Shown here piece by piece: positions 1 to 64,000 of a stretch of DNA of 64,000 bases (position 1 is the stretch's first letter; each line of letters opens with the position of its first letter). The notes beneath the pieces are model-generated. The model was not told where the DNA came from, ran no database searches, and saw only the letters and a list, made by a program, of their open reading frames with translations. This DNA comes from Vibrio sp. CDRSL-10 TSBA (lineage in GTDB: Bacteria > Pseudomonadota > Gammaproteobacteria > Enterobacterales > Vibrionaceae). The DNA lies in assembly GCA_039696685.1 (NCBI GenBank), contig CP155566.1:930001-994000 (forward strand). Direction: 5' to 3'. The position numbers were made by a program, and so were the translations under genes.

Positions 1-1028
1 TTAATACCCATGGCTTTGATCTTACGACCCATCAGGAACATAGGCGTTGAAGCACGGATAGTGGTCACGTCATACGTTTCGATGTGATAAATCACGTCAC
101 GAATGGCATCCAGACCTTCCTGTACGGTGTAGGTCATTTCGTGGTGTACCGTACCCAGTTTGTCAGCCACTTCACGGGCGGCTTTCAGATCCGGTGCTCC
201 TTCCAGGCCAATCGCAAATGAGTGCAGTTGTGGCCACCATGCGGCTGATTTTTCATCGTCTTCAATGCGCATTGCTGCAAAACGTTTTGCAACCGCAGAA
301 GTGATCGATGAGTCCAGACCACCTGACAGCAGTACGCCGTAAGGTACGTCGGTCATCAGCTGGCGTTTTACCGCATCTTCCAGTGCCTTGGTCAGATCTT
401 CTTTGCTGGTGCTGTTGTTCTGAACCGCTGCGTATTCGTTCCAGTCGCGGATGTAGTAGCGCTGCGGCTCTGCATCTTTAGAGCTCAGAGAGCTGCCCGG
501 AGGGAATTCGCCGATGGTTTTACACACAGGAACCAGTGCTTTCATTTCTGATGCGACGTAGAAGTTGCCGTGCTCGTCATGACCCTGGTACAGCGGAATG
601 ATACCGATGTGGTCGCGGCCTACCAGATACTCGTCTTTTTCTTCATCGTACAGGACGAAAGCGAAGATACCGTTCAGCTCTTCCAGCAGGTCGGCACCTT
701 TGTCTTGGTACAGTGCCAGGATAACTTCACAGTCAGAATCGGTTTGGAATTCGTATTTACCTTCGTAGCGGGCACGAATTTCTTTGTGGTTGTAGATCTC
801 GCCGTTGACTGCAAGGATCAGTTTTCTATCTGGGCTGTACAGAGGCTGGGCACCGCTGTTCAGACCAACGATTGCCAGGCGCTCATGAGCCAGAATTGCT
901 CGGTCTGATGCGTAGATACCTGACCAATCCGGGCCACGGTGACGAAGTTTCTTAGACATTTCAAGAGCTACCGGACGCAGGGCTGCCGCGTCACTTTTGA
1001 TGTCTAAAATACCGAAGATAGAACACAT
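1..1028 (-). CDS. asnB: Asparagine synthase B (glutamine-hydrolysing), C-terminal part cut off by the window edge
   Basis: Makes asparagine from aspartate, ATP and glutamine in the cytoplasm. The frame stays open from the ATG at 1028 to the left edge, giving about 342 of an expected ~554 residues. The N-terminus reads MCSIFGILD, so Cys2 becomes the N-terminal nucleophile of the class II glutaminase domain. The visible left end reads RKIKAMGI, which in AsnB lies just before the synthetase ATP-binding loop. The gene is transcribed leftwards from the spacer at 1029-1245. Family assignment is secure; only the C-terminal part is unseen. Confidence 0.95.
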   Translation of the reverse strand, partial: MCSIFGILDIKSDAAALRPVALEMSKKLRHRGPDWSGIYASDRAILAHERLAIVGLNSGAQPLYSPDRKLILAVNGEIYNHKEIRARYEGKYEFQTDSDCEVILALYQDKGADLLEELNGIFAFVLYDEEKDEYLVGRDHIGIIPLYQGHDEHGNFYVASEMKALVPVCKTIGEFPPGSSLSSKDAEPQRYYIRDWNEYAAVQNNSTSKEDLTKALEDAVKRQLMTDVPYGVLLSGGLDSSITSAVAKRFAAMRIEDDEKSAAWWPQLHSFAIGLEGAPDLKAAREVADKLGTVHHEMTYTVQEGLDAIRDVIYHIETYDVTTIRASTPMFLMGRKIKAMGI

Positions 1029-1206
1029 ACAACTTTCCTTAATTAGACGAGTTTCAATCAGATGACTTCAATTTGCCACTTTGGTTAAAAAAGGCAACCC
1101 ATAATTATGAAAAAGTTTAAAGAAAAGAGTGTGTGCTGAATATTATTTAATTTAAAGGTCAATATTTTAAATGAAATTTAGAAATGGGCTAATTTGTCGC
1201 CGGGAA

Positions 1207-1237
1207 TGACAACAAAAGCGGCTAACTTTTGTTGTCA
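1207..1237. terminator. Strong hairpin between the antiporter gene and asnB
   Basis: The arms TGACAACAAAAG and CTTTTGTTGTCA form a perfect 12-bp stem with a 7-base loop, directly after the antiporter stop codon at 1246 (leftward transcription). No clear U-tract follows on the minus strand, so it may be a weak terminator, an mRNA-protecting hairpin or a protein site. The rest of 1029-1206 is AT-rich and presumably holds the asnB promoter. Confidence 0.45.
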
Positions 1238-1245
1238 TCACCAGT

Positions 1246-2832
1246 TTAGCTGCGGGTGAAATGCGGATTGAGCTGGTCACAAACATGGCGGGCAAAGCCG
1301 GTACCGGCCTCGCTGTAGATGTTGAATGCAGCGTGAGCGCCGTCGGCAATCAGGCTGTCCATCTGATCCGGATATTCAGCAATTGCAGCAATATGGCCGG
1401 GGAAGTGGCGTTTTTTCAGCAGCGACAGCGCAATTTGGTTGGCCTGATGGTGTGGCATCGCCAGCAGCACCATTTTGCCGTGTCCGGTATCAAGGATACG
1501 TTCCCAGAAATCCGGGTCGGTGGCATCGCCGCTGATCACATTTCGGCCTTGATCGCGGTGGCCTTTGGCGGCATCTTCGCGCAGTTCGACACCAAGACAG
1601 ATCTGGCCATAGCGTTGGGTCATCTCTTCATAAGCACCGGTGCCGATGCGACCCATACCCAGGATCAGCACCTGAGCGTTGCCCGGGTTAATCAGGGCAT
1701 CGCGCTGATGCAGGGCTTCCGGCGCGGGCTGATCAAACCAGTGTGATGAGCGTTGGTAAAGTTCGTGCCCTTTGCGACTCAGTGGTGCGGCGACAATAAA
1801 CGACAGTGGCACCGAGATGGCCAGCGCAACCAGAATATCGCCCGGCAGCCAGCCCATTTTAAAGGCCAGTCCGCCGACAATCAGGCCGAACTCACTGAAG
1901 TTGAACAGCGAAATTGACGCCAGCAGCGAGGTACGCACCCGGAAATGGAAGCGATTGATCACCCAGAAATAGAGCATGCCTTTTATCGGCAGCAGGATCA
2001 GCAGCAGCAGGGCGAGGAAAAATCCGGTCGCGGTCGGCTCTTCTGACAGGCCAATATTGAGGAAGAAGCAAACCAGAAATAACTCTTTTAAGTTAAACAA
2101 GGATTTGGACAGCTCTGAGGCTTTACTGTGTCCGGCCAGCATCATACCGAGAATCAGAGCGCCCAGGTCCGGTTTCATCCCGACCAGTTCGAACAGACCG
2201 GCACCTACTACCAGGGCCAGGAAGATACCGAGCAGAATCAGCATTTCACCGTGACCGACCCGGTCGAGTAGTTCAAACATCAGCGGGCGCAGGAATGGCA
2301 GCATAAACAGGCCGATGGCATACCATTCCGGCAGTTTACCGGTCGATGCGGTTAAAAATATTACGGCAAAGATATCCTGCATGACCAGAATACCGATAGC
2401 GAGTGTGCCGTAGGTGGCATTCAGTTCGCCTTTCTCCTGCAGGGATTTAACCGCAAATACAGTACTTGAGAACGACAGGGCAAAACCCAGCAAAACCAGA
2501 CTTGAGACCGGTACATCGGCCAGGCTGTCGAGCCCCAGGGTTTTGAACGCCATCAGGATAATGGTGAAGATGGCTGTCGACAGCAGGTTGTGTACGGTCG
2601 CCCCGGCCCAGATTTCCTTCTCAAGCAGAGAACGGACATCCAGTTTCAAACCTATGGTAAACAGCATCAGGGTGACACCGAGGTCAGCCAGTGTGGTAAT
2701 GGTTTCGTTTGACTCGAAGCCATAGCCATTGAGGGCAAACCCGGCAATCAGAAAGCCGACTAACGGAGGAAGGTGACATTTTAGTGCGATAAACCCAGCC
2801 AGAAATGCCGCAGAGATTATGATCAAATCCAT
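1246..2832 (-). CDS. CPA2-family cation:proton antiporter with a C-terminal TrkA-N nucleotide-binding domain (KefB/YbaL-like)
   Basis: 528 residues. Roughly residues 1-370 are a run of about a dozen hydrophobic segments typical of the monovalent cation:proton antiporter-2 family. From about residue 385 a Rossmann fold begins (VLILGMGRIGTGAYEE), the RCK/TrkA-N domain that binds NAD(H) and gates KefB/KefC-type systems. Likely an inner-membrane K+ or Na+/H+ antiporter or ligand-gated efflux system; the ion cannot be told from sequence. It starts with ATG at 2832 and has its own spacer from the nag operon, whose terminator lies just upstream at 2852-2887. It ends 217 bp before the asnB start. No gene for an ancillary KefF/KefG-type subunit is adjacent. 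Confidence 0.85.
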   Translation of the reverse strand: MDLIIISAAFLAGFIALKCHLPPLVGFLIAGFALNGYGFESNETITTLADLGVTLMLFTIGLKLDVRSLLEKEIWAGATVHNLLSTAIFTIILMAFKTLGLDSLADVPVSSLVLLGFALSFSSTVFAVKSLQEKGELNATYGTLAIGILVMQDIFAVIFLTASTGKLPEWYAIGLFMLPFLRPLMFELLDRVGHGEMLILLGIFLALVVGAGLFELVGMKPDLGALILGMMLAGHSKASELSKSLFNLKELFLVCFFLNIGLSEEPTATGFFLALLLLILLPIKGMLYFWVINRFHFRVRTSLLASISLFNFSEFGLIVGGLAFKMGWLPGDILVALAISVPLSFIVAAPLSRKGHELYQRSSHWFDQPAPEALHQRDALINPGNAQVLILGMGRIGTGAYEEMTQRYGQICLGVELREDAAKGHRDQGRNVISGDATDPDFWERILDTGHGKMVLLAMPHHQANQIALSLLKKRHFPGHIAAIAEYPDQMDSLIADGAHAAFNIYSEAGTGFARHVCDQLNPHFTRS

Positions 2833-2851
2833 ATTGTTTCTTATTTTAATT

Positions 2852-2887
2852 AAAAAAAGGGCCGTATCTTCATATAGATACGGCCCT
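2852..2887 (-). terminator. Rho-independent terminator of nagAC
   Basis: On the minus strand an 11-bp stem (AGGGCCGTATC pairing with GATACGGCCCT) is followed by seven Ts, 23 bases past the nagC stop codon. Confidence 0.85.
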
Positions 2888-2909
2888 ATATTATAGGATA
2901 TGAAACTGA

Positions 2910-4125
2910 TTAGTCTTCAAGCAATTTTTGTAACAGAACACCATTTAGCATCGCGCGCTTGATCATGGCAAATGCGCTTTTGGTCGGCTGCTTATCAACC
3001 GCTGAGGCCACAATAGGCAAATCACGGTGGAAGGTCTTGAGCGACTGATTGTGCACATTGCGCAAAATAGCCGGGAAAATAATCTCCGGAGCCGCGGTAA
3101 TCTGACCGGCGATGACAATTTTTTGCGGGTTAAACAGATTGACGGTAATGGCAATCGCTTTACCCAACTGGTTACCGACCTGAACCAGCGCCTGTCTGGC
3201 CAGCTCATCGCCCTGGTTGGCGTGCTGACAAATGATTTCGACGTTCAGCGGCTCAATGCCGGCCAGGCTTGATTCATAACCCTGTGCCAGCAGGCTGGTG
3301 ACGCGTTTGATGATCGCCGGGTTGGTAGCAATGGTTTCCAGACAGCCGAAGTTGCCGCACTGGCATTGATCGCCGAGCGGATCTATCTGGATATGGCCGA
3401 TTTCGCCCACATTACGATTAGAGCCCAGAAATACCTGACCGTTGACTATGATGCCGGCACCGGTGCCGCGGTGCACACTGACCAGAATCGAGTCCTGACA
3501 ATCCTGGCTGGCTCCGAAATAGTGTTCAGCCAGTGCCATACCGCGCACATCGTTACCGACAAAGCTTTCGACATGAAAATGCTCGCGCAGAATATCGCCC
3601 AGATCCAGAGTATCAATATCGATGTGTGGCATATATTCCACCACACCGGTTTCCGGATTGACCAGGCCTGGTAACACCACGCCGATGGCAATTAACTGGT
3701 CAATCTGCGCGCTGTGCTGGGTAATGAAAGCTTTAATATGGCCGAGCAGCCCTTCGATTAATTGCGGCTGCTGGGCATAGAGAAATTCGTGTTCGGCGTT
3801 TGCCAGCTCTTTGCCGCCTAAATCGTACAGGCTGAGCTGGATATAATCGCGGCCAAGACGCACCGCGATGGAATGAAAGGGAGCCACTTCTGTGGTGAGA
3901 GAGATAGCGCGTCGCCCGCCGGTCGACGCTTGTTGCGCGACCTCTTTTATCAGGCCGCGTTTCGAGAAGCTGACGGGTGATCTTGGTGACACTGGCCGGA
4001 GCAAGCTGGCTGACATCGGCAACCTGAATGCGGGATATCGGACCCTGCTGGTCAATTAAACGATAAACCGCTGCACTGTTGAGCTGTTTAACCAGATCTA
4101 CGTTACCTATTTGTCCGCCATTCAT
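2910..4125 (-). CDS. nagC: NagC, N-acetylglucosamine-responsive ROK-family repressor (single-base frameshift in this sequence)
   Basis: Transcriptional repressor of GlcNAc/chitin genes; GlcNAc-6-phosphate releases it from DNA. Residues 1-55 ([16 protein letters not shown]...) form the winged-helix DNA-binding domain; the remainder is a ROK sugar-kinase-like domain with the zinc-site Cys cluster CQCGNFGC. The reading frame is broken after ...TRQLLE: minus-strand CTCGAAACGCGG at 3960-3962 must be CTCGAACGCGG to continue as RGLIKEVAQ. With that one base removed the protein is 404 residues, matching the E. coli size. The start ATG at 4125 overlaps the nagA stop (TAATG), so the two are translationally coupled. 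I read the shift as a sequencing artefact (see findings), not a pseudogene. Confidence 0.93.
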
Positions 4126-5264
4126 TACACATTTTGCTCGTATTGTCCGTTTACTACCGTCGCTTTTACCTGGAAGTCGCGGTCAAAGGCCGTCAGATTG
4201 GCAATCATGCCAGGCCGGATACGACCCAGTTTGTTGTCCACTCCAATAGCTTTGGCAGGATATAGGGTTGCCATACGCAGGGCTTCGTCTAAAGCGATAC
4301 CGACGTGCTCAACCGTATTTTGAATTGCTTTTATCATGGTCAGGGCTGAGCCGCCAAGTGTGCCGTTTTCGTCTACACACTTGCCGTCCCGGTAATATAC
4401 TTTCTTACCGACAAAAATAAAGTGATCCATCTCAGCGCCTGCAGGAGCTGTGGCATCGGTCACTAATACCAGCTTGTCGCCTTTGATTTTGTGGGCAATG
4501 CGGATGTTGGCGTAGTCGACATGGAAGCCGTCGACAATGATACCGGCATAGACATCCGGCGTATCATAAATCGCACCGACAGCGCCTGGTTCACGGCCGA
4601 CCATAGGCGTCATGGCATTAAACAGGTGAGTGGCAAAGCTGATCCCGGCTTCAAACCCTTGGCGTGCTTCAACATACGTTGCGTTGGTATGGCCAAGAGA
4701 AACCACGATACCGGCCTCAGCCAACTGGGTAATATGGGCAGGATTGTTTTTTTCCGGCGCCAGCGTCAGTTTAGTCACCACGTCGCGGTTATCACAGATA
4801 AAGCGGATCATTTCGTCATTCGATGAGCGGATAAAATCGACGCTGTGGATGCCTTTCTTAATCTGATTGAGATACGGACCTTCCAGATGCAGGCCCAGAG
4901 AGTGGTTCTGGTAACGCTGCTGGTAGTCGCGCTGCGCTGCCACAGCCTGACGCATATCATCATCGGATGAGGTAATCAGGGTCGGCAGAAAGCTGGTACA
5001 ACCGGACTTTAAATTCGCGCGGTGCATGGTGTGCAGGGTGTCGGCGCTGATGTCATCATTAAACATCACACCGCCACAACCATTGAGCTGCACGTCGATA
5101 AATCCGGGACTTAAGTTGGCGCCATGCAGGTCAATAGTGGCTAATTCAGCCGGTAAGTCGGCGACAGGTTGCAGAGAGTGGATCATGTCGCCGTCAACCA
5201 CGACTGCATGCTCTGTGAGCATTTCGCTACCCGTGTAGATTTTACAGTTAGTTAGCGCGTACAT
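4125..5264 (-). CDS. nagA: N-acetylglucosamine-6-phosphate deacetylase
   Basis: Converts GlcNAc-6-phosphate, imported by NagE, to glucosamine-6-phosphate and acetate in the cytoplasm. 379 residues with the amidohydrolase-fold signatures of the NagA family: [10 protein letters not shown] near residue 60, the metal-ligand HLEGPY motif near 125, SLGHTNA near 190, HLFNAM near 210 and the catalytic VTDATAPAG near 270. First gene of the leftward nagA-nagC operon, divergent from nagE across a 481-bp control region. ATG at 5264. Confidence 0.96.
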
Positions 5265-5363
5265 ATTAGCGAGTCCTTATCTTTATCGAGATCTGATCAA
5301 TTCATGCGGCAAGGCCAGTCAGTAAAGAAGAAAGTGTTAGGCAGAACTTTCTTTGCTGACTTC

Positions 5364-5379
5364 AATTAGGTCGCAAATT
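5364..5379. promoter_or_regulatory. Candidate NagC operator, nagA-proximal
   Basis: AATTAGGTCGCAAATT is an interrupted dyad with AATT ends and a central CG, resembling the AT-flanked NagC sites of enterobacteria. It lies about 100 bp upstream of nagA. Assigned by pattern only. Confidence 0.5.
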
Positions 5380-5610
5380 ATCTTTTTGATTTCCAGAGAC
5401 TCAGGCTCTGGTGGAAAATAAGTGATAAACCGTTTGTCAGTTCAATGACTTCCGAACGCGACCTGGCTCGGGTTATCATGGCGGCAACCGCCGTGTCTGT
5501 CACTATTTTAGAGTAACTCAACGCCTGAGTGTACTGTTACGAGCTTGTTTTTTTATATAATAAAATAAGTTTTATGATCCCGCTAGCAAATTCCTTGGTT
5601 TTTCCAAGTT

Positions 5611-5632
5611 ACGGGTGATTATGATCACATTT
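5611..5632. promoter_or_regulatory. CRP-cAMP binding site in the nagA-nagE intergenic region
   Basis: GGTGATTATGATCACA matches the CRP consensus TGTGA-N6-TCACA at nine of ten core positions. It fits catabolite control of the GlcNAc transporter gene nagE, whose start lies 114 bp downstream. Confidence 0.7.
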
Positions 5633-5643
5633 AAATCGGTTTT

Positions 5644-5667
5644 AATTTGTGAAGCGAAATATTTCGC
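5644..5667. promoter_or_regulatory. Candidate NagC operator, nagE-proximal, with a perfect 14-bp palindrome
   Basis: ATTTGTGAAGCGAAAT (5645-5660) has the ATTTs-N-sGAAAT layout of NagC operators and overlaps the perfect palindrome GCGAAATATTTCGC (5654-5667). It is about 280 bp from the nagA-proximal candidate, a spacing that would allow repressor looping as known for nagE-nagB of E. coli. Confidence 0.6.
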
Positions 5668-5745
5668 ATACACTGACATGGACTAAATTGAGTGACTAAA
5701 ATAAGTCAGCCAATGTATACCAAATTCCTATAGGGAGAACGTAAG

Positions 5746-7212
5746 GTGAATATTCTTGGATATTTTCAAAAAGTAGGGAAGGCCCTGATGGTGCCGGTGG
5801 CGACGCTGCCAGCGGCGGCCATTTTAATGGGTATAGGCTACTGGATTGACCCGAACGGCTGGGGAGCGAATTCCGCTCTGGCAGCGTTTCTGATCAAAGC
5901 GGGTGCCGCCATTATAGACAATATGTCGGTGTTGTTTGCGGTTGGTGTGGCGTTTGGTATGTCCAGGGATAAAGATGGTGCTGCGGCGCTGTCCGGTTTC
6001 GTTGGCTTTCTGGTGGTCACAACCCTGCTTTCACCGGGCGCCGTCGCGCAAATCCAGGGTATTGACCCTTCTGCCGTTCCTGCCGCATTTAACAAGATTA
6101 ATAACCAGTTTGTCGGCATCCTGGTCGGTATTGTTTCTGCTGAGATTTATAACCGTTACTCAACCGTTGAGTTACACAAAGCACTGGCCTTTTTCTCCGG
6201 TAAACGTCTGGTGCCAATCCTGACTTCATTTGTCGGTATTCTGATTGCGTTTGTGCTGATGTACGTCTGGCCGGCGATTTACGGTGGCTTGGTAAACTTT
6301 GGTGAATCTATTCAAGGTCTTGGCGCAACAGGTGCAGGTATCTATGCCTTTTTTAACCGCCTGCTTATTCCGATTGGTCTGCACCACGCGCTGAACTCGG
6401 TATTCTGGTTCGATGTCGCCGGTATTAATGATATTCCTAATTTTCTTGGTGGCGCGAAGTCGATTGCTGAAGGTACCGCGGTTCCTGGTATTACCGGTAT
6501 GTATCAGGCGGGCTTCTTCCCAATCATGATGTTTGGCCTGCCGGGGGCGGCACTGGCGATTTACCACACCTCAAATGCCAAGCATAAAGAGAAAGTTGCT
6601 TCTATCATGATCGCAGCCGGTTTTGCTTCTTTCTTTACCGGGGTGACTGAACCGCTGGAATTCTCCTTCATGTTCCTGGCTCCGCTGCTGTATGTTCTGC
6701 ACGCGCTGCTGACCGGTATTTCTGTCTTTATCGCAGCGTCGATGCACTGGATGGCAGGTTTTGGATTTTCGGCCGGTCTGGTGGATATGGTGCTCTCCTC
6801 GCGTAACCCACTGGCGATCAACTGGTACATGCTGATTGTGCAGGGTCTGGTCTTCTTCGCTATCTACTACGTGGTATTTCGTACCGTCATCGTGAAATTT
6901 GGCCTTAAAACACCGGGCCGTGAAGATGATGAGCAAGCGTCGACGGTGAGCGCTGCATCCGGCGATTCCGCTGAGCTGGCCAAGCAGTATCTGGCGGTGC
7001 TGGGCGGGCATGCTAACCTGGCCAATATTGATGCCTGTATCACTCGTCTGCGTCTGACTGTGAATGATATGTCGGTGATTGACGAGAAACAGCTTAAAGA
7101 TCTGGGCGCGATGGGCGTGGTGAAACTGGGCTCTAACAACCTGCAGGTTATCCTGGGGCCAATGGCGGAAATCATTGCCGGTCAGATGAAAGATATTCGT
7201 TCCGAAGATTAA
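5746..7212 (+). CDS. nagE: PTS N-acetylglucosamine transporter, fused EIIC-EIIB without EIIA
   Basis: Imports and phosphorylates GlcNAc to GlcNAc-6-phosphate at the inner membrane. 488 residues: an EIIC glucose-family membrane domain (about 1-390, with GLHHALNSVFW and GVTEPLEF signatures) and a C-terminal EIIB domain with the phosphorylated Cys at about residue 431 in DACITRLRL. The E. coli NagE (~650 aa) carries a third EIIA domain; here the protein stops after EIIB, so phosphate must come from a separate EIIA such as Crr. The start is GTG at 5746, chosen for the AGGGAGA ribosome-binding site 8 bases upstream and the conserved MNILGYFQKVGK start. Expected to be repressed by NagC and activated by CRP. 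Confidence 0.95.
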   Translation: MNILGYFQKVGKALMVPVATLPAAAILMGIGYWIDPNGWGANSALAAFLIKAGAAIIDNMSVLFAVGVAFGMSRDKDGAAALSGFVGFLVVTTLLSPGAVAQIQGIDPSAVPAAFNKINNQFVGILVGIVSAEIYNRYSTVELHKALAFFSGKRLVPILTSFVGILIAFVLMYVWPAIYGGLVNFGESIQGLGATGAGIYAFFNRLLIPIGLHHALNSVFWFDVAGINDIPNFLGGAKSIAEGTAVPGITGMYQAGFFPIMMFGLPGAALAIYHTSNAKHKEKVASIMIAAGFASFFTGVTEPLEFSFMFLAPLLYVLHALLTGISVFIAASMHWMAGFGFSAGLVDMVLSSRNPLAINWYMLIVQGLVFFAIYYVVFRTVIVKFGLKTPGREDDEQASTVSAASGDSAELAKQYLAVLGGHANLANIDACITRLRLTVNDMSVIDEKQLKDLGAMGVVKLGSNNLQVILGPMAEIIAGQMKDIRSED

Positions 7213-7266
7213 CTACCGTGCCGGCACTGCTGGTGTTCAGGTTGTAGTCTGAGTTTGGTTAAATCC

Positions 7267-7295
7267 AAGCCTCCGCATCATGCGGGGGCTTTTTG
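7267..7295 (+). terminator. Terminator of nagE
   Basis: GCCTCCGCA / TGCGGGGGC stem with a TCA loop followed by TTTTTG, about 55 bp after the nagE stop. Confidence 0.8.
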
Positions 7296-7470
7296 TTTGT
7301 GCATTTAACCACCCGGAAGCAGAAATAATCGTAAGAAAACCGCAGTTTTTATTGTGAATTCATTCAGAATTGTGGATCATTAGCGGCAATATTTCTGCTC
7401 TGCCGGGCGTAACGCCTTCTTCGCAGAAACCATTTTCTGACAATACTAAATAAACTTTGAGGTGCTATAG

Positions 7471-9141
7471 ATGAGTGAAGCTGAGGCTCGTCCATCGAAC
7501 TTCATTCGCCAAATCATTGATAAAGATTTAGCGGATGGTAAACACACTAGCGTGCATACTCGTTTCCCGCCGGAGCCGAATGGCTATCTGCATATCGGAC
7601 ACGCGAAGTCGATCTGTTTGAACTTTGGTATTGCTCAGGACTATCAGGGTCAGTGTAACTTACGTTTTGACGACACAAACCCTGAAAAAGAAGATCTCGA
7701 ATACGTTGAGTCAATTAAGAAAGATGTACAGTGGCTGGGCTTTGAGTGGTCCGGTGATGTTTGCTACTCATCTGACTATTTTGACAAGCTGTATGAATAT
7801 GCGGTGGAACTGATCCAAAAAGGCTTGGCGTATGTTGAAGAGCTGAGTCCGGAGCAGATTCGTGAATACCGTGGTACCTTGACCGCGCCGGGTAAACACA
7901 GCCCGTACCGCGATCGCAGCGTAGAAGAAAACCTGGCACTGTTTGAAAAAATGCGTGCCGGTGAATTTGCCGAAGGCACTGCGTGTCTGCGCGCTAAGAT
8001 CGATATGGCATCGTCATTCATCGTACTGCGCGATCCTGTGCTGTACCGTGTGCGTTTTGCTGACCACCACCAAACCGGTGACAAGTGGTGCATCTACCCG
8101 ATGTATGACTTCACCCACTGTATTTCCGATGCACTGGAAGGGATTACTCACTCTCTGTGTACGCTGGAATTCCAGGACAACCGCCGTCTGTATGACTGGG
8201 TTCTGGATAACATCAGCATCGAATGTCACCCACGTCAGTATGAGTTCAGCCGCCTGAACCTTGAATATACCGTGATGTCGAAGCGTAAACTGAACCAACT
8301 GGTGACTGAAAAACTGGTTAACGGTTGGGATGATCCGCGTATGCCGACCATTTCAGGCCTGCGTCGCCGTGGCTTCACCTCAGGTTCAATTCGCGAATTC
8401 TGTAAACGTATCGGTGTGACCAAACAAGACAACATGATCGAGTTTGGCGTGCTGGAATCTTGTATTCGTGATGACCTGAACGAAAACGCACCACGTGCAA
8501 TGGCGGTTCTGGATCCGGTCAAAGTTGTGATTGAAAACTTTGACGCGGACAGCACTGAAATGCTGAGCATCGCTAACCATCCGAATAAACCGGAAATGGG
8601 CGAGCGTCATGTTCCGTTCAGCCGTGAAATCTGGATCGAGCGTGAAGACTTCCGCGAAGAAGGCAACAAGAAGTACAAGCGTCTTGTGCTGGGTAAAGAA
8701 GTTCGTCTGCGTGGCGCCTACGTGATTAAAGCTGAGCGTGTTGAAAAAGACGAGCAGGGTAACATCACCACTATTTACTGTACTTACGATGCCGATACGC
8801 TGGGTAAAAACCCGGAAGATGGCCGTAAGGTGAAAGGTGTGATTCACTGGGTATCGGCTCAGCAGGGTGTTGCTGCCGAGTTCCGCCTGTACGATCGTCT
8901 GTTTACCGTACCAAACCCGGGTGCTGCGGATGACTTCGCTGCCACCATTAACCCGGAATCTCTGGTCAAACTGAACGGTTTTGTTGAGCCAAGCCTGGCT
9001 AATGCAGAAGCTGAGTTCGGTTACCAGTTTGAGCGTATGGGTTACTTCTGTGCGGATGCTAAAGATTCTCAGCCGGAAGCGCTGGTCTTTAACCGTACCG
9101 TTGGTCTGCGCGATACCTGGGCGAAAATTGAAAACGCCTGA
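7471..9141 (+). CDS. glnS: Glutaminyl-tRNA synthetase
   Basis: Charges tRNA-Gln with glutamine; essential class I aminoacyl-tRNA synthetase. 556 residues with the HIGH-type motif in [15 protein letters not shown] (about 34-48) and the KMSKS-type motif VMSKRKL (about 268-274), followed by the anticodon-binding beta-barrel domains. ATG at 7471 with GAGGTG upstream. Monocistronic, ending in its own terminator. The frame is intact. Confidence 0.97.
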
Positions 9142-9166
9142 TATCTGAGCGAATGATAAATTGATC

Positions 9167-9197
9167 CGAAAGCCAGCTGTATGCTGGCTTTCTTTTT
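9167..9197 (+). terminator. Terminator of glnS
   Basis: GAAAGCCAGC / GCTGGCTTTC stem with a TGTAT loop and a TTTTT tail, 25 bp after the glnS stop codon. Confidence 0.85.
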
Positions 9198-9377
9198 ATC
9201 AATAACGCGTAATCCAGGCCCGAAGCCTTAGCAAAACCGCAGCTTTTGTGTGAGATTCCTGCGATTATTGTGGCTTAGGTACATTTTTTACTTTATACCC
9301 TATAGTTTTGCCCCTCCGATCCGATATATTTAACAGATCACAGAATTCATTAGTTAAAGCACTCAGCTGAGCCTTTT

Positions 9378-12300
9378 ATGCATCAATTTTTCAAGCGATT
9401 GCTATTGCCTCTCGCCGTAGCCGTTGTGACTCAGACTTCCATCGTATATGCAGAGGGCATCCGCCTGATCGGACCTGGCGGTGAAGTGCAATCCGAGCCT
9501 CAATTCAGCGAACAGGTCGTTCCTGCTCGCACCTCAGAGGCTGCGCCTTCTTCTGTACGTAGCCAACAGACGGCACCTGTCTCGGCCAGGGCGGCCAATA
9601 TTATGCCGTCCGATGAACCTTCGACTTTTTTTGGCCCGACCACAGAGCAGGATACGCTTTGGTCAATCGCCAGCCGGTTACGTCCGTCGCCCAGTGTTTC
9701 TGTGCAGCAGACCTTGCTGGCCATCTATCGTCTTAATCCTCAGGCGTTTGAAAATCAGAACATCCACAGCCTGATGCCGGGCAGTACGTTGCGTGTGCCA
9801 TCGTTGGCGCAGGCACGCAGTGCGACCACTCAGGAAGCGGTCAATGTCATGAACGCGCATCAGGCGCGCCTCAACCAGACTACCGCCCGACCGGTTGCTC
9901 CGGTGCAAATTGCCGCACCGCAAGCTCAACCGACCCCTGCAGCACAGACGGCCACACCTGCGACCACCGCTACCGCACCTGTGACCACCGCAACAGCACC
10001 TGCTGCCACGCCTTCGCCTGTTACCCGCAGTGACGTGGATAAAGTTGAGCAGCAGATTGCTTCATCTGATTCAGAGATGCTGGCGCTGGAAGAGAAAAAC
10101 CATCGTTTGCGTCTGATGCTGGCTGAGATGCAGTCCGAAGTGGATACGCTGAAAAACGAACTGGGTGATGAAAACCGCATCCGCTCTGAAGTGGAAAAAT
10201 TGCTCGATGAACAACGCAGCAAGCAGCAGGAAGAGCAGAAACTGGCGCCATCAACCTGGGACCAGATTCTTTCCAATGGCTGGTTGGTGGGCTTGATGGC
10301 TCTGATCCCGGGTCTGGCGATCGCCTTCCTGGTTCTGATGCTGCTCAATCGTCGTTCGCAAACCGATAGTCAGGAACAGAAACCTGCCGAACAAACTCCG
10401 CCTCCTCAGGCTGAAGCCGCTGCGGTTGTGGCGGGAGACGAAGCCCTGCAGAGTCTGGAAGATGACCTGCTGCTGGATGATGACTTATTCGGTGAAGCGG
10501 ATGACAGCGAACTGACGTTCAGTGATGAAACGGCAGAAGCTGACCAGGCGCAAGATGATATTTTTGCGGATCTGGATGAAAACGATCTCGATTTCAATCT
10601 GGAAGATGAAGACGGTGAAGATCCGTTTGCCGGTATCGACGATGACGGCGATCTGGATACCGACTTTGGCAGTAACAGTGGCATCAGTGTTAACGGCGAT
10701 GAAAAAGCGCTTGGCCTGGAAGAGATGGAGCGCGCGTTGGATCAGGCGGTTCAAGAGCCGGAAGATGATGACGATGCGGTCTTTGATCTCTCAGATGATG
10801 ATGACGATTTAGCTCAGGACGAAATCGAGTCTCTGCTCGGCGATACGGAAGTCGGTGAAGAACTTGATTCCGGTATGTTGGATCAGTCGATGCTCGATGA
10901 CTTGCTCAACAGCAGTGATGAGGAGGATGACGACCTGGCTGCGCTCGATTTTGACAGCCTGCTGGATGAGAACAGCCTCGATGAAGCCAAAGTTACCTCG
11001 GATGAGGAGCTGGAAAGTCTGTTCAGTAACATTGAAGCCCAGGCTGACCTGGATCAGCTTGAAGCGCTGAGCGATGAAGCGGCGCTGCTCGATGAAATGC
11101 TGGATGAGGATCTTGAACTCGACATCGATAGTAACAGCACCGAGCTGCTTGATGAGTTGCTGGCAGAATCAGATGAGGTTTCTGCCCAGAGTGAAAGTGA
11201 CCAACTGCTGGATGAGCTGTTAGAGCAGAGTGGGTCTGAGACGGCGGATGATGCATTCGATATTGACAGTGACAGTCTGCTGGATGAATGGCTGGAGAAA
11301 GAGCAAGAGAGCAGTGCAGTCAGCGAGGACGAACCGGAAGCGTTGACTGAACTGGATGACGGCACTGAATTCTTTGATGAGCTGCTGGAAATCGAGCAAC
11401 AGGCGCAGCAGCCTGAGCCAGAATACAACAGTACCCATTTCAAAAATGATTTGCTGGATGCTGTCCCAGACAACGATCCTTTGCTGGAAGAGTTCGATTT
11501 TGGTGATGAGAGTGATTTCTCTCTCGATAGCGACAGCGATGACGAATTTGAGTTTAATCCGGAGATTGAAGGCAGCGAAAGCGAAGCAGAACCGCAAGCG
11601 CCAGCGGAAGAGCCTGTAGCACCACAAAGCGTCAGCAGTCAGCCTGAACCGGTCGCGAATGAATTTGGCGTTCCTCAGGATGATGATTGGTTACTGGACG
11701 ATCCATTCGGTGCTGATTCGTCGCCCGCAGAGGAAGAAGAACCGCTGTCATCGGCTGACTTTATGGCCGGGTTGGATCAACAACAGCAACCTGAGACAGA
11801 GGCGCAAGCCGAGCCGCAAGAGCCTGAACTGACTTCTGAAGCGAGTTCCGATTCTGCCCCACAAACGGAAGAGTCTGCTCCACAACCTGAAGAGCTTGAA
11901 CCACAAGCTGAAGCGCCGGAACCACAAGCAGAAGACCTGGCTGCGCAATTTGCTGATGCTCAGGCTGAGTCAGACGATGAAGCGTTTGATTTTGATGATT
12001 TAGAGCTGTCGGAATACAGCGAAGCGGATGCCCTGGCTGACAGTGTTGCTGAACCTGACGAATCGGTTGAGGCGCAATCTGAACCGGAAGCCGCCACTGA
12101 GGAGCAAGCTAAGCCTCAACAGCCGGAACTGACTTCTGAAGTGAGTGCCGATTCTGCCCCACAAACGGAAGAGTCTGCTCCACAAACGGAAGAGCTTGAA
12201 CCACAAGCTGAAGCGCCGGAGCCACAAGCGGAAGACCTGGCTGCGCAATCTGCTGATGCTCAGGCTGAGTCAGAAGATGAAGCGTTTGCTTTTGATGACT

Positions 12301-14240
12301 TAGATCTGCCGAAGTACAGCGAAGCGGATGCCCTGGCTGACAGCGTTGCTGAACCTGATGAATCGGTTGAGGCGCAATCTGAACCGGAAGCCGCCACTGA
12401 GGAGCAAGCTGAGCCGCAAGAGCCGGAACTGACCTCTGAAGCGAGTGCAGAGCCTGCCCCGCAAACGGAAGAGTTTGAACCGCAAGCTGAACCTCAATCT
12501 GAAGATCATGAGCCACAAGCGGAAGACCTGGCTGCGCAATTTGCTGATGCTCAGGCTGAGTCAGACGACGAAGCGTTTGATTTTGATGATTTAGATCTGC
12601 CGGAATACAGCGAAGCAGATGCCTTGGCTGACAGTGTTGCTGAACCTGATGAATCGGTTGAGGCGCAATCTGAACCGGAAGCCGCCACTGAGGAGCAAGC
12701 CGAGCCGCAAGAGCCGGAACTGACCTCTGAAGCGAGTTCAGAGCCTGCCCCACAATCGGAGGAGTTTGAACCGCAATCTGCTGATGCTCAGGCTGAGTCA
12801 GAAGATGAAGCGTTTGCTTTTGATGACTTAGATCTGACGGAGTACAGCGAAGCGGATGCCCTGGCTGACAGCGTTGCTGAACCTGATGAATCGGTTGAGG
12901 CGCAATCTGAACCAGAAGCTGCCGCAGAGGTGCAAGCTGAGCCGCAAGAGCCGGAACTGACCTCTGAAGCGACTGCAGAGCCTGCCCCACAATCGGAAGA
13001 GTTTGAACCGCAAGCTGAAGCGCCGGAACCACAAGCGGAAGATCTGGCTGCGCAATTTGCTGATGCTCAGGCTGAGTCAGACGACGAAGCGTTTGCTTTT
13101 GATGATTTAGAACTGCCGGAATACAGCGAAGCAGACGCACTGGCTGACAGCATCTCGGATCCGCAAGCTGAGGCACAGCCTGAAAGCTCAGTACAAGCAG
13201 AGCAGCCAGAAAGTTCCGAAGCCGACGAAGCATATGCTTTTGATGATTTAGAGCTACCGGAATACAGCGAAGCAGACGCCCTGGCTGACAGCGTTGCTGA
13301 ACCGCAAGCGGAGGCAGAGCCTGAAAGCTCAGCACAAGCCGAGCAGCCAGAAAGTGTCGAAGCAGATGAAGCGTTTGCTTTTGATGACTTAGATCTGCCG
13401 GAGTACAGCGAAGAAGACGCACTGGCTGACAGCGAATATGAAACTGAATCAGAGTTCATTTTTGACGGTGACGAAGACGAAGCGTTGTCAGATGAGTTGT
13501 TTGCTGAGCTGGAGCAGTCTTTCGCCGAAGACGGCATGGGTGGCGAAACTGAGCCTGAACCGCGTGGTGATAGTGACAATACGCCATCACCTCAGTCAGA
13601 CAAGACTGCGGCGCGAGAGGAGTTTGACGAGGACGCACTCAATGCGTTGCTTGATGAACAGCCTCACAGTGACAGCTTCTCGTTTGATGGTCCGATTGAT
13701 GCTCAAACTATTGACAGTGCGGGTATGGACATTGAAGCCATGCTGGATATGGGCGGCGAAGACTGGAATGGCTTTAGCCTGACAGCGGACCAGCAGGCTG
13801 ACATCATGGATGATGTGCCGGAAGAAGAGCTGGCGGCCTGGCAGCCGGAAATCCAGAATCAGCAGCCGGAAGTGGAAACTGAAAACTGGGGTAAGCAAGA
13901 AGACATCATGGACTTCGACCCGCAGCAGAATCAGTTTATGACCATTGATGAGCTGATGGCGCAGGTTGAGCGGGAAGATATGGGGCTTTCCCCTGATGAT
14001 GAAGAGCTCAAGCTTGATGTGGGGTTGAATGAGTTTCCGGATGTGATCGGGGAAATTTCCGACATTGATGTCGACAGCAATGCTGAAGCCGCCGGGAAGT
14101 TGGATCTGGCCCAGATCTATATGGAAATGAATGACCATAAAGGGGCGGTGAAGCTGTTGGAAGAAGCGATCGTTGATGGCAGTGATGATATTCGCCGCCA
14201 AGCCAAGCACTTGATCGATGTGATTAATGGCAGGGCTTAA
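9378..14240 (+). CDS. hubP: HubP/FimV-type polar landmark protein with LysM domain and large acidic repeat region
   Basis: 1620 residues. In vibrios HubP sits at the old pole and positions ParA-type ATPases for chromosome origin, flagellum and chemotaxis arrays. An N-terminal signal peptide (about 1-25, ending VYAEG) leads to a periplasmic LysM peptidoglycan-binding domain (about 75-135), a Pro/Ala/Thr linker, a coiled coil (about 215-285), one transmembrane segment (about 300-322) and then a cytoplasmic region extremely rich in Asp and Glu. At least seven copies of a module containing FDDL-L-EYSEADALADS lie between about residues 870 and 1350, encoded by 11.9-13.4 kb of repeated DNA. The C-terminal ~50 residues (KLDLAQIYMEMNDHKGAVKLLEEA...) form the conserved FimV C-terminal TPR-like domain. 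The symbol fimV is an alternative name. Confidence 0.93.
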   Translation: MHQFFKRLLLPLAVAVVTQTSIVYAEGIRLIGPGGEVQSEPQFSEQVVPARTSEAAPSSVRSQQTAPVSARAANIMPSDEPSTFFGPTTEQDTLWSIASRLRPSPSVSVQQTLLAIYRLNPQAFENQNIHSLMPGSTLRVPSLAQARSATTQEAVNVMNAHQARLNQTTARPVAPVQIAAPQAQPTPAAQTATPATTATAPVTTATAPAATPSPVTRSDVDKVEQQIASSDSEMLALEEKNHRLRLMLAEMQSEVDTLKNELGDENRIRSEVEKLLDEQRSKQQEEQKLAPSTWDQILSNGWLVGLMALIPGLAIAFLVLMLLNRRSQTDSQEQKPAEQTPPPQAEAAAVVAGDEALQSLEDDLLLDDDLFGEADDSELTFSDETAEADQAQDDIFADLDENDLDFNLEDEDGEDPFAGIDDDGDLDTDFGSNSGISVNGDEKALGLEEMERALDQAVQEPEDDDDAVFDLSDDDDDLAQDEIESLLGDTEVGEELDSGMLDQSMLDDLLNSSDEEDDDLAALDFDSLLDENSLDEAKVTSDEELESLFSNIEAQADLDQLEALSDEAALLDEMLDEDLELDIDSNSTELLDELLAESDEVSAQSESDQLLDELLEQSGSETADDAFDIDSDSLLDEWLEKEQESSAVSEDEPEALTELDDGTEFFDELLEIEQQAQQPEPEYNSTHFKNDLLDAVPDNDPLLEEFDFGDESDFSLDSDSDDEFEFNPEIEGSESEAEPQAPAEEPVAPQSVSSQPEPVANEFGVPQDDDWLLDDPFGADSSPAEEEEPLSSADFMAGLDQQQQPETEAQAEPQEPELTSEASSDSAPQTEESAPQPEELEPQAEAPEPQAEDLAAQFADAQAESDDEAFDFDDLELSEYSEADALADSVAEPDESVEAQSEPEAATEEQAKPQQPELTSEVSADSAPQTEESAPQTEELEPQAEAPEPQAEDLAAQSADAQAESEDEAFAFDDLDLPKYSEADALADSVAEPDESVEAQSEPEAATEEQAEPQEPELTSEASAEPAPQTEEFEPQAEPQSEDHEPQAEDLAAQFADAQAESDDEAFDFDDLDLPEYSEADALADSVAEPDESVEAQSEPEAATEEQAEPQEPELTSEASSEPAPQSEEFEPQSADAQAESEDEAFAFDDLDLTEYSEADALADSVAEPDESVEAQSEPEAAAEVQAEPQEPELTSEATAEPAPQSEEFEPQAEAPEPQAEDLAAQFADAQAESDDEAFAFDDLELPEYSEADALADSISDPQAEAQPESSVQAEQPESSEADEAYAFDDLELPEYSEADALADSVAEPQAEAEPESSAQAEQPESVEADEAFAFDDLDLPEYSEEDALADSEYETESEFIFDGDEDEALSDELFAELEQSFAEDGMGGETEPEPRGDSDNTPSPQSDKTAAREEFDEDALNALLDEQPHSDSFSFDGPIDAQTIDSAGMDIEAMLDMGGEDWNGFSLTADQQADIMDDVPEEELAAWQPEIQNQQPEVETENWGKQEDIMDFDPQQNQFMTIDELMAQVEREDMGLSPDDEELKLDVGLNEFPDVIGEISDIDVDSNAEAAGKLDLAQIYMEMNDHKGAVKLLEEAIVDGSDDIRRQAKHLIDVINGRA
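11790..13440 (+). repeat. In-gene degenerate tandem repeats of hubP
   Basis: Seven recognisable copies of the block encoding AFxFDDLxLxEYSEADALADS (near 11985, 12280, 12575, 12820, 13090, 13230 and 13375) are separated by acidic PQ/EPQAE stretches. Spacing is about 245-295 bp for the longer units and about 140 bp for the last three. Several copies are nearly identical at DNA level, which implies recent unit duplication or conversion and a length likely to vary between strains. Confidence 0.85.
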
Positions 14241-14295
14241 TCTGTCGCCTGATAAATGAGTGGTATTGCATAGGCAGTGTCATAATTGAGTAAAA

Positions 14296-14323
14296 AAAGA
14301 GGCAACCGGGTTGCCTCTTTTTT
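14296..14323 (+). terminator. Terminator of hubP
   Basis: AAAGAGGCAA / TTGCCTCTTT stem, CCGGG loop and a T-run, 55 bp after the hubP stop; it separates hubP from truA. Confidence 0.85.
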
Positions 14324-14400
14324 CTGTTGATTAGAATTTATCATGCAGAGGGTTTATACTGCCCGCCCTATTTCCCTTAGATGTTTAAGAGAAAAACGAC

Positions 14401-15210
14401 ATGAGAATCGCTCTGGGTATCGAGTATGACGGTACTCACTATTATGGCTGGCAACGCCAACGAGAAGTTAAAAGCGTACAGGAAGAGCTGGAAAAAGCAT
14501 TGAGTGTGATCGCTAACCATCCGGTAGAAGTTCAGTGTGCAGGCCGCACTGATGCGGGTGTGCACGGCACTGGCCAGGTTGTCCATTTTGATACCACAGC
14601 GAGCCGTAAAATGGTGGCCTGGACCATGGGTGCCAACGCCAATTTACCAAAGGACATTGCGGTGCGCTGGGCGAAAGAGGTTCCGGACGAATTTCATGCC
14701 CGATTCACTGCAACAGCACGCAGATACCGCTATGTGATCTACAATCACATGTATCGCCCGGGAATTTTGTCTTCCGGTGTGAGTCATTATCATGGTGAAC
14801 TGGATGCTGAGCGTATGCACCGAGCCGGACAATTCCTGCTGGGTGAGAATGACTTCACGTCATTCAGAGCTGCACATTGTCAGTCACGCAGTCCTTGGCG
14901 TAACATAATGCACTTAAACGTCACTCGTCATGAGCGCTACGTTGTGATTGATATTAAAGCCAATGCGTTTGTCCACCATATGGTGCGTAACATTACCGGC
15001 AGCCTGATTGCTGTCGGTCGTGGTGAGCAGGAGCCGGAGTGGATAGAGTGGTTGCTGGCGGCGAAAGATCGCAGCCTTGCAGGGGCGACGGCCAAAGCGG
15101 AAGGCTTGTATTTGGTCGACGTTGATTACCCGCCGGTGTTTGAGCTGCCTGAAGCGCCGATGGGACCGCTGTTTCTTACCAGAAAGTTTGAACTAACCGG
15201 ATTGGATTAG
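14401..15210 (+). CDS. truA: tRNA pseudouridine(38-40) synthase
   Basis: Isomerises uridines 38, 39 and 40 in the anticodon arm of many tRNAs. 269 residues, the usual TruA size. The catalytic Asp is in [18 protein letters not shown] (about residues 48-65). Start ATG at 14401 with [20 protein letters not shown], the standard TruA N-terminus. It is followed by 161 bp of spacer before accD. Confidence 0.95.
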
Positions 15211-15371
15211 CTCAAATTAAACAATGTTGTGCGTGGGATAACTGTTCAGGAAATAGGTACAACCAGTTTTTTGTCCACAGTTGGCATTTTCTGTGCTTTA
15301 ATCCACACGCGTTAATGTCGAATAAAAATCTGTCGCAATACGGCGGCAGATGAGAGAGTAAAAGGTCTTGC

Positions 15372-16298
15372 ATGAGCTGGCTTGAGAAGATTTTAGAGAA
15401 AAGCAACATCGGTAGTTCACGTAAAGCGTCTATCCCTGAAGGGGTATGGACCAAATGTACATCTTGTGAACAGGTGCTTTATTACGCTGAATTAGAGCGC
15501 AATCTTGAAGTTTGTCCAAAATGTAACCATCACATGCGCATGAAAGCGCGTCGTCGTCTTGAGTCATTTTTGGATGAAGCAAACCGCTACGAAATTGCGG
15601 AAGAACTAGAGCCGCAAGATAAGCTGAAGTTTAAAGACTCGAAGCGTTATAAAGAGCGTATTGCAGCTGCTCAGAAGAGCAGTGGCGAAAAAGATGCCCT
15701 GATTGTTATGAAAGGCGAGCTGATGACCATTCCTGTGGTTGCCTGTGCGTTTGAATTCTCTTTCATGGGTGGCTCAATGGGTTCAGTGGTTGGTGCGCGT
15801 TTTGTACGTGCTGTTGACGCTGCAATCGAAGCTAACTGTGGTCTGGTTTGTTTCTCTGCCAGTGGTGGTGCCCGTATGCAGGAAGCGCTGATGTCGCTGA
15901 TGCAGATGGCAAAAACCAGTGCGGCACTGGAGCGTCTGACTGCAAAAGGTCTGCCGTTTATCTCTGTGCTGACTGATCCGACCATGGGCGGTGTGTCTGC
16001 GAGTCTGGCAATGCTGGGTGACATCAACATTGGTGAACCGAAAGCACTGATCGGTTTTGCTGGTCGTCGTGTTATCGAGCAGACTGTACGTGAAGACCTT
16101 CCACAAGGCTTCCAGCGCAGTGAGTTCCTGCTGGACCACGGTGCGATTGACATGATTGTTGACCGTCGTGAAATGCGTCAGCGCGTTGCTGGTCTGTTGG
16201 CAAAAATGACTCGTCAGGAATCACCGCTGGTTGTTTCTGTGAACGATGCGCCAAATGAAGAACCATATTCTGTACCAGAAGCGGACAAAAAAGGGTAA
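15372..16298 (+). CDS. accD: Acetyl-CoA carboxylase carboxyltransferase subunit beta
   Basis: With AccA forms the carboxyltransferase that makes malonyl-CoA, the first step of fatty-acid synthesis. 308 residues. The N-terminal four-cysteine zinc finger (CTSC at about 28-31 and CPKC about 50-53) precedes the crotonase-fold domain with [14 protein letters not shown] and SGGARMQE oxyanion-hole segments. Located 44 bp upstream of folC, probably the same transcript (accD-folC-dedD-cvpA-purF). Confidence 0.96.
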
Positions 16299-16342
16299 AG
16301 TAGTCGCTAACTAAACCAAGCAAAACAATGGTTATACGTTAG

Positions 16343-17611
16343 ATGAAGCAAAACCCAATTCCACAAGCCACATCGCCATTATCGGTGTGGCTTGATTATT
16401 TAACCCATATTCATTCCTCCGCTATTGACCTGGGTCTGGACCGTGTTCAGGCTGTCGCTCAAAAAGCCAATCTCACCAAACCTGCTCCGACAGTGATTAC
16501 TGTTGCCGGCACCAACGGCAAAGGTTCAACCTGTGCGTTGATGGAAGCGATTCTGCTTGATGCCGGATACTCAGTCGGTGTTTACAGTTCTCCCCACTTA
16601 ATTCGTTACAACGAACGTGTCCGAATCAATGGTCAGGATCTGCCTGATGAAAAGCACACTGAAGCCTTTGCGTTTATTGAACAGCAGCGCGGTGACATTA
16701 CGCTTAGCTTGTTTGAGTTCGGTACGCTGGCTGCACTGCGTCTGTTCCAGACGGAACAAGTCGAAGTGGTGCTGTTAGAAGTCGGTCTGGGCGGGCGTCT
16801 TGATGCGACCAACGTGGTCGATCATGATGTGTCGGTGATCACCAGTCTGGCCGTTGACCATGTTGACTGGCTGGGCAGCGATATTAACGTGATTGGCTTC
16901 GAGAAGGCTGGTATTTACCGTTCAGGCAAACCGGCCATCTGCGGTCAGCCGACACCACCTCCTACTGTAGCTGCACATGCTGATGACATCGGCGCCGAGT
17001 TTTATCAGGTCGGAATCCAGTTCAATTACCACAAGACCAGTGACACGACGTGGAACTGGAACAGTGGCTCGTTTGATCTGAGCGATCTGCCGCTACCGAC
17101 CTTGCCGCTGCCAAACGCAGCAACAGCGCTGATGGCGCTGGGCAGTGCTGCGCTGGAGATCAGTGACGTGAATATCGTCAATGGCCTGCGCAATGCGACT
17201 CTGGCGGGGCGTATGCAGCAAATCAGCCACTCACCAACCATCTTACTTGATGTCGCGCATAACCCGCATTCGGCGGAATATCTGGTGTCGCAGTTACAGC
17301 AACGATTCCAGGATCAGACCGTGCATATGGTGGTCGGTATGCTGCACGACAAAGATGTGAAGTCGACGCTGGCGATTCTGAAACCGATCGTGAAGCAGTG
17401 GTATCCGGCCTCATTAAGCGGCCCTCGCGCGGCGACAGCGGATGAATTGTGCCTGACGCTGGATGTTGATCAGGTGCGCTATGCTAACCCGGTAGAGGCT
17501 TTTGAAGCGGCGTTGACACAAGCGCAGGCTGACGATGTCATAGTCGTCGCCGGCTCCTTCCATACCGTCGGTGAAGTGCTGGAGCATTGGCAACAATCCA
17601 ACCCGTCGTAA
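16343..17611 (+). CDS. folC: Bifunctional dihydrofolate synthase / folylpolyglutamate synthase
   Basis: Adds glutamate to dihydropteroate and to reduced folates. 422 residues; Mur-ligase-type P-loop VAGTNGKGSTC near residue 55, the SSPHLIRYNERVRING segment near 80-100 and the C-terminal ligase motif LLDVAHNPHSAEYL near 300. It lies 16 bp before dedD, in the conserved accD-folC-dedD-cvpA-purF order. Confidence 0.95.
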   Translation: MKQNPIPQATSPLSVWLDYLTHIHSSAIDLGLDRVQAVAQKANLTKPAPTVITVAGTNGKGSTCALMEAILLDAGYSVGVYSSPHLIRYNERVRINGQDLPDEKHTEAFAFIEQQRGDITLSLFEFGTLAALRLFQTEQVEVVLLEVGLGGRLDATNVVDHDVSVITSLAVDHVDWLGSDINVIGFEKAGIYRSGKPAICGQPTPPPTVAAHADDIGAEFYQVGIQFNYHKTSDTTWNWNSGSFDLSDLPLPTLPLPNAATALMALGSAALEISDVNIVNGLRNATLAGRMQQISHSPTILLDVAHNPHSAEYLVSQLQQRFQDQTVHMVVGMLHDKDVKSTLAILKPIVKQWYPASLSGPRAATADELCLTLDVDQVRYANPVEAFEAALTQAQADDVIVVAGSFHTVGEVLEHWQQSNPS

Positions 17612-17627
17612 TTCCAAGGGAGTAGAG

Positions 17628-18189
17628 ATGGCAAGTAAATTCCAAAGCCGTTTGGTCGGTACCATTATTCTTGTAGCGGTCGGGGTCATCGTATTACCTG
17701 ATGTGCTCGATGGCAAAAAGCTGCATTACAAGGAAGAGATGACCGCCATCCCCATTAAGCCAGAAACTGGACAGTGAAGTGGAAAAGTTCGAGGTGGTGG
17801 AACCGGTAGAAGAAGATGCGGTCTTGCCTGAAACGCCGGTGGTCGCGATTGCGACCGCTCCGGAGAGCAAAACAGACTCAGCCCCGGAGGCTGAGTCCTC
17901 GCAATCTTTGGTCACCGCAACCCGCAGTGTGGCGGAAAAAAATGAGTATCAGGACAGTGCCTGGTTGATTCAGTTGATGGCGCTCAAGAATGCAGATAAC
18001 GCGAAAAACATGGTCGCGGATCTGCAAAAGCGAGGCTATCAGGCTCATACCAAACAAGAAAATGGTTTTACCCGCGTGATCATTGGCCCGGATGTTTCGA
18101 AAAGTAAGCTGGAAAAACAGCTACTGGAATTAGAAGAAATTACCGGCGCAAAAGGTCAGTTGCTTAAATTTAAACCACTAAACCCATAA
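17628..18189 (+). CDS. dedD: DedD, SPOR-domain cell-division protein (single-base frameshift in this sequence)
   Basis: Inner-membrane septal-ring protein whose SPOR domain binds denuded septal glycan. The ATG at 17628 opens MASKFQSRLVGTIILVAVGVIVLP, one transmembrane segment, followed by an acidic linker and a C-terminal SPOR domain (WLIQLMALKNADNAKNMVADL..., ending LLKFKPLNP). The frame breaks at 17764-17766: GCCAGAAACTGG must read GCCAGAACTGG, giving ...IKPELDSEVEKFEV. Corrected length 186 residues. The shift belongs to the GAAC series described in findings. Confidence 0.9.
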
Positions 18190-18251
18190 GAAAACGTTTG
18201 CGTCGCGTTTTTTTCTGTTAAAATGCGCGCCAACTTAGAATGTAAGAACTC

Positions 18252-18743
18252 ATGAACTGGTTAGATATTGTCATTTTAAGTGTGATTGGCCTGTCTGCGC
18301 TGATCAGTCTGGTACGTGGCTTTGCCAAAGAAGCATTGTCGTTAGTAATCTGGTTCGGAGCTTTTTACATTGCTTCCGAGTACTACGCCAAATTGGCGGT
18401 ATACTTTACTAACATTAAAGATGAAATGTTTCGCAATGGTACAGCAATCGCAGCGTTGTTTGTCGCGACGCTGATTGTCGGAGCTATTGTCAACTACGTG
18501 ATTTCGCAGTTGGTACAGAAGACCGGGCTTTCAGGAACAGACAGAATTCTCGGCGTCGTATTTGGCGCTTTGCGTGGAGTTCTGATTGTTGCAGCAGCCT
18601 TATTTTTTATGGATGCGTTCACCGCATTCCCAAGCTCTGAGTGGTGGAAGGGCTCGCAGCTGGTGCCGGAATTTAGCCGCATTATTGCTCCGTTCTTTGA
18701 ACACTTACAAGCAACATCAAGTTTTCTGTCCGGCGCGCGTTAA
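18252..18743 (+). CDS. cvpA: CvpA family inner-membrane protein
   Basis: 163 residues with four hydrophobic segments; first identified as needed for colicin V production, now linked to envelope homeostasis. The N-terminus MNWLDIVILSVIGLSALISLVRGFAKEAL is typical. It sits between dedD and purF, 34 bp before purF, as in most gammaproteobacteria. Biochemical function of the family is not settled. Confidence 0.93.
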   Translation: MNWLDIVILSVIGLSALISLVRGFAKEALSLVIWFGAFYIASEYYAKLAVYFTNIKDEMFRNGTAIAALFVATLIVGAIVNYVISQLVQKTGLSGTDRILGVVFGALRGVLIVAAALFFMDAFTAFPSSEWWKGSQLVPEFSRIIAPFFEHLQATSSFLSGAR

Positions 18744-18777
18744 GCGCCGGCTATTGTCGCAAATCGAGGATTAGGAC

Positions 18778-20293
18778 ATGTGTGGTATTGTTGGAATCGT
18801 GGGTACAACGCCTGTAAACCAGTCAATTTATGACGCGTTAACGGTATTGCAGCATCGTGGCCAAGATGCCGCTGGTATTTGTACCATCGAAAGCAATCGT
18901 TTTCGTCTGCGTAAAGCGAACGGTTTAGTCAAGGATGTGTTTGAAGCTAAGCACATGCAGCGTCTTCAGGGTTCTGTGGGTATCGGCCACGTTCGTTACC
19001 CGACTGCTGGCAGCTCCAGCGCATCAGAAGCTCAGCCTTTCTACGTAAACTCACCATTTGGTATCACCCTCGCACACAACGGCAACCTGACTAACGCTAC
19101 GGCAGTTCGTCAGAAACTGTTCGAGAAAGACCGTCGTCATGTCAACACAACTTCTGATTCAGAAGTACTGCTGAACGTGCTGGCGCACGAAATCGACACC
19201 GTAAAAGGTAACGTGACTGCGGACGATGTATTCCGTGCCATTGCTAACGTGCACCGTACTATTCGCGGCGCATACGCGGTGACTGCAATGATCATCGGCC
19301 ACGGTATGATTGCATTCCGTGACCCGAACGGTATCCGTCCTCTGTGTCTGGGTAAACGTGAAGTGAACGGCCGTACTGAATACATGGTTGCGTCTGAGTC
19401 TGTGGCTCTGGATGCGGTTGGTTTCGACTTTATGCGCGATGTGGCGCCGGGCGAAGCGATTTACGCGACGTTTGAAGGTGAACTGTTCACTAAGCAGTGT
19501 GCGGATAACCCGGTTTCTGAACCCATGTATTTTCGAATTCGTTTACTTCGCCCGTCCTGATTCATTCATCGACAAAATTTCGGTGTACAGCGCACGCGTT
19601 GAAATGGGCAAAAAACTGGGTGAGCGTATCAAGGCTGACTTCAGCGACCTGGATATCGACGTCGTGATCCCAATCCCTGAAACTTCATGCGACATCGCAC
19701 TGGAGATTGCTCAGGCACTGGATAAGCCATACCGTCAGGGTTTCGTGAAGAACCGTTACGTAGGCCGTACCTTCATCATGCCAGGCCAGCAACAGCGTAA
19801 GAAATCGGTACGTCGTAAGCTGAACACCATCCGTTCTGAATTTAAAGATAAGAACGTACTGCTGGTGGATGACTCGATTGTTCGTGGTACGACTTCAGAG
19901 CAGATCATTGAAATGGCACGTGATTCAGGTGCGAAGAAAGTGTACATGGTGTCTGCGGCGCCGGAAATTCGTTTCCCGAACGTTTACGGTATCGATATGC
20001 CAAGTGCCAACGAACTGATTGCACACGGCCGTGATAACGATGCGATCTGTAAGCAAATTGGTGCTGACGCGCTTATCTTCCAGACACTGGATGATTTGGT
20101 TGATGCGGTACGTGTGGGTAACCAGGACATCGCGAAGTTTGAAACTTCAGTGTTTAACGGCGAATACGTGACCGGCGATATTGATCAGCAATACCTGGAC
20201 TTCCTTGAGTCGATGCGCAGCGACGATGCCAAGACCGAGCGTGAGATTCAGCAAGAGCTGGCTAACCTTGAGTTGTACAACGAAGGCGCTTAA
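18778..20293 (+). CDS. purF: Amidophosphoribosyltransferase (single-base frameshift in this sequence)
   Basis: Commits PRPP to purine synthesis by transferring ammonia from glutamine. N-terminal class II glutaminase domain with the catalytic Cys2 (MCGIVGIVG) and a C-terminal phosphoribosyltransferase domain with the PRPP loop [14 protein letters not shown]. The frame breaks at 19522-19524: TCTGAACCCATG should be TCTGAACCATG, restoring [19 protein letters not shown]. Corrected length 504 residues, normal for PurF. Here the extra base is a C at the A/C junction of GAAC, whereas the other thirteen cases add an A. The gene is followed by a terminator. Confidence 0.94.
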
Positions 20294-20330
20294 GTCTCTG
20301 TACAATCAGCGTTAACTGCGCTTTATCGCG

Positions 20331-20356
20331 AAAGGCTTCCTGCGGGAAGCCTTTTT
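20331..20356 (+). terminator. Terminator of purF
   Basis: AAAGGCTTCC / GGGAAGCCTTT stem with a TGC loop and T-run, 38 bp after purF. The identical 26 bases recur in inverted orientation at 20588-20613. Confidence 0.88.
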
Positions 20357-20389
20357 CATGCCTGCTGTTTGGTAAGTCTGGCCTCACGG

Positions 20390-20512
20390 TTTTACTGGCT
20401 TATGGGTTTACAGGTTGATACTTACAGGTGTATGAGCTCACAGGTGTTTGAGCTTACTGGCGTATGAGCTTACAGGCTGATGAACTTACGGGCTAATCAG
20501 CTCACGGGTAAT
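20390..20512. repeat. Intergenic 16-bp tandem repeat, about 8 copies
   Basis: Units follow the pattern TTACAGGYGTATGAGC with variants (TCACAGGTGTTTGAGC, TTACTGGCGTATGAGC, TTACAGGCTGATGAAC, TTACGGGCTAATCAGC). They lie between the two convergent terminators of purF and the antiporter-family gene. No ORF spans them on either strand. Confidence 0.8.
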
Positions 20513-20587
20513 GCGCGCTGAAATCTTACCCGAGGTGCCATGTTATGCAGCACTCAGTTGAGGGGAAGGAGAGGGAGCAGAGAGATA

Positions 20588-20613
20588 AAAAAGGCTTCCC
20601 GCAGGAAGCCTTT
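20588..20613 (-). terminator. Terminator of the antiporter-family gene, identical in sequence to the purF terminator
   Basis: Read on the minus strand this is AAAGGCTTCC-TGC-GGGAAGCCTTTTT, base for base the purF terminator, 20 bp beyond the stop of the leftward gene. Confidence 0.85.
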
Positions 20614-20632
20614 GTGTGATGCAAGCACTAAA

Positions 20633-21959
20633 CTACAGCACCATCGCAGCCAGCCAGCCGAAAGCAATCAGTGGCAGGTTGTAGTGAATAAAGGTCGGAA
20701 CCACGGTTTCCCAGATGTGTTCGTGCTGACCATCCGCATTCAGGCCTGATGTCGGGCCTAACGTGGAGTCTGATGCCGGAGAAACCTGCATCACCCAGTG
20801 CGGCTGCGGTACCCACCAGGGCAATAGTTGCCATAGGCGAGAAGCCGAATGCGATACACAGCGGAACGTAGATAGTGGCAATAATCGGAATGGTTGAGAA
20901 CGACGAGCCGATACCCATGGTCACCAGCAGACCGACAACCAGCATCAGCAGTGCCGCCAGTGGTTTGTTGTCACCGATACTGGTCGACAGAGCTTGAACC
21001 AAATCTTCCACGCCGCCAGTTGCTTTCATTACGGCGGCAAAACCTGCCGCTGCAATCATGATAAAACCAATCATCGCCATCATGTGTACGCCTTGAGTGA
21101 AGACGTCGTGAGTCTCTTTCCAGGCAATCACGCCACCAAAGGTGAACACCATAAAGCCAGCCAGAGCACCGATGATCATTGAACCGGTGGCCAGTTGCAC
21201 GGCAAGAGCAACTATAATACCAACCCCTGCGACAGCAATGTGCATTTTATTGATTGCGGTGCTTTCCTGGCTGATGGTGGTCAGTTCGGTTTCCTGGTAC
21301 ACACGAGGCTTACGGTAAGAGAAAAATACCGCAACCAGCAGGCCGAATACCATGCCAAGGCCTGGCAACAGCATAGCCATAGGGACCTGGCTTGCCGTGA
21401 CATGCTCAAGGCCGTTGTCACGCAGGTTTTTCAGCAGGATGTTATTGAGGAAAATGCCACCAAAACCAACCGGCAGTACCATGTAAGGTGTGATCAGACC
21501 AAAGGTCAGCACACAGGCAATCAGGCGACGGTCGATACCCAGTTTGGCAAATACGCTCAGCAGAGGCGGAATAAGAATTGGAATGAAAGCGATATGCACC
21601 GGGATCAGGTTTTGCGATGACATTGCCATCAGCAGCAGCGCGAACACGATCGCGTACTTCATACCGGTCGACGCGGCCATGCTATGACGACCATGGATAC
21701 GTTTAATGACGCTTTGTGCGAGTAAATCGGTGATGCCCGATTTAGAAATAGCCACGGCAAAAGTGCCCAGCATTGCGTAGCTGAGTGCGATGGTCGCACC
21801 GCCACCTAGGCCGCTTTCAAACGCTGCCACCGTACTATTGAGATCCATGCCGGAAACCAGGCCACCAACGATGGCACTAAACGTCAGGGCAACCACGACG
21901 TTTACGCGCATCAGTGCCAGGATCAGCATGACACAGACAGAAATAACTACAGGATTCAT
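20633..21959 (-). CDS. Na+/H+ antiporter (NhaC/YuiF-like) family permease (single-base frameshift in this sequence)
   Basis: About 441 residues with about a dozen hydrophobic segments; inner-membrane transporter. Families of this type include Na+/H+ antiporters and, in Bacillus, an amino-acid permease, so the substrate is open. I start at ATG 21959 ([20 protein letters not shown]) after GAGAAG. The frame breaks at 20782-20784: plus-strand GGAGAAACCTG should be GGAGAACCTG, which restores [19 protein letters not shown] and an end at 20633 with the usual [19 protein letters not shown]. Without the repair the C-terminal 60 residues are scrambled. Confidence 0.8.
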
Positions 21960-21992
21960 ATACTTCTCGGTCAATAATGCAAAAATTAATTA

Positions 21993-22649
21993 TTATTCAA
22001 GTTCATTGTCATCGTTGCTCAACGGCCAGCCACCAAGAGCTTTCCATTTGTTGACGATGCCGCAGAATAGCTCCGCGGTTTGTTGTGTGTCGTAAAGCGC
22101 TGAATGGGCTTCACGGTTGTCAAATTCCATCCCTGCAACTTTGCAGGCTTTAGCCAGTACTGTCTGACCGTAAGCCAATCCGCTTAATGCCGCGGTATCA
22201 AAGGTAGCAAAGGGGTGGAACGGAACTCGTTTGAGCTTGCAGCGTTCGCTGGCTGCCATCACAAAGCCGTGGTCAAAAGCGGCGTTGTGCGCGACGATAA
22301 TCGCGCGGCTGCAATCGGACGCTTTTTGCTCTTTGCGCACTTGTTTGTAGATCTCTTTAAGGGCGTGCTCTTCGCTCACCGCACCGCGCAGCGGACTGAA
22401 AGGATCACGAATACCATTAAATTCCAGCGCGGCTTTTTCCAGGTTGGCACCTTCAAAAGGCTCGATATGAAAATGGATGGTAGAAGCCGGGTGAAGGTCA
22501 CCGTTTTCATCCATACTTAACGTCACCGCACAGATCTCCAGCAGTGCATCGGTGTGTGGGTTAAATCCTGCGGTCTCGACATCGATAACCACCGGGAAAT
22601 AGCCACGAAAACGTTTTTTCAAGGTCAGAGCTTCATTTGTATCCGTCAT
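21993..22649 (-). CDS. rnt: Ribonuclease T
   Basis: 3'-5' exoribonuclease of the DEDDh group that trims tRNA and stable RNA 3' ends (tRNA end turnover). 218 residues with Exo[10 protein letters not shown], Exo[13 protein letters not shown] and Exo[19 protein letters not shown], which carry the DEDD metal ligands and the catalytic His. ATG at 22649; located 34 bp upstream of the antiporter-family gene on the same strand. Confidence 0.95.
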
Positions 22650-22950
22650 GTGATCCCTAGCTTATGTGATAGGGGCAGCATTATTGCAGATTCTCCCAGT
22701 AAGAAAAACCAACTCAGCGGATTAAAACGCAATTAATTGATGCCCGATGCGAGCCTGATAGCACAACAGGATCGAATCCGTTTCCTGTGCGAGAAAAACA
22801 GCAGTTAGAGCCTAAGCGCTATGGCTGAGGCGGCTATTTCGAACATTGAGAATTAAGGGTTGGCGAGATTTTTGCATCCTAGTGATAAGAAACAGTGCAG
22901 TGGCAAAATACCGTCATTGCCATGCAGCAGGAAAAGAGAAGTAAGTCCTT
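22650..22950. other. Divergent promoter region between rnt and motY
   Basis: 301 bp with no ORF I would support. It must contain the leftward rnt and rightward motY promoters; I see no clear -24/-12 element or other named site. Confidence 0.5.
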
Positions 22951-23835
22951 ATGAATAAATGGGTTGTATCAAGTCTGGTGACGGTCAGTGTCTGTAGCGC
23001 GATGTCTGCAGCGGCAATGGAAAAACGCTATGTGGCAAAGCCGGAACAGTCAAGCTGGCAAATGCTGACCAACACTCCGCTCGAGTGTCAGATGGTGCAC
23101 CCGATTCCAAATTACGGCGATGCGGTGTTTACGGCTCACGCCAGTAAAAAGATGAACCTCGACTTTGAACTGAAAATGCGTCGTCCGATGGGGGAAACGC
23201 GCGATGTCAGCCTGATCTCGATGCCGCCGGCCTGGCGGCCGGGTGAAAGTGCAGATCGCATTACCAACATTCAGTTTTTCAAGCAGTTTGATGGCTATAT
23301 TGGTGGTCAGACGGCCTGGACTCTGCTCAGTGAACTGGAGCAGGGGCGTTATCCGACTTTCAGCTATCAGGATTGGCAAAGTCGCAATCAGCGCATTGAA
23401 GTAGCTTTGTCTTCAGTGTTGTTCCAGCCGCAGTACAACGTGTTTAGTGACTGTATCGCCAACCTGCTGCCATACAGTTTTGAAGATATCTCGTTCACCA
23501 TTTTGCATTATGACCGGGGTGACAGCATTGAGCTGAATAAAGCCTCGCAGAAACGTCTGGCGCAGATTGCCGAGTACATTCGTTACAATCAGGACATCGA
23601 TCTGGTTCTGGTGTCGACTTATACCGATTCGGAACTGGGTAAAGGGGAAAGCCAGAGTTTGTCTGAGAAGCGCGCTGAATCACTGCAGAATTACTTCCAG
23701 TCTCTGGGGCTGTCTGCGGACCGGATTCAGGTTCAGGGCTACGGCAAACGTCGTCCTGTTGCCGACAATGCTTCGCCAATCGGTAAAGACAAAAACCGTC
23801 GGGTTGTCATTTCTCTAGGCCGTACTCAGGTCTGA
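22951..23835 (+). CDS. motY: MotY, T-ring protein of the sodium-driven polar flagellar motor
   Basis: Periplasmic protein that with MotX anchors the PomA/PomB stator around the flagellar basal body of vibrios. 294 residues: signal peptide ([22 protein letters not shown]), an N-terminal domain that binds the basal body, and a C-terminal OmpA-like peptidoglycan-binding domain from about residue 185 ([22 protein letters not shown]... [25 protein letters not shown]). ATG at 22951. A weak hairpin (GGGCTGA-TTGG-TCAGCCC, 23867-23884) follows. Confidence 0.93.
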
Positions 23836-23912
23836 GCGCGCAGCCCGGAAAATGGTCATGACTCAGGGGCTGATTGGTCAGCCCTGTTTATGCCGGCTTA
23901 TTTGTGTTACCA

Positions 23913-23957
23913 AATGAGTTTAGGCGCAATGAGCTAAGACAGAATCAGTTCAGACGG
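23913..23957. repeat. 15-bp tandem repeat, 3 copies, overlapping the end of the Fur-controlled gene
   Basis: AATGAGTTTAGGCGC, AATGAGCTAAGACAG and AATCAGTTCAGACGG follow each other head to tail; the last contains the stop codon of the leftward gene at 23945, so its terminal residues derive from repeat DNA. Confidence 0.7.
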
Positions 23958-24382
23958 AACTTGGCAATCAGGTTGCAACTGGATGCGCTGTCGATGTCTT
24001 TCACTAACTTCGCTAACTCTGGATTTGGATGGCGCTTCATAAACTCAATCAGGGCTTTTTTACAGCAGCCCAGTGAATCTACAAACGCTTCGCAGCTTGG
24101 ATTCTGACACTGAGGTATCAGCGTCAGGACCCGCTCTGATGCCAGCTCCAGATATTTGAGCTCATACTGGTCATCTCCGACCGTGCGCCAGAAACTGGCC
24201 ATGTTGTGACAGGAGATGACGGAGATCAGCAAGCGATCTTCCATTTCAACGTCATAGCGGGTACCGATACGATCGCTTAAGGTCAGGGCCTGCTGGTAGT
24301 GCAGGATACCGCGCAGATGATCGGCCTGCTGCATGGCGATATCGGCCAGTAATGTGTGTTGCTCCCACTCTTTGATTGTCAT
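23945..24382 (-). CDS. DUF2753-like small protein under Fur control
   Basis: 145 residues, soluble, helix-rich, resembling tetratricopeptide-type arrays (TLLADIAMQQADHLRGILHYQQAL... YELKYLELASERVLTLI). A cysteine cluster CQNPSCEAF...LGCCKKAL lies at about 95-115. I place it in the Vibrio DUF2753 group from memory; no biochemical role is known to me. GAGGAGAAT upstream of ATG 24382 is a good ribosome-binding site. A perfect Fur box sits in its promoter, so it is predicted to be repressed by iron. Confidence 0.75.
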   Translation of the reverse strand: MTIKEWEQHTLLADIAMQQADHLRGILHYQQALTLSDRIGTRYDVEMEDRLLISVISCHNMASFWRTVGDDQYELKYLELASERVLTLIPQCQNPSCEAFVDSLGCCKKALIEFMKRHPNPELAKLVKDIDSASSCNLIAKFRLN

Positions 24383-24423
24383 GAATGATTCTCCTCATCA
24401 ACCAACATAACACGGATTAATAC

Positions 24424-24460
24424 AATCTAAATGATAATTATTATCATGTAAACCATGTAT
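24424..24460 (-). promoter_or_regulatory. Fur-controlled promoter with perfect 7-1-7 Fur box
   Basis: ATGATAATTATTATCAT (24431-24447) contains the exact TGATAAT-N-ATTATCA Fur consensus. On the minus strand it fills the 17-bp spacer between a TTTACA -35 and a TAGATT -10, so bound Fe-Fur would directly block RNA polymerase at the DUF2753-like gene. Confidence 0.88.
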
Positions 24461-24476
24461 ATTGCAGGGAGATAAA

Positions 24477-24505
24477 ACAAAACCGCCACACGGGCGGCTT
24501 TGTTG
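24477..24505 (-). terminator. Terminator of gloA (end of the rnf-nth-gloA strand)
   Basis: On the minus strand a CAAAGCCGCC / GGCGGTTTTG stem runs into TTTT, 35 bp after the gloA stop. Confidence 0.75.
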
Positions 24506-24536
24506 ACAGGCAAATCAGCGGCGGATGGCCGCAGAA

Positions 24537-24953
24537 TCAGCCTTCCAGGCCAGCGTTGGCTTGCTTGTTCTGGATCAGCTCAATCATGTAACCGTCCGGA
24601 TCTTTAACGAACGCAATGTGCGTGCTGCCGCCTTTTACCGGACCTGGTTCACGCGTAACGTTACCACCGGCTGCTTTGATCGCGTCACAAGTCGCGTAGA
24701 TATCATCTGCGCCGATCGCGATATGGCCGAATGCGTTACCCAGGTCGTACTCTTCCACACCCCAGTTGTAAGTCAGCTCGATAACCGCTGCTTCAGACTC
24801 ATCGCCGTAACCTACGAACGCCAGAGTGTATTTGTATTCGGTATTCTCGTTTTTACGCAGCAGTTTCATACCCATAACCTGAGTGTAAAACTCAATTGAA
24901 CGATCAAGATCGCCAACGCGCAGCATGGTATGAAGAATACGGTTGTTTGACAT
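24537..24953 (-). CDS. gloA: Lactoylglutathione lyase (glyoxalase I)
   Basis: Isomerises the methylglyoxal-glutathione hemithioacetal to S-lactoylglutathione. 138 residues of the paired beta-alpha-beta-beta-beta fold; metal-ligand segments [16 protein letters not shown] (His7), [10 protein letters not shown] (Glu), HIAIGADD (His) and [10 protein letters not shown] (Glu). ATG at 24953, 9 bp from the nth stop, so likely co-transcribed with nth. Confidence 0.95.
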
Positions 24954-24962
24954 AATGGACTC

Positions 24963-25604
24963 CTAGCTTTCCGGGTAAACTTTCTCTTTGAATTCGCACA
25001 GGTCTTCAATAATGCAACTGCCACAACGTGGTTTACGCGCCACGCAAGTGTAGCGACCGTGCAATATCAGCCAGTGGTGTACATCGAGTTTGAACTCTTT
25101 AGGAACAACTTTCAGCAGCTTCTGCTCAACGTCATCCACCGTTTTGCCCATGGCAAACTTGGTACGGTTCGAAACTCGAAAAATGTGGGTGTCGACGGCA
25201 ATGGTCGGCCAGCCAAACGCGGTATTGAGCACCACGTTGGCGGTTTTGCGTCCGACACCCGGCAGGGCTTCCAGTGCTTCGCGGTTTTCCGGCACTTCAC
25301 CCTGATGTTGATCGAGCAGAATACGACAGGTTTTAATCACGTTTTCTGCTTTAGAGTTGAACAGGCCAATGGTCTTGATGTGTTCTTTGACGCCATCCAC
25401 GCCGAGATCCCACATCGCCTGAGGCGTGTTGGCCACCGCATACAGTTTATCGGTGGCTTTGTTGACACTCACGTCGGTCGCCTGAGCGGACAGCAACACC
25501 GCGATCAGCAGCTCAAACGGTGAGTTCCAGTTGAGTTCGGTCTGCGGATTGGGGTTGTTTTCTCTCAGTCGCTGCAGAATTTCGACCCGTTTACTGTTAT
25601 TCAT
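24963..25604 (-). CDS. nth: Endonuclease III
   Basis: DNA glycosylase/AP lyase that removes oxidised pyrimidines. 213 residues with the helix-hairpin-helix LPGVGRKTANVVL (catalytic Lys about 120), catalytic Asp in VDTHIFRV (about 138) and the C-terminal 4Fe-4S cluster Cys-x6-Cys-x2-Cys-x5-Cys (CVARKPRCGSCIIEDLC). It lies 44 bp downstream of rnfE, an association conserved in many proteobacteria. Confidence 0.96.
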   Translation of the reverse strand: MNNSKRVEILQRLRENNPNPQTELNWNSPFELLIAVLLSAQATDVSVNKATDKLYAVANTPQAMWDLGVDGVKEHIKTIGLFNSKAENVIKTCRILLDQHQGEVPENREALEALPGVGRKTANVVLNTAFGWPTIAVDTHIFRVSNRTKFAMGKTVDDVEQKLLKVVPKEFKLDVHHWLILHGRYTCVARKPRCGSCIIEDLCEFKEKVYPES

Positions 25605-25648
25605 TGTGGTAATGGTTTCCTTGAACTGGTGCGGGCACCTGTCGGGTT

Positions 25649-26341
25649 TTACACATTGGTCACACGGACACGTTCGATGGTTGGTTTTTCCTGTTTCGGC
25701 TGACGCTCAGCAATTTTTTTATCGATGATGTTTTTCGCCGCAATCAGCAGGCCAACACCGATAAATGCACCAGGTGGTAACAAGGCCAGCAAGAAGCTGT
25801 TATCGAAATGGAAAATTTCAATACGCAGAACTTTTGCCCAGTCGCCTAACAGCAGGTCAGCACCGTCAAACAGGGTGCCCTGACCAATCACTTCACGCAG
25901 CGTACCCAGTACCACCAGTACCGAGGTCATGCCCAGTCCCATCCAGAACCCGTCCTGCGCTGAAGGCAGCACATCATTTTTTGATGCAAAGGCTTCGGCA
26001 CGGCCGATAATGATACAGTTGGTCACGATGAGCGGGATAAAGATACCCAGCGACAGGTACAGACCATGCGCATAGGCGTTCATCAATAGCTGTACACAGG
26101 TTACCAGGGACGCAATGATCATCACGAAGACCGGAATGCGCACTTCTTTCGGCACATAATCACGTACCAGCGAGACCGTCACGTTTGAACCGACCAGTAC
26201 CAGCAGGGTCGCAATACCCAGCCCCAGCGCATTGGTTACGGTTGAAGAAACCGCCAGCAGCGGACACAAGCCAAGCAGCTGTACCAGCGCCGGGTTGTTA
26301 TTCCACATGCCATTTTTTATCAGAGTCTTATGATCACTCAT
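25649..26341 (-). CDS. rnfE: Electron transport complex subunit RnfE
   Basis: Integral membrane subunit of the Rnf (Rsx) complex, which couples ferredoxin and NADH oxidoreduction to ion movement and, in gammaproteobacteria, keeps SoxR reduced. 230 residues, about six membrane segments, with [15 protein letters not shown] in the paired-cysteine membrane half-site. ATG at 26341, 4 bp after rnfG. Confidence 0.95.
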
Positions 26342-26345
26342 CGTC

Positions 26346-26973
26346 TTACTCTCCGCAGTTTAAAGGTTGCGACTGAATCTGGTTACGATTCTGATTGACG
26401 AACTGCACGGTCTGTTTCACCGCTTTGACGACCGCACGTGGGGTAATGGTCGCGCCGGTGAACTGGTCAAACTGGCCGCCATCTTTACGCACATGCCAGT
26501 CAGCTTCATTATCGGGCGTGACGCTTTTACCGCTGAAGTTGAGAATCCAGTCGGTGATGCGCAGATCAATTTTGTCACCCAGCCCAGGCGTTTCCTGATG
26601 CGCCAGCACGCGGGTACCGGTAATGGTGCCGTCGTTTCTGGATGCCGACGATAATTTTAATCGCACCGTTGTAGCCGTCCGGTGCGATGGACTCAATTGC
26701 CATGGCGGTTGGCTGACCGTTAAGGCTGGCCAGGTACACCGGCATCGCCTGATCGGTACCGAGCAGAGGATCGCTGACCAGAGTACAGGCCTGAGACAGT
26801 TCATTGTCATGCAGGCGTTTTGGCACCACCTGATTAAGTACCGACAGCAGCTGCGCATTTTCCTGCGCTTTAATCTGATCCTGGGTCAGATAGCTGGTTA
26901 ATGCCACCACGCCGGTCGAGGCACAGGCAAAGGCTGCCAGAATCAGGCCATTTTTACGAATAGCAGATAACAT
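26346..26973 (-). CDS. rnfG: Electron transport complex subunit RnfG (single-base frameshift in this sequence)
   Basis: Periplasmic flavoprotein subunit with covalently bound FMN; the attachment threonine is in the S/T-G-A-T motif [12 protein letters not shown]. Starts at ATG 26973 ([19 protein letters not shown], one membrane anchor). The frame breaks at 26635-26637: minus-strand ATCCAGAAACGACGG should be ATCCAGAACGACGG, restoring [30 protein letters not shown]. Corrected length 208 residues, normal for RnfG. Confidence 0.93.
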
Positions 26974-26984
26974 AGTGCGCTTCC

Positions 26985-28031
26985 TTAATGTCCGTAGGTA
27001 CGTGGTTTGCTGTAGTAGTCGATCAGCGGCACGCACATGTTGGCCAGTAATACTGCGAATGCGACACCGTCAGGGAAACCGCCCCAACTGCGGATAATAA
27101 ATACCATCACGCCGATAAAGGCACCGTAAATCAGGCGTCCCTTGGTGGTGGTTGACGCCGTCACCGGGTCGGTGGCGATGAAAAACGCACCGAGCATGGT
27201 AGCACCGGATAACATATGCATCATAGGTGATGCCGTTGTGCCGGGTGCCAGCAACATCATCAATACGCTGGCAACCAGCAGGCCACCAAGGTAAGAAAAA
27301 GGAATATGCCAGTTGATGACTCTGAGCTTAAGCAGAACCAGGCCGCCGGCCAGATAAGCCAGGTTAACCCATTCCCAGCCGATCCCGGCCAGGCCGCTGA
27401 ACTGAGGTTTTCCCATGGCTTCTGCCATTGTGTGGCCTGCACGCAGTGAGGTTTTCAACGAGTCAAGCGGCGTTGCCATAGTGATTCCGTCAATGCCGGT
27501 ACGGATTTGTTGCAGTGACAGGCCGTCTATATTGAAGCCGGTGAAGATCAGAGAGACCGAGTTAACCAATGATACTGGTTCTGCCGTCAGCTCTCCCGGA
27601 GCCAGCCAGCTGGTCATCTGAACCGGAAACGAAATCAGCAGTACGACGTAAGCGACCATCGCCGGGTTAAACGGGTTCTGCCCCAGACCACCATACAGGT
27701 GTTTGCCGATCAGAATCGCGAAGATCAGGCCAATAACCACAATCCACCAGGGTGACAATGGCGGAATGGCAACGGCCAAAAGCCAGGCCGTCACAACCGC
27801 GCTGTAGTCACGCAGTGCAAAAGAGACCGGACGCTTGCGCAGCAGCATCACACCGGCTTCAAGCAGCAGGGCAACAGCGATGGCAAAAATCAGCTGAATC
27901 ACGGTGCCGAAACCAAAGAAATAACTTTGCGCCAACAGTCCAGGCAGAGCGCACAAGGCGACCCATTTCATCATATCGGCGGTGCTGCGTTTCACCCGCG
28001 CATGTGGGGAGCTGGCAATAAAAAAGCCCAC
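26985..28031 (-). CDS. rnfD: Electron transport complex subunit RnfD
   Basis: Membrane subunit with covalent FMN; the attachment Thr lies in SGATML near residue 270, or in a nearby hydrophilic loop. 348 residues and about ten membrane segments. The start is GTG at 28031, overlapping the rnfC stop by one base (TAGTG), so the genes are translationally coupled. Confidence 0.94.
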
Positions 28032-30898
28032 TAGTCATTCTCCTCAGAATTCTGTTCAGTATTTTGTGCCTGTTGCGCCGCTTTACGCGCTTTGGCGCGG
28101 GCAATGGCCGCAGCGACGGCGGCTTTTTTCGGATCCTGCTCTGCGTTGTCCGCTTCAGGCTCGGCGTCAGTGCTCACCGCTTCCAAGGCTTCGTCGGCTT
28201 GCTGAGCGGCTTTACGCGCTTTGGCACGAGCAATGGCTGCAGCGACGGCGGCTTTCTTTGGATCCTGCTCGGCGCTGTCCGCTTCAGGTTGCGCTTCGGT
28301 TACTTCGTCCGCCTGCTGAGCGGCTTTACGCGCTTTGGCACGGGCAATGGCTGCAGCAACCGCGGCTTTCTTCGGATCCTGCTCGGCGCTGTCCGCTTCA
28401 GGTTGCGCTTCGGTTACTTTGTCCGCCTGCTGAGCGGCTTTACGTGCTTTGGCGCAGGCGATGGCTGCAGCGACGGCGGCTTTCTTCGGATCCTGCTCAG
28501 CGCTGTCTGCTTCAGGTTGCGCTTCGCTGACTTCGTCCGCCTGCTGAGCGGCTTTACGCGCTTTGGCGCGGGCAATGGCTGCAGCAACCGCGGCTTTCTT
28601 CGGATCCTGCTCGGCGCTGTCTGCTTCAGGCTGCGCTTCGTTGATTTCGTCGGCAGCTTGCGCTTTACGCGCTTTAGCGCGCGCAATGGCTGCGGCGACG
28701 GCGGCTTTTTTCGGATCCTGCTCGGCGCTGTCTGCTTCAGGCTGCGCTTCGGTTACTTCGTCGGCAGCTTGCGCTTTACGCGCTTTGGCTCGAGCAATCG
28801 CCGCGGCAACGGCGGCTTTCTTCGGATCCTGTTCTGCGCTGTCTGCTTCAGGCTGCGCTTGGCTGACTTCGTCGGCTGGCTGTGCTTTACGCGCTTTGGC
28901 GCGGGCAATGGCTGCAGCGACGGCGGCTTTTTTCGGATCCTGCTCGGCGCTGTCTGCTTCAGGTTGCGCTTCGCTGACTTCGTCGGCAGGCTGCGTTTTA
29001 CGCGCTTTAGCGCGGGCAATCGCCGCGGCAACAGCGGCTTTTTTCTCATCTGCAGCGGATGGTGCGTCATCTGTGACCGGTTCGGCAGTGGTTTGCTGCC
29101 CGGCCTTACGCGCTTTGGCACGGGCGATCGCGGCAGCAACTGCATCTTGCTTATCGCTGCGCTCAGCACTGCTGTCTGTATCGGAAGCTTTTTCAGCTTT
29201 ACGCTCTCTGGCCTGGCGTTTGCGCTCTTCACGCAGTTTTGCCATTTCAGAGTTGTCTGGTTCCGCAGCGCCTGCTTTGGCAGCTTCAGCCTGTTTGGCT
29301 TTCGCTTTGGCAATCGCAGCGGCGACCGCAGGTTTGACCGGCGCATCTTCACTGCTGCTTGCCTGGGCTTTCTGTGCCTGAACCCGGGCGATAGCAGCGG
29401 CGATAGCGTCGTCGCCGCCACTGGTTTTCATCTCTTTACGGCGGTCATCTGCTGCTTTCTTGAAGCGGTTTTCCCGTTCAGCTTTTTCGCGTTCCATACG
29501 CGCGTTTTTCTCTTCAAAACGCTGTTTGGCGCGCTCTGCTGCTTCGGCTTCGCGCTGACGAGTTTTGATTTCCGCTTTCGACTGACGATAGTACTGCACC
29601 AGCGGAATTTCGCTCGGGCAGACGTAAGCACAGGCGCCACACTCAATACAGTCCTTAATGTTGAGCTCTTCGCACTTTTCGTACTCTTCCGCTTTTGAAT
29701 GCCAGTACAGCTGCTGCGGCAACAGGGACGCCGGACAAGCATCAGCACACTGACCACAACGGATACAGGCCATTTCATAGGACTGCTCGGGGATTTCTCT
29801 CCGGGTCGGTGCCAGAATACAGTTGGCGATCTTGACGATCGGCACATCGGCATGCGGCAGGGTGAAGCCCATCATCGAGCCACCCAGGATCAGGCGCGGC
29901 AGCTTTTTATCCGGCTGATAACCAAACTCGTCCAATAGCGCACGAATCGGCGTACCAAGACGTACCCACACATTACGTGGTTGCTTAAATGAATTACCGG
30001 TTAAGGTGACGACCCGGCTTATCAGCGGCTCGCCGTCAATCACCGCGCGTTTAATGGCATGAATAGAACCGACGTTCTGCACGATAACGCCGATATCAGC
30101 GGAGTGCTTTCCGGCCGGGACTTCCAGGTTGGTCAGCAGCTTAATCAGCTGTTTGGCGCCACCGGAAGGGTATTTGGTCGGGATGGCGCGAATCACAATA
30201 TCTTTGCCTTGTGCCGCTTGCTCCAGAGCACGAATCGCTTCCGGCTTATTGTCTTCTACGCCGATAATGGTCAGCTTAGGTTGCAGAATGTGTTCGACCA
30301 CACCAATACCGGCAATGATTTCCTCGGCATGTTCACGCATCAGGGCATCATCGGCGGTAATGTAAGGTTCACATTCGGCGGCGTTGACTACCAGCATCTC
30401 GACCCGTGACAGGCCGGAGTGGATTTTTTTCGCGGTCGGGAAACCCGCACCGCCGAGACCGGCAATACCAGAGTTACGGATGATTTCGATCAGCGCTTCC
30501 GGGCTGGACTGAGTGTAGTCAGCCACAGGGTGGCGTTCACACCAGGTGTCTTCACCATCCGGCTCAATCACCACGCATAACTCGCTCAGACCGGACGGAT
30601 GGGCAACGGTGCGTGGTTCAATGGCACTGACCACGCCGGATGTCGGTGCATGGACCGGCAACATAAAGGTGGTAGAAAATGTGGTGAGCGGCTGGCCTTT
30701 AAGCACTTTATCGCCGACTTTGACCTGCAGATCACCCGGTTTACCGATGTGCTGTTTGACCGGCAACACCAGTTCCTTGCTCAGGCTGGCTTCAACCAGC
30801 GGCGTTTTGGTTGATTGGTGTTTGTTTTCCGGCGGATGAATGCCACCAGGAAAATCCCACAGGTAACCGCTGCGAATTTGTTCGATTAATGACAACAT
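28031..30898 (-). CDS. rnfC: Electron transport complex subunit RnfC with a long repeated Ala/Lys tail
   Basis: Peripheral NADH/FMN subunit of the Rnf complex. 955 residues. Residues 1-440 are the conserved part, with [10 protein letters not shown] flavin/NADH-binding segment and two 4Fe-4S motifs, [12 protein letters not shown] (about 378) and [12 protein letters not shown] (about 417). From about 450 a highly charged coiled coil leads into nine near-identical ~37-residue repeats ([16 protein letters not shown] ... [13 protein letters not shown]), plus degenerate flanking copies, to the C-terminus. Long RnfC tails are known in Vibrio and enterobacteria but vary in copy number. One repeat has Arg replaced by Cys (AIACAKARK). 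Confidence 0.95.
28060..29170 (-). repeat. In-gene tandem repeats of rnfC, ~111-114 bp units
   Basis: Nine clear and one or two degenerate units each encode [16 protein letters not shown] followed by an acidic linker. DNA identity is high between neighbours, with synonymous differences across the array. The region also creates a long antisense open frame that I do not regard as a gene. Confidence 0.88.
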
Positions 30899-30906
30899 AC
30901 CCGTCC

Positions 30907-31515
30907 TTAACTCACCTTATTGTGCGAATTGCCTGACACATTGTTTTCATCCGGAGCAGAGTCAGTCACATTAACAACAGGAATGGCGTTCATTTGCCAC
31001 TTCCAGGTTTCCGTAGTGGTGGCTACGGGAATCATTTCAATACAATCGGTCGGGCAGGGCGCGACACACAGATCGCAGCCGGTACATTCACTTTCGATCA
31101 CGGTATGCAATGCTTTGTTGCCGCCAACGATCGCATCGACCGGACAGGCCTGAATGCATTTGGTACAGCCGATGCACATGTCTTCATGAATAAAGGCAAC
31201 GGTTTTGACGTTTTCGCTCAGATCGTGTGCCGACTCAGGGACATCGACCCCCATCAAATCAGCCAGTTTTTCTATCGTGGCCTGGCCGCCGGGAGGGCAT
31301 TTATTGACAGCGTCGCCATTGGCGATCGCTTCGGCATACGGACGGCAACCCGGGTAGCCACACTGGCCACACTGAGTTTGCGGCAGAATGGAGTCTATCT
31401 GATCGACAATCGGATCCGCCTCGACCTTAAAGCGGATTGAGGCAAAACCGAGAATAGCTCCGAACAGCGCAGCCAGAGCAGCAAGCGCTAATACAGCGAT
31501 TAAAATGGTCGTCAT
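30907..31515 (-). CDS. rnfB: Electron transport complex subunit RnfB
   Basis: Ferredoxin-like subunit feeding electrons into Rnf. 202 residues: N-terminal membrane anchor, a four-Cys 4Fe-4S domain ([16 protein letters not shown]...CPPGG) and two ferredoxin clusters ([24 protein letters not shown]). ATG at 31515 overlaps the rnfA stop (TAATG). Confidence 0.96.
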
Positions 31516-32096
31516 TACAATTTCACCAGACCGGTAAAGCCCATAAAGGCCAGTGACATTAGTCCGGCCGTGATCATGGCAATTGAAGCGCCTTTAAATG
31601 GCGCAGGGACATCGGCGACATGGATGCGTTCACGCATCGAGGCAAACAGGATCAGAACCAGTGAGAAGCCAACCGCGGCACCAAAGCCGTAAATGATCGA
31701 CTGGATGAAATTATGGTTTTCATTGATGTTGAGCAGCGCTACGCCAAGCACGGCACAGTTGGTGGTAATCAGCGGCAGGAAGATACCCAGTAAGCGATAC
31801 AGGGTCGGGCTGGTTTTGTGCACCACCATTTCAGTGAACTGCACCACTACCGCGATCACCAGAATAAAACTCATGGTGCGCAGGTACTCAATGCCGAGCG
31901 GACGCAGGATATAGCTTTCCACCAGGTATGAGCACACTGAGGCCAGAGTCAGGACGAACGTGGTCGCCAACCCCATGCCAATTGCGGTTTCCAGTTTCTT
32001 CGACACGCCCATGAAAGGACACAAGCCCAGAAATTTTACCAGTACAAAGTTGTTTACCAGCACAGTGCCGACTAACAACAAAAGATATTCGGTCAT
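31515..32096 (-). CDS. rnfA: Electron transport complex subunit RnfA
   Basis: 193-residue membrane subunit, homologous to RnfE, with six membrane helices and the conserved [18 protein letters not shown] and TTNCAVLG segments. I use ATG 32096 ([14 protein letters not shown]), the conserved N-terminus; an upstream ATG at 32156 would add 20 unconserved residues. First gene of rnfABCDGE-nth-gloA. Confidence 0.95.
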
Positions 32097-32442
32097 AATA
32101 TTATAAGTTTGCAACTCCGATCCCGATATTATCCAGCTTTGTTTCGCTAATAACAACCAAGGAAAGTTAAGGTTTTAGATTGCTGAACAAAAATTATACG
32201 CAATCAGGCAGGGTTGGCTCAACCCAGATGCATAGCTAAGGGCGGGGAGTTGGCAAGGCCTGATAAGTTAAGGTGATGGTGTGGGTGAGATAAGATGTCA
32301 ACCGAGGAGCGCGACGTCTTTGTGTCAACATTCGCTAACAAAATCGCGGCCTGGCAAGCTGGTTTGTGCCGCCATCCGGGATGTAAGTTCGGGCTGGTTT
32401 TTGTTACATTACGCGCTCCTTTACGCTCAGAGTCTGCATTTT
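32097..32442. other. Intergenic region between rnfA and the DUF2946 gene
   Basis: 346 bp holding the leftward rnf promoter and the rightward DUF2946 promoter. I see no Fur box or other recognised operator, and no convincing ORF. Confidence 0.4.
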
Positions 32443-32862
32443 GTGAGAAATACTCGCCGGCAACCCGGGTGGACAGTGAAGCTGTTTGTTTTTTCTGCCC
32501 TGTTGTCAGTCGCCCTGCTTTATACCGCACCTATTGTATCGCAATGGGTGATGACGCATGACGCCGGTTTGCACAGTCAGACCCCGGCGCAGCACAGTCA
32601 TATGCACGCATCGGCTGAGCAGAGCGGAATGCAGTCCGTCCGCGATGATAACTCGTTGCTGCATCATTGGTGTGGTTACTGTAAGTTATTGTCCCATCTG
32701 AGCTGGTATGGGCTGAGCGCTGCTTCTCTGAGTGTGGTAAATGCAGTCAATACTATTCATATCGTCTTCCCCTATGCAGTTAATGTTAACCGCTGGGTTT
32801 CTGGAGCATCTCCAACCGCGCGCACCGCCTTTTTTCTCTGCCTGAAGCATAACTATCATTAA
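32443..32862 (+). CDS. DUF2946-type small membrane protein with His-rich segment
   Basis: About 139 residues if started at GTG 32443 (VRNTRRQPGWTVKLFVFSALL), which gives a normal N-terminal membrane segment; the frame is open further upstream but that part is not hydrophobic or conserved-looking. A His-rich stretch (HSQTPAQHSHMHASAEQ) precedes the family motif HHWCGYCKLLSHL and a second hydrophobic segment. DUF2946 proteins are often found beside copper and TonB genes; metal handling is a reasonable but unproven guess. It lies 20 bp upstream of the PepSY gene, probably one operon. Confidence 0.65.
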   Translation: MRNTRRQPGWTVKLFVFSALLSVALLYTAPIVSQWVMTHDAGLHSQTPAQHSHMHASAEQSGMQSVRDDNSLLHHWCGYCKLLSHLSWYGLSAASLSVVNAVNTIHIVFPYAVNVNRWVSGASPTARTAFFLCLKHNYH

Positions 32863-32882
32863 ATCAGAAAGAGAAAGTCACT

Positions 32883-34211
32883 ATGAAAGGTAATCAATCG
32901 CAAGATTCTCGCCTGGGAATCATCGCGCTCATTAAAAGGCTCCATTTTTACATCGGGTTGTTCGTTGGCCCGTTTATTTTCGTCGCGGCACTGACCGGAA
33001 CACTGTACGTGGTGTCGCCGCAGATTGAACAGCAGCTCTATCAGCATGCTCTGACTACCACATCGCACGGTGAGGCACATTCGTTACAGCAACAAATCGA
33101 GGTTGCGCGCCAGTCACTGCAGCGTCCGCTCAAACTGACCGCTGTGCGGCCGGCGACCGGTGAAGGGTTTACTACCCGGGTGATGTTTGCCGACCCGGAT
33201 TACAGCCTGCAGCGCCTGACTGTATTTGTCGATCCGGTCACGCTCGCAGTGCAGGATACGTTGCCGACCTACGGCACCAGCGGCATCCTGCCGTTTATGA
33301 CCACACTTGATTTTCTTCATCGCGGTTTGCTGCTCGGCGAAACTGGCCGGATTTACAGTGAGCTGGCGGCATCCTGGATGTGGTTAGCGGCATTGGGGGG
33401 CTTACTGCTGTGGTATCGTTCAAAACGCCCGGCTAAGAGCAACAGCAGAAACGCGTACCTGAAAGCCAAGCAGCGCCATCAAAAAGCCGGTTTGATCATT
33501 CTGGTCGGATTGGTGTTTTTCTCTGCGACCGGTTTAACCTGGTCAAAATGGGCCGGTGGTAATATTGCCGAATGGCGAAAGAGCATTGGCTGGGTAACGC
33601 CGTCTGTGAACCGTGCGCTGCCTGTACTGGCCGGTTCAGTTCAGAACGCAGAGCCGCAGCAGGTCGATCAACTGTTTGATCCTGTACTTGCGCTGGCAAG
33701 AAGTGCGGGCATCGAAGCGAAAAAAATCGAGCTGACGCCTTCCTATGACGCTTCTCGCGCCTGGGTGGTGAGTGAAATTGACCGTTCGTGGCCGACCCAG
33801 GTCGACAGCGTTTCGATTGATCCTCAGTCGATGACGGTCACCAGCCGCGCTAATTTTAGTGATTATCCTTTGATTGCGAAATTGATTCGCTGGGGCGTAG
33901 ATGCGCACATGGGCGTGCTGTTTGGTGTACCGAACCAAATCGTGCTGGCCGCTTTCGGTCTGACCCTGTGCTTTATGATTGTGATGGGGTACATCATGTG
34001 GTGGAAGCGCCGCCCGGCAGCAAGCTCAGAGAAAGAAACCATCAGTTATATCTGGTCTCATCTGGCTCCGATCAGCAAGTTGCTGACCGTGCTGGTGGCG
34101 ATTGGCTTAGGTCTGGCGCTGCCGGTGCTTGGCTGCAGTCTGCTGCTGTTTATGCTCGTCGATGTATTGCGCTGGAAAATGATGGCGCAACGCAGTTTGG
34201 TGACCGAATAG
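32883..34211 (+). CDS. PepSY-associated transmembrane domain protein
   Basis: 442 residues with four membrane helices: one near 20-45 (IGLFVGPFIFVAALTGTLYV), others near 155-180, 205-225 and 345-370, and another hydrophobic pair at the C-terminus. Family members include iron-siderophore and flavin reductase-type membrane proteins. Conserved features seen are RLHFYIGL, DFLHRGLLLGETGRIYSELAASW and HMGVLFGVPNQ. Likely an inner-membrane reductase or uptake partner acting with the DUF2946 gene just upstream. Substrate unknown. ATG at 32883. Confidence 0.75.
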   Translation: MKGNQSQDSRLGIIALIKRLHFYIGLFVGPFIFVAALTGTLYVVSPQIEQQLYQHALTTTSHGEAHSLQQQIEVARQSLQRPLKLTAVRPATGEGFTTRVMFADPDYSLQRLTVFVDPVTLAVQDTLPTYGTSGILPFMTTLDFLHRGLLLGETGRIYSELAASWMWLAALGGLLLWYRSKRPAKSNSRNAYLKAKQRHQKAGLIILVGLVFFSATGLTWSKWAGGNIAEWRKSIGWVTPSVNRALPVLAGSVQNAEPQQVDQLFDPVLALARSAGIEAKKIELTPSYDASRAWVVSEIDRSWPTQVDSVSIDPQSMTVTSRANFSDYPLIAKLIRWGVDAHMGVLFGVPNQIVLAAFGLTLCFMIVMGYIMWWKRRPAASSEKETISYIWSHLAPISKLLTVLVAIGLGLALPVLGCSLLLFMLVDVLRWKMMAQRSLVTE

Positions 34212-34267
34212 CCCGGCAAAGCATAGCGAGTGATGCCAGCGCATGGCTTGCTCCCAGGCTGACAGTA

Positions 34268-34298
34268 AAGAGGAAGGCATAAGCCTTCCTCTTTTTTT
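34268..34298 (+). terminator. Terminator of the DUF2946-PepSY operon
   Basis: AAGAGGAAGGC / GCCTTCCTCTT stem with an ATAA-type loop and seven Ts, about 56 bp after the PepSY stop; the IS element begins just beyond it. Confidence 0.88.
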
Positions 34299-34383
34299 AT
34301 TGTCATCCCTAAACCACCGCCTTGGGCGGTGGTGATTGTACCTTGGGGCTATTGCCCGAATAAGTGCCCATGTTAGAAGTAAA

Positions 34384-34410
34384 TCTCTTATTCACCACAA
34401 GTAAGAGGAA
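34384..34410 (+). promoter_or_regulatory. tnpA leader hairpin that covers the ribosome-binding site
   Basis: TCTCTTA pairs with TAAGAGG across a short loop; the right arm contains the AGAGGA Shine-Dalgarno of tnpA. IS200 elements are known to hide their ribosome-binding site this way to hold transposition down. Confidence 0.55.
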
Positions 34411-34419
34411 ACAAAAAAC

Positions 34420-34857
34420 ATGGGCGATTACAGAAGTTCATCACATGTCCATTGGCGTTGTAAATATCACATAGTTTGGACGCCAAAATATAGATTCAAG
34501 ATCCTGAAAGGTAATGTAGGTAAGGAGCTTTATCGCTCAATCTACATTTTGTGCAATATGAAAGATTGTGAGGTCTTGGAGTTAAATGTTCAGCCAGATC
34601 ATGTTCATCTAGTTGTGATAGTTCCACCCAAAGTGTCTATCTCCACATTGATGGGTGTGTTGAAGGGACGCTCGGCAATCCGGTTGTTTTACAAATTTCC
34701 GCATATAAGAAAGAAACTTTGGGGAAATCATTTTTGGGCACGAGGGTACTTTGTCGATACGGTTGGTGTAAATGAAGAAATCATTAGACGTTACGTCAGG
34801 CACCAAGACAAGCAAGATCAAGAACATGAGGCGCAGTTAGAGTTGAAGATGAACTAA
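34420..34857 (+). CDS. tnpA: IS200-type HUH transposase TnpA
   Basis: 145 residues, full length for the family. Single-strand-specific Y1 transposase: HUH motif HVHL at about 67-70 (QPDHVHLVVIVPP) and the catalytic Tyr in EIIRRYVRHQDKQ at about 127. N-terminus SSHVHWRCKYHIVWTPKYRF is the family hallmark. The reading frame is intact, so the element may be active. Base composition is more AT-rich than its surroundings. Confidence 0.92.
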   Translation: MGDYRSSSHVHWRCKYHIVWTPKYRFKILKGNVGKELYRSIYILCNMKDCEVLELNVQPDHVHLVVIVPPKVSISTLMGVLKGRSAIRLFYKFPHIRKKLWGNHFWARGYFVDTVGVNEEIIRRYVRHQDKQDQEHEAQLELKMN

Positions 34858-34945
34858 CAGCGCGGAAATGCCCCCTTTCAGGGGGCTGTAAACCAAAGCC
34901 GCCTTCTAAGAAGGCTGATTTTTACTTGTTGCGTTGGCATCAGCA

Positions 34946-36295
34946 TCAGCCTTGATTGACTTTGTACTTATCGAGCTTGTTGTACAGCGTTTTGAGACTG
35001 ATGCCCAACTCTTGCGCAGTCTCGGTTTTGTTACCGCCGTTTTCTTCCAGCGTGTTAATAATCGCAGCTTTCTCTATCTCTTCCAGCGAGACGCCGGAAG
35101 GCACCATCTCTTCCACCGTGGTTCCGCTTTCCAGCGGCGGGGTATCAAAGATCAGGTGTTCATCTTTGATGACGTCATCGGCGAGAATAAAGGCCCGCTC
35201 GATGGTATGTTTGAGCTCACGTACGTTGCCCGGCCAGTTGTGTTGGGCAATCTTATCCAGTGCGGAATCAAGGATGCTTTTGGTGACGGTTTCACTGGCA
35301 TTGCGATGGGCGATAAAATGTTTGCCCAGCCCGACAACATCGTGACCGCGCTCGCGCAGCGGCGGTATATGAATCGGGAAGTGCGCCAGGCGGAAATAGA
35401 GATCCTCGCGCAGATACTGCTGTTCAATCGCCACTTGCGGATCGCGGTTGGTGGCGGCAATCACCCGCACATTGGCAATCTTAACCTGCTGGCTTCCCAC
35501 CGGGCGGTACTCACCGGTTTCTAACACCCGCAGTAATTTTACCTGGTGACTGAGCGGCATCTCTGTGATTTCATCCAGAAAGAGTGTACCGCCCTGTGCC
35601 TGTTCAAATACCCCTTGGTGAGATTTATTCGCCCCAGTGAATGCGCCTTTCTCATGACCGAATAATTCGCTGTCGACCAGTTCAGTCGCGATTGCGCCGC
35701 AGTTAATCGCGATAAAAGGCTGTTGATTACGTTCGCTGGCCAGATGAATGGTCTGCGCCACTAACTCTTTACCTGAACCACTTTCGCCGACAATCAGCAC
35801 GTTGGCATCAGTTTTTGCTACCCGTCTCAGTGTTCGATACAGCTTATGCATTGGTGCTGAAGAGCCAACCAACATACCAAACTGGTCGAGACTACTGGCG
35901 GAAATTGTGCTGCCTTTGGCCAGTTTCTGCTGATAGTCCTGGCTGAAATCGAGCAGAGTATCGGCTACGACGTTAATGTCGACCGGCAGGCGGTAGTGAG
36001 AAATCGCGCCCAGCTTCATCAGGTTGTCTATGCTCGGGTTAGGGATCCCGGAACTAATGATTACGAGCTCGGTGGTTTGAATAACCTGCGATTCGGATAA
36101 ACGCTGTAAATCATCCTGGTCAAAGTGAGTCATTTCGACCAGCGCCACATCCGGGCGGATCTGCTGTAATTGCTCGATCCAGTCCTGCCCGGCTGGCTTG
36201 GATTGCAGCGAAAAGCTGTCCAATACTGCCAAACCAGAAATATTTTCTTTTAATCTTTTGTCTTCAATATGAACAAATAGCTTAGGTAATGGCAT
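34946..36295 (-). CDS. Sigma-54-dependent activator with a degenerate receiver domain
   Basis: 449 residues from ATG 36295 (MPLPKLFVHIEDKRL). Residues 1-120 look like a response-regulator receiver, but the phospho-acceptor position has Glu54 (DVALVEM instead of D..L.D.) and the usual KP lysine is replaced (HYRLPVD), so activation by phosphotransfer is unlikely. The AAA+ domain (about 145-380) has Walker A GESGSGKE, the sigma-54 contact loop GAFTGA and Walker [11 protein letters not shown] Fis-type helix-turn-helix (NKTETAQELGISLKTLYNKLDKY) ends the protein. No histidine kinase is adjacent. It is divergent from a BON-domain gene that has a -24/-12 promoter, its probable target. I do not recognise a named orthologue. 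Confidence 0.88.
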   Translation of the reverse strand: MPLPKLFVHIEDKRLKENISGLAVLDSFSLQSKPAGQDWIEQLQQIRPDVALVEMTHFDQDDLQRLSESQVIQTTELVIISSGIPNPSIDNLMKLGAISHYRLPVDINVVADTLLDFSQDYQQKLAKGSTISASSLDQFGMLVGSSAPMHKLYRTLRRVAKTDANVLIVGESGSGKELVAQTIHLASERNQQPFIAINCGAIATELVDSELFGHEKGAFTGANKSHQGVFEQAQGGTLFLDEITEMPLSHQVKLLRVLETGEYRPVGSQQVKIANVRVIAATNRDPQVAIEQQYLREDLYFRLAHFPIHIPPLRERGHDVVGLGKHFIAHRNASETVTKSILDSALDKIAQHNWPGNVRELKHTIERAFILADDVIKDEHLIFDTPPLESGTTVEEMVPSGVSLEEIEKAAIINTLEENGGNKTETAQELGISLKTLYNKLDKYKVNQG

Positions 36296-36443
36296 GTGTC
36301 CGCCTCTGCAATTCACAGCAACAGTTTTCAGCATAACACGAACGACGGAGAGTTATTGGCTTATATTTCAGCACAAGTTAAAAATAAAGTCAGAGTTAGG
36401 TGAAGTTATTATTAATATTTAACCTGCGCTTATTTAGCTTTGG

Positions 36444-36462
36444 CTTAATTACATGATTTAAG
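36444..36462. promoter_or_regulatory. Candidate upstream activator site
   Basis: CTTAATTACATGATTTAAG is an imperfect dyad (CTTAA ... CATG ... TTAAG) about 125 bp upstream of the -24/-12 promoter, the usual distance for an enhancer bound by a sigma-54 activator. Inferred from position and symmetry only. Confidence 0.35.
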
Positions 36463-36585
36463 AGTTTAAGTGGCAGATAATTTTTTCAAATCTTGCGTGT
36501 AAATAATTCAGGTTTTAACCGTTAAAGCTCGTGGTGGTTTTAATGGTTTTTATAAATAATCAATTAAATTAGTAACTTGCATTTT

Positions 36586-36601
36586 TGGCATGCCAGTTGC
36601 C
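36586..36601 (+). promoter_or_regulatory. Sigma-54 promoter of the BON-domain gene
   Basis: TGGCATGCCAGTTGCC has the invariant GG (36587-36588) and GC (36599-36600) separated by 10 bases, with TTGC at -12. The expected transcription start near 36612 leaves a ~38-base leader before ATG 36650. Confidence 0.8.
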
Positions 36602-36649
36602 TTAGTGGAAGTGAAGTTAATAAATTTCACTGACCAGAGGAAACGAATA

Positions 36650-37201
36650 ATGAAAAACATCGCACCTAAATTGATATTAGCATCAGTACTCGTGTCTTCT
36701 TCTTCGGCTGTTATGGCAGCAGACAATCAATGGAAAGATAAGTCTTATGATGCTTGGCTTGATGGCAAAGCTGAAACGGCATTACTGCTAAATACTAATC
36801 TGAATTCGTTTGATATTAATACCGATGTCGACAACAAAGTCGTGACCTTAACCGGTCAGGTCAGTAACAGCACCGAGAAAGATCTGGCCGGTGAGTTGGT
36901 CGCCGGCCTGGAAGGGGTCGAATCGGTTAATAACGAGCTGACAGTACAAGGCGGTGAACAGAGTGGTGAGAACCAGGCGCTGGGGGCACTGCAGGACACG
37001 AAAATCACCACACTGGTGAAAACCAAGTTACTGATGAACCGTGATGTCAGCGGCACCGACATTGAAGTGGAAACCAATGACGGTACTGTGGTTCTCAACG
37101 GTAGTGTCGATTCAGACGCTGAACATGATTTGGCCATCAATATCGCCCGCAATACCGACCAGGTCAACGATGTGGTCGATAACCTGGAAGTGACTCAATA
37201 A
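36650..37201 (+). CDS. Periplasmic BON-domain (OsmY-like) protein
   Basis: 183 residues from ATG 36650; the frame is open 60 bases upstream, but AGAGGAAACG precedes this ATG and a signal peptide starts here (MKNIAPKLILASVLVSSSSAVMAA). Two BON domains follow: about 38-100 (KAETALLLNTNLNSFDINTDVDNKVVTLTGQVSN...) and about 118-183 (ITTLVKTKLLMNRDVSGTDIEVETNDGTVVLNGSVDS...). BON proteins bind membranes and help in osmotic and envelope stress. It has its own sigma-54 promoter. Confidence 0.88.
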   Translation: MKNIAPKLILASVLVSSSSAVMAADNQWKDKSYDAWLDGKAETALLLNTNLNSFDINTDVDNKVVTLTGQVSNSTEKDLAGELVAGLEGVESVNNELTVQGGEQSGENQALGALQDTKITTLVKTKLLMNRDVSGTDIEVETNDGTVVLNGSVDSDAEHDLAINIARNTDQVNDVVDNLEVTQ

Positions 37202-37286
37202 CCGCTGACGTTACCCGATACGGGTAGCGTTACCTCAACGAATAACGTTACTTAATAAACCTTACAACTCAGTACTAGGAGTTATC

Positions 37287-37485
37287 ATGATTACACGTTT
37301 CTGTTATGTATAAAGGATTCGCAACCTTTGGTCTGGTATGTCTGCTGGCAGCCTGTGGTGATGAAGGTCCGATGGAACAAGCGGGCGAACAGCTTGATGA
37401 AGCGGCAACCGATACCCAAAACGCGATAGAAGATAAATGTGAAGCAATTAAGGGTGAGCTGAAAGCTGAAGATACTGATTGCTAA
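37287..37485 (+). CDS. Small lipoprotein (single-base frameshift near the start in this sequence)
   Basis: Starts at ATG 37287 after a strong TAGGAG ribosome-binding site. The frame stops at once unless CGTTTCTG (37298-37300) is read as CGTTCTG, giving MITRSVMYKGFATFGLVCLLAACGDEGP and 65 residues in all. LLAAC is a lipobox, followed by a short acidic helix (QAGEQLDEAATDTQNAIEDKC). Without the repair the only start is ATG 37306, which has no ribosome-binding site. The rule derived from other genes (GAAC on one strand gains one A) predicted this repair. Similar small lipoproteins accompany stress genes; function unknown. Confidence 0.75.
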
Positions 37486-37589
37486 CCTGTCAGCAGCGAC
37501 AGGGCGGGCAGTGCCCGTCCTGTTCTGTGCTTTACCGCAATATAAGTTGTTAACCTTAAAGTATTCATTGGTGGCCTTACGTTTTCATT

Positions 37590-37669
37590 GCTGACCTGAA
37601 GCATTAAACGTTAACCTGAACTATTAAATATTGACCTGAATTGTGAAATGCCGACCTGAAGTCTGTAAT
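37590..37669. repeat. Intergenic 20-bp tandem repeat, 4 copies
   Basis: Units GCTGACCTGAAGCATTAAAC, GTTAACCTGAACTATTAAAT, ATTGACCTGAATTGTGAAAT and GCCGACCTGAAGTCTGTAAT share the core ACCTGAA at fixed 20-bp spacing. They fill the gap between the lipoprotein gene and the phosphatase-kinase gene. Confidence 0.75.
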
Positions 37670-37801
37670 GAATCCGCTGTGTTGATATTGGGCCTCTGAC
37701 TCGTTCCCGAGAAGAGGTCGTGACCGGTTTATCCGGTCTGCTTGCGATAATGCGCAGCCCGCAGCAGGCTTCTGACCCCTTAAGTTAATCAGAGGCTTAC
37801 A

Positions 37802-39416
37802 ATGTTCGTCGTTAAATACTATTTCCTGATTGTGCTGGCCTGCTTCTCCGCTGCATTCCTGATCCCTAACCTTGTCGTTAGTCTTGTTATGGGCTGGACG
37901 GGCCTTTCCGTTTTTCTGGTCGTTCTGGCTTATCTTTTTGACTTACCCTCGATTTTTATGAAATCCGGTGACGGGAAAATTGCCTGGTGGATCCGTTGGG
38001 CGTTTATTCCGTTTCTGGCGGCAGTCAGGCTGTATAATTACTGGTCGCGCCGCAATGACAAGGTCGCTGCAATCCATCAGATTGCCCCCCACCTGTATGT
38101 GTCACGCCGCCTGCTGCGTTCTGATCTCGACGTTCTGCATGCCAATGGGATCAACTGTATTGTCGATGTCACGGCAGAATTTGCCGGTCTGGAAAGCGCG
38201 ATGACAGATAAGCAGTTTGAATATCTCAGTATTCCGGTGCTTGATCACAAGGTGCCAAAGTATCGCAAGCTACGCCACGCGCTTAACTGGATCGATACGC
38301 AAATCAGCCAGTCGCGTTCTGTGGTGGTTCATTGTGCCCTAGGGCGCGGGCGATCTGTCTTTGTGGTGGCAGCTTATCTGCTCAGTCAGAATCCCGATAT
38401 GAGTGTCGAGCAGGTTTTGCAACAGATCAACTCGGTGCGTAGTAGCGCATGCCTTAACCGGCGTCAGGTCAGAGCGCTGCAATCTATGCATCGCAAAGGG
38501 CTGTTGCAGCTTGATGAACCTGCATGGCTGATCGCCAATCCGGTTTCCGGCGGCGGAAAATGGCAGACATTCGGCCAGCGTTTGATCCGCGAATTAACCC
38601 GCAGTTATCGTTTACAGCTTCTGTTTACCGAGCCGGATGTCAGTGCGACTGCGCTGGCCCGGCAGGCTTTGCAGCATAATCCCGATCTTATCATCGCCGC
38701 TGGTGGGGATGGCACAGTCGGTGAGGTCGCCGGTGAGGTTGATCATTCTGATACCCGCTTGGGGATAGTGCCGTTCGGAACCGCCAACGCTTTGTGTCAT
38801 GTGCTGTATGGTATCGGCAGTAAAACCGCGCCCATCGACAAAACCTGTGAGGCGATTTTGTCCGGCAATACCCGTCAGATAGACACCGCTTACTGTAATC
38901 AGCAACTGATGCTGTTGGTGATGGGAATCGGCTTTGAGCAGCAGATGATCGAATACGCTCAGCGTGAGGAGAAAAACCAGCTGGGCCAACTGGCGTATCT
39001 GACCGGTTTCTTTAATGCTGTGATGGCGGATAACCCGATTCAGCTGACTTGCCGCCTCGATGATGAAGAGCCTCAGTCATTGCTGGTGCGCAGCTTTGTG
39101 GTCGCCAATACCGCACCGTTTACCACTTTGCTGGCGCAAGGGCACGGAGAAACCTGAACCGGGGGATGGTCTGTTGCATATTACTTATCTTGATCAGGCT
39201 GATTCGGTGGCGGAGCGTTTGCTGGCACTATCGGATATCACTCTCGCTTCGGTCGGTATTCAGGATAAAAGCGAACTGTTCAGTTACGCCAGTGCGCAGC
39301 GGGTAGAAATCAGCGCCGATAAAACGATAGATTATGTCGTGGATGGTGAGCTGTATAGTGCAGATAAATTGACGATCGAGATCAAGCACCAGTCGTTACA
39401 GGTATGTGTGCCATAA
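37802..39416 (+). CDS. Dual-specificity phosphatase fused to a diacylglycerol-kinase-family domain (single-base frameshift in this sequence)
   Basis: 537 residues after repair. N-terminal hydrophobic segments (about 5-45 and 60-80) place it at the membrane. A tyrosine/dual-specificity phosphatase domain has the Cys-x5-Arg loop HCALGRGRS near residue 180. A YegS/DgkB-type lipid kinase domain begins about 240 (WLIANPVSGGGKW) with the nucleotide loop AAGGDGTVGEV near 300. The frame breaks at 39150-39152: GGAGAAACCTGAACC should be GGAGAACCTGAACC, joining ...LAQGHGE to PEPGDGLLHITYLDQ. Such fusions occur in other gammaproteobacteria; a role in membrane lipid turnover is plausible, substrates unknown. 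Confidence 0.85.
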
Positions 39417-39463
39417 CAGCTGTTGATATCGATATTGCTGTTGCTATTGATGGAGCGGAAACG

Positions 39464-39508
39464 TGAAAAATCTCGTCAGGGTAGAGGGCTACGCTGGCGA
39501 GATTTTTT
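39464..39508. terminator. Bidirectional terminator between the phosphatase-kinase gene and the leftward hypothetical gene
   Basis: AAAATCTCG...CAG pairs with CTGGCGAGATTTT across a ~20-base middle; T-runs occur on both strands. It serves the converging genes ending at 39416 and 39544. Confidence 0.65.
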
Positions 39509-39543
39509 GTCAGTATTTGGCTGGTTGTTACCGCGACTTGTGG

Positions 39544-39933
39544 TCAGAGTGACGAGACCGGTAAGTATTTGGCCATTTCGTCATTCTCCATCTGTAACGC
39601 AGCGACCCAATAAGAAAGAAAACTCCGAATATCATCGTTTTCGATCGCGGCCAGTTTGTGTTTGAGAAAGGTGACCAGGCTGAGATTAGCCTGGTACATC
39701 ACCTCGTGACTGGCGAATGGCGTCACTCTGTTGCCGGACTGTCCGGCATCTGTTTCCCGCCGGTATGAATCAAATGGTGCCAGTTTATCCAGCATCGATT
39801 TTTCGACCTGACGGAAGCGGTTCACGCTGCGGTCCAGGCTGGAGTGCAAGTTATTATTGGCGAGATTAATACTCGCCAAGTAATGGTGGTTTAATTTTTC
39901 AATGATATCGGTTATCTCTTGATGATTGTTCAT
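39544..39933 (-). CDS. Hypothetical helical protein
   Basis: 129 residues from ATG 39933 (MNNHQEITDIIEKLNHHYLA); an in-frame ATG four codons earlier is possible. No signal peptide or membrane segment. Predicted all-helical with alternating hydrophobic spacing, somewhat phasin-like in the N-terminal half. It lies 58 bp downstream of the four-helix protein gene on the same strand and probably shares its sigma-54 transcript. Not recognised. Confidence 0.6.
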   Translation of the reverse strand: MNNHQEITDIIEKLNHHYLASINLANNNLHSSLDRSVNRFRQVEKSMLDKLAPFDSYRRETDAGQSGNRVTPFASHEVMYQANLSLVTFLKHKLAAIENDDIRSFLSYWVAALQMENDEMAKYLPVSSL

Positions 39934-39991
39934 TAAAATAATCATAACTAGTCACTATTAACGATTGTTTATTACCAATTCAAACCATGAA

Positions 39992-40424
39992 TTAATCAAT
40001 AATCGCTATATTGGCTATTTTCTTCTGACAGGAAATGAGTTCTTCCTGAACGGTGAATAACACTTCTTGTCGATCTCCGGGTTGAGCATGGCGTAATACG
40101 TCGCTAACCTCATTCAATGTTTTCTCTTCAATCATCTGCAGCTGTTTTAAATACATCTTTTCTTTGTCAAAGCTGACATCTTTTACCGTATCTGTGTACA
40201 GTTCACGCGCCTTGATCGCATAGGAGGGGATGTCATCCTCCTCTACATCCGATTCGGGTTTCCCGGTGCGCTCTCAGTTGCAACGCCGCGTATTCCTTGA
40301 TGCGGATGATCTCATCCAGCTCTCTCACCAATCCATGGTTATCGATATTGTCGATCGCTTTTGCGTAAATATTATTGCCGCTTTCAATCAGGTTTATAAT
40401 AAAATCAAGATCTTGATTCTTCAT
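39992..40424 (-). CDS. PA2169/DUF2383-like four-helix protein (single-base frameshift in this sequence)
   Basis: Starts ATG 40424 (MKNQDLDFIINLIESGNNIYAKAI). As given the frame ends after 63 residues; removing one base at 40259-40261 (minus-strand CGGGAAACCC to CGGGAACCC) continues it as REPESDVEEDDIPSYAIKARELYTDTVKDVSFDKEKMYLKQL... to a stop at 39992, 143 residues. The size and helical pattern resemble ferritin-like stress proteins of the PA2169 type, although the match is by general character. A -24/-12 promoter lies about 80 bp upstream. I found this extension by applying the GAAC rule. Confidence 0.65.
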
Positions 40425-40504
40425 AACGCCTCCAATGAACTCTGATGGCTTTCTGCTCGCAGTGACATTTTCTGCTCAATATTGTCTGCTTACTATTAAT
40501 ATAA

Positions 40505-40520
40505 GGCATGTATTGTGCCA
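40505..40520 (-). promoter_or_regulatory. Sigma-54 promoter of the four-helix protein gene
   Basis: On the minus strand TGGCACAATACATGCC carries GG and GC separated by 10 bases and a full TGGCAC -24 element. The start point would be near 40494, 70 bases before ATG 40424. Confidence 0.78.
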
Positions 40521-40590
40521 GTCTGTCTAAATCAGCCGATGCTGCCTGAAAGCAGGCTTAGCAGACTCATTTATTATCAGTCACTACAGT

Positions 40591-40623
40591 GGGCCGGAAT
40601 TTTTTACAACTTTTTCCGGCCTG
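40591..40623. other. GGCCGGAA / TTCCGGCC inverted repeat between divergent sigma-54 promoters
   Basis: An 8-bp perfect arm pair separated by ~15 AT-rich bases lies midway between the leftward (40505) and rightward (40693) promoters. It could be a shared activator site or a hairpin. Confidence 0.4.
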
Positions 40624-40692
40624 AACTGAAAATATTACAATCTTCGTGCAGGGTATTGACCAAAAATAGCGGCTTGAGCGCTTTTTAAAACC

Positions 40693-40708
40693 TGGCATGA
40701 AATTGGCT
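40693..40708 (+). promoter_or_regulatory. Candidate sigma-54 promoter of the yqjD-like operon
   Basis: TGGCATGAAATTGGCT has GG (40694-40695) and GC (40706-40707) with 10 bases between; the -12 box is TGGC rather than TTGC, so weaker than the other two. The leader to ATG 40909 would be about 190 bases. Confidence 0.6.
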
Positions 40709-40908
40709 TTATTAATATTAAGGCTTATTCATAACAGATAGGCTGGCACAGATACTTACTACGGAGATATTGATTACAGAAAGATACTTTGAGTGTTTAA
40801 CAATATTCACTATTGATGACGACGGTCAGTATCGGTGCACTCATTAAATATCGATCAAACAGTAAATGTCGATAAAACAGTAAGATTTTGGATTAAGTGG
40901 AGGAACTC

Positions 40909-41157
40909 ATGGCAACAGCAAGAAAACAGCAAGATGAACCCCAGGAAAAAATCGAAGACGCTTATCACAAGACTGAAGAGGCCACTCTGGAGGCGGTCGG
41001 TCAGATCAAAGAGAAAGTGATGGAGGAGATCGAAGCTGGACAAGAGAGCCTGAAATCAGCAACCGATCAGGCGGGTAATTTTGTCAAAGAACGTCCTCTG
41101 CTCAGTGTGGGCTGTGCATTCCTTGCAGGCTGGGCGATCTCTAAGCTCATCAAGTAA
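40909..41157 (+). CDS. ElaB/YqjD/DUF883-family tail-anchored protein
   Basis: 82 residues from ATG 40909 (MATARKQQDEPQEKIEDAY), preferred over the in-frame TTG/ATG upstream because GTGGAGGAAC precedes it. Long charged amphipathic helix, then a C-terminal glycine-containing membrane anchor (PLLSVGCAFLAGWAISKLIK). Family members YqjD and ElaB bind ribosomes at the membrane in stationary phase in E. coli. First of a yqjD-yqjE-yqjK-like trio. Confidence 0.85.
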   Translation: MATARKQQDEPQEKIEDAYHKTEEATLEAVGQIKEKVMEEIEAGQESLKSATDQAGNFVKERPLLSVGCAFLAGWAISKLIK

Positions 41158-41169
41158 TACCCTATTGAT

Positions 41170-41655
41170 ATGAAGCCTGAACAGCAACCGACCATGGCCA
41201 CCGATGACGGTGGCCAATCCTCTTCCCCTGAGTCTGAAGGCCGTGCGCAAAGCGGAGCCGATCCGGTCAATGATCTGCACAGCTTATGGCAGCAGTTAAA
41301 CCTGTGCCAGCAACGCTTCCTGGCATGGGCTGATTCCACCACTGAGCTGTTTTCGCTTGAACTGAAGACCAGCCTGGCGGCGATTCGGCAGATGATAGTG
41401 CTGCAACTGCTGTTGATTTGTCTGGCAGTGTTTTTTGTACTGAGTTTGTGCGGAGGGGTCGGCCTGGTGGTGTACCACTTTACTCTCAGCCTGCTCGCCG
41501 GGTACGCAGGATTTGTGGTGGCGCTGGGCTCTGTACTGGCCGGACTCATCTGGCAGCAGGCCCGACTGGCCAGTTTGGTTGGATTTGGTAATACCGTTGC
41601 ACAGGTTAAGGAAGGTTGGGATGTGGTCAGTAAGCAAACGCAAAGCGGCGATTAA
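41170..41655 (+). CDS. YqjE-like membrane protein (phage holin superfamily III fold)
   Basis: 161 residues; a hydrophilic N-terminal 60 residues, then two membrane helices around 78-105 (QLLLICLAVFFVLSLCGGVGLVVY) and 110-140 (LLAGYAGFVVALGSVLAGLIWQ). It follows the YqjD-like gene by 12 bp, in the same order as E. coli yqjD-yqjE-yqjK. Function unknown; envelope stress is likely from context. Confidence 0.75.
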   Translation: MKPEQQPTMATDDGGQSSSPESEGRAQSGADPVNDLHSLWQQLNLCQQRFLAWADSTTELFSLELKTSLAAIRQMIVLQLLLICLAVFFVLSLCGGVGLVVYHFTLSLLAGYAGFVVALGSVLAGLIWQQARLASLVGFGNTVAQVKEGWDVVSKQTQSGD

Positions 41656-41911
41656 GTTAAAGCGTAGTGAGGGACAAATGCTGAGCCGTCAATGTCGGCT
41701 ATCATGGAACTTGTTCACCCGCTCACTGTTGAATTACGCCACCGCCTATCCGCTGCAAAGCGGCGGTATTTTGTGCCTGGCTGCAGTGTGTCTGACCCGC
41801 AGCCGCTCCCGGCCCCTGATGGCCCTGGGTTCACAGATAGCCCGTATGCTGGCACCGCAGATACGCCAAAAGATAGTCGCTTACCAGGCGCGTCAGTCTG
41901 CCCCCCGCTAA
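41621..41911 (+). CDS. YqjK-like small protein
   Basis: 96 residues if ATG 41621 is used (MWSVSKRKAAIKLKRSEGQML), overlapping the yqjE-like gene by 35 bp with AAGGAAGG upstream; ATG 41678 is a shorter alternative. Basic N-terminus and one hydrophobic stretch (GILCLAAVCLTRSRSR). Assigned mainly by position after YqjD/YqjE-like genes. Confidence 0.55.
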   Translation: MWSVSKRKAAIKLKRSEGQMLSRQCRLSWNLFTRSLLNYATAYPLQSGGILCLAAVCLTRSRSRPLMALGSQIARMLAPQIRQKIVAYQARQSAPR

Positions 41912-41945
41912 CGCCAGACCGCTGAAAAATAACAGGGAGTCGACG

Positions 41946-43041
41946 ATGAACCATAATTATTATGCTGCGCTGATCCGAAGCATGGTGGCGCTTAGCCTGT
42001 TGATCGGCCTCTATTTTACTCAATCTCTGATGCTACCAATTTTTATCGCCGGGTTCGTGTCACTGCTCTGTGCTCCGATAGTCACAAAGTTAAGCCGAAT
42101 GGGGATCCCGCGCCTTATTAATGTGGTGGTGCTGCTGATGACCCTGTTGGCGGCACTGTCTCTTAGTGCAGGCTTTCTGGCTGAACCCGCCCAGCAGTGG
42201 TGGTCCAAACTGCCATCGGTGATGAAAGAGATGTCCCAGCAGTTCAATCACTCTTCATCTGCCAAGGCCGGTGGCGATGACTCTTTTATGGAAGTGATTG
42301 AAAATGCCAATGTGGGAGAAATCAAAGCCAATACAGCCTTGTCGGTGGCTAAAGAGGTGGTCAAGGCGACCCCGACCATAGTGACCCAGCTGTTTATCGC
42401 GCTGTTCATGGCGTTCTTTATGCTCAGCTATGGACGCACTTTATTGCGTCAGTTTTTACGTCAGCTCCCCAGTTTTGCAGACAAAAGGGTTGCGATAGAA
42501 GTAGTACGCGAGATCCAGGCCAGCTTATTCCGCTATCTGAGTACGATCACTGCCGTTAATATTGGCCTCGGCGTCGCGGTCGGTACTGTACTGGCGATGC
42601 TGGGGATGGAAGATGCGTTTTTGTGGGGCGCGTTTCGCCGCGCTGATGAACTTTGCACCGTATCTCGGGCCAATGATTTCAGTCGCCTGTTTTGGTTTGG
42701 TCGGTTTTCTGCAGTTTGATTCGTTGCAATACGCATTGATCATCATCGCCGCGTACCTGGCTCTCAACATCATTGAAAGCCAGTTTGTGACCCCGACACT
42801 GCTCGGCGATAAATTTAATCTAAATCCTTTGGTAATTTTTGTCTGGCTGGTGTTATGGGGCTGGATGTGGGGCGCAATGGGTGTGTTGATTGCCGTCCCC
42901 CTGCTGGTCTGCGTTGATATTTTTCTGGCCAGAACCCGGTTGTTCGGCACCTGGTATCAGGTGCTGCACAATGAGTCGTCGGAGACAACTGGTGTGAAGG
43001 GCGCATCAAAAAGATTAAGTAATAAAGCACTAGTGCCCTGA
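41946..43041 (+). CDS. AI-2E family transporter (single-base frameshift in this sequence)
   Basis: 364 residues after repair, with about eight membrane segments (PerM/YdiK/TqsA family). Some members export autoinducer-2 or act as Na+/H+ antiporters; the substrate here is unknown. The frame breaks at 42633-42635: GGGGCGCGTTTCGCC should be GGGGCGCGTTCGCC, restoring LWGAFAALMNFAPYLGPMIS, the conserved core of the family. Follows the yqjDEK-like genes by 34 bp with GGGAGTCG upstream. Confidence 0.87.
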
Positions 43042-43073
43042 GAGGATGTGATTTTATCAGGGCCAGAAACGAG

Positions 43074-43102
43074 AAAAGCCCAGCTAAATTAGCTGGGCTT
43101 TT
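43074..43102. terminator. Bidirectional terminator between the AI-2E gene and tRNA-Asn
   Basis: AAAAGCCCAGCT / AGCTGGGCTTTT perfect 12-bp stem with a short AAATT-type loop and T-runs on both strands. Confidence 0.88.
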
Positions 43103-43107
43103 GAATT

Positions 43108-43183
43108 TGGCTCCCCCTGCAAGACTTGAACTTGCGACATACGGATTAACAGTCCGCCGTTCTACCGACTGAACTAAGGGGGA
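43108..43183 (-). tRNA. tRNA-Asn (anticodon GTT)
   Basis: 76 nt including the encoded CCA. Acceptor TCCCCCT pairs with AGGGGGA followed by discriminator G and CCA; D-arm TTAGTTCAGTCGGTAGAAC; anticodon stem-loop CGGACTGTTAATCCG with GTT; T-arm with GTTCAAGTC. All stems close. Confidence 0.97.
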
Positions 43184-43202
43184 ATTGCTTAATGCGGGGA
43201 GG

Positions 43203-43231
43203 ATGGTATCCAGCTGACCGGAATGTGTCAA
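43203..43231 (-). promoter_or_regulatory. Promoter of tRNA-Asn
   Basis: On the minus strand TTGACA and TACCAT are separated by exactly 17 bp, followed by a C-rich discriminator (CCTCCCC) typical of stringently controlled stable-RNA promoters. Confidence 0.8.
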
Positions 43232-43728
43232 CCTTTCCCTGTGAAAAATATAAGATTTTTTTTGCGAGAAAGGCTTTACTTTTCTGTATCCCTTACCGGG
43301 CTTACGCTGGATTTAGTTATCCACTAATTTTGTGGATAAGTATGTTGATGGATTCTTAGTAATTATATTTGTCGGTAAAGCTTAAGTGAATACTCTAAAT
43401 GTAATCGTTTGCTTTTTGGTTTTAACTTGTTGTTTTAACTTGATTTACCTGGGTTATGCACTGTTTTTATCTTTGCTCGGTGACGGGATATGTCAGGGCT
43501 GAAAAAAGCCAAAATAGGGCAATCTGGGGAAAACCAGTGGATTATTTTTAGGGAAATTATGTGCCGAACGGCTGATGGGGTGAAGGATAATAACAAACCC
43601 CGTCAGCATATGCCAACAGTATTTGTGTTATTTCGTCGATCGGCAGCACAACAATTGCGTATCTAATCTTAACAGCCGTTGCGGCCAATATTCGCTTGCC
43701 ATTGCCCGGCGCGAACGGCGACAATAAC
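43232..43728. other. AT-rich spacer upstream of uvrB
   Basis: About 500 bp without an ORF I can support. It presumably contains the uvrB promoter. No repeat or operator is evident apart from the LexA-like box at its right end. Confidence 0.4.
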
Positions 43729-43744
43729 CTGTACAGAAAAACAG
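43729..43744. promoter_or_regulatory. Candidate LexA (SOS) box at uvrB
   Basis: CTGTACAGAAAAACAG fits CTGT-N8-ACAG exactly. It is only 17 bp before the uvrB ATG, closer than usual for a promoter operator, so it would have to act on a very short leader or on elongation. uvrB is an SOS gene in related bacteria. Confidence 0.5.
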
Positions 43745-43760
43745 GCCTGATGAGGACGAC

Positions 43761-45791
43761 ATGAGCAAAGCATTTGAATTGGTGTCTGAATATCAACCTT
43801 CCGGTGATCAGCCAGAAGCGATTCGACAGTTATTAGAGGGGATCGATGCCGGATTGGCACACCAGACCCTGCTTGGTGTAACCGGTTCGGGGAAAACTTT
43901 TACCCTGGCTAATGTGATTGCTCAGGCTCAGCGTCCGGCCATCCTGTTGGCGCCCAATAAAACCCTGGCAGCTCAACTGTATGGCGAAATGAAGAGTTTC
44001 TTTCCCAACAATGCGGTCGAGTATTTTGTTTCTTACTACGATTACTATCAGCCAGAAGCTTATGTCCCGACCACCGATACTTTTATTGAAAAAGATGCGG
44101 CAGTCAACGCGCACATTGAGCAGATGCGTCTCTCTGCGACCAAGGCTCTGCTCGAGCGTAAAGACGCGATTATCGTTGCTTCTGTGTCTGCGATTTATGG
44201 TCTGGGCGATCCCGATTCCTACCTGAAAATGATGCTGCATTTGCGCCGTGGTGATGTGATTAACCAGCGCGATATGCTGCGCCGCCTGGCGGAGCTGCAA
44301 TACTCACGTAATGATGTGGCATTTGAACGCGGCCAGTTTCGGGTGCGAGGCGAAGTCATTGATATTTTCCCGGCTGAATCCGAGCAGGAAGCGGTGCGGG
44401 TCGAGATGTTTGATGACGAAGTCGAATGCATTAGTCTGTTTGACCCTTTGACCGGGGTTATCAAACAGCGGGATTTGCCAAGATTTACTGTTTACCCGAA
44501 AACTCACTACGTCACGCCGCGCGAGCGGATTCTTGAAGCCATTGAGCAGATCAAGCAAGAGCTGGTGGTGCGCCGTCAGTATCTGCTTGATAACAATAAG
44601 CTGCTTGAAGAACAACGTATTTCGCAGCGTACCCAGTTTGACATCGAAATGATGAATGAACTCGGCTTCTGTTCCGGGATTGAAAACTATTCACGCTATC
44701 TGAGCGGCCGTTCGGAAGGCGAGCCGCCTCCGACCCTGTTTGACTATCTGCCGCATGACGGTTTACTGGTCATTGATGAAAGTCACGTTACCGTGCCGCA
44801 GATCGGCGCGATGTATAAAGGTGACCGTTCGCGTAAGGAAACCCTGGTGGAATACGGTTTTCGGTTGCCTTCGGCATTGGATAACCGTCCGCTCAAATTT
44901 GAAGAGTTTGAATCGATCGCGCCGCAGACGATTTTTGTGTCCGCGACGCCCGGCAAATATGAGATGGAAAAATCAGACGGTGAAGTGGTCGATCAGGTTG
45001 TGCGCCCGACCGGGCTGCTTGATCCTCAGCTGGAAGTCCGTCCGGTTGCAACTCAGGTCGATGACCTGTTATCCGAGATTCGTATTCGTGCCGCCCAGGA
45101 TGAGCGGGTGCTTGTCACCACACTGACTAAGCGTATGGCCGAGGATTTGACCGAATATCTGCACGAGCATGAGGTCAAAGTGCGTTATCTGCACTCAGAT
45201 ATTGATACGGTAGAGCGGGTGGAAATTATTCGTGATTTGCGCCTGGGTGAGTTTGACGTGCTGGTCGGTATCAACCTGCTGCGCGAGGGACTGGATATGC
45301 CGGAAGTTTCGCTGGTGGCGATTCTGGATGCAGATAAAGAAGGCTTCCTGCGCTCCGAGCGTTCCTTGATCCAGACGATCGGTCGCGCCGCACGTAACCT
45401 GAAAGGCAAAGCGATTCTCTACGCTGACAGCATTACCAACTCGATGAAAAAGGCGATGGATGAAACCAATCGCCGACGCGAGAAACAGCAGGCGCACAAT
45501 GAGAAAATGGGCATCAAGCCCCAGGCGCTCAAGCGTAATGTTAAAGACATTATGGAGTTAGGTGATATCACCAAGTCGCGTAAGCAGAAAACCAGTAAAG
45601 TGGTGCCTCTGGGCAAGGTTGCAGAAACGTCAGCCAGCTACGATACTATGTCACCACAGCAGTTGGAAAAAGAGATCAGCAGGCTGGAAGGGCAGATGTA
45701 CAAGCACGCTCAGGATCTGGAGTTTGAACTGGCCGCAGAGAAGCGGGATCAGATTGAGCAGCTGCGTCAGCAGTTTATCGTCAACAGCTAA
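43761..45791 (+). CDS. uvrB: Excinuclease ABC subunit B
   Basis: Central helicase-like factor of nucleotide excision repair; loads with UvrA at lesions and recruits UvrC. 676 residues: Walker [11 protein letters not shown] (about 39-48), the damage-inserting beta-hairpin segment [12 protein letters not shown] (about 92-103), Walker [10 protein letters not shown] (about 335), motif [11 protein letters not shown] (about 540) and the C-terminal UVR domain [25 protein letters not shown]. The stop codon runs into the qrr1 terminator. Confidence 0.97.
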
Positions 45792-45885
45792 AAAAAAAGC
45801 CAATAGTAATCGTCTATTGGCTGTTATATCGTGAATATCGTATTCACTAACAACGTCAGTTGGCTAGGTGACCCTTGCGGGTCAT
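45791..45885 (-). ncRNA. qrr1: Qrr1 quorum regulatory small RNA
   Basis: On the minus strand the RNA begins near ATGACCCGCAAGGGTCA (first hairpin), continues through the highly conserved target-pairing segment CTAGCCAACTGACGTTGTTA, a second hairpin GTGAATACGATATTCAC and ends with the terminator AGCCAATAG ... CTATTGGCT plus eight Ts. About 95 nt. Hfq-dependent; represses luxR/hapR-type mRNA and activates aphA at low cell density. It is divergent from luxO, the standard qrr1 position in vibrios. Confidence 0.95.
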
Positions 45886-45895
45886 ACAGACTTAA

Positions 45896-45911
45896 GCATT
45901 TTGTATGCCAG
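45896..45911 (-). promoter_or_regulatory. Sigma-54 promoter of qrr1
   Basis: On the minus strand CTGGCATACAAAATGC has GG and GC separated by 10 bases; the GC is 11-12 bases from the expected qrr1 start. Confidence 0.88.
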
Positions 45912-45974
45912 CGTTACAAAAGCGCTTAAGTGACGGAATACTGACCTTGTTTTAGCTGTTTACCTGTCTTTCGT

Positions 45975-46017
45975 TTGCAAAATGCAATTCCAAATGCGAT
46001 TATTAAGCAAAATGCAA
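45975..46017. promoter_or_regulatory. Two LuxO binding sites between qrr1 and luxO
   Basis: TTGCAAAATGCAA (45975-45987) is a perfect LuxO palindrome; AAGCAAAATGCAA (46005-46017) is a second copy with one weaker half. Their centres are 30 bp apart, about three helical turns, on the upstream side of the qrr1 sigma-54 promoter. Confidence 0.85.
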
Positions 46018-46036
46018 AAAAATAAATGGCTAGGTT

Positions 46037-47443
46037 ATGCAACTTAACGATATACATCAAAAGTTGAAGTATTTGCTGATGGTCGAAGACACAGCTTCGG
46101 TCGCGGCTCTGTATCGTTCTTATCTGACTCCTCTGGAGATCGATATCAATATTGTTGGTACCGGGCGTGACGCGATCGAAAGTATCGCGAAACGGACTCC
46201 GGATCTGATCCTGCTCGATTTACGTCTGCCGGATATGACGGGGATGGATGTACTGCACGAAGTGAAGAAGCAATCGCCGGATGTTCCGGTGATTTTCATG
46301 ACCGCGCACGGCTCTATCGATACAGCAGTAGAAGCAATGCGGCACGGTGCTCAGGATTTCCTTATCAAACCGTGTGAAGCGGACCGTTTGCGTGTCACGG
46401 TGAATAATGCGATCCGTAAGGCCAGCAAGCTTAAAAATGACACCGACAGCACCAACCAGAATTACCAAGGCTTTATCGGCAGCAGCCACAATATGCAAGC
46501 GGTCTATCGCACCATTGACTCAGCTGCGAGCAGTAAAGCCAGTATCTTCATCACCGGTGAAAGCGGTACAGGTAAAGAAGTGTGTGCCGAAGCCATCCAT
46601 GCCGCCAGTAAGCGCGGCGACAAGCCGTTTATCGCCATTAACTGTGCTGCCATTCCGAAAGACCTGATCGAAAGTGAGTTGTTCGGTCACGTCAAAGGTG
46701 CCTTTACCGGTGCCGCCACCGATCGTCAGGGTGCGGCTGAACTGGCAGATGGCGGTACTCTGTTTCTGGATGAATTGTGTGAAATGGATCTGGACTTGCA
46801 GACTAAGCTGCTGCGCTTTATTCAGACCGGTACTTTTCAGAAAGTTGGTTCATCGAAAATGAAGAGCGTGGATGTCCGTTTTGTCTGCGCAACCAACCGT
46901 GACCCCTGGAAAGAGGTGCAGGAAGGACGCTTTCGTGAAGACTTATACTACCGCTTGTACGTGATTCCGCTTCATTTGCCGCCACTGCGTGAGCGTGGTG
47001 ACGATGTGATTGAAATTGCCTATTCCCTGTTGGGCTACATGTCTAAAGAAGAAGGGAAGGGATTTGTCCGTCTGGCTCCGGGAGTGGTCGAACGGTTCAG
47101 AAAGTATGAGTGGCCGGGCAATGTGCGCCAGCTGCAGAACGTGCTGCGTAACGTGGTGGTATTGAATGAAGGCTGTGAGATCGCACTTGAAATGCTGCCA
47201 CCGCCGCTGAGTCAGCCGATTGAATCGGAAAATAGTTTGCCAAATGTTGGTCAGGGTCGCATTTCTGTGCATGAAATTTTCCCATTATGGATGACAGAGA
47301 AACAGGCGATTGAAAACGCCATCGAAGCGTGTGATGGTAATATTCCGCGTGCGGCGGGTTATTTGGATGTCAGTCCATCGACCATTTATCGTAAGCTGCA
47401 GACCTGGAACGAAAAAGAACAAGAAAAGGAAAATGAAAAGTAG
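46037..47443 (+). CDS. luxO: LuxO, quorum-sensing sigma-54 response regulator
   Basis: At low cell density phosphorylated by LuxU and activates the qrr genes with sigma-54. 468 residues: receiver domain with phospho-acceptor Asp61 ([10 protein letters not shown]), AAA+ domain with Walker [15 protein letters not shown] and GGTLFLDEL, and Fis-type helix-turn-helix ([23 protein letters not shown]). ATG 46037 is used; ATG 46079 ([10 protein letters not shown]) is a shorter alternative. It is 6 bp from luxU. Confidence 0.96.
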
Positions 47444-47449
47444 GTCTAT

Positions 47450-47788
47450 ATGGAAGTGTTGAATCAAACTAAGGTAGACAGTCTGGCCCGGGAAATCGGT
47501 GAAGAGAATGTGCCGGTTTTAGTCGAAATTTTTCTTGGTGAACTTGATATGTATCAGCAGAATCTCAGCAGTGATCAGCTGGACGATAAAGTGCAGTACC
47601 TGAAAGAGATCAGCCATGCTCTGAAAAGCAGTGCGGCGAGTTTTGGTGCTGAGCTGCTGTGCGCTAAAGCTGTCGAGATCGACAGTCGAGCCAAGTCCGG
47701 TGAGGGCATTGATGAAGCGCATGATACCGCCAGCATGATTGAGCTGCTGGAGCGTACCCATCAGCGTTACTCACAGCTTGCCTGCTGA
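47450..47788 (+). CDS. luxU: LuxU phosphorelay protein
   Basis: Histidine phosphotransfer protein that passes phosphate from hybrid autoinducer receptors to LuxO. 112 residues forming a four-helix Hpt domain; phospho-His is His56 in EISHALKSSAASFGA. Co-transcribed with luxO. Confidence 0.95.
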   Translation: MEVLNQTKVDSLAREIGEENVPVLVEIFLGELDMYQQNLSSDQLDDKVQYLKEISHALKSSAASFGAELLCAKAVEIDSRAKSGEGIDEAHDTASMIELLERTHQRYSQLAC

Positions 47789-47823
47789 ATTCAGTGCTGT
47801 GCTACCGGTAGCCATCTCAGGAT

Positions 47824-47861
47824 GATACTCACGCATAAACAAGATACTCACGCATAAACAA
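47824..47861. repeat. 19-bp direct repeat, 2 exact copies
   Basis: GATACTCACGCATAAACAA occurs twice head to tail, just before the luxU terminator. Confidence 0.85.
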
Positions 47862-47865
47862 CAAG

Positions 47866-47897
47866 AGCCGCAAATCTGCGGCTCTTGTTGTTTATGT
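47866..47897 (+). terminator. Terminator of luxO-luxU
   Basis: CAAGAGCCGCA / TGCGGCTCTTG perfect stem with an AATC-type loop and TTGTTT tail. Confidence 0.82.
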
Positions 47898-48010
47898 GGT
47901 TATGCCATTACTGCAATTCTGATGCAGTGACTATGGAATCAATGCGGCGTGGTATCAACGAGTGAATGCAGTTCTGCATGTTTCCACCCCATGAAGTTTC
48001 GGTGAACTCT

Positions 48011-48067
48011 AATCAGTTTCTGCCAACCCAATCAGTTTCTACCAACCTAAGTAGTCTCTGTAACCAA
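48011..48067. repeat. 19-bp tandem repeat, 3 copies
   Basis: AATCAGTTTCTGCCAACCC, AATCAGTTTCTACCAACCT and a diverged AAGTAGTCTCTGTAACCAA, directly downstream of the yvcK stop. The unit is unrelated to the 19-mer 150 bp away. Confidence 0.75.
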
Positions 48068-48083
48068 CTCCGCTTTGTGCCGA

Positions 48084-48990
48084 TTAACTCAGCGGCATTA
48101 GTGCCAGTTGTTCTTCGATGGCCTGGCGCAATTTGAGACGGTCATGGCGCCAGTCACGGTTGGGTGAGGCCAGATCTCGGGTCACGCAGTTCCAGGCATC
48201 GGTCAAAGGTGTCTGGTGCGGTTTACCACCTAAAACAACATCAATACGCCGCCCCTGGCAGGCTCGTTCACACCAGTTCAGTTTTTGCTCCAGTGACATG
48301 CGTCCCGCCGGGCCATATTCCGGCGACAGGTTTCTCGACAAAAATCAGTTTGGCCGACGTGTTGCTTTCAATGGCCTGACCGATTTCCGGCAGCAGCAAT
48401 GGCGGCATGATACTGGTCAGGAAGCTGCCCGGACCGAGGATAATGGCATCAGCTTGTTCTATCGCGCTGACCCCTTCCCGGGTTGCAGGTACTGCTGGCG
48501 TCAGATCGAGGCGCTTCAGATCCTGCTCCATCTCATCAACGCTGGTCTCACCGGTAACCCACAGGCCATCAACGGACAGCGCTTTGAGATCAGAGGGGTG
48601 CTCTGACATGGGGACGATATTGACATCAACCTTCAACATGGTCCGAATCAGGTTGATCGCATCCAAGGGTCTGACCGAGAGGTTATCAAGTGCGGTCAGC
48701 ATCAGGTTGCCCAGATTGTGGCCGTCGAGTTCCCCTGAGCCTTTAAAGCGATATTCGAACATCATTGAGCTGATAGAAGGCTCGGTAATCAACTGATTGA
48801 TGCAGTTGCGGGTGTCGCCCCAGGCAATACCGCCCTGGCAATCCCGGATTCGTCCGGTCGAGCCGCCGTTGTCGGTTGTAGTCACAATACCGGTTGCGTT
48901 TGAGCCAAATATTTTCAACGCAGCCAACATGCGCCCTAAGCCGTGCCCGCCACCGATAGCGACCACTTTTTTATTTTTGTAAAGAGTCAT
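48084..48990 (-). CDS. yvcK: YvcK/YbhK-family gluconeogenesis-related protein (single-base frameshift in this sequence)
   Basis: CofD-like fold protein, 301 residues after repair; in Bacillus needed for growth on gluconeogenic carbon and cell shape, binding UDP-sugars. N-terminus [20 protein letters not shown] is the nucleotide loop; [10 protein letters not shown] and [13 protein letters not shown] follow. The frame breaks at 48331-48333: minus-strand GTCGAGAAACCTG should be GTCGAGAACCTG, restoring [26 protein letters not shown]. It is divergent from moaA, an association shared with E. coli ybhK-moaA. Confidence 0.92.
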
Positions 48991-49048
48991 TGTATTCTGC
49001 TGTTATTTTTACAACCCGCTTCAATGTAGAGCAAAGCCCGGCATACGG

Positions 49049-49171
49049 ATACTAATTTCGAGCGACAGGTACTCATTTCGAGGTACAGGTACATATTTCG
49101 GGGTGGTATAGGTACATATCTCAAGGCACAGTTACTTATTCCGCGTTACAGGTACTTATTTCGAGGTAAAT
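49049..49171. repeat. Intergenic ~20-bp tandem repeat, about 6 copies
   Basis: Units follow TACTTATTTCGAGGTACAGG with variants (TACTCATTTCGAGGTACAGG, TACATATTTCGGGGTGGTATAGG with three extra bases, TACATATCTCAAGGCACAGT, TACTTATTCCGCGTTACAGG). They lie between the divergent yvcK and moaA, upstream of the riboswitch. Confidence 0.8.
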
Positions 49172-49280
49172 TGTGCCGCTGGTAAGTTTTTTTCCCACCG
49201 AGGGTGGCATCAATTATACTTTTTAAGTATTTTACCAATATGCTGCTATTGAGCGCTTTTTAGTTGTTTCTCTTTAGTTG

Positions 49281-49402
49281 CCATAACTCCGAGCTTAGTT
49301 CAGCTAAGTCTGCTGTATATCAAAAATATGTCAGATACGCTGCCTAAGCCAGTGACTTTGTGTCACAAGGGCATAGTTGGAAATGACGTTGCCTCCCGTG
49401 TT
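49281..49402 (+). promoter_or_regulatory. Molybdenum cofactor (Moco) riboswitch of the moa operon
   Basis: The leader contains the hallmark blocks of the Moco RNA family in order: CTCCGAG near 49288, TGCCTAAGCC (49341-49350), a GTGAC-TTTGT-GTCAC hairpin, CAAGGGC (49366-49372), GGAAATGACGTTGCCTCCCG (49379-49398). It ends 15 bases before the moaA GTG, so ligand binding would act on translation initiation, as in E. coli moaA. Recognised from memory of the family. Confidence 0.85.
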
Positions 49403-49416
49403 TGGAAAGGTGTATC

Positions 49417-50406
49417 GTGGCGCAACAATTCGAAGATAGATTTCAACGCAAGTTCTATTACTTGCGCTTGTCCGTTACAGATGTCTGTAACTTTAAATGT
49501 ACGTACTGTTTACCTGACGGCTATCATCCGTCGGGCAATAAAAACTCCTCTTTTTTGACTCTGCCTGAGATCGAACGCGTGGTGAACGCGTTTGCTGAAT
49601 GCGGTACTTCCAAAGTCCGTATTACCGGCGGAGAGCCCAGTCTGCGTAAAGATTTTACCGACATTATTCATACTGTCGCATCGACGTCCGGTATCGAGAA
49701 AGTCGCGACCACAACCAACGGCTATCGTATGGCCAAAAATGTGGCGCAATGGAAAGAAGCCGGGCTGACCCATATTAATGTCAGTGTTGATAGCCTGGAT
49801 CCGCGTATGTTTCACCAGATCACCGGCGAAAACCGCTTTCATCAGGTGATGCAAGGGATCGACCGCGCGTTTGAAGTGGGGTATGAGCAGGTCAAAGTCA
49901 ATGTGGTGCTGATGAAAGATCTTAACACCCAGGACATGCCTAAGTTTCTGGAGTGGATTCGTCATCGTCCGATCCAACTGCGTTTTATTGAATTGATGCA
50001 GACCGGTGAGATGGATGATTTGTTTAACAAACATCATGTATCCGGTACGGCAATTCGTAATCAGTTGATTGCTGATGGCTGGATCCTGAAGGCGCGCGCC
50101 AACAATGATGGCCCGGCTCAGGTGTTTGTGCATGCGGATTATCAGGGCGAGATTGGTTTAATCATGCCTTATGAGAAGAACTTCTGTACCAGTTGTAACC
50201 GTCTGCGCATTTCAGCGCTGGGCAAACTGCACCTATGTCTGTTTGGTGAACACGGCGTTGAGCTGCGTGATCTTTTACAACAGGACGAGCAGAAGAATGA
50301 GCTGATTGAACGTATTCAGTCCCAGTTGCAAACCAAATCGGTCAGCCATTTCCTGCATGACGGAAATCCGGGTATGACGCCTCATCTCGCCTCTATCGGC
50401 GGCTAA
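49417..50406 (+). CDS. moaA: GTP 3',8-cyclase (molybdopterin biosynthesis)
   Basis: Radical-SAM enzyme for the first step from GTP to cyclic pyranopterin. 329 residues from GTG 49417 ([19 protein letters not shown]), preferred to a TTG 15 bases upstream. N-terminal SAM cluster CNFKCTYC (about 25-32), GGEPSLR, and C-terminal second cluster [18 protein letters not shown]. The C-terminal GG needed for activity is present (SIGG). Confidence 0.95.
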
Positions 50407-50461
50407 ACGGCCGACAGTGAACGGTTCAAAACCAAAAATTTATGATGGCCTTGCAGACAAG

Positions 50462-50548
50462 GCTAATTTTCATCCAAAGCTTTATTGTGATTAACGCTTA
50501 ATGCCATTACAAAGCTTAATATCATCCAAAGCTTAATGTCATTACAAA
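50462..50548. repeat. Intergenic 17-18-bp tandem repeat, 5 copies
   Basis: Units GCTTAATGCCATTACAAA, GCTTAATATCATCCAAA and GCTTAATGTCATTACAAA, with two diverged upstream copies (GCTAATTTTCATCCAAA, GCTTTATTGTGATTAAC). They sit between moaA and moaB inside the operon. Confidence 0.75.
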
Positions 50549-50566
50549 GAACTGAAAGGTGAACAA

Positions 50567-51079
50567 ATGGGTCACGCAGAAAACAAATTTCAACCTGCCA
50601 ACATTGCCGTCCTGACTGTGTCAGATACCCGTACTGAAGAAACAGATACTTCAGGCCGTTATCTGGCGGAACAACTGCAGGAAGCCGGACACAAACTGGT
50701 CGATAAGCAGATCGTGATTGATGATATGTACAAAATCCGCGCGGTGGTTTCGCAGTGGATTGCGGATGAAAATGTGCAGGCGGTAATGATTACCGGCGGT
50801 ACCGGCTTTACCTCGCGCGACAGCACGCCGGAAGCGCTTAAGCCACTGTTTGATAAAGAAGTGGAAGGTTTTGGTGAGCTGTTCCGTATGGTTTCTTATG
50901 ATGAAATCGGCACCTCGACGATTCAGTCTCGCGCGCTGGCAGGCTTTGCTAACCACACGGTCATTTTTGCGATGCCTGGTTCGACCGGTGCCTGCCGTAC
51001 CGGCTGGACTAAGATTATTCGTCAGCAAATGGATGCCAGCCATCGTCCGTGCAACTTCATGCCACACTTGTCAGTGTAA
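50567..51079 (+). CDS. moaB: Molybdenum cofactor biosynthesis protein B
   Basis: MogA/MoaB fold protein, 170 residues, with [18 protein letters not shown] and [18 protein letters not shown] molybdopterin-binding loops. GAAAGGTGAAC precedes ATG 50567. E. coli MoaB binds molybdopterin but its exact role is unclear; in some bacteria it adenylates it. Confidence 0.93.
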
Positions 51080-51089
51080 GGGGAGGCGG

Positions 51090-51569
51090 ATGAACCAGTT
51101 TACTCATATCAATGCTTCCGGCGAGGCCAACATGGTCGACGTGTCAGGTAAAACTGACACCGTACGCGAAGCTCGTGCTGAAGCCTTTGTACGCATGGCA
51201 CCTAAAACCCTGCAACTGATTGTTTCGGGCCAGCATCATAAAGGTGACGTGTTTGCCACGGCGCGTATTGCCGGTATTCAGGCCGCGAAGAAAACCTGGG
51301 ATCTGATCCCGCTGTGCCACCCTCTGCTGCTGTCGAAAGTGGAAGTGCAACTGGAGGCGATAGAGGCGGACAACCTGGTCCGGATTGAATCTGTGTGCAA
51401 ACTGGCGGGTAAAACCGGTGTCGAAATGGAAGCGCTGACGGCCGCGTCTGTGGCTGCGCTGACCATTTACGATATGTGCAAAGCGGTACAGAAAGATATT
51501 GTGATTGAACAGGTCCGTTTGCTGGAAAAAACCGGTGGTAAATCCGGGCATTTTAAGGTGGATGCATGA
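51090..51569 (+). CDS. moaC: Cyclic pyranopterin monophosphate synthase
   Basis: Completes conversion of the MoaA product to cPMP. 159 residues from ATG 51090 after GGGGAGGCGG; conserved [15 protein letters not shown] and [27 protein letters not shown]. The frame is open upstream but overlaps moaB. The stop overlaps moaD by 4 bases (ATGA). Confidence 0.95.
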
Positions 51570-51812
51570 TTAAAGTTCTGTTTTTTGCTCAGACGCGTGA
51601 GCTGGTGGAGTGTGACAGTCTGACTGTTGAGGCGTCATTCGAAACTGTTGAAGCGTTACGTGCCCATCTTGCGGCCCAGCCAGGTAAATGGGAGCTGGCG
51701 TTACAGCCAGGCAAGCTTTTGGCGGCGGTCAATCAATCGATTGTGGCGCTTGATTCTGCTCTCCAAGACGGAGATGAAGTGGCGTTTCTTCCCGCCGGTG
51801 ACAGGTGGCTGA
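51566..51812 (+). CDS. moaD: Molybdopterin synthase sulfur carrier subunit (single-base frameshift in this sequence)
   Basis: Small ubiquitin-fold protein whose C-terminal Gly-Gly is thiocarboxylated to donate sulfur. As written the frame runs past the end; reading GTGGCGTTTCTTCC (51785-51787) as GTGGCGTTCTTCC gives ...[12 protein letters not shown] and a stop at 51810-51812, 81 residues and the obligatory GG terminus. Without the repair the protein would lack its active end. Confidence 0.93.
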
Positions 51813-51813
51813 G

Positions 51814-52269
51814 ATGGATAACCGAGTTTCGGTACAGAACGATGATTTTTCCGTGGCACAGGAGTATGCGGCGTTGGCTGAGGGTACACAAGCCGGTGCG
51901 GTGGTGACCTTCGTCGGGAAAGTGCGTGATATGAATCTGGGTGATAATGTGACCGGTCTGCATCTGGAGCATTACCCCGGGATGACTGAAAAAGCCTTGC
52001 TGAACATCTGTGACGAGGCGCAAAGTCGCTGGCCCCTGCTTCAGTTGCGTGTCATTCACCGGGTAGGCGATCTCGATATCGGCGATCAAATCGTTTTTGT
52101 TGGTGTGAGTAGTGCCCATCGCGGTGCGGCTTTTGAGGCATGTGAGTTTGTGATGGACTACCTCAAAACAAAAGCACCGTTCTGGAAAAAAGAACGCACG
52201 ACCGACAGCACGCGTTGGGTTGAGTCACGAGATTCAGATAGTAAAGCCGCACAGCGCTGGGAAAAATAA
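51814..52269 (+). CDS. moaE: Molybdopterin synthase catalytic subunit
   Basis: Forms the MoaD2-MoaE2 molybdopterin synthase. 151 residues from ATG 51814; GTG 51805 would add three residues and overlap moaD. Conserved FVGKVRDMNLGDNVTGLHLEHYPGMTEKAL, HRVGDLDIGDQIVFVGVSSAHR and KTKAPFWKKERT, the last with the active-site Lys pair. Confidence 0.95.
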   Translation: MDNRVSVQNDDFSVAQEYAALAEGTQAGAVVTFVGKVRDMNLGDNVTGLHLEHYPGMTEKALLNICDEAQSRWPLLQLRVIHRVGDLDIGDQIVFVGVSSAHRGAAFEACEFVMDYLKTKAPFWKKERTTDSTRWVESRDSDSKAAQRWEK

Positions 52270-52311
52270 GTTCGGTTTGTTTCCGTTAAACGGCGGTAAT
52301 CTTGGTTTGGA

Positions 52312-52346
52312 AAGCGGCAGAGAGGCAGAACTCTCTGCCGCTTTTA
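52312..52346 (+). terminator. Terminator of the moa operon
   Basis: AAAGCGGCAGAGA / TCTCTGCCGCTTT 13-bp stem with an 8-base loop and T-run, 43 bp after moaE. Confidence 0.9.
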
Positions 52347-52551
52347 TTTTGCCGACTGATTATCTCTGGTCGCTTTAGCTGTTGTTATTATTTGGGTTTA
52401 TGCATCTTTATGACGACTTTTGTGCCAGTGTTCTGAGTTGATAGAGAAAAACTATCAACAAAATTGACAGTTTCCATTTAGTAAAATCAAGAAATTAGTC
52501 AACACTTATCCTATAAGTAGCTTTAGGGAGCGGTGTGCTAAGGAGACAGAC

Positions 52552-52969
52552 ATGGATTCGCTAAAAGTAAGAGACTATATGACTAAAAAAGCGGTGACAT
52601 TTAGACCTGAAATGTCATTAACCGCAGCGTTGGATAGGGTAATCCATTCGAACCATCTGGGTGGGCCTGTGATTGATGACAGGGAAACGGGTGATTGGCT
52701 TTTTGTCCGAACAGGACTTACTGGAAAAGCTGATTAAAGTCAGCTATCACTGTCAGGATACGCATATTGTCAGCGACTGCATGCACGAAGAGGTCCTCTC
52801 TGTCTCGCCGGAAATGTCGATCATCGAACTGGCGCAGATGATGAAAGTAGGTAAACCGAAAGTTTATCCGGTGGTCGACGATAATAAGCTGGTCGGTATC
52901 ATAACCCGTCGGGATGTACTGCTGGCCATTGGCAAAAATCTCGCGACCTGCTTTAAGCATCCGGTATAA
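52552..52969 (+). CDS. Tandem CBS-domain protein (single-base frameshift in this sequence)
   Basis: 138 residues after repair, two CBS domains (DYMTKKAVTFRPEMSLTAAL... and DCMHEEVLSVSPEMSIIELAQ...), ending with the typical LVGIITRRDVLLAI. CBS pairs bind adenine nucleotides and act as energy sensors; a free-standing one has no defined partner. The frame breaks at 52685-52687: ACAGGGAAACGGGTG should be ACAGGGAACGGGTG, restoring VIDDRERVIGFLSEQDLLEKL. AAGGAGACAG precedes ATG 52552. Confidence 0.88.
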
Positions 52970-53023
52970 CGTTTGCGCTGAGCCAACTCTATTAGTGGCC
53001 AGTCAATTTTGTCAAACAGTCTG

Positions 53024-53047
53024 CGGGCACCACGGTGCCCGTTTTTT
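53024..53047 (+). terminator. Terminator of the CBS gene
   Basis: CGGGCAC / GTGCCCG stem, CACG loop, six Ts. Confidence 0.82.
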
Positions 53048-53106
53048 ATTCCCTTTTTCGCTCGTGTCTTTTTAACTGGCTTCCTCGTGTTTTTTACCAG
53101 AAAGGC

Positions 53107-53138
53107 TTGACCCTGGAGTTAGCTCCAAGGTGTATGCT
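53107..53138 (+). promoter_or_regulatory. ZntR/MerR-type promoter of zntA
   Basis: TTGACC (-35) and TATGCT (-10) are 20 bp apart, the over-long spacer typical of MerR-family targets, and the spacer holds the dyad CTGGAGTTAGCTCCAAG, close to the E. coli ZntR operator. Predicts induction by Zn, Cd or Pb. Confidence 0.88.
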
Positions 53139-53278
53139 GTTTACAAATGTCGCTTTCCGTCTGTTGTTGATACTGACGTTTAAAGCACGGTAAGTCTGCA
53201 TGCAGTATTAGGCGTGCAACTGCAACAATGCCGGCCGGAAAGAGACAGCGAACTGATAGCTGATAAGAGGAGACCAAC

Positions 53279-55642
53279 ATGAGCCTGCCACATCAGGGTT
53301 GCGGTGTATCGCATTCCGAAGATCCCAGTCCTGCTGCATCCAAACCGGCAGCGTCTTGCTGCTCCGCGCATGCTTGTGCTGAGCCAAAGCGTGCTGAGTC
53401 TCAAAGTCATGAGACACAGAGCTGTGAATCACAGGGTGAAAGCAATCACGCCCAACAGCACGATCACCACGGCTGTTGCGATCACTCACAGCGTGATGGG
53501 ACACAGCCAGAAGAGGCCGGGGATCAGGCAACAACAAGGCATCACAGTAACTACCGTCAGAGTTGGCAGGTCGAAGGGATGGATTGCCCGTCCTGTGCCC
53601 GCAAAATCGAAAATGCGGTTGGTCAGTTAGCCGATATTGTTGATGTAAGAGTGTTGTTTGCCACCGAAAAGCTGGTGGTGCAGTTTAATGATGCAGCGAC
53701 TGCTGAGGCGATTGAGCAAACCGTGATCAAGACCGGATTTGATATCCGCAGCAGCGGGCAAAGTCAGTCTGGTGCTGCGGATAAACCGGCCAATACCTGG
53801 CTGCAGTCGGACACTTGCCGCATCGTCATGTTGGTGTTGATGATGTTGCTTGCTACGGGGGTACAGTGGTGGCAGCCTGAGGCGGGACGCTGGCTGTTTG
53901 CCGCGACCTGCCTGGTGGGATTAATGCCGATTGCGACCAAAGCTTGGCGGCTGATGCGCAGCGGAACCCCGTTCGCGATTGAAACCCTGATGACAGTGGC
54001 GGCATTAGGTGCGTTGTATCTGGGTGAAACCGCAGAAGCGGCCATGGTATTGCTGCTGTTTTTGATTGGTGAGCGGCTGGAAGGCTTTGCCGCTTCACGT
54101 GCCCGCAGTGGTGTGCAGGCGCTAATGGCTTTGGTGCCGGAAACGGCGGTTTGTCTCCGCTCAGGGCAACGTGTTGAAGTAGCGGTTTCTGAATTGCGCC
54201 CGGGTGACCGGGTCGAAGTGGCGCCGGGCGGACGCCTTCCGGCCGATGGTCAGCTGATGAATACGGCGGCCAGTATTGATGAAAGCGCTCTGACCGGAGA
54301 ACCTTTACCGGTGGAACATCGCGCCGGAGATGCGTTAGCGGCGGGTTCTGTGGTTGTCGATCGGGTCATAGAAATGACCATCACATCCAGTCCTGGTGAC
54401 AATGCCATCGACCGCATCCTGCATTTGATTGAAGAGGCGGAGTCGCATAAAGCGCCGGTGGCTCGTTTTATGGATTCATTCAGCCGTTGGTATACACCGT
54501 TAATGATGGTGGTGGCGCTGGTGGTGGTGCTGGTTCCGCCGCTGATGTTTGCCCAGCCGTGGGAGACCTGGATTTATCGCGGTTTGGCTATGCTGCTCAT
54601 CGCCTGTCCTTGTGCTTTAGTTATCTCGACACCGGCAGCCATCACTTCCGGATTGGCAGCCGCTGCTTCGCGCGGTGCTTTAATCAAAGGCGGAGCGGCG
54701 TTGGAGCGACTGGGCCGGGTAGACGCTGTGGCATTTGATAAGACCGGCACTCTGACTAAGGGTAAACCGCAAGTGACGGATGTGGTACCTGTACCGGACT
54801 GGAGCCCTGATGCTTTGTTGGGCTGTGTTGCGGCGATCGAGACCGGGTCCAGGCATCCGCTGGCGATTTCAGTGGTGCAAGAAGCCGAACGACGTAACAT
54901 CGCCGTGCCGCATGCCACAGATAAACAGGCGCAAGTCGGCCGCGGAGTCAGCGGTGAACTCGACGGTCACCATTATCAGATTCTCGCCCCTGCGTATCTC
55001 GACCAGCCCGCAGGGGCGGACCTGCAGGAAAATATCCGACAGCTTGAAGAGCAGGGCAAGACAGTGGTTGTGGTGTTGCAGGACAAGCAGGCCATCGGAC
55101 TGATAGCCTGGCAGGATGCCTTGCGCGAAGATGCAAGCCGGGCGATAGGTGAATTGCAGGCTCTCGGCATTCGAACCACTATGCTGACTGGTGATAATGC
55201 CGTCAGTGCTGCGGCGATTGCCGACAAGCTTAATATCGAGTTCGAGGCGGGTTTGCTGCCACAGGATAAAGTCACGCATGTTGCCCGGCTGGCAGATAGT
55301 CGGCGGGTCGCCATGGTCGGTGACGGCATCAATGATGCGCCGGCGATGAAGGCGGCCCATATTGGTATCGCGATGGGCGGCGGGACAGATGTTGCGCTGG
55401 AAACGGCGGATGCGGCTCTGACGCATAACCGTCTCACAGAACTGGCTGGCATGATCAAGCTGTCACGCGCGGTGATGGATAATATCACCCAGAATGTCAC
55501 TCTGGCGCTGGGTTTAAAGGGGCTGTTTTTGGTCACCAGTCTGCTTGGTGTCACCGGATTGTGGGTCGCAGTACTGGCGGACAGTGGCGCTACGGCGTTG
55601 GTCACCCTGAATGCACTGCGTTTGCTCAAGTTTAAACAGTAA
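53279..55642 (+). CDS. zntA: Zn/Cd/Pb-exporting P1B-type ATPase
   Basis: 787 residues. N-terminal ~95 residues are unusually Cys- and His-rich (SCCSAHACAEP, QQHDHHGCCDHSQRD), followed by one heavy-metal-associated domain with GMDCPSCARKI. Membrane CPC motif LLIACPCALVIS, phosphorylation site DKTGTLT, ATP-binding HP (SRHPLAIS) and hinge GDGINDAPAMK. Effluxes divalent soft metals across the inner membrane. ATG 53279 preceded by AAGAGGAG. Its operator is visible upstream, and no zntR gene lies in the window. Confidence 0.94.
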   Translation: MSLPHQGCGVSHSEDPSPAASKPAASCCSAHACAEPKRAESQSHETQSCESQGESNHAQQHDHHGCCDHSQRDGTQPEEAGDQATTRHHSNYRQSWQVEGMDCPSCARKIENAVGQLADIVDVRVLFATEKLVVQFNDAATAEAIEQTVIKTGFDIRSSGQSQSGAADKPANTWLQSDTCRIVMLVLMMLLATGVQWWQPEAGRWLFAATCLVGLMPIATKAWRLMRSGTPFAIETLMTVAALGALYLGETAEAAMVLLLFLIGERLEGFAASRARSGVQALMALVPETAVCLRSGQRVEVAVSELRPGDRVEVAPGGRLPADGQLMNTAASIDESALTGEPLPVEHRAGDALAAGSVVVDRVIEMTITSSPGDNAIDRILHLIEEAESHKAPVARFMDSFSRWYTPLMMVVALVVVLVPPLMFAQPWETWIYRGLAMLLIACPCALVISTPAAITSGLAAAASRGALIKGGAALERLGRVDAVAFDKTGTLTKGKPQVTDVVPVPDWSPDALLGCVAAIETGSRHPLAISVVQEAERRNIAVPHATDKQAQVGRGVSGELDGHHYQILAPAYLDQPAGADLQENIRQLEEQGKTVVVVLQDKQAIGLIAWQDALREDASRAIGELQALGIRTTMLTGDNAVSAAAIADKLNIEFEAGLLPQDKVTHVARLADSRRVAMVGDGINDAPAMKAAHIGIAMGGGTDVALETADAALTHNRLTELAGMIKLSRAVMDNITQNVTLALGLKGLFLVTSLLGVTGLWVAVLADSGATALVTLNALRLLKFKQ

Positions 55643-55817
55643 GTCATCCGTTTGTTTCTGGCCGCGCCAGAGATAGTCTGGCAATGGTCTATACTTGGCG
55701 GGGCAGAGATCAGAGGCTGGTGTGACTGTTCTGAGTTGGCGATTATTTGTACTCAAATGATACGTTTGTGTGATATTGATCTCTTTATTGTGAAAATGAA
55801 AATATTTGTGTTCATTG

Positions 55818-55839
55818 TATTGTGATTGTTGTCACTTAT
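55818..55839. promoter_or_regulatory. CRP-cAMP site upstream of udp
   Basis: TGTGATTGTTGTCACT (55821-55836) matches TGTGA-N6-TCAC; about 85 bp upstream of the udp start. Consistent with CRP control of udp known in E. coli. Confidence 0.75.
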
Positions 55840-55919
55840 TGTTACTGGTGAGTCGGCTAAAGTAGCTCTGTACCCAAATATACCTATGCGCTGAATAAGC
55901 CACAATCTAGGAGAAACTT

Positions 55920-56682
55920 ATGTCTCAAGCTGTGTTCCACCTTGGTGTTACTCAAGAAGATCTCAATGGTGCAACTCTGGCGATCATCCCTGGTGATCCT
56001 GCCCGTGTACAAAAAATTGCAGACCTGATGGAAAACCCTGTGTTTCTCGCCAGCCTACGTGAATACACCCTGTATCGTGCAGAGCTTGATGGCCAGCCGG
56101 TTGTGGTTTGTTCTACTGGTATTGGTGGTCCTTCGACCTCGATTGCGGTTGAAGAGTTAGCGCAGCTTGGTGTGCGTTTCTTTCCTGCGTGTCGGCACCA
56201 CTGGTGCGATTCAACCCCATGTGAATGTCGGCGATATGATCGTGACCACAGGTTCGGTGCGTCTGGATGGTGCCAGCCTGCATTTCGCGCCGATGGAATT
56301 TCCGGCTGTCCCGGACTTTGCTGTCGCGACGGCAATGAAACAGGCGGCGGAAGAGAGTGGCGCTACAGTGCACATGGGTGTCACTGCATCAAGTGATACC
56401 TTCTATCCAGGTCAGGAGCGTTACGATACCTTTACCGGTCGCGTTGTGCGCCGTTTCCAGGGCTCGATGAAAGAGTGGCAGGAGATGGGTGTGCTTAACT
56501 TTGAGATGGAATCAGCGACACTGCTGACCATGTGTGCCAGTTCAGGCCTCAAAGCCGGTTGTGTGGCCGGGGTTATTATCAACCGTACCCAACAAGAGAT
56601 CCCTGATCATGCGACGCTGAAAGAGACAGAAGCTCGTTCGATCAAAGTTGTGGTCGAAGCGGCACGTAAGATGCTGAGCTGA
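55920..56682 (+). CDS. udp: Uridine phosphorylase (single-base frameshift in this sequence)
   Basis: Cleaves uridine to uracil and ribose-1-phosphate. 253 residues after repair, with [42 protein letters not shown] and [13 protein letters not shown] signatures of the family. The frame breaks at 56177-56179: TGTGCGTTTCTTTCC should be TGTGCGTTCTTTCC, restoring [22 protein letters not shown]. Removing a T from the neighbouring TTT run would also restore frame, but it gives Phe where relatives have Thr, so the GTTC repair fits better. Confidence 0.93.
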
Positions 56683-56704
56683 GCCTGACCGATAAGATAA
56701 AAAG

Positions 56705-56732
56705 GAAAAGCGCCTGTCAGGGCGCTTTTTTA
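56705..56732 (+). terminator. Terminator of udp
   Basis: AAAAGCGCC / GGGCGCTTTT stem with a TGTCA-type loop and T-run, 23 bp after udp. Confidence 0.88.
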
Positions 56733-56800
56733 TGCCAATTGAACGTGTTAGTGGTTGTTATCTTTGCTGATTCAATCATCAGCTTTAATTAATCAACAGA

Positions 56801-57613
56801 TTACGCAATCACCAGTTTAGGAAGCGGTATATACAGGCTCTCGGTCAGCTCGGCCAGCATATGGTCATACACATGTGCGATGCTGAGTGACACGTCGGAA
56901 GTCAGCTGATAAAGACGTTCTGCATCAATTTCATAGGATGGATTGTCATGCAGTTCGGACAGTGTATGCATCGCTTTTGAGCACGCAGGTGCGGCGATAG
57001 AGAGCGGACTAATCAGCGCCAGCTGATTGAGTTTACGTCGTACCACATCGCAGTAATGCTGCATGCGGGCACGTCCCTCGGTGCTATGCATATCCTCGAT
57101 AGAGATGCGCAGCTGAGTCAGTGCTTCCATGGTATCAATCACTTGCTGCCAGTTCATGTGGTATTCGTCGCTCAGATCTTCGCGGTTGGATTCAACCAGC
57201 CACGCCAGCATTACCTCGTCCATCAGGAACATACAGTGACGAATCGCTTTGCCATGCACCATCTGGTTGCGGGCTATGTTGCGATCTGACCACTCTTTCA
57301 TCAGCGCTTTCAACTTCAACTGTAGAATGCGGTACATAGGTTTGTTGTCGAAGTGAGCGATAACAATAAGATGGTTAGATTTCTCATGAATCAGATCATG
57401 CAGATGATTCAGTTCGGTCTCTCTGTGCTCACCAAACATCAGCGCGTGATGAGTCGCACTGCGGTGTTGGCGGCAGAGGTAGAGCACCTGGCGCAGATCG
57501 ACCAGCAGCTCGTATTTACGTTGCAGGGTTGACTCTCTTTGTTTGGCAAAGAAAAACATCAGGCCTAAAATCCCGATAGAAATCAGCATTGATATTAAGA
57601 CAAACATAACCAA
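56801..57613 (-). CDS. Hypothetical membrane-anchored helical protein
   Basis: 270 residues: one N-terminal membrane helix (MFVLISMLISIGILGLMFFFA), then a soluble helical domain with RQHRSATHHALMFGEHRETELNHLHDLIHEK, which resembles the RGxS-type beginnings of nitrate/nitrite-sensing (NIT-like) helical domains. No enzymatic or output domain is attached. It is convergent with udp and downstream of metG on the same strand, with its own spacer. Not recognised beyond being Vibrio-like. Confidence 0.65.
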   Translation of the reverse strand: MVMFVLISMLISIGILGLMFFFAKQRESTLQRKYELLVDLRQVLYLCRQHRSATHHALMFGEHRETELNHLHDLIHEKSNHLIVIAHFDNKPMYRILQLKLKALMKEWSDRNIARNQMVHGKAIRHCMFLMDEVMLAWLVESNREDLSDEYHMNWQQVIDTMEALTQLRISIEDMHSTEGRARMQHYCDVVRRKLNQLALISPLSIAAPACSKAMHTLSELHDNPSYEIDAERLYQLTSDVSLSIAHVYDHMLAELTESLYIPLPKLVIA

Positions 57614-57762
57614 CTCCTTGTTAATGTTTCTGTACCTAAACCAGTGCAGGGTTGATGCCAGTTTTTTATTTCTTTTAAATCAATGAATTAACAAGTTTTT
57701 AAACTTTATCTTGCACTAAATGTGTGCACGATGAACTAAAAGTGTGAGCGAGTTCAATAAAA

Positions 57763-57796
57763 AAACTCCCACCTCAAAAGAGAGTGGGAGTTCTTC
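57763..57796 (-). terminator. Terminator of metG
   Basis: On the minus strand GAACTCCCACTCTC pairs with the GGTGGGAGTTTTTTT side; T-run present; 28 bp after the metG stop. Confidence 0.8.
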
Positions 57797-57823
57797 AATT
57801 AAATGTTCTTACAGAACAGCTGG

Positions 57824-59891
57824 TTACATTACGCGCATACCAGGTTGAGCGCCTTCATGCGGCTCAAGGATCCACAATTCGCTGCCACCAGGGCCGGCGG
57901 CCAGAATCATGCCCTCTGACATACCGAATTTCATCTTACGTGGTTTCAGGTTGGCAACGACAACCGTGTATTTACCCACCAGATCTTCCGGGTTGTAAGC
58001 GGCTTTAATACCAGAGAATACCTGACGCATTTCACCGCCGATATCGAGCTGGAATTTCAGCAGTTTGTCCGCTTTTGGCACTGACTCGCACGAGACGATT
58101 TTAGCAATACGCAGATCCACTTTGGCGAAATCATCAAATTCGATTTCGTCAGCAATCGGGTCTTTGCTCAGCTCGGTTTGCTCAGCTTTTGGTGCATTGG
58201 CTTCTGCGGCGGCTTTCTCGGCTGCAGCTTCTTCTTTCGAAGTTTCAATCATGGCTTCGATGTGCTTTGGATCAATACGGTTAAACAGCGCTTTAAATGC
58301 ACTGATATCGTGGTTGGTCAGCGGCTGTGCAACCCCATCCCAGGTCAGTTTCCTGGTTCAGGAAGGCTTCAGAACGAGCGGCCAGGCCAGGCATTACCGG
58401 CTTAAGGTAAGTCAGCAGTACGCGGAACAGGTTGATACCGACAGTACAGATGTCCTGCAGTGCCTGATCCTGGCCTTCTTGCTTGGCGACAACCCAAGGC
58501 GCTTTTTCATCAACATACTGGTTGGCTTTATCAGCCAGAGCAGTGATTTCACGAATCGCACGACCAAATTCACGCGCTTCGTACAGCTCTGCGATGCGAT
58601 CAGCAGCAGCAACGAATTCGTTGTACAGCTCAGGCTCTGCAAATTCAGCCGACAGTTTGCCGTCAAAACGCTTGGTGATGAAACCTGCGTTACGTGATGC
58701 CAGGTTAACGATCTTGTTAACGACATCAGCGTTGACACGCTGAGTAAAGTCTTCCAGATTCAGATCCAGGTCATCAATACGGCTGTTGAGCTTGGCAGCG
58801 TAGTAGTAACGCAGACACTCTGGATCCAGATGCTTGAGGTAAGTGCTGGCTTTAACGAACGTGCCTTTTGATTTCGACATTTTCGCGCCGTTCACGGTCA
58901 CGTAGCCGTGCACAAATACGTTGTTTGGCTTACGGTAGCCGCTGCCGTCCAGCATGGCTGGCCAGAACAGGCTGTGGAAGTAAACAATGTCTTTACCGAT
59001 GAAGTGGTACAGCTCAGTCTGGCTGTCTTTATTCCAGTATTCATCGAAATCCAGGTCATCACGTTTGTTGCACAGGTTCTTAAATGAGCCCATGTAGCCA
59101 ATCGGTGCATCCAGCCAGACGTAGAAGAACTTGTTCTTCTCGCCAGGAATTTCGAAGCCAAAGTAAGGTGCATCGCGGGAGATGTCCCACTGTTGCAGAC
59201 CTGACTCAAACCACTCCTGCATCTTGTTGGCGGTTTCTGACTGCAGTGAGCCAGAACGGGTCCACTCTTTCAGCATGCTCTCGAACTGAGGCAGGTCGAA
59301 GAAAAAGTGCTCAGAATCTTTCATGACCGGCGTTGCGCCAGAGACGGCCGAACGCGGGTTGATCAGCTCTGTCGGGCTGTAAGTCTCACCACAGGCGTCA
59401 CAGTTGTCGCCGTACTGGTCTTCCGATTTACATTTCGGACAGGTGCCCTTAACGAAACGGTCCGGCAGGAACATCTCTTTTTCAGGGTCAAACAATTGAG
59501 AAATGGTACGGCTGGAAATAAAACCGTTCTTTTTCAGCTCAAGATAGATATGAGACGCCAGTTCACGGTTCTCGTCACTGTGTGTGCTGTGGTAGTTATC
59601 AAAGCTGATGTCAAAACCAGCGAAATCTTTCTGATGCTCTTCGCTGACCGCGGCAATCATCTCTTCCGGAGTCATACCCATCTGTTGCGCTTTAAGCATG
59701 ATCGGTGTGCCGTGAGCATCGTCAGCACAGATGAAGTTTACAATGTTGCCACGCAGGCGTTGGTAACGAACCCAAATATCCGCTTGGATATGCTCAAGCA
59801 TATGACCTAAGTGGATCGAACCGTTAGCGTACGGAAGGGCACAAGTTACCAGCATTTTCCTGGCAGGAAAGTTTCTTGGTTCAGTTGCCAT
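57824..59891 (-). CDS. metG: Methionyl-tRNA synthetase (single-base frameshift in this sequence)
   Basis: Essential enzyme; charges initiator and elongator tRNA-Met. 688 residues after repair. HIGH-type motif [14 protein letters not shown] (about 17-30), zinc-knuckle cysteines [17 protein letters not shown] (about 146-162), KMSKS ([13 protein letters not shown] about 335), anticodon-binding helices and a C-terminal dimerising tRNA-binding domain ([15 protein letters not shown]...). The frame breaks at 58349-58351: minus-strand CCAGGAAACTGACC should be CCAGGAACTGACC, restoring [17 protein letters not shown] real break would remove the dimerisation domain. Confidence 0.95.
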
Positions 59892-60197
59892 ACTTAATTA
59901 TTCGCTTTGTTTGATAGGTATTTAATGTGATGGACAATATTACCTGATGACGCCCTGTACGCCAAGGTATGAATGGTGCCGCAGCGGGCAAACGCTGTGC
60001 ACACTCTTACTGTGCAGACGTCGCAGGTTGTTAGTGTCGGGTCGGGGCTGGAGCAGGGCGTTTATTGCGTTTGGGATAAAAAGAAGCCTTTGATATACAA
60101 AGGCCGATGCTCTTTTGGTGATCAAGCCAATGCCCTGACTGTTTGTGGGTTCTGCTTATGGCGGGAGAGTGATAGCATGATGCGAAAAGGAGGGCTT
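59892..60197. other. Intergenic region between metG and apbC
   Basis: 306 bp holding the divergent metG and apbC promoters. A GCCTTTG-ATATA-CAAAGGC hairpin lies at about 60087-60106. The frame is open here in the apbC frame but lacks coding character. No named site recognised. Confidence 0.4.
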
Positions 60198-61274
60198 ATG
60201 CTTACGTTTACGTCCAAACAGGACTTTTGTGCCTGGTTATCTCAGTTTCAACATCCGAATTTAACGCCAGACTGGGCCGCTGCGCCGGGTCTGGTAACCG
60301 TTGCTGCCTCGGGTCAGTTTAAGATTGAACTGCCGTTTGCGGCGCATTCCGTAGTGCAAGAGCTCAAAGCATGGATTGCTGATCAGCAAACTTCAGGCCA
60401 GGTGGCCGGGTTTGCATACGATGTGGCGGTTAAGCCGAAAGCGATGCAGACTAAAGTCGCCAACCCGATCAAAGGGGTCAAAAACGTGATTGCAGTGACC
60501 TCGGCCAAAGGTGGGGTCGGTAAATCGACCACGGCGGCTAACCTGGCACTGGCAATTTCGGCTTGCGGTGCGAAAGTGGGGCTGCTGGATGCGGATATTT
60601 ACGGCCCCTCAGTGCCGATGATGTTTGCCCAGCTGAATGCTAAACCACAAGTGCGCGATAACAAGTGGATGCAACCGGTCATGGCACATGGGATCGCAAC
60701 CCAGTCGATAGGCTATCTGGTGGATCAGTCTGACGCTACTATCTGGCGCGGGCCTATGGCGTCCAAAGCATTGGCTCAGCTGCTGAATGAAACCGAATGG
60801 CCGGATCTGGATTACCTGGTGATCGACATGCCGCCGGGTACCGGTGATATCCAGCTGACTCTTGCGCAGCAGATTCCGGTAACCGGTGCGGTGATCGTGA
60901 CTACGCCCCAAGACCTTGCTTTGGCTGATGCCCGTAAAGGGGCAGCGATGTTCGACAAAGTCGAAGTACCGGTGGTGGGCCTGGTGGAGAACATGAGCTA
61001 CCACATCTGCAGCCACTGTGGCGGTAAAGAGCATATTTTCGGTGTCGGCGGCGCGCAGACGCTGGCCAGTGAGTATGGCTTGTCACTCTTGGCGCAGGTG
61101 CCATTGCATTTGCACGTGCGTGAAGATATTGACGCCGGCAAACCGACCGTTGTCGCGCGTCCGGACAGTGAACATAGCGCGATTTATCTCGATTTGGCTG
61201 AGCGAATTTGCGCCAGTTTGTACTGGCACGGCAGTGTAAAACCGGACCCGATCAGCTTCACTGTTGTCGATTGA
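60198..61274 (+). CDS. apbC: Iron-sulfur cluster carrier ATPase Mrp/ApbC
   Basis: 358 residues from ATG 60198 (MLTFTSKQDFCAWLSQF), chosen for AAAAGGAGGGC immediately upstream. P-loop with deviant Walker A TSAKGGVGKSTTAANLAL (about 97-114), the VIDMPPGTGDIQLT motif and the cluster-binding CxxC pair HICSHCGGKEHIFG (about 262-275). Carries and transfers 4Fe-4S clusters. Confidence 0.93.
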   Translation: MLTFTSKQDFCAWLSQFQHPNLTPDWAAAPGLVTVAASGQFKIELPFAAHSVVQELKAWIADQQTSGQVAGFAYDVAVKPKAMQTKVANPIKGVKNVIAVTSAKGGVGKSTTAANLALAISACGAKVGLLDADIYGPSVPMMFAQLNAKPQVRDNKWMQPVMAHGIATQSIGYLVDQSDATIWRGPMASKALAQLLNETEWPDLDYLVIDMPPGTGDIQLTLAQQIPVTGAVIVTTPQDLALADARKGAAMFDKVEVPVVGLVENMSYHICSHCGGKEHIFGVGGAQTLASEYGLSLLAQVPLHLHVREDIDAGKPTVVARPDSEHSAIYLDLAERICASLYWHGSVKPDPISFTVVD

Positions 61275-61291
61275 TATAGATCACATTATTT

Positions 61292-61321
61292 TGCAGAGCG
61301 AATGTAATCGTTTGCTCTGCA
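61292..61321 (+). terminator. Hairpin after apbC
   Basis: GCAGAGC(GAA) and (TT)TGCTCTGC pair across ~10 bases; no long T-run follows, so termination is uncertain. Confidence 0.45.
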
Positions 61322-61449
61322 CTAATATTGTTCAATCCTGAAAATTACTGACATTTTGCTCCAATACAAACTGGTATCTACCCTGTGAACTCCCTATAAT
61401 CAGGCGGTTTACCCAAGTTTCCTCTTCTATTTGTATCGAGTGCACAACC

Positions 61450-62091
61450 ATGTCTGATAATAATCAATGCGTCATCGTCGGTATCGCGGGCGCCTCTGCT
61501 TCTGGGAAAAGTCTGATCGCCAGAACGATTTATAACGAGCTGAGTGCGAAAGTAGGCGACCATCAAATCGGTGTGATCACGGAAGATTGCTATTATAAAG
61601 ACCAAAGCCATCTGAGCATGGAAGAGCGTGTCAAAACCAACTATGACCATCCTAACGCGCTGGATCATGATCTGCTGTGTGAGCATCTGCAGCAACTGAC
61701 CCGTGGCGAAGCGGTTGAAGTACCGGAATACAGCTATACAGAGCATACCCGCACAGCAAAAACGACCCCTCTGACCCCAAAGAAAGTGATTATTCTGGAA
61801 GGTATCCTGCTGCTGACTGATCCTCGCCTGCGTGATCTGATGCACGCCAGCATCTTTATGGATACGCCACTGGATATCTGCCTGCTGCGCCGGGTAAAAC
61901 GCGACGTTGAAGAACGTGGTCGTACCATGGACTCCGTGCTTTCTCAGTACCAGAAGACAGTTCGTCCTATGTTCATGCAGTTTATTGAGCCGTCTAAGCA
62001 GTACGCCGACATTATTGTGCCTCGTGGCGGTAAAAACCGCATTGCTATCGATGTACTGAAAGCGCACATCGCAAAGTTGCTAAAATCGTAA
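61450..62091 (+). CDS. udk: Uridine kinase
   Basis: Phosphorylates uridine and cytidine with GTP/ATP for pyrimidine salvage, complementary to Udp at 56 kb. 213 residues; Walker [18 protein letters not shown] (about 11-27), [11 protein letters not shown] substrate loop and [11 protein letters not shown]alker B. ATG 61450. Confidence 0.96.
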
Positions 62092-62137
62092 ATTTAACCG
62101 ATGCTTAGCAATAGCGTTCTTTATTTCTGATAAGTTT

Positions 62138-62164
62138 AGTGGCACTTTAGGTGCCACTTTCTTT
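62138..62164 (+). terminator. Terminator of udk
   Basis: AGTGGCAC / GTGCCACT stem with TTTAG loop followed by TTCTTT, 46 bp after udk. Confidence 0.85.
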
Positions 62165-62224
62165 ATCCGTAATACGAGTTTACTTGTCTTACCAAATTTA
62201 TCCGTCATACAAGGAAACAAACAG

Positions 62225-64000
62225 ATGAAAAAACTGTTCCTGGTAGTAGGGGTGTTAGTTGTCGTCGTGCTAGGGGCGATCGCAGCACTGGTCACACTGG
62301 TTAATCCAAACCAATTTAAGCCACTTTTGGTTGAGCAGACCAAAAAACAGACCGGCCTTGACCTGGTGATCGAAGGCGATATCGGCTGGCAGTTTTTCCC
62401 GGCTATCGGCTTTGAGCTGGGCAAAACGGAGCTCAAGAATCCACAGGGCTTTAGCAGCCCGAATTTATTTAAAGTAGACAGTGTCGGCATCGACGTCTCG
62501 GTTATGCCGCTGCTCGATAAACAGCTGCATATCGGTAATATTCGTCTCGATGGTGCTGAAGTGCATCTCGAAACGCTGAAAGATGGCCGCACCAACCTCG
62601 ATAGCCTGAGCAAAGCCCAGGATACAGCGTCAAAACAGGCTGACGATTCGGCTACTCAAGCCAATACGGAATCTGCGACGCCGAGCGAGCAAGCGTCAAC
62701 TGAGCAGGCGTGGAGCATTAACCTGGCCGGCGTTTCGGTCAACAACGCGCTGCTGGAAATTCAGGATCAGCAGGCCGGTACCATGACCAAGCTGTATGAT
62801 GTTCAGCTTGCCGTGTCAGAATTTGCCGCCGATACCTGGACCAGCGTTGATTTCTCCGCTAAAGGCAGCATGAACCAGCAACAGTTTGGTGCCAGTGGTC
62901 AGGCCGAAATCAAACTGTCACAAGATTTCAAACAGTACGCTCTGCGCAACATTAATCTGGACGCCAACTACAGTGATGCGGCGACTAAGATTGATTCCGC
63001 CAAAGTGACGCTGGATACTTTCGAGTTTGATAAAGCCAATAAACTGACTTTTGCGGTAAAAGGCAAAGCAGCGGATATGGATTTGGATGCCAGCGGTGGC
63101 GCCTCTGTCGAAGTCGATAAAGACATTTCTAAAGTGGCGGTGAATCAGCTTGATATGACTGCCAACCTGGAAGGTGCAGCGTTACCGCAGTCGCCGATGA
63201 AAGTGACCATGCAATCGGATGTGGCGTTTGATATCACCAAGAGTACGCTGAATCTGGTGCTGGAAAAGCTGACCGCTAATGCGTTGCAGTTCGATGGTAA
63301 AGCCAATGTGGTTCTGGGCGATATCGCGAAAGTCCGTTTTAACCTGCACAGCCCGGACATCGACCTGGATGAGTTCCTGGGACTGAATCAAACTGAGGCA
63401 GCGGCGGGTTCAGGGGAAAGTAAGCCCGCGGTAGCGAAACAAGCGGAAGCTGAGCCGGACTTGTCTGCGCTGAAAACGCTGGATGTTGCCGGTGATATCG
63501 TGATCGATAAATTTAAGGCCAGCAACGCCAAGATGCAGAACGTTAAAACCAGTTTTGCCGTCAACCGTGGCATCGTGGATCTTAAGTCGTTCAGTGCCAA
63601 TCTGTACGAAGGTAGTATCGCGGCCAACGCCCGCATCGATGCACGCCAGTCGCCAGCCTCGTACACGGTCAAAAACAGCGTCAGCGGGGTGAAAGTACAG
63701 CCACTGCTCAAAGATGTGGCCGATAACGATCGTCTGGAAGGTACAGGTAATATTGAGATGAATCTGCAAGGTAAGAGTCTGACACCGACCGGTATCAAGC
63801 AGAATCTGGCCGGTACCGTCGGGATCAATTTTGCTGACGGTGCGGTTAATGGTATCAACATTGCGCAGATGATCCGGACCAACTACGCTCGCTTTAAAGG
63901 CGAATCGGTTGACGAAACCAAAGCGGTGCAGAAAACAGACTTCAGTGCGATGACGGCTACGCTGAAATTGAGCAAGGGTGAAGTGACGACCAATGATCTC
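62225..64000 (+). CDS. asmA: AsmA-family protein, C-terminal part cut off by the window edge
   Basis: 592 residues to the window end, open frame. N-terminal membrane anchor MKKLFLVVGVLVVVVLGAIAAL, then the AsmA N-terminal domain (VNPNQFKPLLVEQTKKQTGLDL... GDIGWQFFPAIGFELGKTEL), a Ser/Thr/Gln/Ala-rich linker (about 135-160) and repeated beta-rich AsmA-like segments. Periplasmic bridge-type protein linked to outer-membrane lipid assembly. Frame intact. Confidence 0.9.
   Translation, partial: MKKLFLVVGVLVVVVLGAIAALVTLVNPNQFKPLLVEQTKKQTGLDLVIEGDIGWQFFPAIGFELGKTELKNPQGFSSPNLFKVDSVGIDVSVMPLLDKQLHIGNIRLDGAEVHLETLKDGRTNLDSLSKAQDTASKQADDSATQANTESATPSEQASTEQAWSINLAGVSVNNALLEIQDQQAGTMTKLYDVQLAVSEFAADTWTSVDFSAKGSMNQQQFGASGQAEIKLSQDFKQYALRNINLDANYSDAATKIDSAKVTLDTFEFDKANKLTFAVKGKAADMDLDASGGASVEVDKDISKVAVNQLDMTANLEGAALPQSPMKVTMQSDVAFDITKSTLNLVLEKLTANALQFDGKANVVLGDIAKVRFNLHSPDIDLDEFLGLNQTEAAAGSGESKPAVAKQAEAEPDLSALKTLDVAGDIVIDKFKASNAKMQNVKTSFAVNRGIVDLKSFSANLYEGSIAANARIDARQSPASYTVKNSVSGVKVQPLLKDVADNDRLEGTGNIEMNLQGKSLTPTGIKQNLAGTVGINFADGAVNGINIAQMIRTNYARFKGESVDETKAVQKTDFSAMTATLKLSKGEVTTNDL

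Follow-up and report, generated by a model that had tools for sequence, protein, structure and literature searches.

The genome of Vibrio sp. CDRSL-10 TSBA contains many genes that appear frameshifted by one extra base at GAAC/GTTC. We consider it probable (roughly 0.87) that phosphorothioation of the DNA led to these bases as sequencing errors in the consensus. Here we infer the sulfur mark, the sequencing platform and the causal step from sulfur to extra base; direct support comes from the motif, the direction of the error, its spread over both chromosomes, the wholeness of the genes in relatives, the presence of a complete dnd/dpt gene set and a rule for the flanking bases. The affected genes themselves are probably intact. 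An earlier note on the window (the whole stretch analyzed, 64,000 nucleotides, positions 930,001 to 994,000 of contig CP155566.1) reported fourteen such breaks and gave no cause; the genome offers a likely one, a complete dnd/dpt phosphorothioation system.

In the mechanism we propose, DndBCDE would swap one backbone oxygen for sulfur at the G-A (or G-T) step of GAAC/GTTC. Both strands would be marked, though only a fraction of the sites. If native DNA was read as single molecules, most likely by nanopore, the signal would be altered at strongly modified sites and one base too many could be called in the AA (TT) run. With most reads agreeing, the error would enter the consensus and the gene would look frameshifted.

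The fourteen genes of the window are listed here with the evidence for each, where G085 and G088 are two relatives whose ORFs of at least 80 aa served as tblastn queries against the window.

2913..4125, minus strand: nagC-like gene (name taken from the earlier sequence reading), split over two frames, motif pentamer near 3960; tblastn with G085 and G088, nucleotide alignment
17628..18186, plus strand: dedD-like gene, split over two frames, motif pentamer near 17764; tblastn, nucleotide alignment
18778..20293, plus strand: purF, split over two frames, break at GTTTC 19513-19517; tblastn, alignment, ortholog identified as purF by TIGR01134
20636..21959, minus strand: antiporter-family gene, split over two frames, motif pentamer near 20782; tblastn, alignment
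26352..27036, minus strand: rnfG-like gene, split over two frames, motif pentamer near 26635; tblastn, alignment
37287..37485, plus strand: small lipoprotein gene, AGGAG-preceded ATG and lipoprotein frame mismatched across GTTTC; homologues L223-L226, start region in L223 and L226
37802..39416, plus strand: dual-specificity phosphatase/diacylglycerol kinase-like gene, split near 39150; homologue L222 matches in two frames, PF00782 and PF00781
39992..40424, minus strand: small "four-helix" gene, pieces in different frames; ORF list
41946..43041, plus strand: AI-2E family transporter gene, split near 42633; PF01594 over two pieces
48102..48990, minus strand: yvcK-like gene, split over two frames, motif pentamer near 48331; tblastn, alignment
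51566..51810, plus strand: moaD-like gene (extent approximate), +1 relative to G085 near the alignment end; nucleotide alignment
52552..52966, plus strand: CBS-domain gene, split over two frames, motif pentamer near 52685; G085 ORF
55911..56676, plus strand: udp-like gene, split over two frames, motif pentamer near 56177; tblastn, alignment
57827..59891, minus strand: metG (methionine--tRNA ligase), split over two frames, motif pentamer near 58349; tblastn, alignment, ortholog identified by NF001100

The claim that all fourteen breaks consist of one extra base at GAAC/GTTC stands. On re-reading the window, all 14 sites carry the letters given for them, and tblastn finds exactly nine genes split over two frames (nagC, dedD, purF, antiporter, rnfG, yvcK, CBS, udp and metG), an identical set with both relatives and no others. 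For the CBS gene the G088 match is an opposite-strand ORF, and in the gene's own sense only G085 supports the split. A 543-aa homologue places the phosphatase-kinase split at 39138-39151, and a Pfam search places positions 3-226 of PF01594 in one frame of the AI-2E gene and 226-325 in another. As read from the sequence, the frameshift pattern in the window is thus confirmed as real, by the nine genes split relative to relatives and by homologues for these two. The moaD insertion is seen against an 81-aa ORF of G085 at the alignment end, an edge position that makes it weaker. For the lipoprotein gene the evidence is indirect: an AGGAG-preceded ATG, placed as in two homologues, sits in another frame than the lipoprotein frame. 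The four-helix gene, whose break is a candidate, has no Pfam match and no homologue among the fetched loci.

Two details of the earlier description change. The extra base of purF had been assigned to GAACCC, but alignment puts it at GTTTC, so purF is no exception. The extra base had also been located at the A/C junction; its position within the A run is unreadable from sequence, because an extra A could equally sit at the G/A junction. The G/A junction is the published position of the sulfur linkage. With purF corrected, none of the 14 sites has T before the G of GAAC; A, G and C stand there at 9, 3 and 2 sites.

In other Vibrio loci, three of these genes are mostly in one frame. A single full-length frame is present for dedD in 78 of 80 loci (split in one, one more partial) and for purF in 76 of 80 (split in four); the antiporter gene is whole in all 8 loci where it was found.

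Three samples of the genome, covering 391,631 aligned coding bases on both chromosomes, contain 87 interior single-base insertions, of which 84 are at GAAAC/GTTTC (39/39, 32/35 and 13/13 per sample). Here "at" means inside a 14-base core around the gap. The ORFs used are of at least 100 aa, at least 60% covered, with at least 65% DNA identity and mismatches mainly at third codon positions. The counts take in only frame-changing errors in genes with relatives, and no substitutions. Left out were events lying no more than 30 bases from an alignment end (first sample: 18 against G085 and 9 against G088; second sample: 9; third sample: 3); by look these are mostly alignment noise, with a few at the motif. 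One of them, at window position 15171, was rejected as a break, since by eye both sequences are in frame without a gap. Also set aside, as misalignments, were interior gaps: 9 against G085 (two of them -1) and 4 against G088 in the first sample, 4 in the second and 2 in the third. A -1/+2 pair (first sample) and a +5/-4 pair (second) among these adjoin GAAAC.

The pattern exceeds chance, as the earlier note had argued: 84 of 87 breaks are at the motif, while only 1561 of the 12,285 exact AA/TT runs in the first sample are GAAC. The first sample has no interior off-motif insertion, and no convincing single-base deletion was found in any of the three; in the second sample 3 of 35 interior +1 events are off the motif, two of them with a motif within about 10 bases. 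Plain homopolymer error was rejected, as the coding DNA of the first sample holds 126 homopolymer runs of at least six and no interior +1 outside the motif. Confinement of errors to one motif, with other contexts accurate (84/87), is the pattern by which modification-mediated long-read consensus error is recognized. As a control, G085 compared with G088 gives 5 interior breaks over 315,485 bases; a single one, in G088, is at GAAAC. Ten broken genes picked for naming include leuS, metG, dnaX, clpX and purL. The view of the breaks as a systematic error tied to the motif, absent from the living cell, is supported by their span over both chromosomes, the essential functions hit and the single frame of relatives in the nine tested genes.

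As GAAC/GTTC is a Dnd target, dndC was sought in the genome, and it is present. Genes dndB, dndC, dndD and dndE lie together at C2:1206238-1211314 (TIGR03233, TIGR03183, TIGR03185 in two pieces, TIGR03184). Against the TIGR03185 cut-off of 245.85, the first dndD piece scores just over (246.7) and the second just under (234.7). Also over cut-off are dptF, dptG and dptH (TIGR03238, TIGR03236, TIGR03237), and a second dptH piece matches PADLOC DndH. By these family matches the genome encodes a complete phosphorothioation system, dndBCDE plus dptFGH. Relative to intact E. coli copies, dndD is broken at GAAAC, and the break in dptH falls where a GTTTC stands. Were these two breaks real, the mark could hardly exist; hence we count them for artefact. 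In the first relatives search, dndC is over cut-off in 2 of 41 genomes, this one included.

The same four bases are the phosphorothioation target in Salmonella Cerro 87, where native-DNA nanopore reads are disturbed at GAAC/GTTC in the wild type but barely when dndC is deleted (PMC9069010); the available part of that paper reports no consensus insertions. The ELIGOS detection used there compares reads with amplified DNA, whereas here the error is in a finished consensus and is nearly always one added base. Published mapping describes 12% of sites as modified, and GAAC/GTTC as the target of only 7 of 19 characterized phosphorothioate strains, so that dnd alone does not predict this motif (PMC9521924). 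The Vibrio genome resembles the GpsAAC/GpsTTC type of Salmonella Cerro 87 and E. coli B7A in its dndBCDE and dptFGH genes, in the four-base motif, in the small fraction of sites involved (84 of 3026 GAAC/GTTC sites in the three samples, which a partial mark would fit) and in favoring A and disfavoring T before the motif. It differs in that the mark is deduced from assembly errors. Consensus errors tied to a motif are likewise described for nanopore assemblies where the modification system is untrained (PMC10687267), although those in Listeria are mismatches at GCAGC or GCTGG and those here are single-base insertions at GAAC. Among the matches listed from open-licence PMC papers (titles and abstract starts), none describes inserted consensus bases at the phosphorothioate sites of a deposited genome.

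The flanking bases separate broken from intact sites. The base 5' of the G is T in 9 of 84 broken versus 1663 of 2942 intact sites (p 5e-18), and the rule holds on both strands; stated as VGAACB, 75 of 1354 sites are hit versus 9 of 1672 others. At modified Salmonella sites, position -1 is described as A or C and position +1 as T or G (PMC9521924). This combination is enriched here (38/84 broken, 662/2942 intact), with A at -1 favored and T at -1 and A at +1 disfavored. In contrast to the Salmonella rule, sites with G before GAAC are tolerated, and C shows no enrichment there (15/84 broken versus 24% of intact sites). G at +2 occurs at 43/84 broken sites versus 38%, and the preference for C at -2 is not seen. 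The flank rule, as deduced from broken genes, appears to match the published rule for sulfur-marked sites partly. E. coli B7A differs: its 360 high-frequency sites showed no preference for particular flanking bases (PMC6459556). A rule that T is rare 5' of the marked G was not found in the available parts of the two mapping papers (PMC9521924, PMC6459556).

Other dnd-positive genomes weigh slightly against a general link between dnd and insertions. Searched for dndC, the order (394 genomes) and the phylum (398 genomes) gave 22 and 13 over cut-off, this genome being in both, and no second affected genome was found among those searched. No few-contig genome over the dndC cut-off has similarly low completeness; the low ones in the phylum search are drafts of at least 80 contigs. 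The dnd-positive complete Vibrio genomes G137 (19,017 coding bases) and G006 (35,672) show no motif breaks, where the rate in this genome would predict about 4 and 8. One interior -1 event, off the motif, is present in G006 in a 67%-identity alignment. Each of the 33 dnd loci over cut-off fetched from other genomes has dndC in one frame, and dndB is likewise unbroken in all 27 where that gene was found; one of the 33, L258, has a stop codon inside dndC. Fourteen loci, two of them from E. coli, were compared further. None of 10 dnd-positive E. coli records, out of 204, has flagged dnd/dpt genes in the stretch covered, in a hand-picked set of mostly recent accessions. Eight plasmid records have a dndC match.

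These unbroken genomes would also fit a basecaller or polisher that adds a base at GAAC whatever the modification, and systematic long-read errors are described as common (PMC10687267). We consider this source unlikely: just 84 of 3026 sites are hit, the flank rule is symmetric on the two strands and the genome carries the type of modification system that is known to act on GAAC. A different modification behind the misreading, such as a methyltransferase acting on GAAC, is more improbable still, even though methylation is known to cause nanopore errors at fixed motifs (PMC10687267, PMC12392509). The Listeria errors, unlike those here, are mismatches. The genome has no match to PF01555 or PF00145 (Dam lies outside the families searched). 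PF02384 is matched marginally (21.6 bits, cut-off 20.4), as is PF07669 (25.9, cut-off 25.3), by proteins that do not resemble DNA methyltransferases but rather PrmB and TrmN6. A methyltransferase normally modifies most of its sites and would usually fill most of those counted here.

Real mutation, at a hotspot of sulfur-marked sites or in a decaying genome, is conceivable insofar as such sites are chemically unusual. It is very improbable, because leuS, metG, dnaX and the dnd genes are among those broken; in addition, relatives have one frame and no convincing single-base deletion accompanies the insertions. Programmed ribosomal frameshifting at GAAAC would account for one short motif at nearly every break, but in homologues a single frame suffices for the same proteins and the affected genes are unrelated, which makes it the most far-fetched of these explanations.

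If phosphorothioation is the cause, the errors roughly map the sulfur-marked sites without extra experiment. It is possible, if somewhat doubtful, that the single-base insertions in this finished public genome amount to a legible map of where its DNA is phosphorothioated, with VGAACB as target rule. Should VGAACB reflect target choice by DndCDE rather than the basecaller, backbone epigenomes could be recovered from old assemblies with no need to sequence again. The false-insertion rate is 0.21 per kb (84 in 391,631 coding bases), which extrapolates to about a thousand insertions in a genome of this size; such insertions mislead pseudogene counts, typing and annotation. The completeness of the genome (95.9%) and its contamination value (4.55%) fit such damage.

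The frame breaks are real as an observation, and the likely source of the insertions is an epigenetic sulfur mark whose machinery is encoded in the same genome. An earlier note had listed fourteen genes in the window that are each interrupted by one extra base at GAAC/GTTC, and the sequence reads as it described at all 14 sites. A tblastn search of the window with ORFs of at least 80 aa from two Vibrio relatives, G085 (n = 287, 300 kb) and G088 (V. furnissii; n = 92, 100 kb), gave 41 and 40 matching ORF-strand pairs, respectively. Exactly nine genes fell in two frames, the identical nine for both relatives and all on that list; for the CBS gene, the matching ORF from G088 lies on the opposite strand. 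The breaks in the phosphatase-kinase and AI-2E genes were confirmed using a homologue from another genome (G041) and Pfam. In moaD the +1 was found, but at the edge of the alignment, and support for the lipoprotein break is indirect. The purF site had been set apart as an exception to GAAAC/GTTTC, but it is none: its extra base aligns to a GTTTC just 5' of GAACCC.

The window spans C2:930001-994000 of the source genome, a Vibrio genome of 4.90 Mb in two contigs. Its FolC is closest to that of V. furnissii CIP 102972 (88% identity, the best among 80 named loci), and a 3211-base query singled out G085 (84% identity) and G088 (83%) as the nearest of 226 other Vibrio genomes. The ~11 kb at window 32.2-43.1 kb have no blastn piece longer than 400 bases in either relative. 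This stretch (32200-43100), which contains four of the 14 sites, namely those of the lipoprotein, phosphatase-kinase and AI-2E genes and the candidate one of the four-helix gene, was likely acquired in this genome or lost from G085 and G088.

Breaks of the same kind extend well beyond the window. Gene-by-gene nucleotide alignment (ORFs of at least 100 aa, interior events only) of C2:820001-1114000, which includes the window, placed all single +1 events at GAAAC/GTTTC, both against G085 (39/39) and against G088 (20/20), with 39 distinct broken sites in 203,871 coding bases. The corresponding counts of interior +1 events were 32 of 35 in C2:620001-820000 (151,216 coding bases) and 13 of 13 on the other chromosome, C1 (36,544 coding bases). 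Pooled over 391,631 bases of both chromosomes, 84 of 87 lie at GAAAC/GTTTC, which bears out the claim that the breaks are bound to GAAC/GTTC. Two interior -1 events appeared across these samples, both when C2:820001-1114000 was aligned with G085 and neither with G088; they look like misalignments. As controls, G088 ORFs aligned on G085 gave 1 break per 156,965 bases, and G085 ORFs on G088 gave 4 per 158,520 bases, 1 of them at GAAAC. One 310-aa ORF of the dndC-negative G088 (C12, near 1338356-1338431) has two +1 events, one at GAAAC.

Ten broken genes, picked by hand, were named via their G085 orthologs: leuS, tig, clpX, lon, dnaX, purL, metG, purF and those for serine hydroxymethyltransferase and a TRAP permease. 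Several of these are essential in other bacteria. A single full-length frame is present in 76 of 80 other Vibrio loci for purF (split in the remaining 4) and in 78 of 80 for dedD. On the basis of evidence including these orthologs and the broken dnd genes described below, the breaks are very probably technical, as the earlier note held.

Published work (PMC9069010, PMC9521924) gives GAAC/GTTC as a sequence targeted by Dnd phosphorothioation, although only 7 of 19 characterised phosphorothioate strains target it according to PMC9521924. The source genome was therefore searched for dndC, which is present. The locus (L004) encodes dndB, dndC, dndD and dndE, the opposite-facing dptF, dptG and dptH, and one further protein:

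L004:13035-14186, DGQHR-domain protein between the dpt and dnd operons (TIGR03187; weak DpdB match)

In the first search of relatives, dndC exceeded the cut-off in 2 of 41 genomes, the source genome and G006; there was no match in G085 or G088. Both dndD and dptH are in two pieces in the source genome. Alignment to unbroken copies from E. coli puts the dndD break at a GAAAC; in dptH the two parts adjoin at L004 11436-11441, with a GTTTC at 11437. That the marking enzyme's own gene carries the break makes sense only if the break is a reading error.

At phosphorothioate sites both the nanopore signal and the base errors are reported to be altered; in the wild type 3.9% of GTTC and 4.4% of GAAC were called, versus none and 0.6% without dndC (PMC9069010). 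Here, 2.8% (84/3026) of GAAC/GTTC sites are broken. These are presumably the most heavily marked sites, because a consensus error requires agreement of most reads. Confinement to one motif and the sparing of long homopolymers suggest that the reads were otherwise accurate native single-molecule data. Modification-mediated sequencing error and nanopore detection of phosphorothioates are already known in kind; a search of open-licence papers, at the level of titles and abstract openings, found no description of a finished assembly in which nearly all breaks are GAAC insertions with a two-strand flank rule.

Modification by a methyltransferase is an unlikely alternative cause of the misreading. 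The search for one covered PF01555, PF00145, PF02384 and PF07669. The first two had no match in the source genome, and the last two matched marginally, barely over their cut-offs, both in one 310-aa protein; a 239-aa protein also matched PF07669, more weakly. We take these proteins to resemble PrmB and TrmN6. The sulfur mark must in turn be weighed against other dnd-positive genomes. In the Vibrio genomes G137 and G006 no break was found at the GAAC motif, dndC is in a single frame in 33/33 other dnd loci and dndB in 27/27, and dnd/dpt genes are unflagged in 10/10 E. coli dnd-positive records. This absence does not decide the matter, since those genomes may have been sequenced by other methods, but it leaves a single genome to tie dnd to the insertions. 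The dnd locus of a draft genome (L258, G649) has a dndC-like gene with an internal stop codon.

The 84 broken sites were compared with 2942 intact sites in the same coding DNA. The base 5' of GAAC at broken sites is A in 45, G in 21, C in 15 and T in 3 (T is 37% at intact sites), and on the other strand the base 5' of GTTC is A in 28, C in 27, G in 23 and T in 6 (30% at intact sites). T precedes G on either strand in 9/84 broken versus 1663/2942 intact sites (p 5e-18); the break rate is 75/1354 for sites with T on neither strand versus 9/1672 elsewhere. In Salmonella Cerro 87, PMC9521924 reports 12% of sites modified, with A/C before, T/G after, C at -2 and G at +2. The rule found here partly resembles the one reported there in that T is avoided before, A is avoided after, and G at +2 is enriched (43/84 versus 38%), but differs in that C at -1 or -2 is not preferred. 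It also differs from E. coli B7A, for which PMC6459556 reports no flank preference. The rule may reflect the enzyme's choice of sites or the basecaller's.

Two RNA features were also identified in the window:

49275-49428, + strand, molybdenum cofactor riboswitch (Rfam RF01055, 90 bits), directly 5' of genes named moa in the earlier note
45790-45884, - strand, Qrr small RNA (RF00378)

The ORF adjoining the Qrr RNA is presumably luxO-like, and we take the ORF at window 34946-36334 to be a second sigma-54 regulator-like gene.
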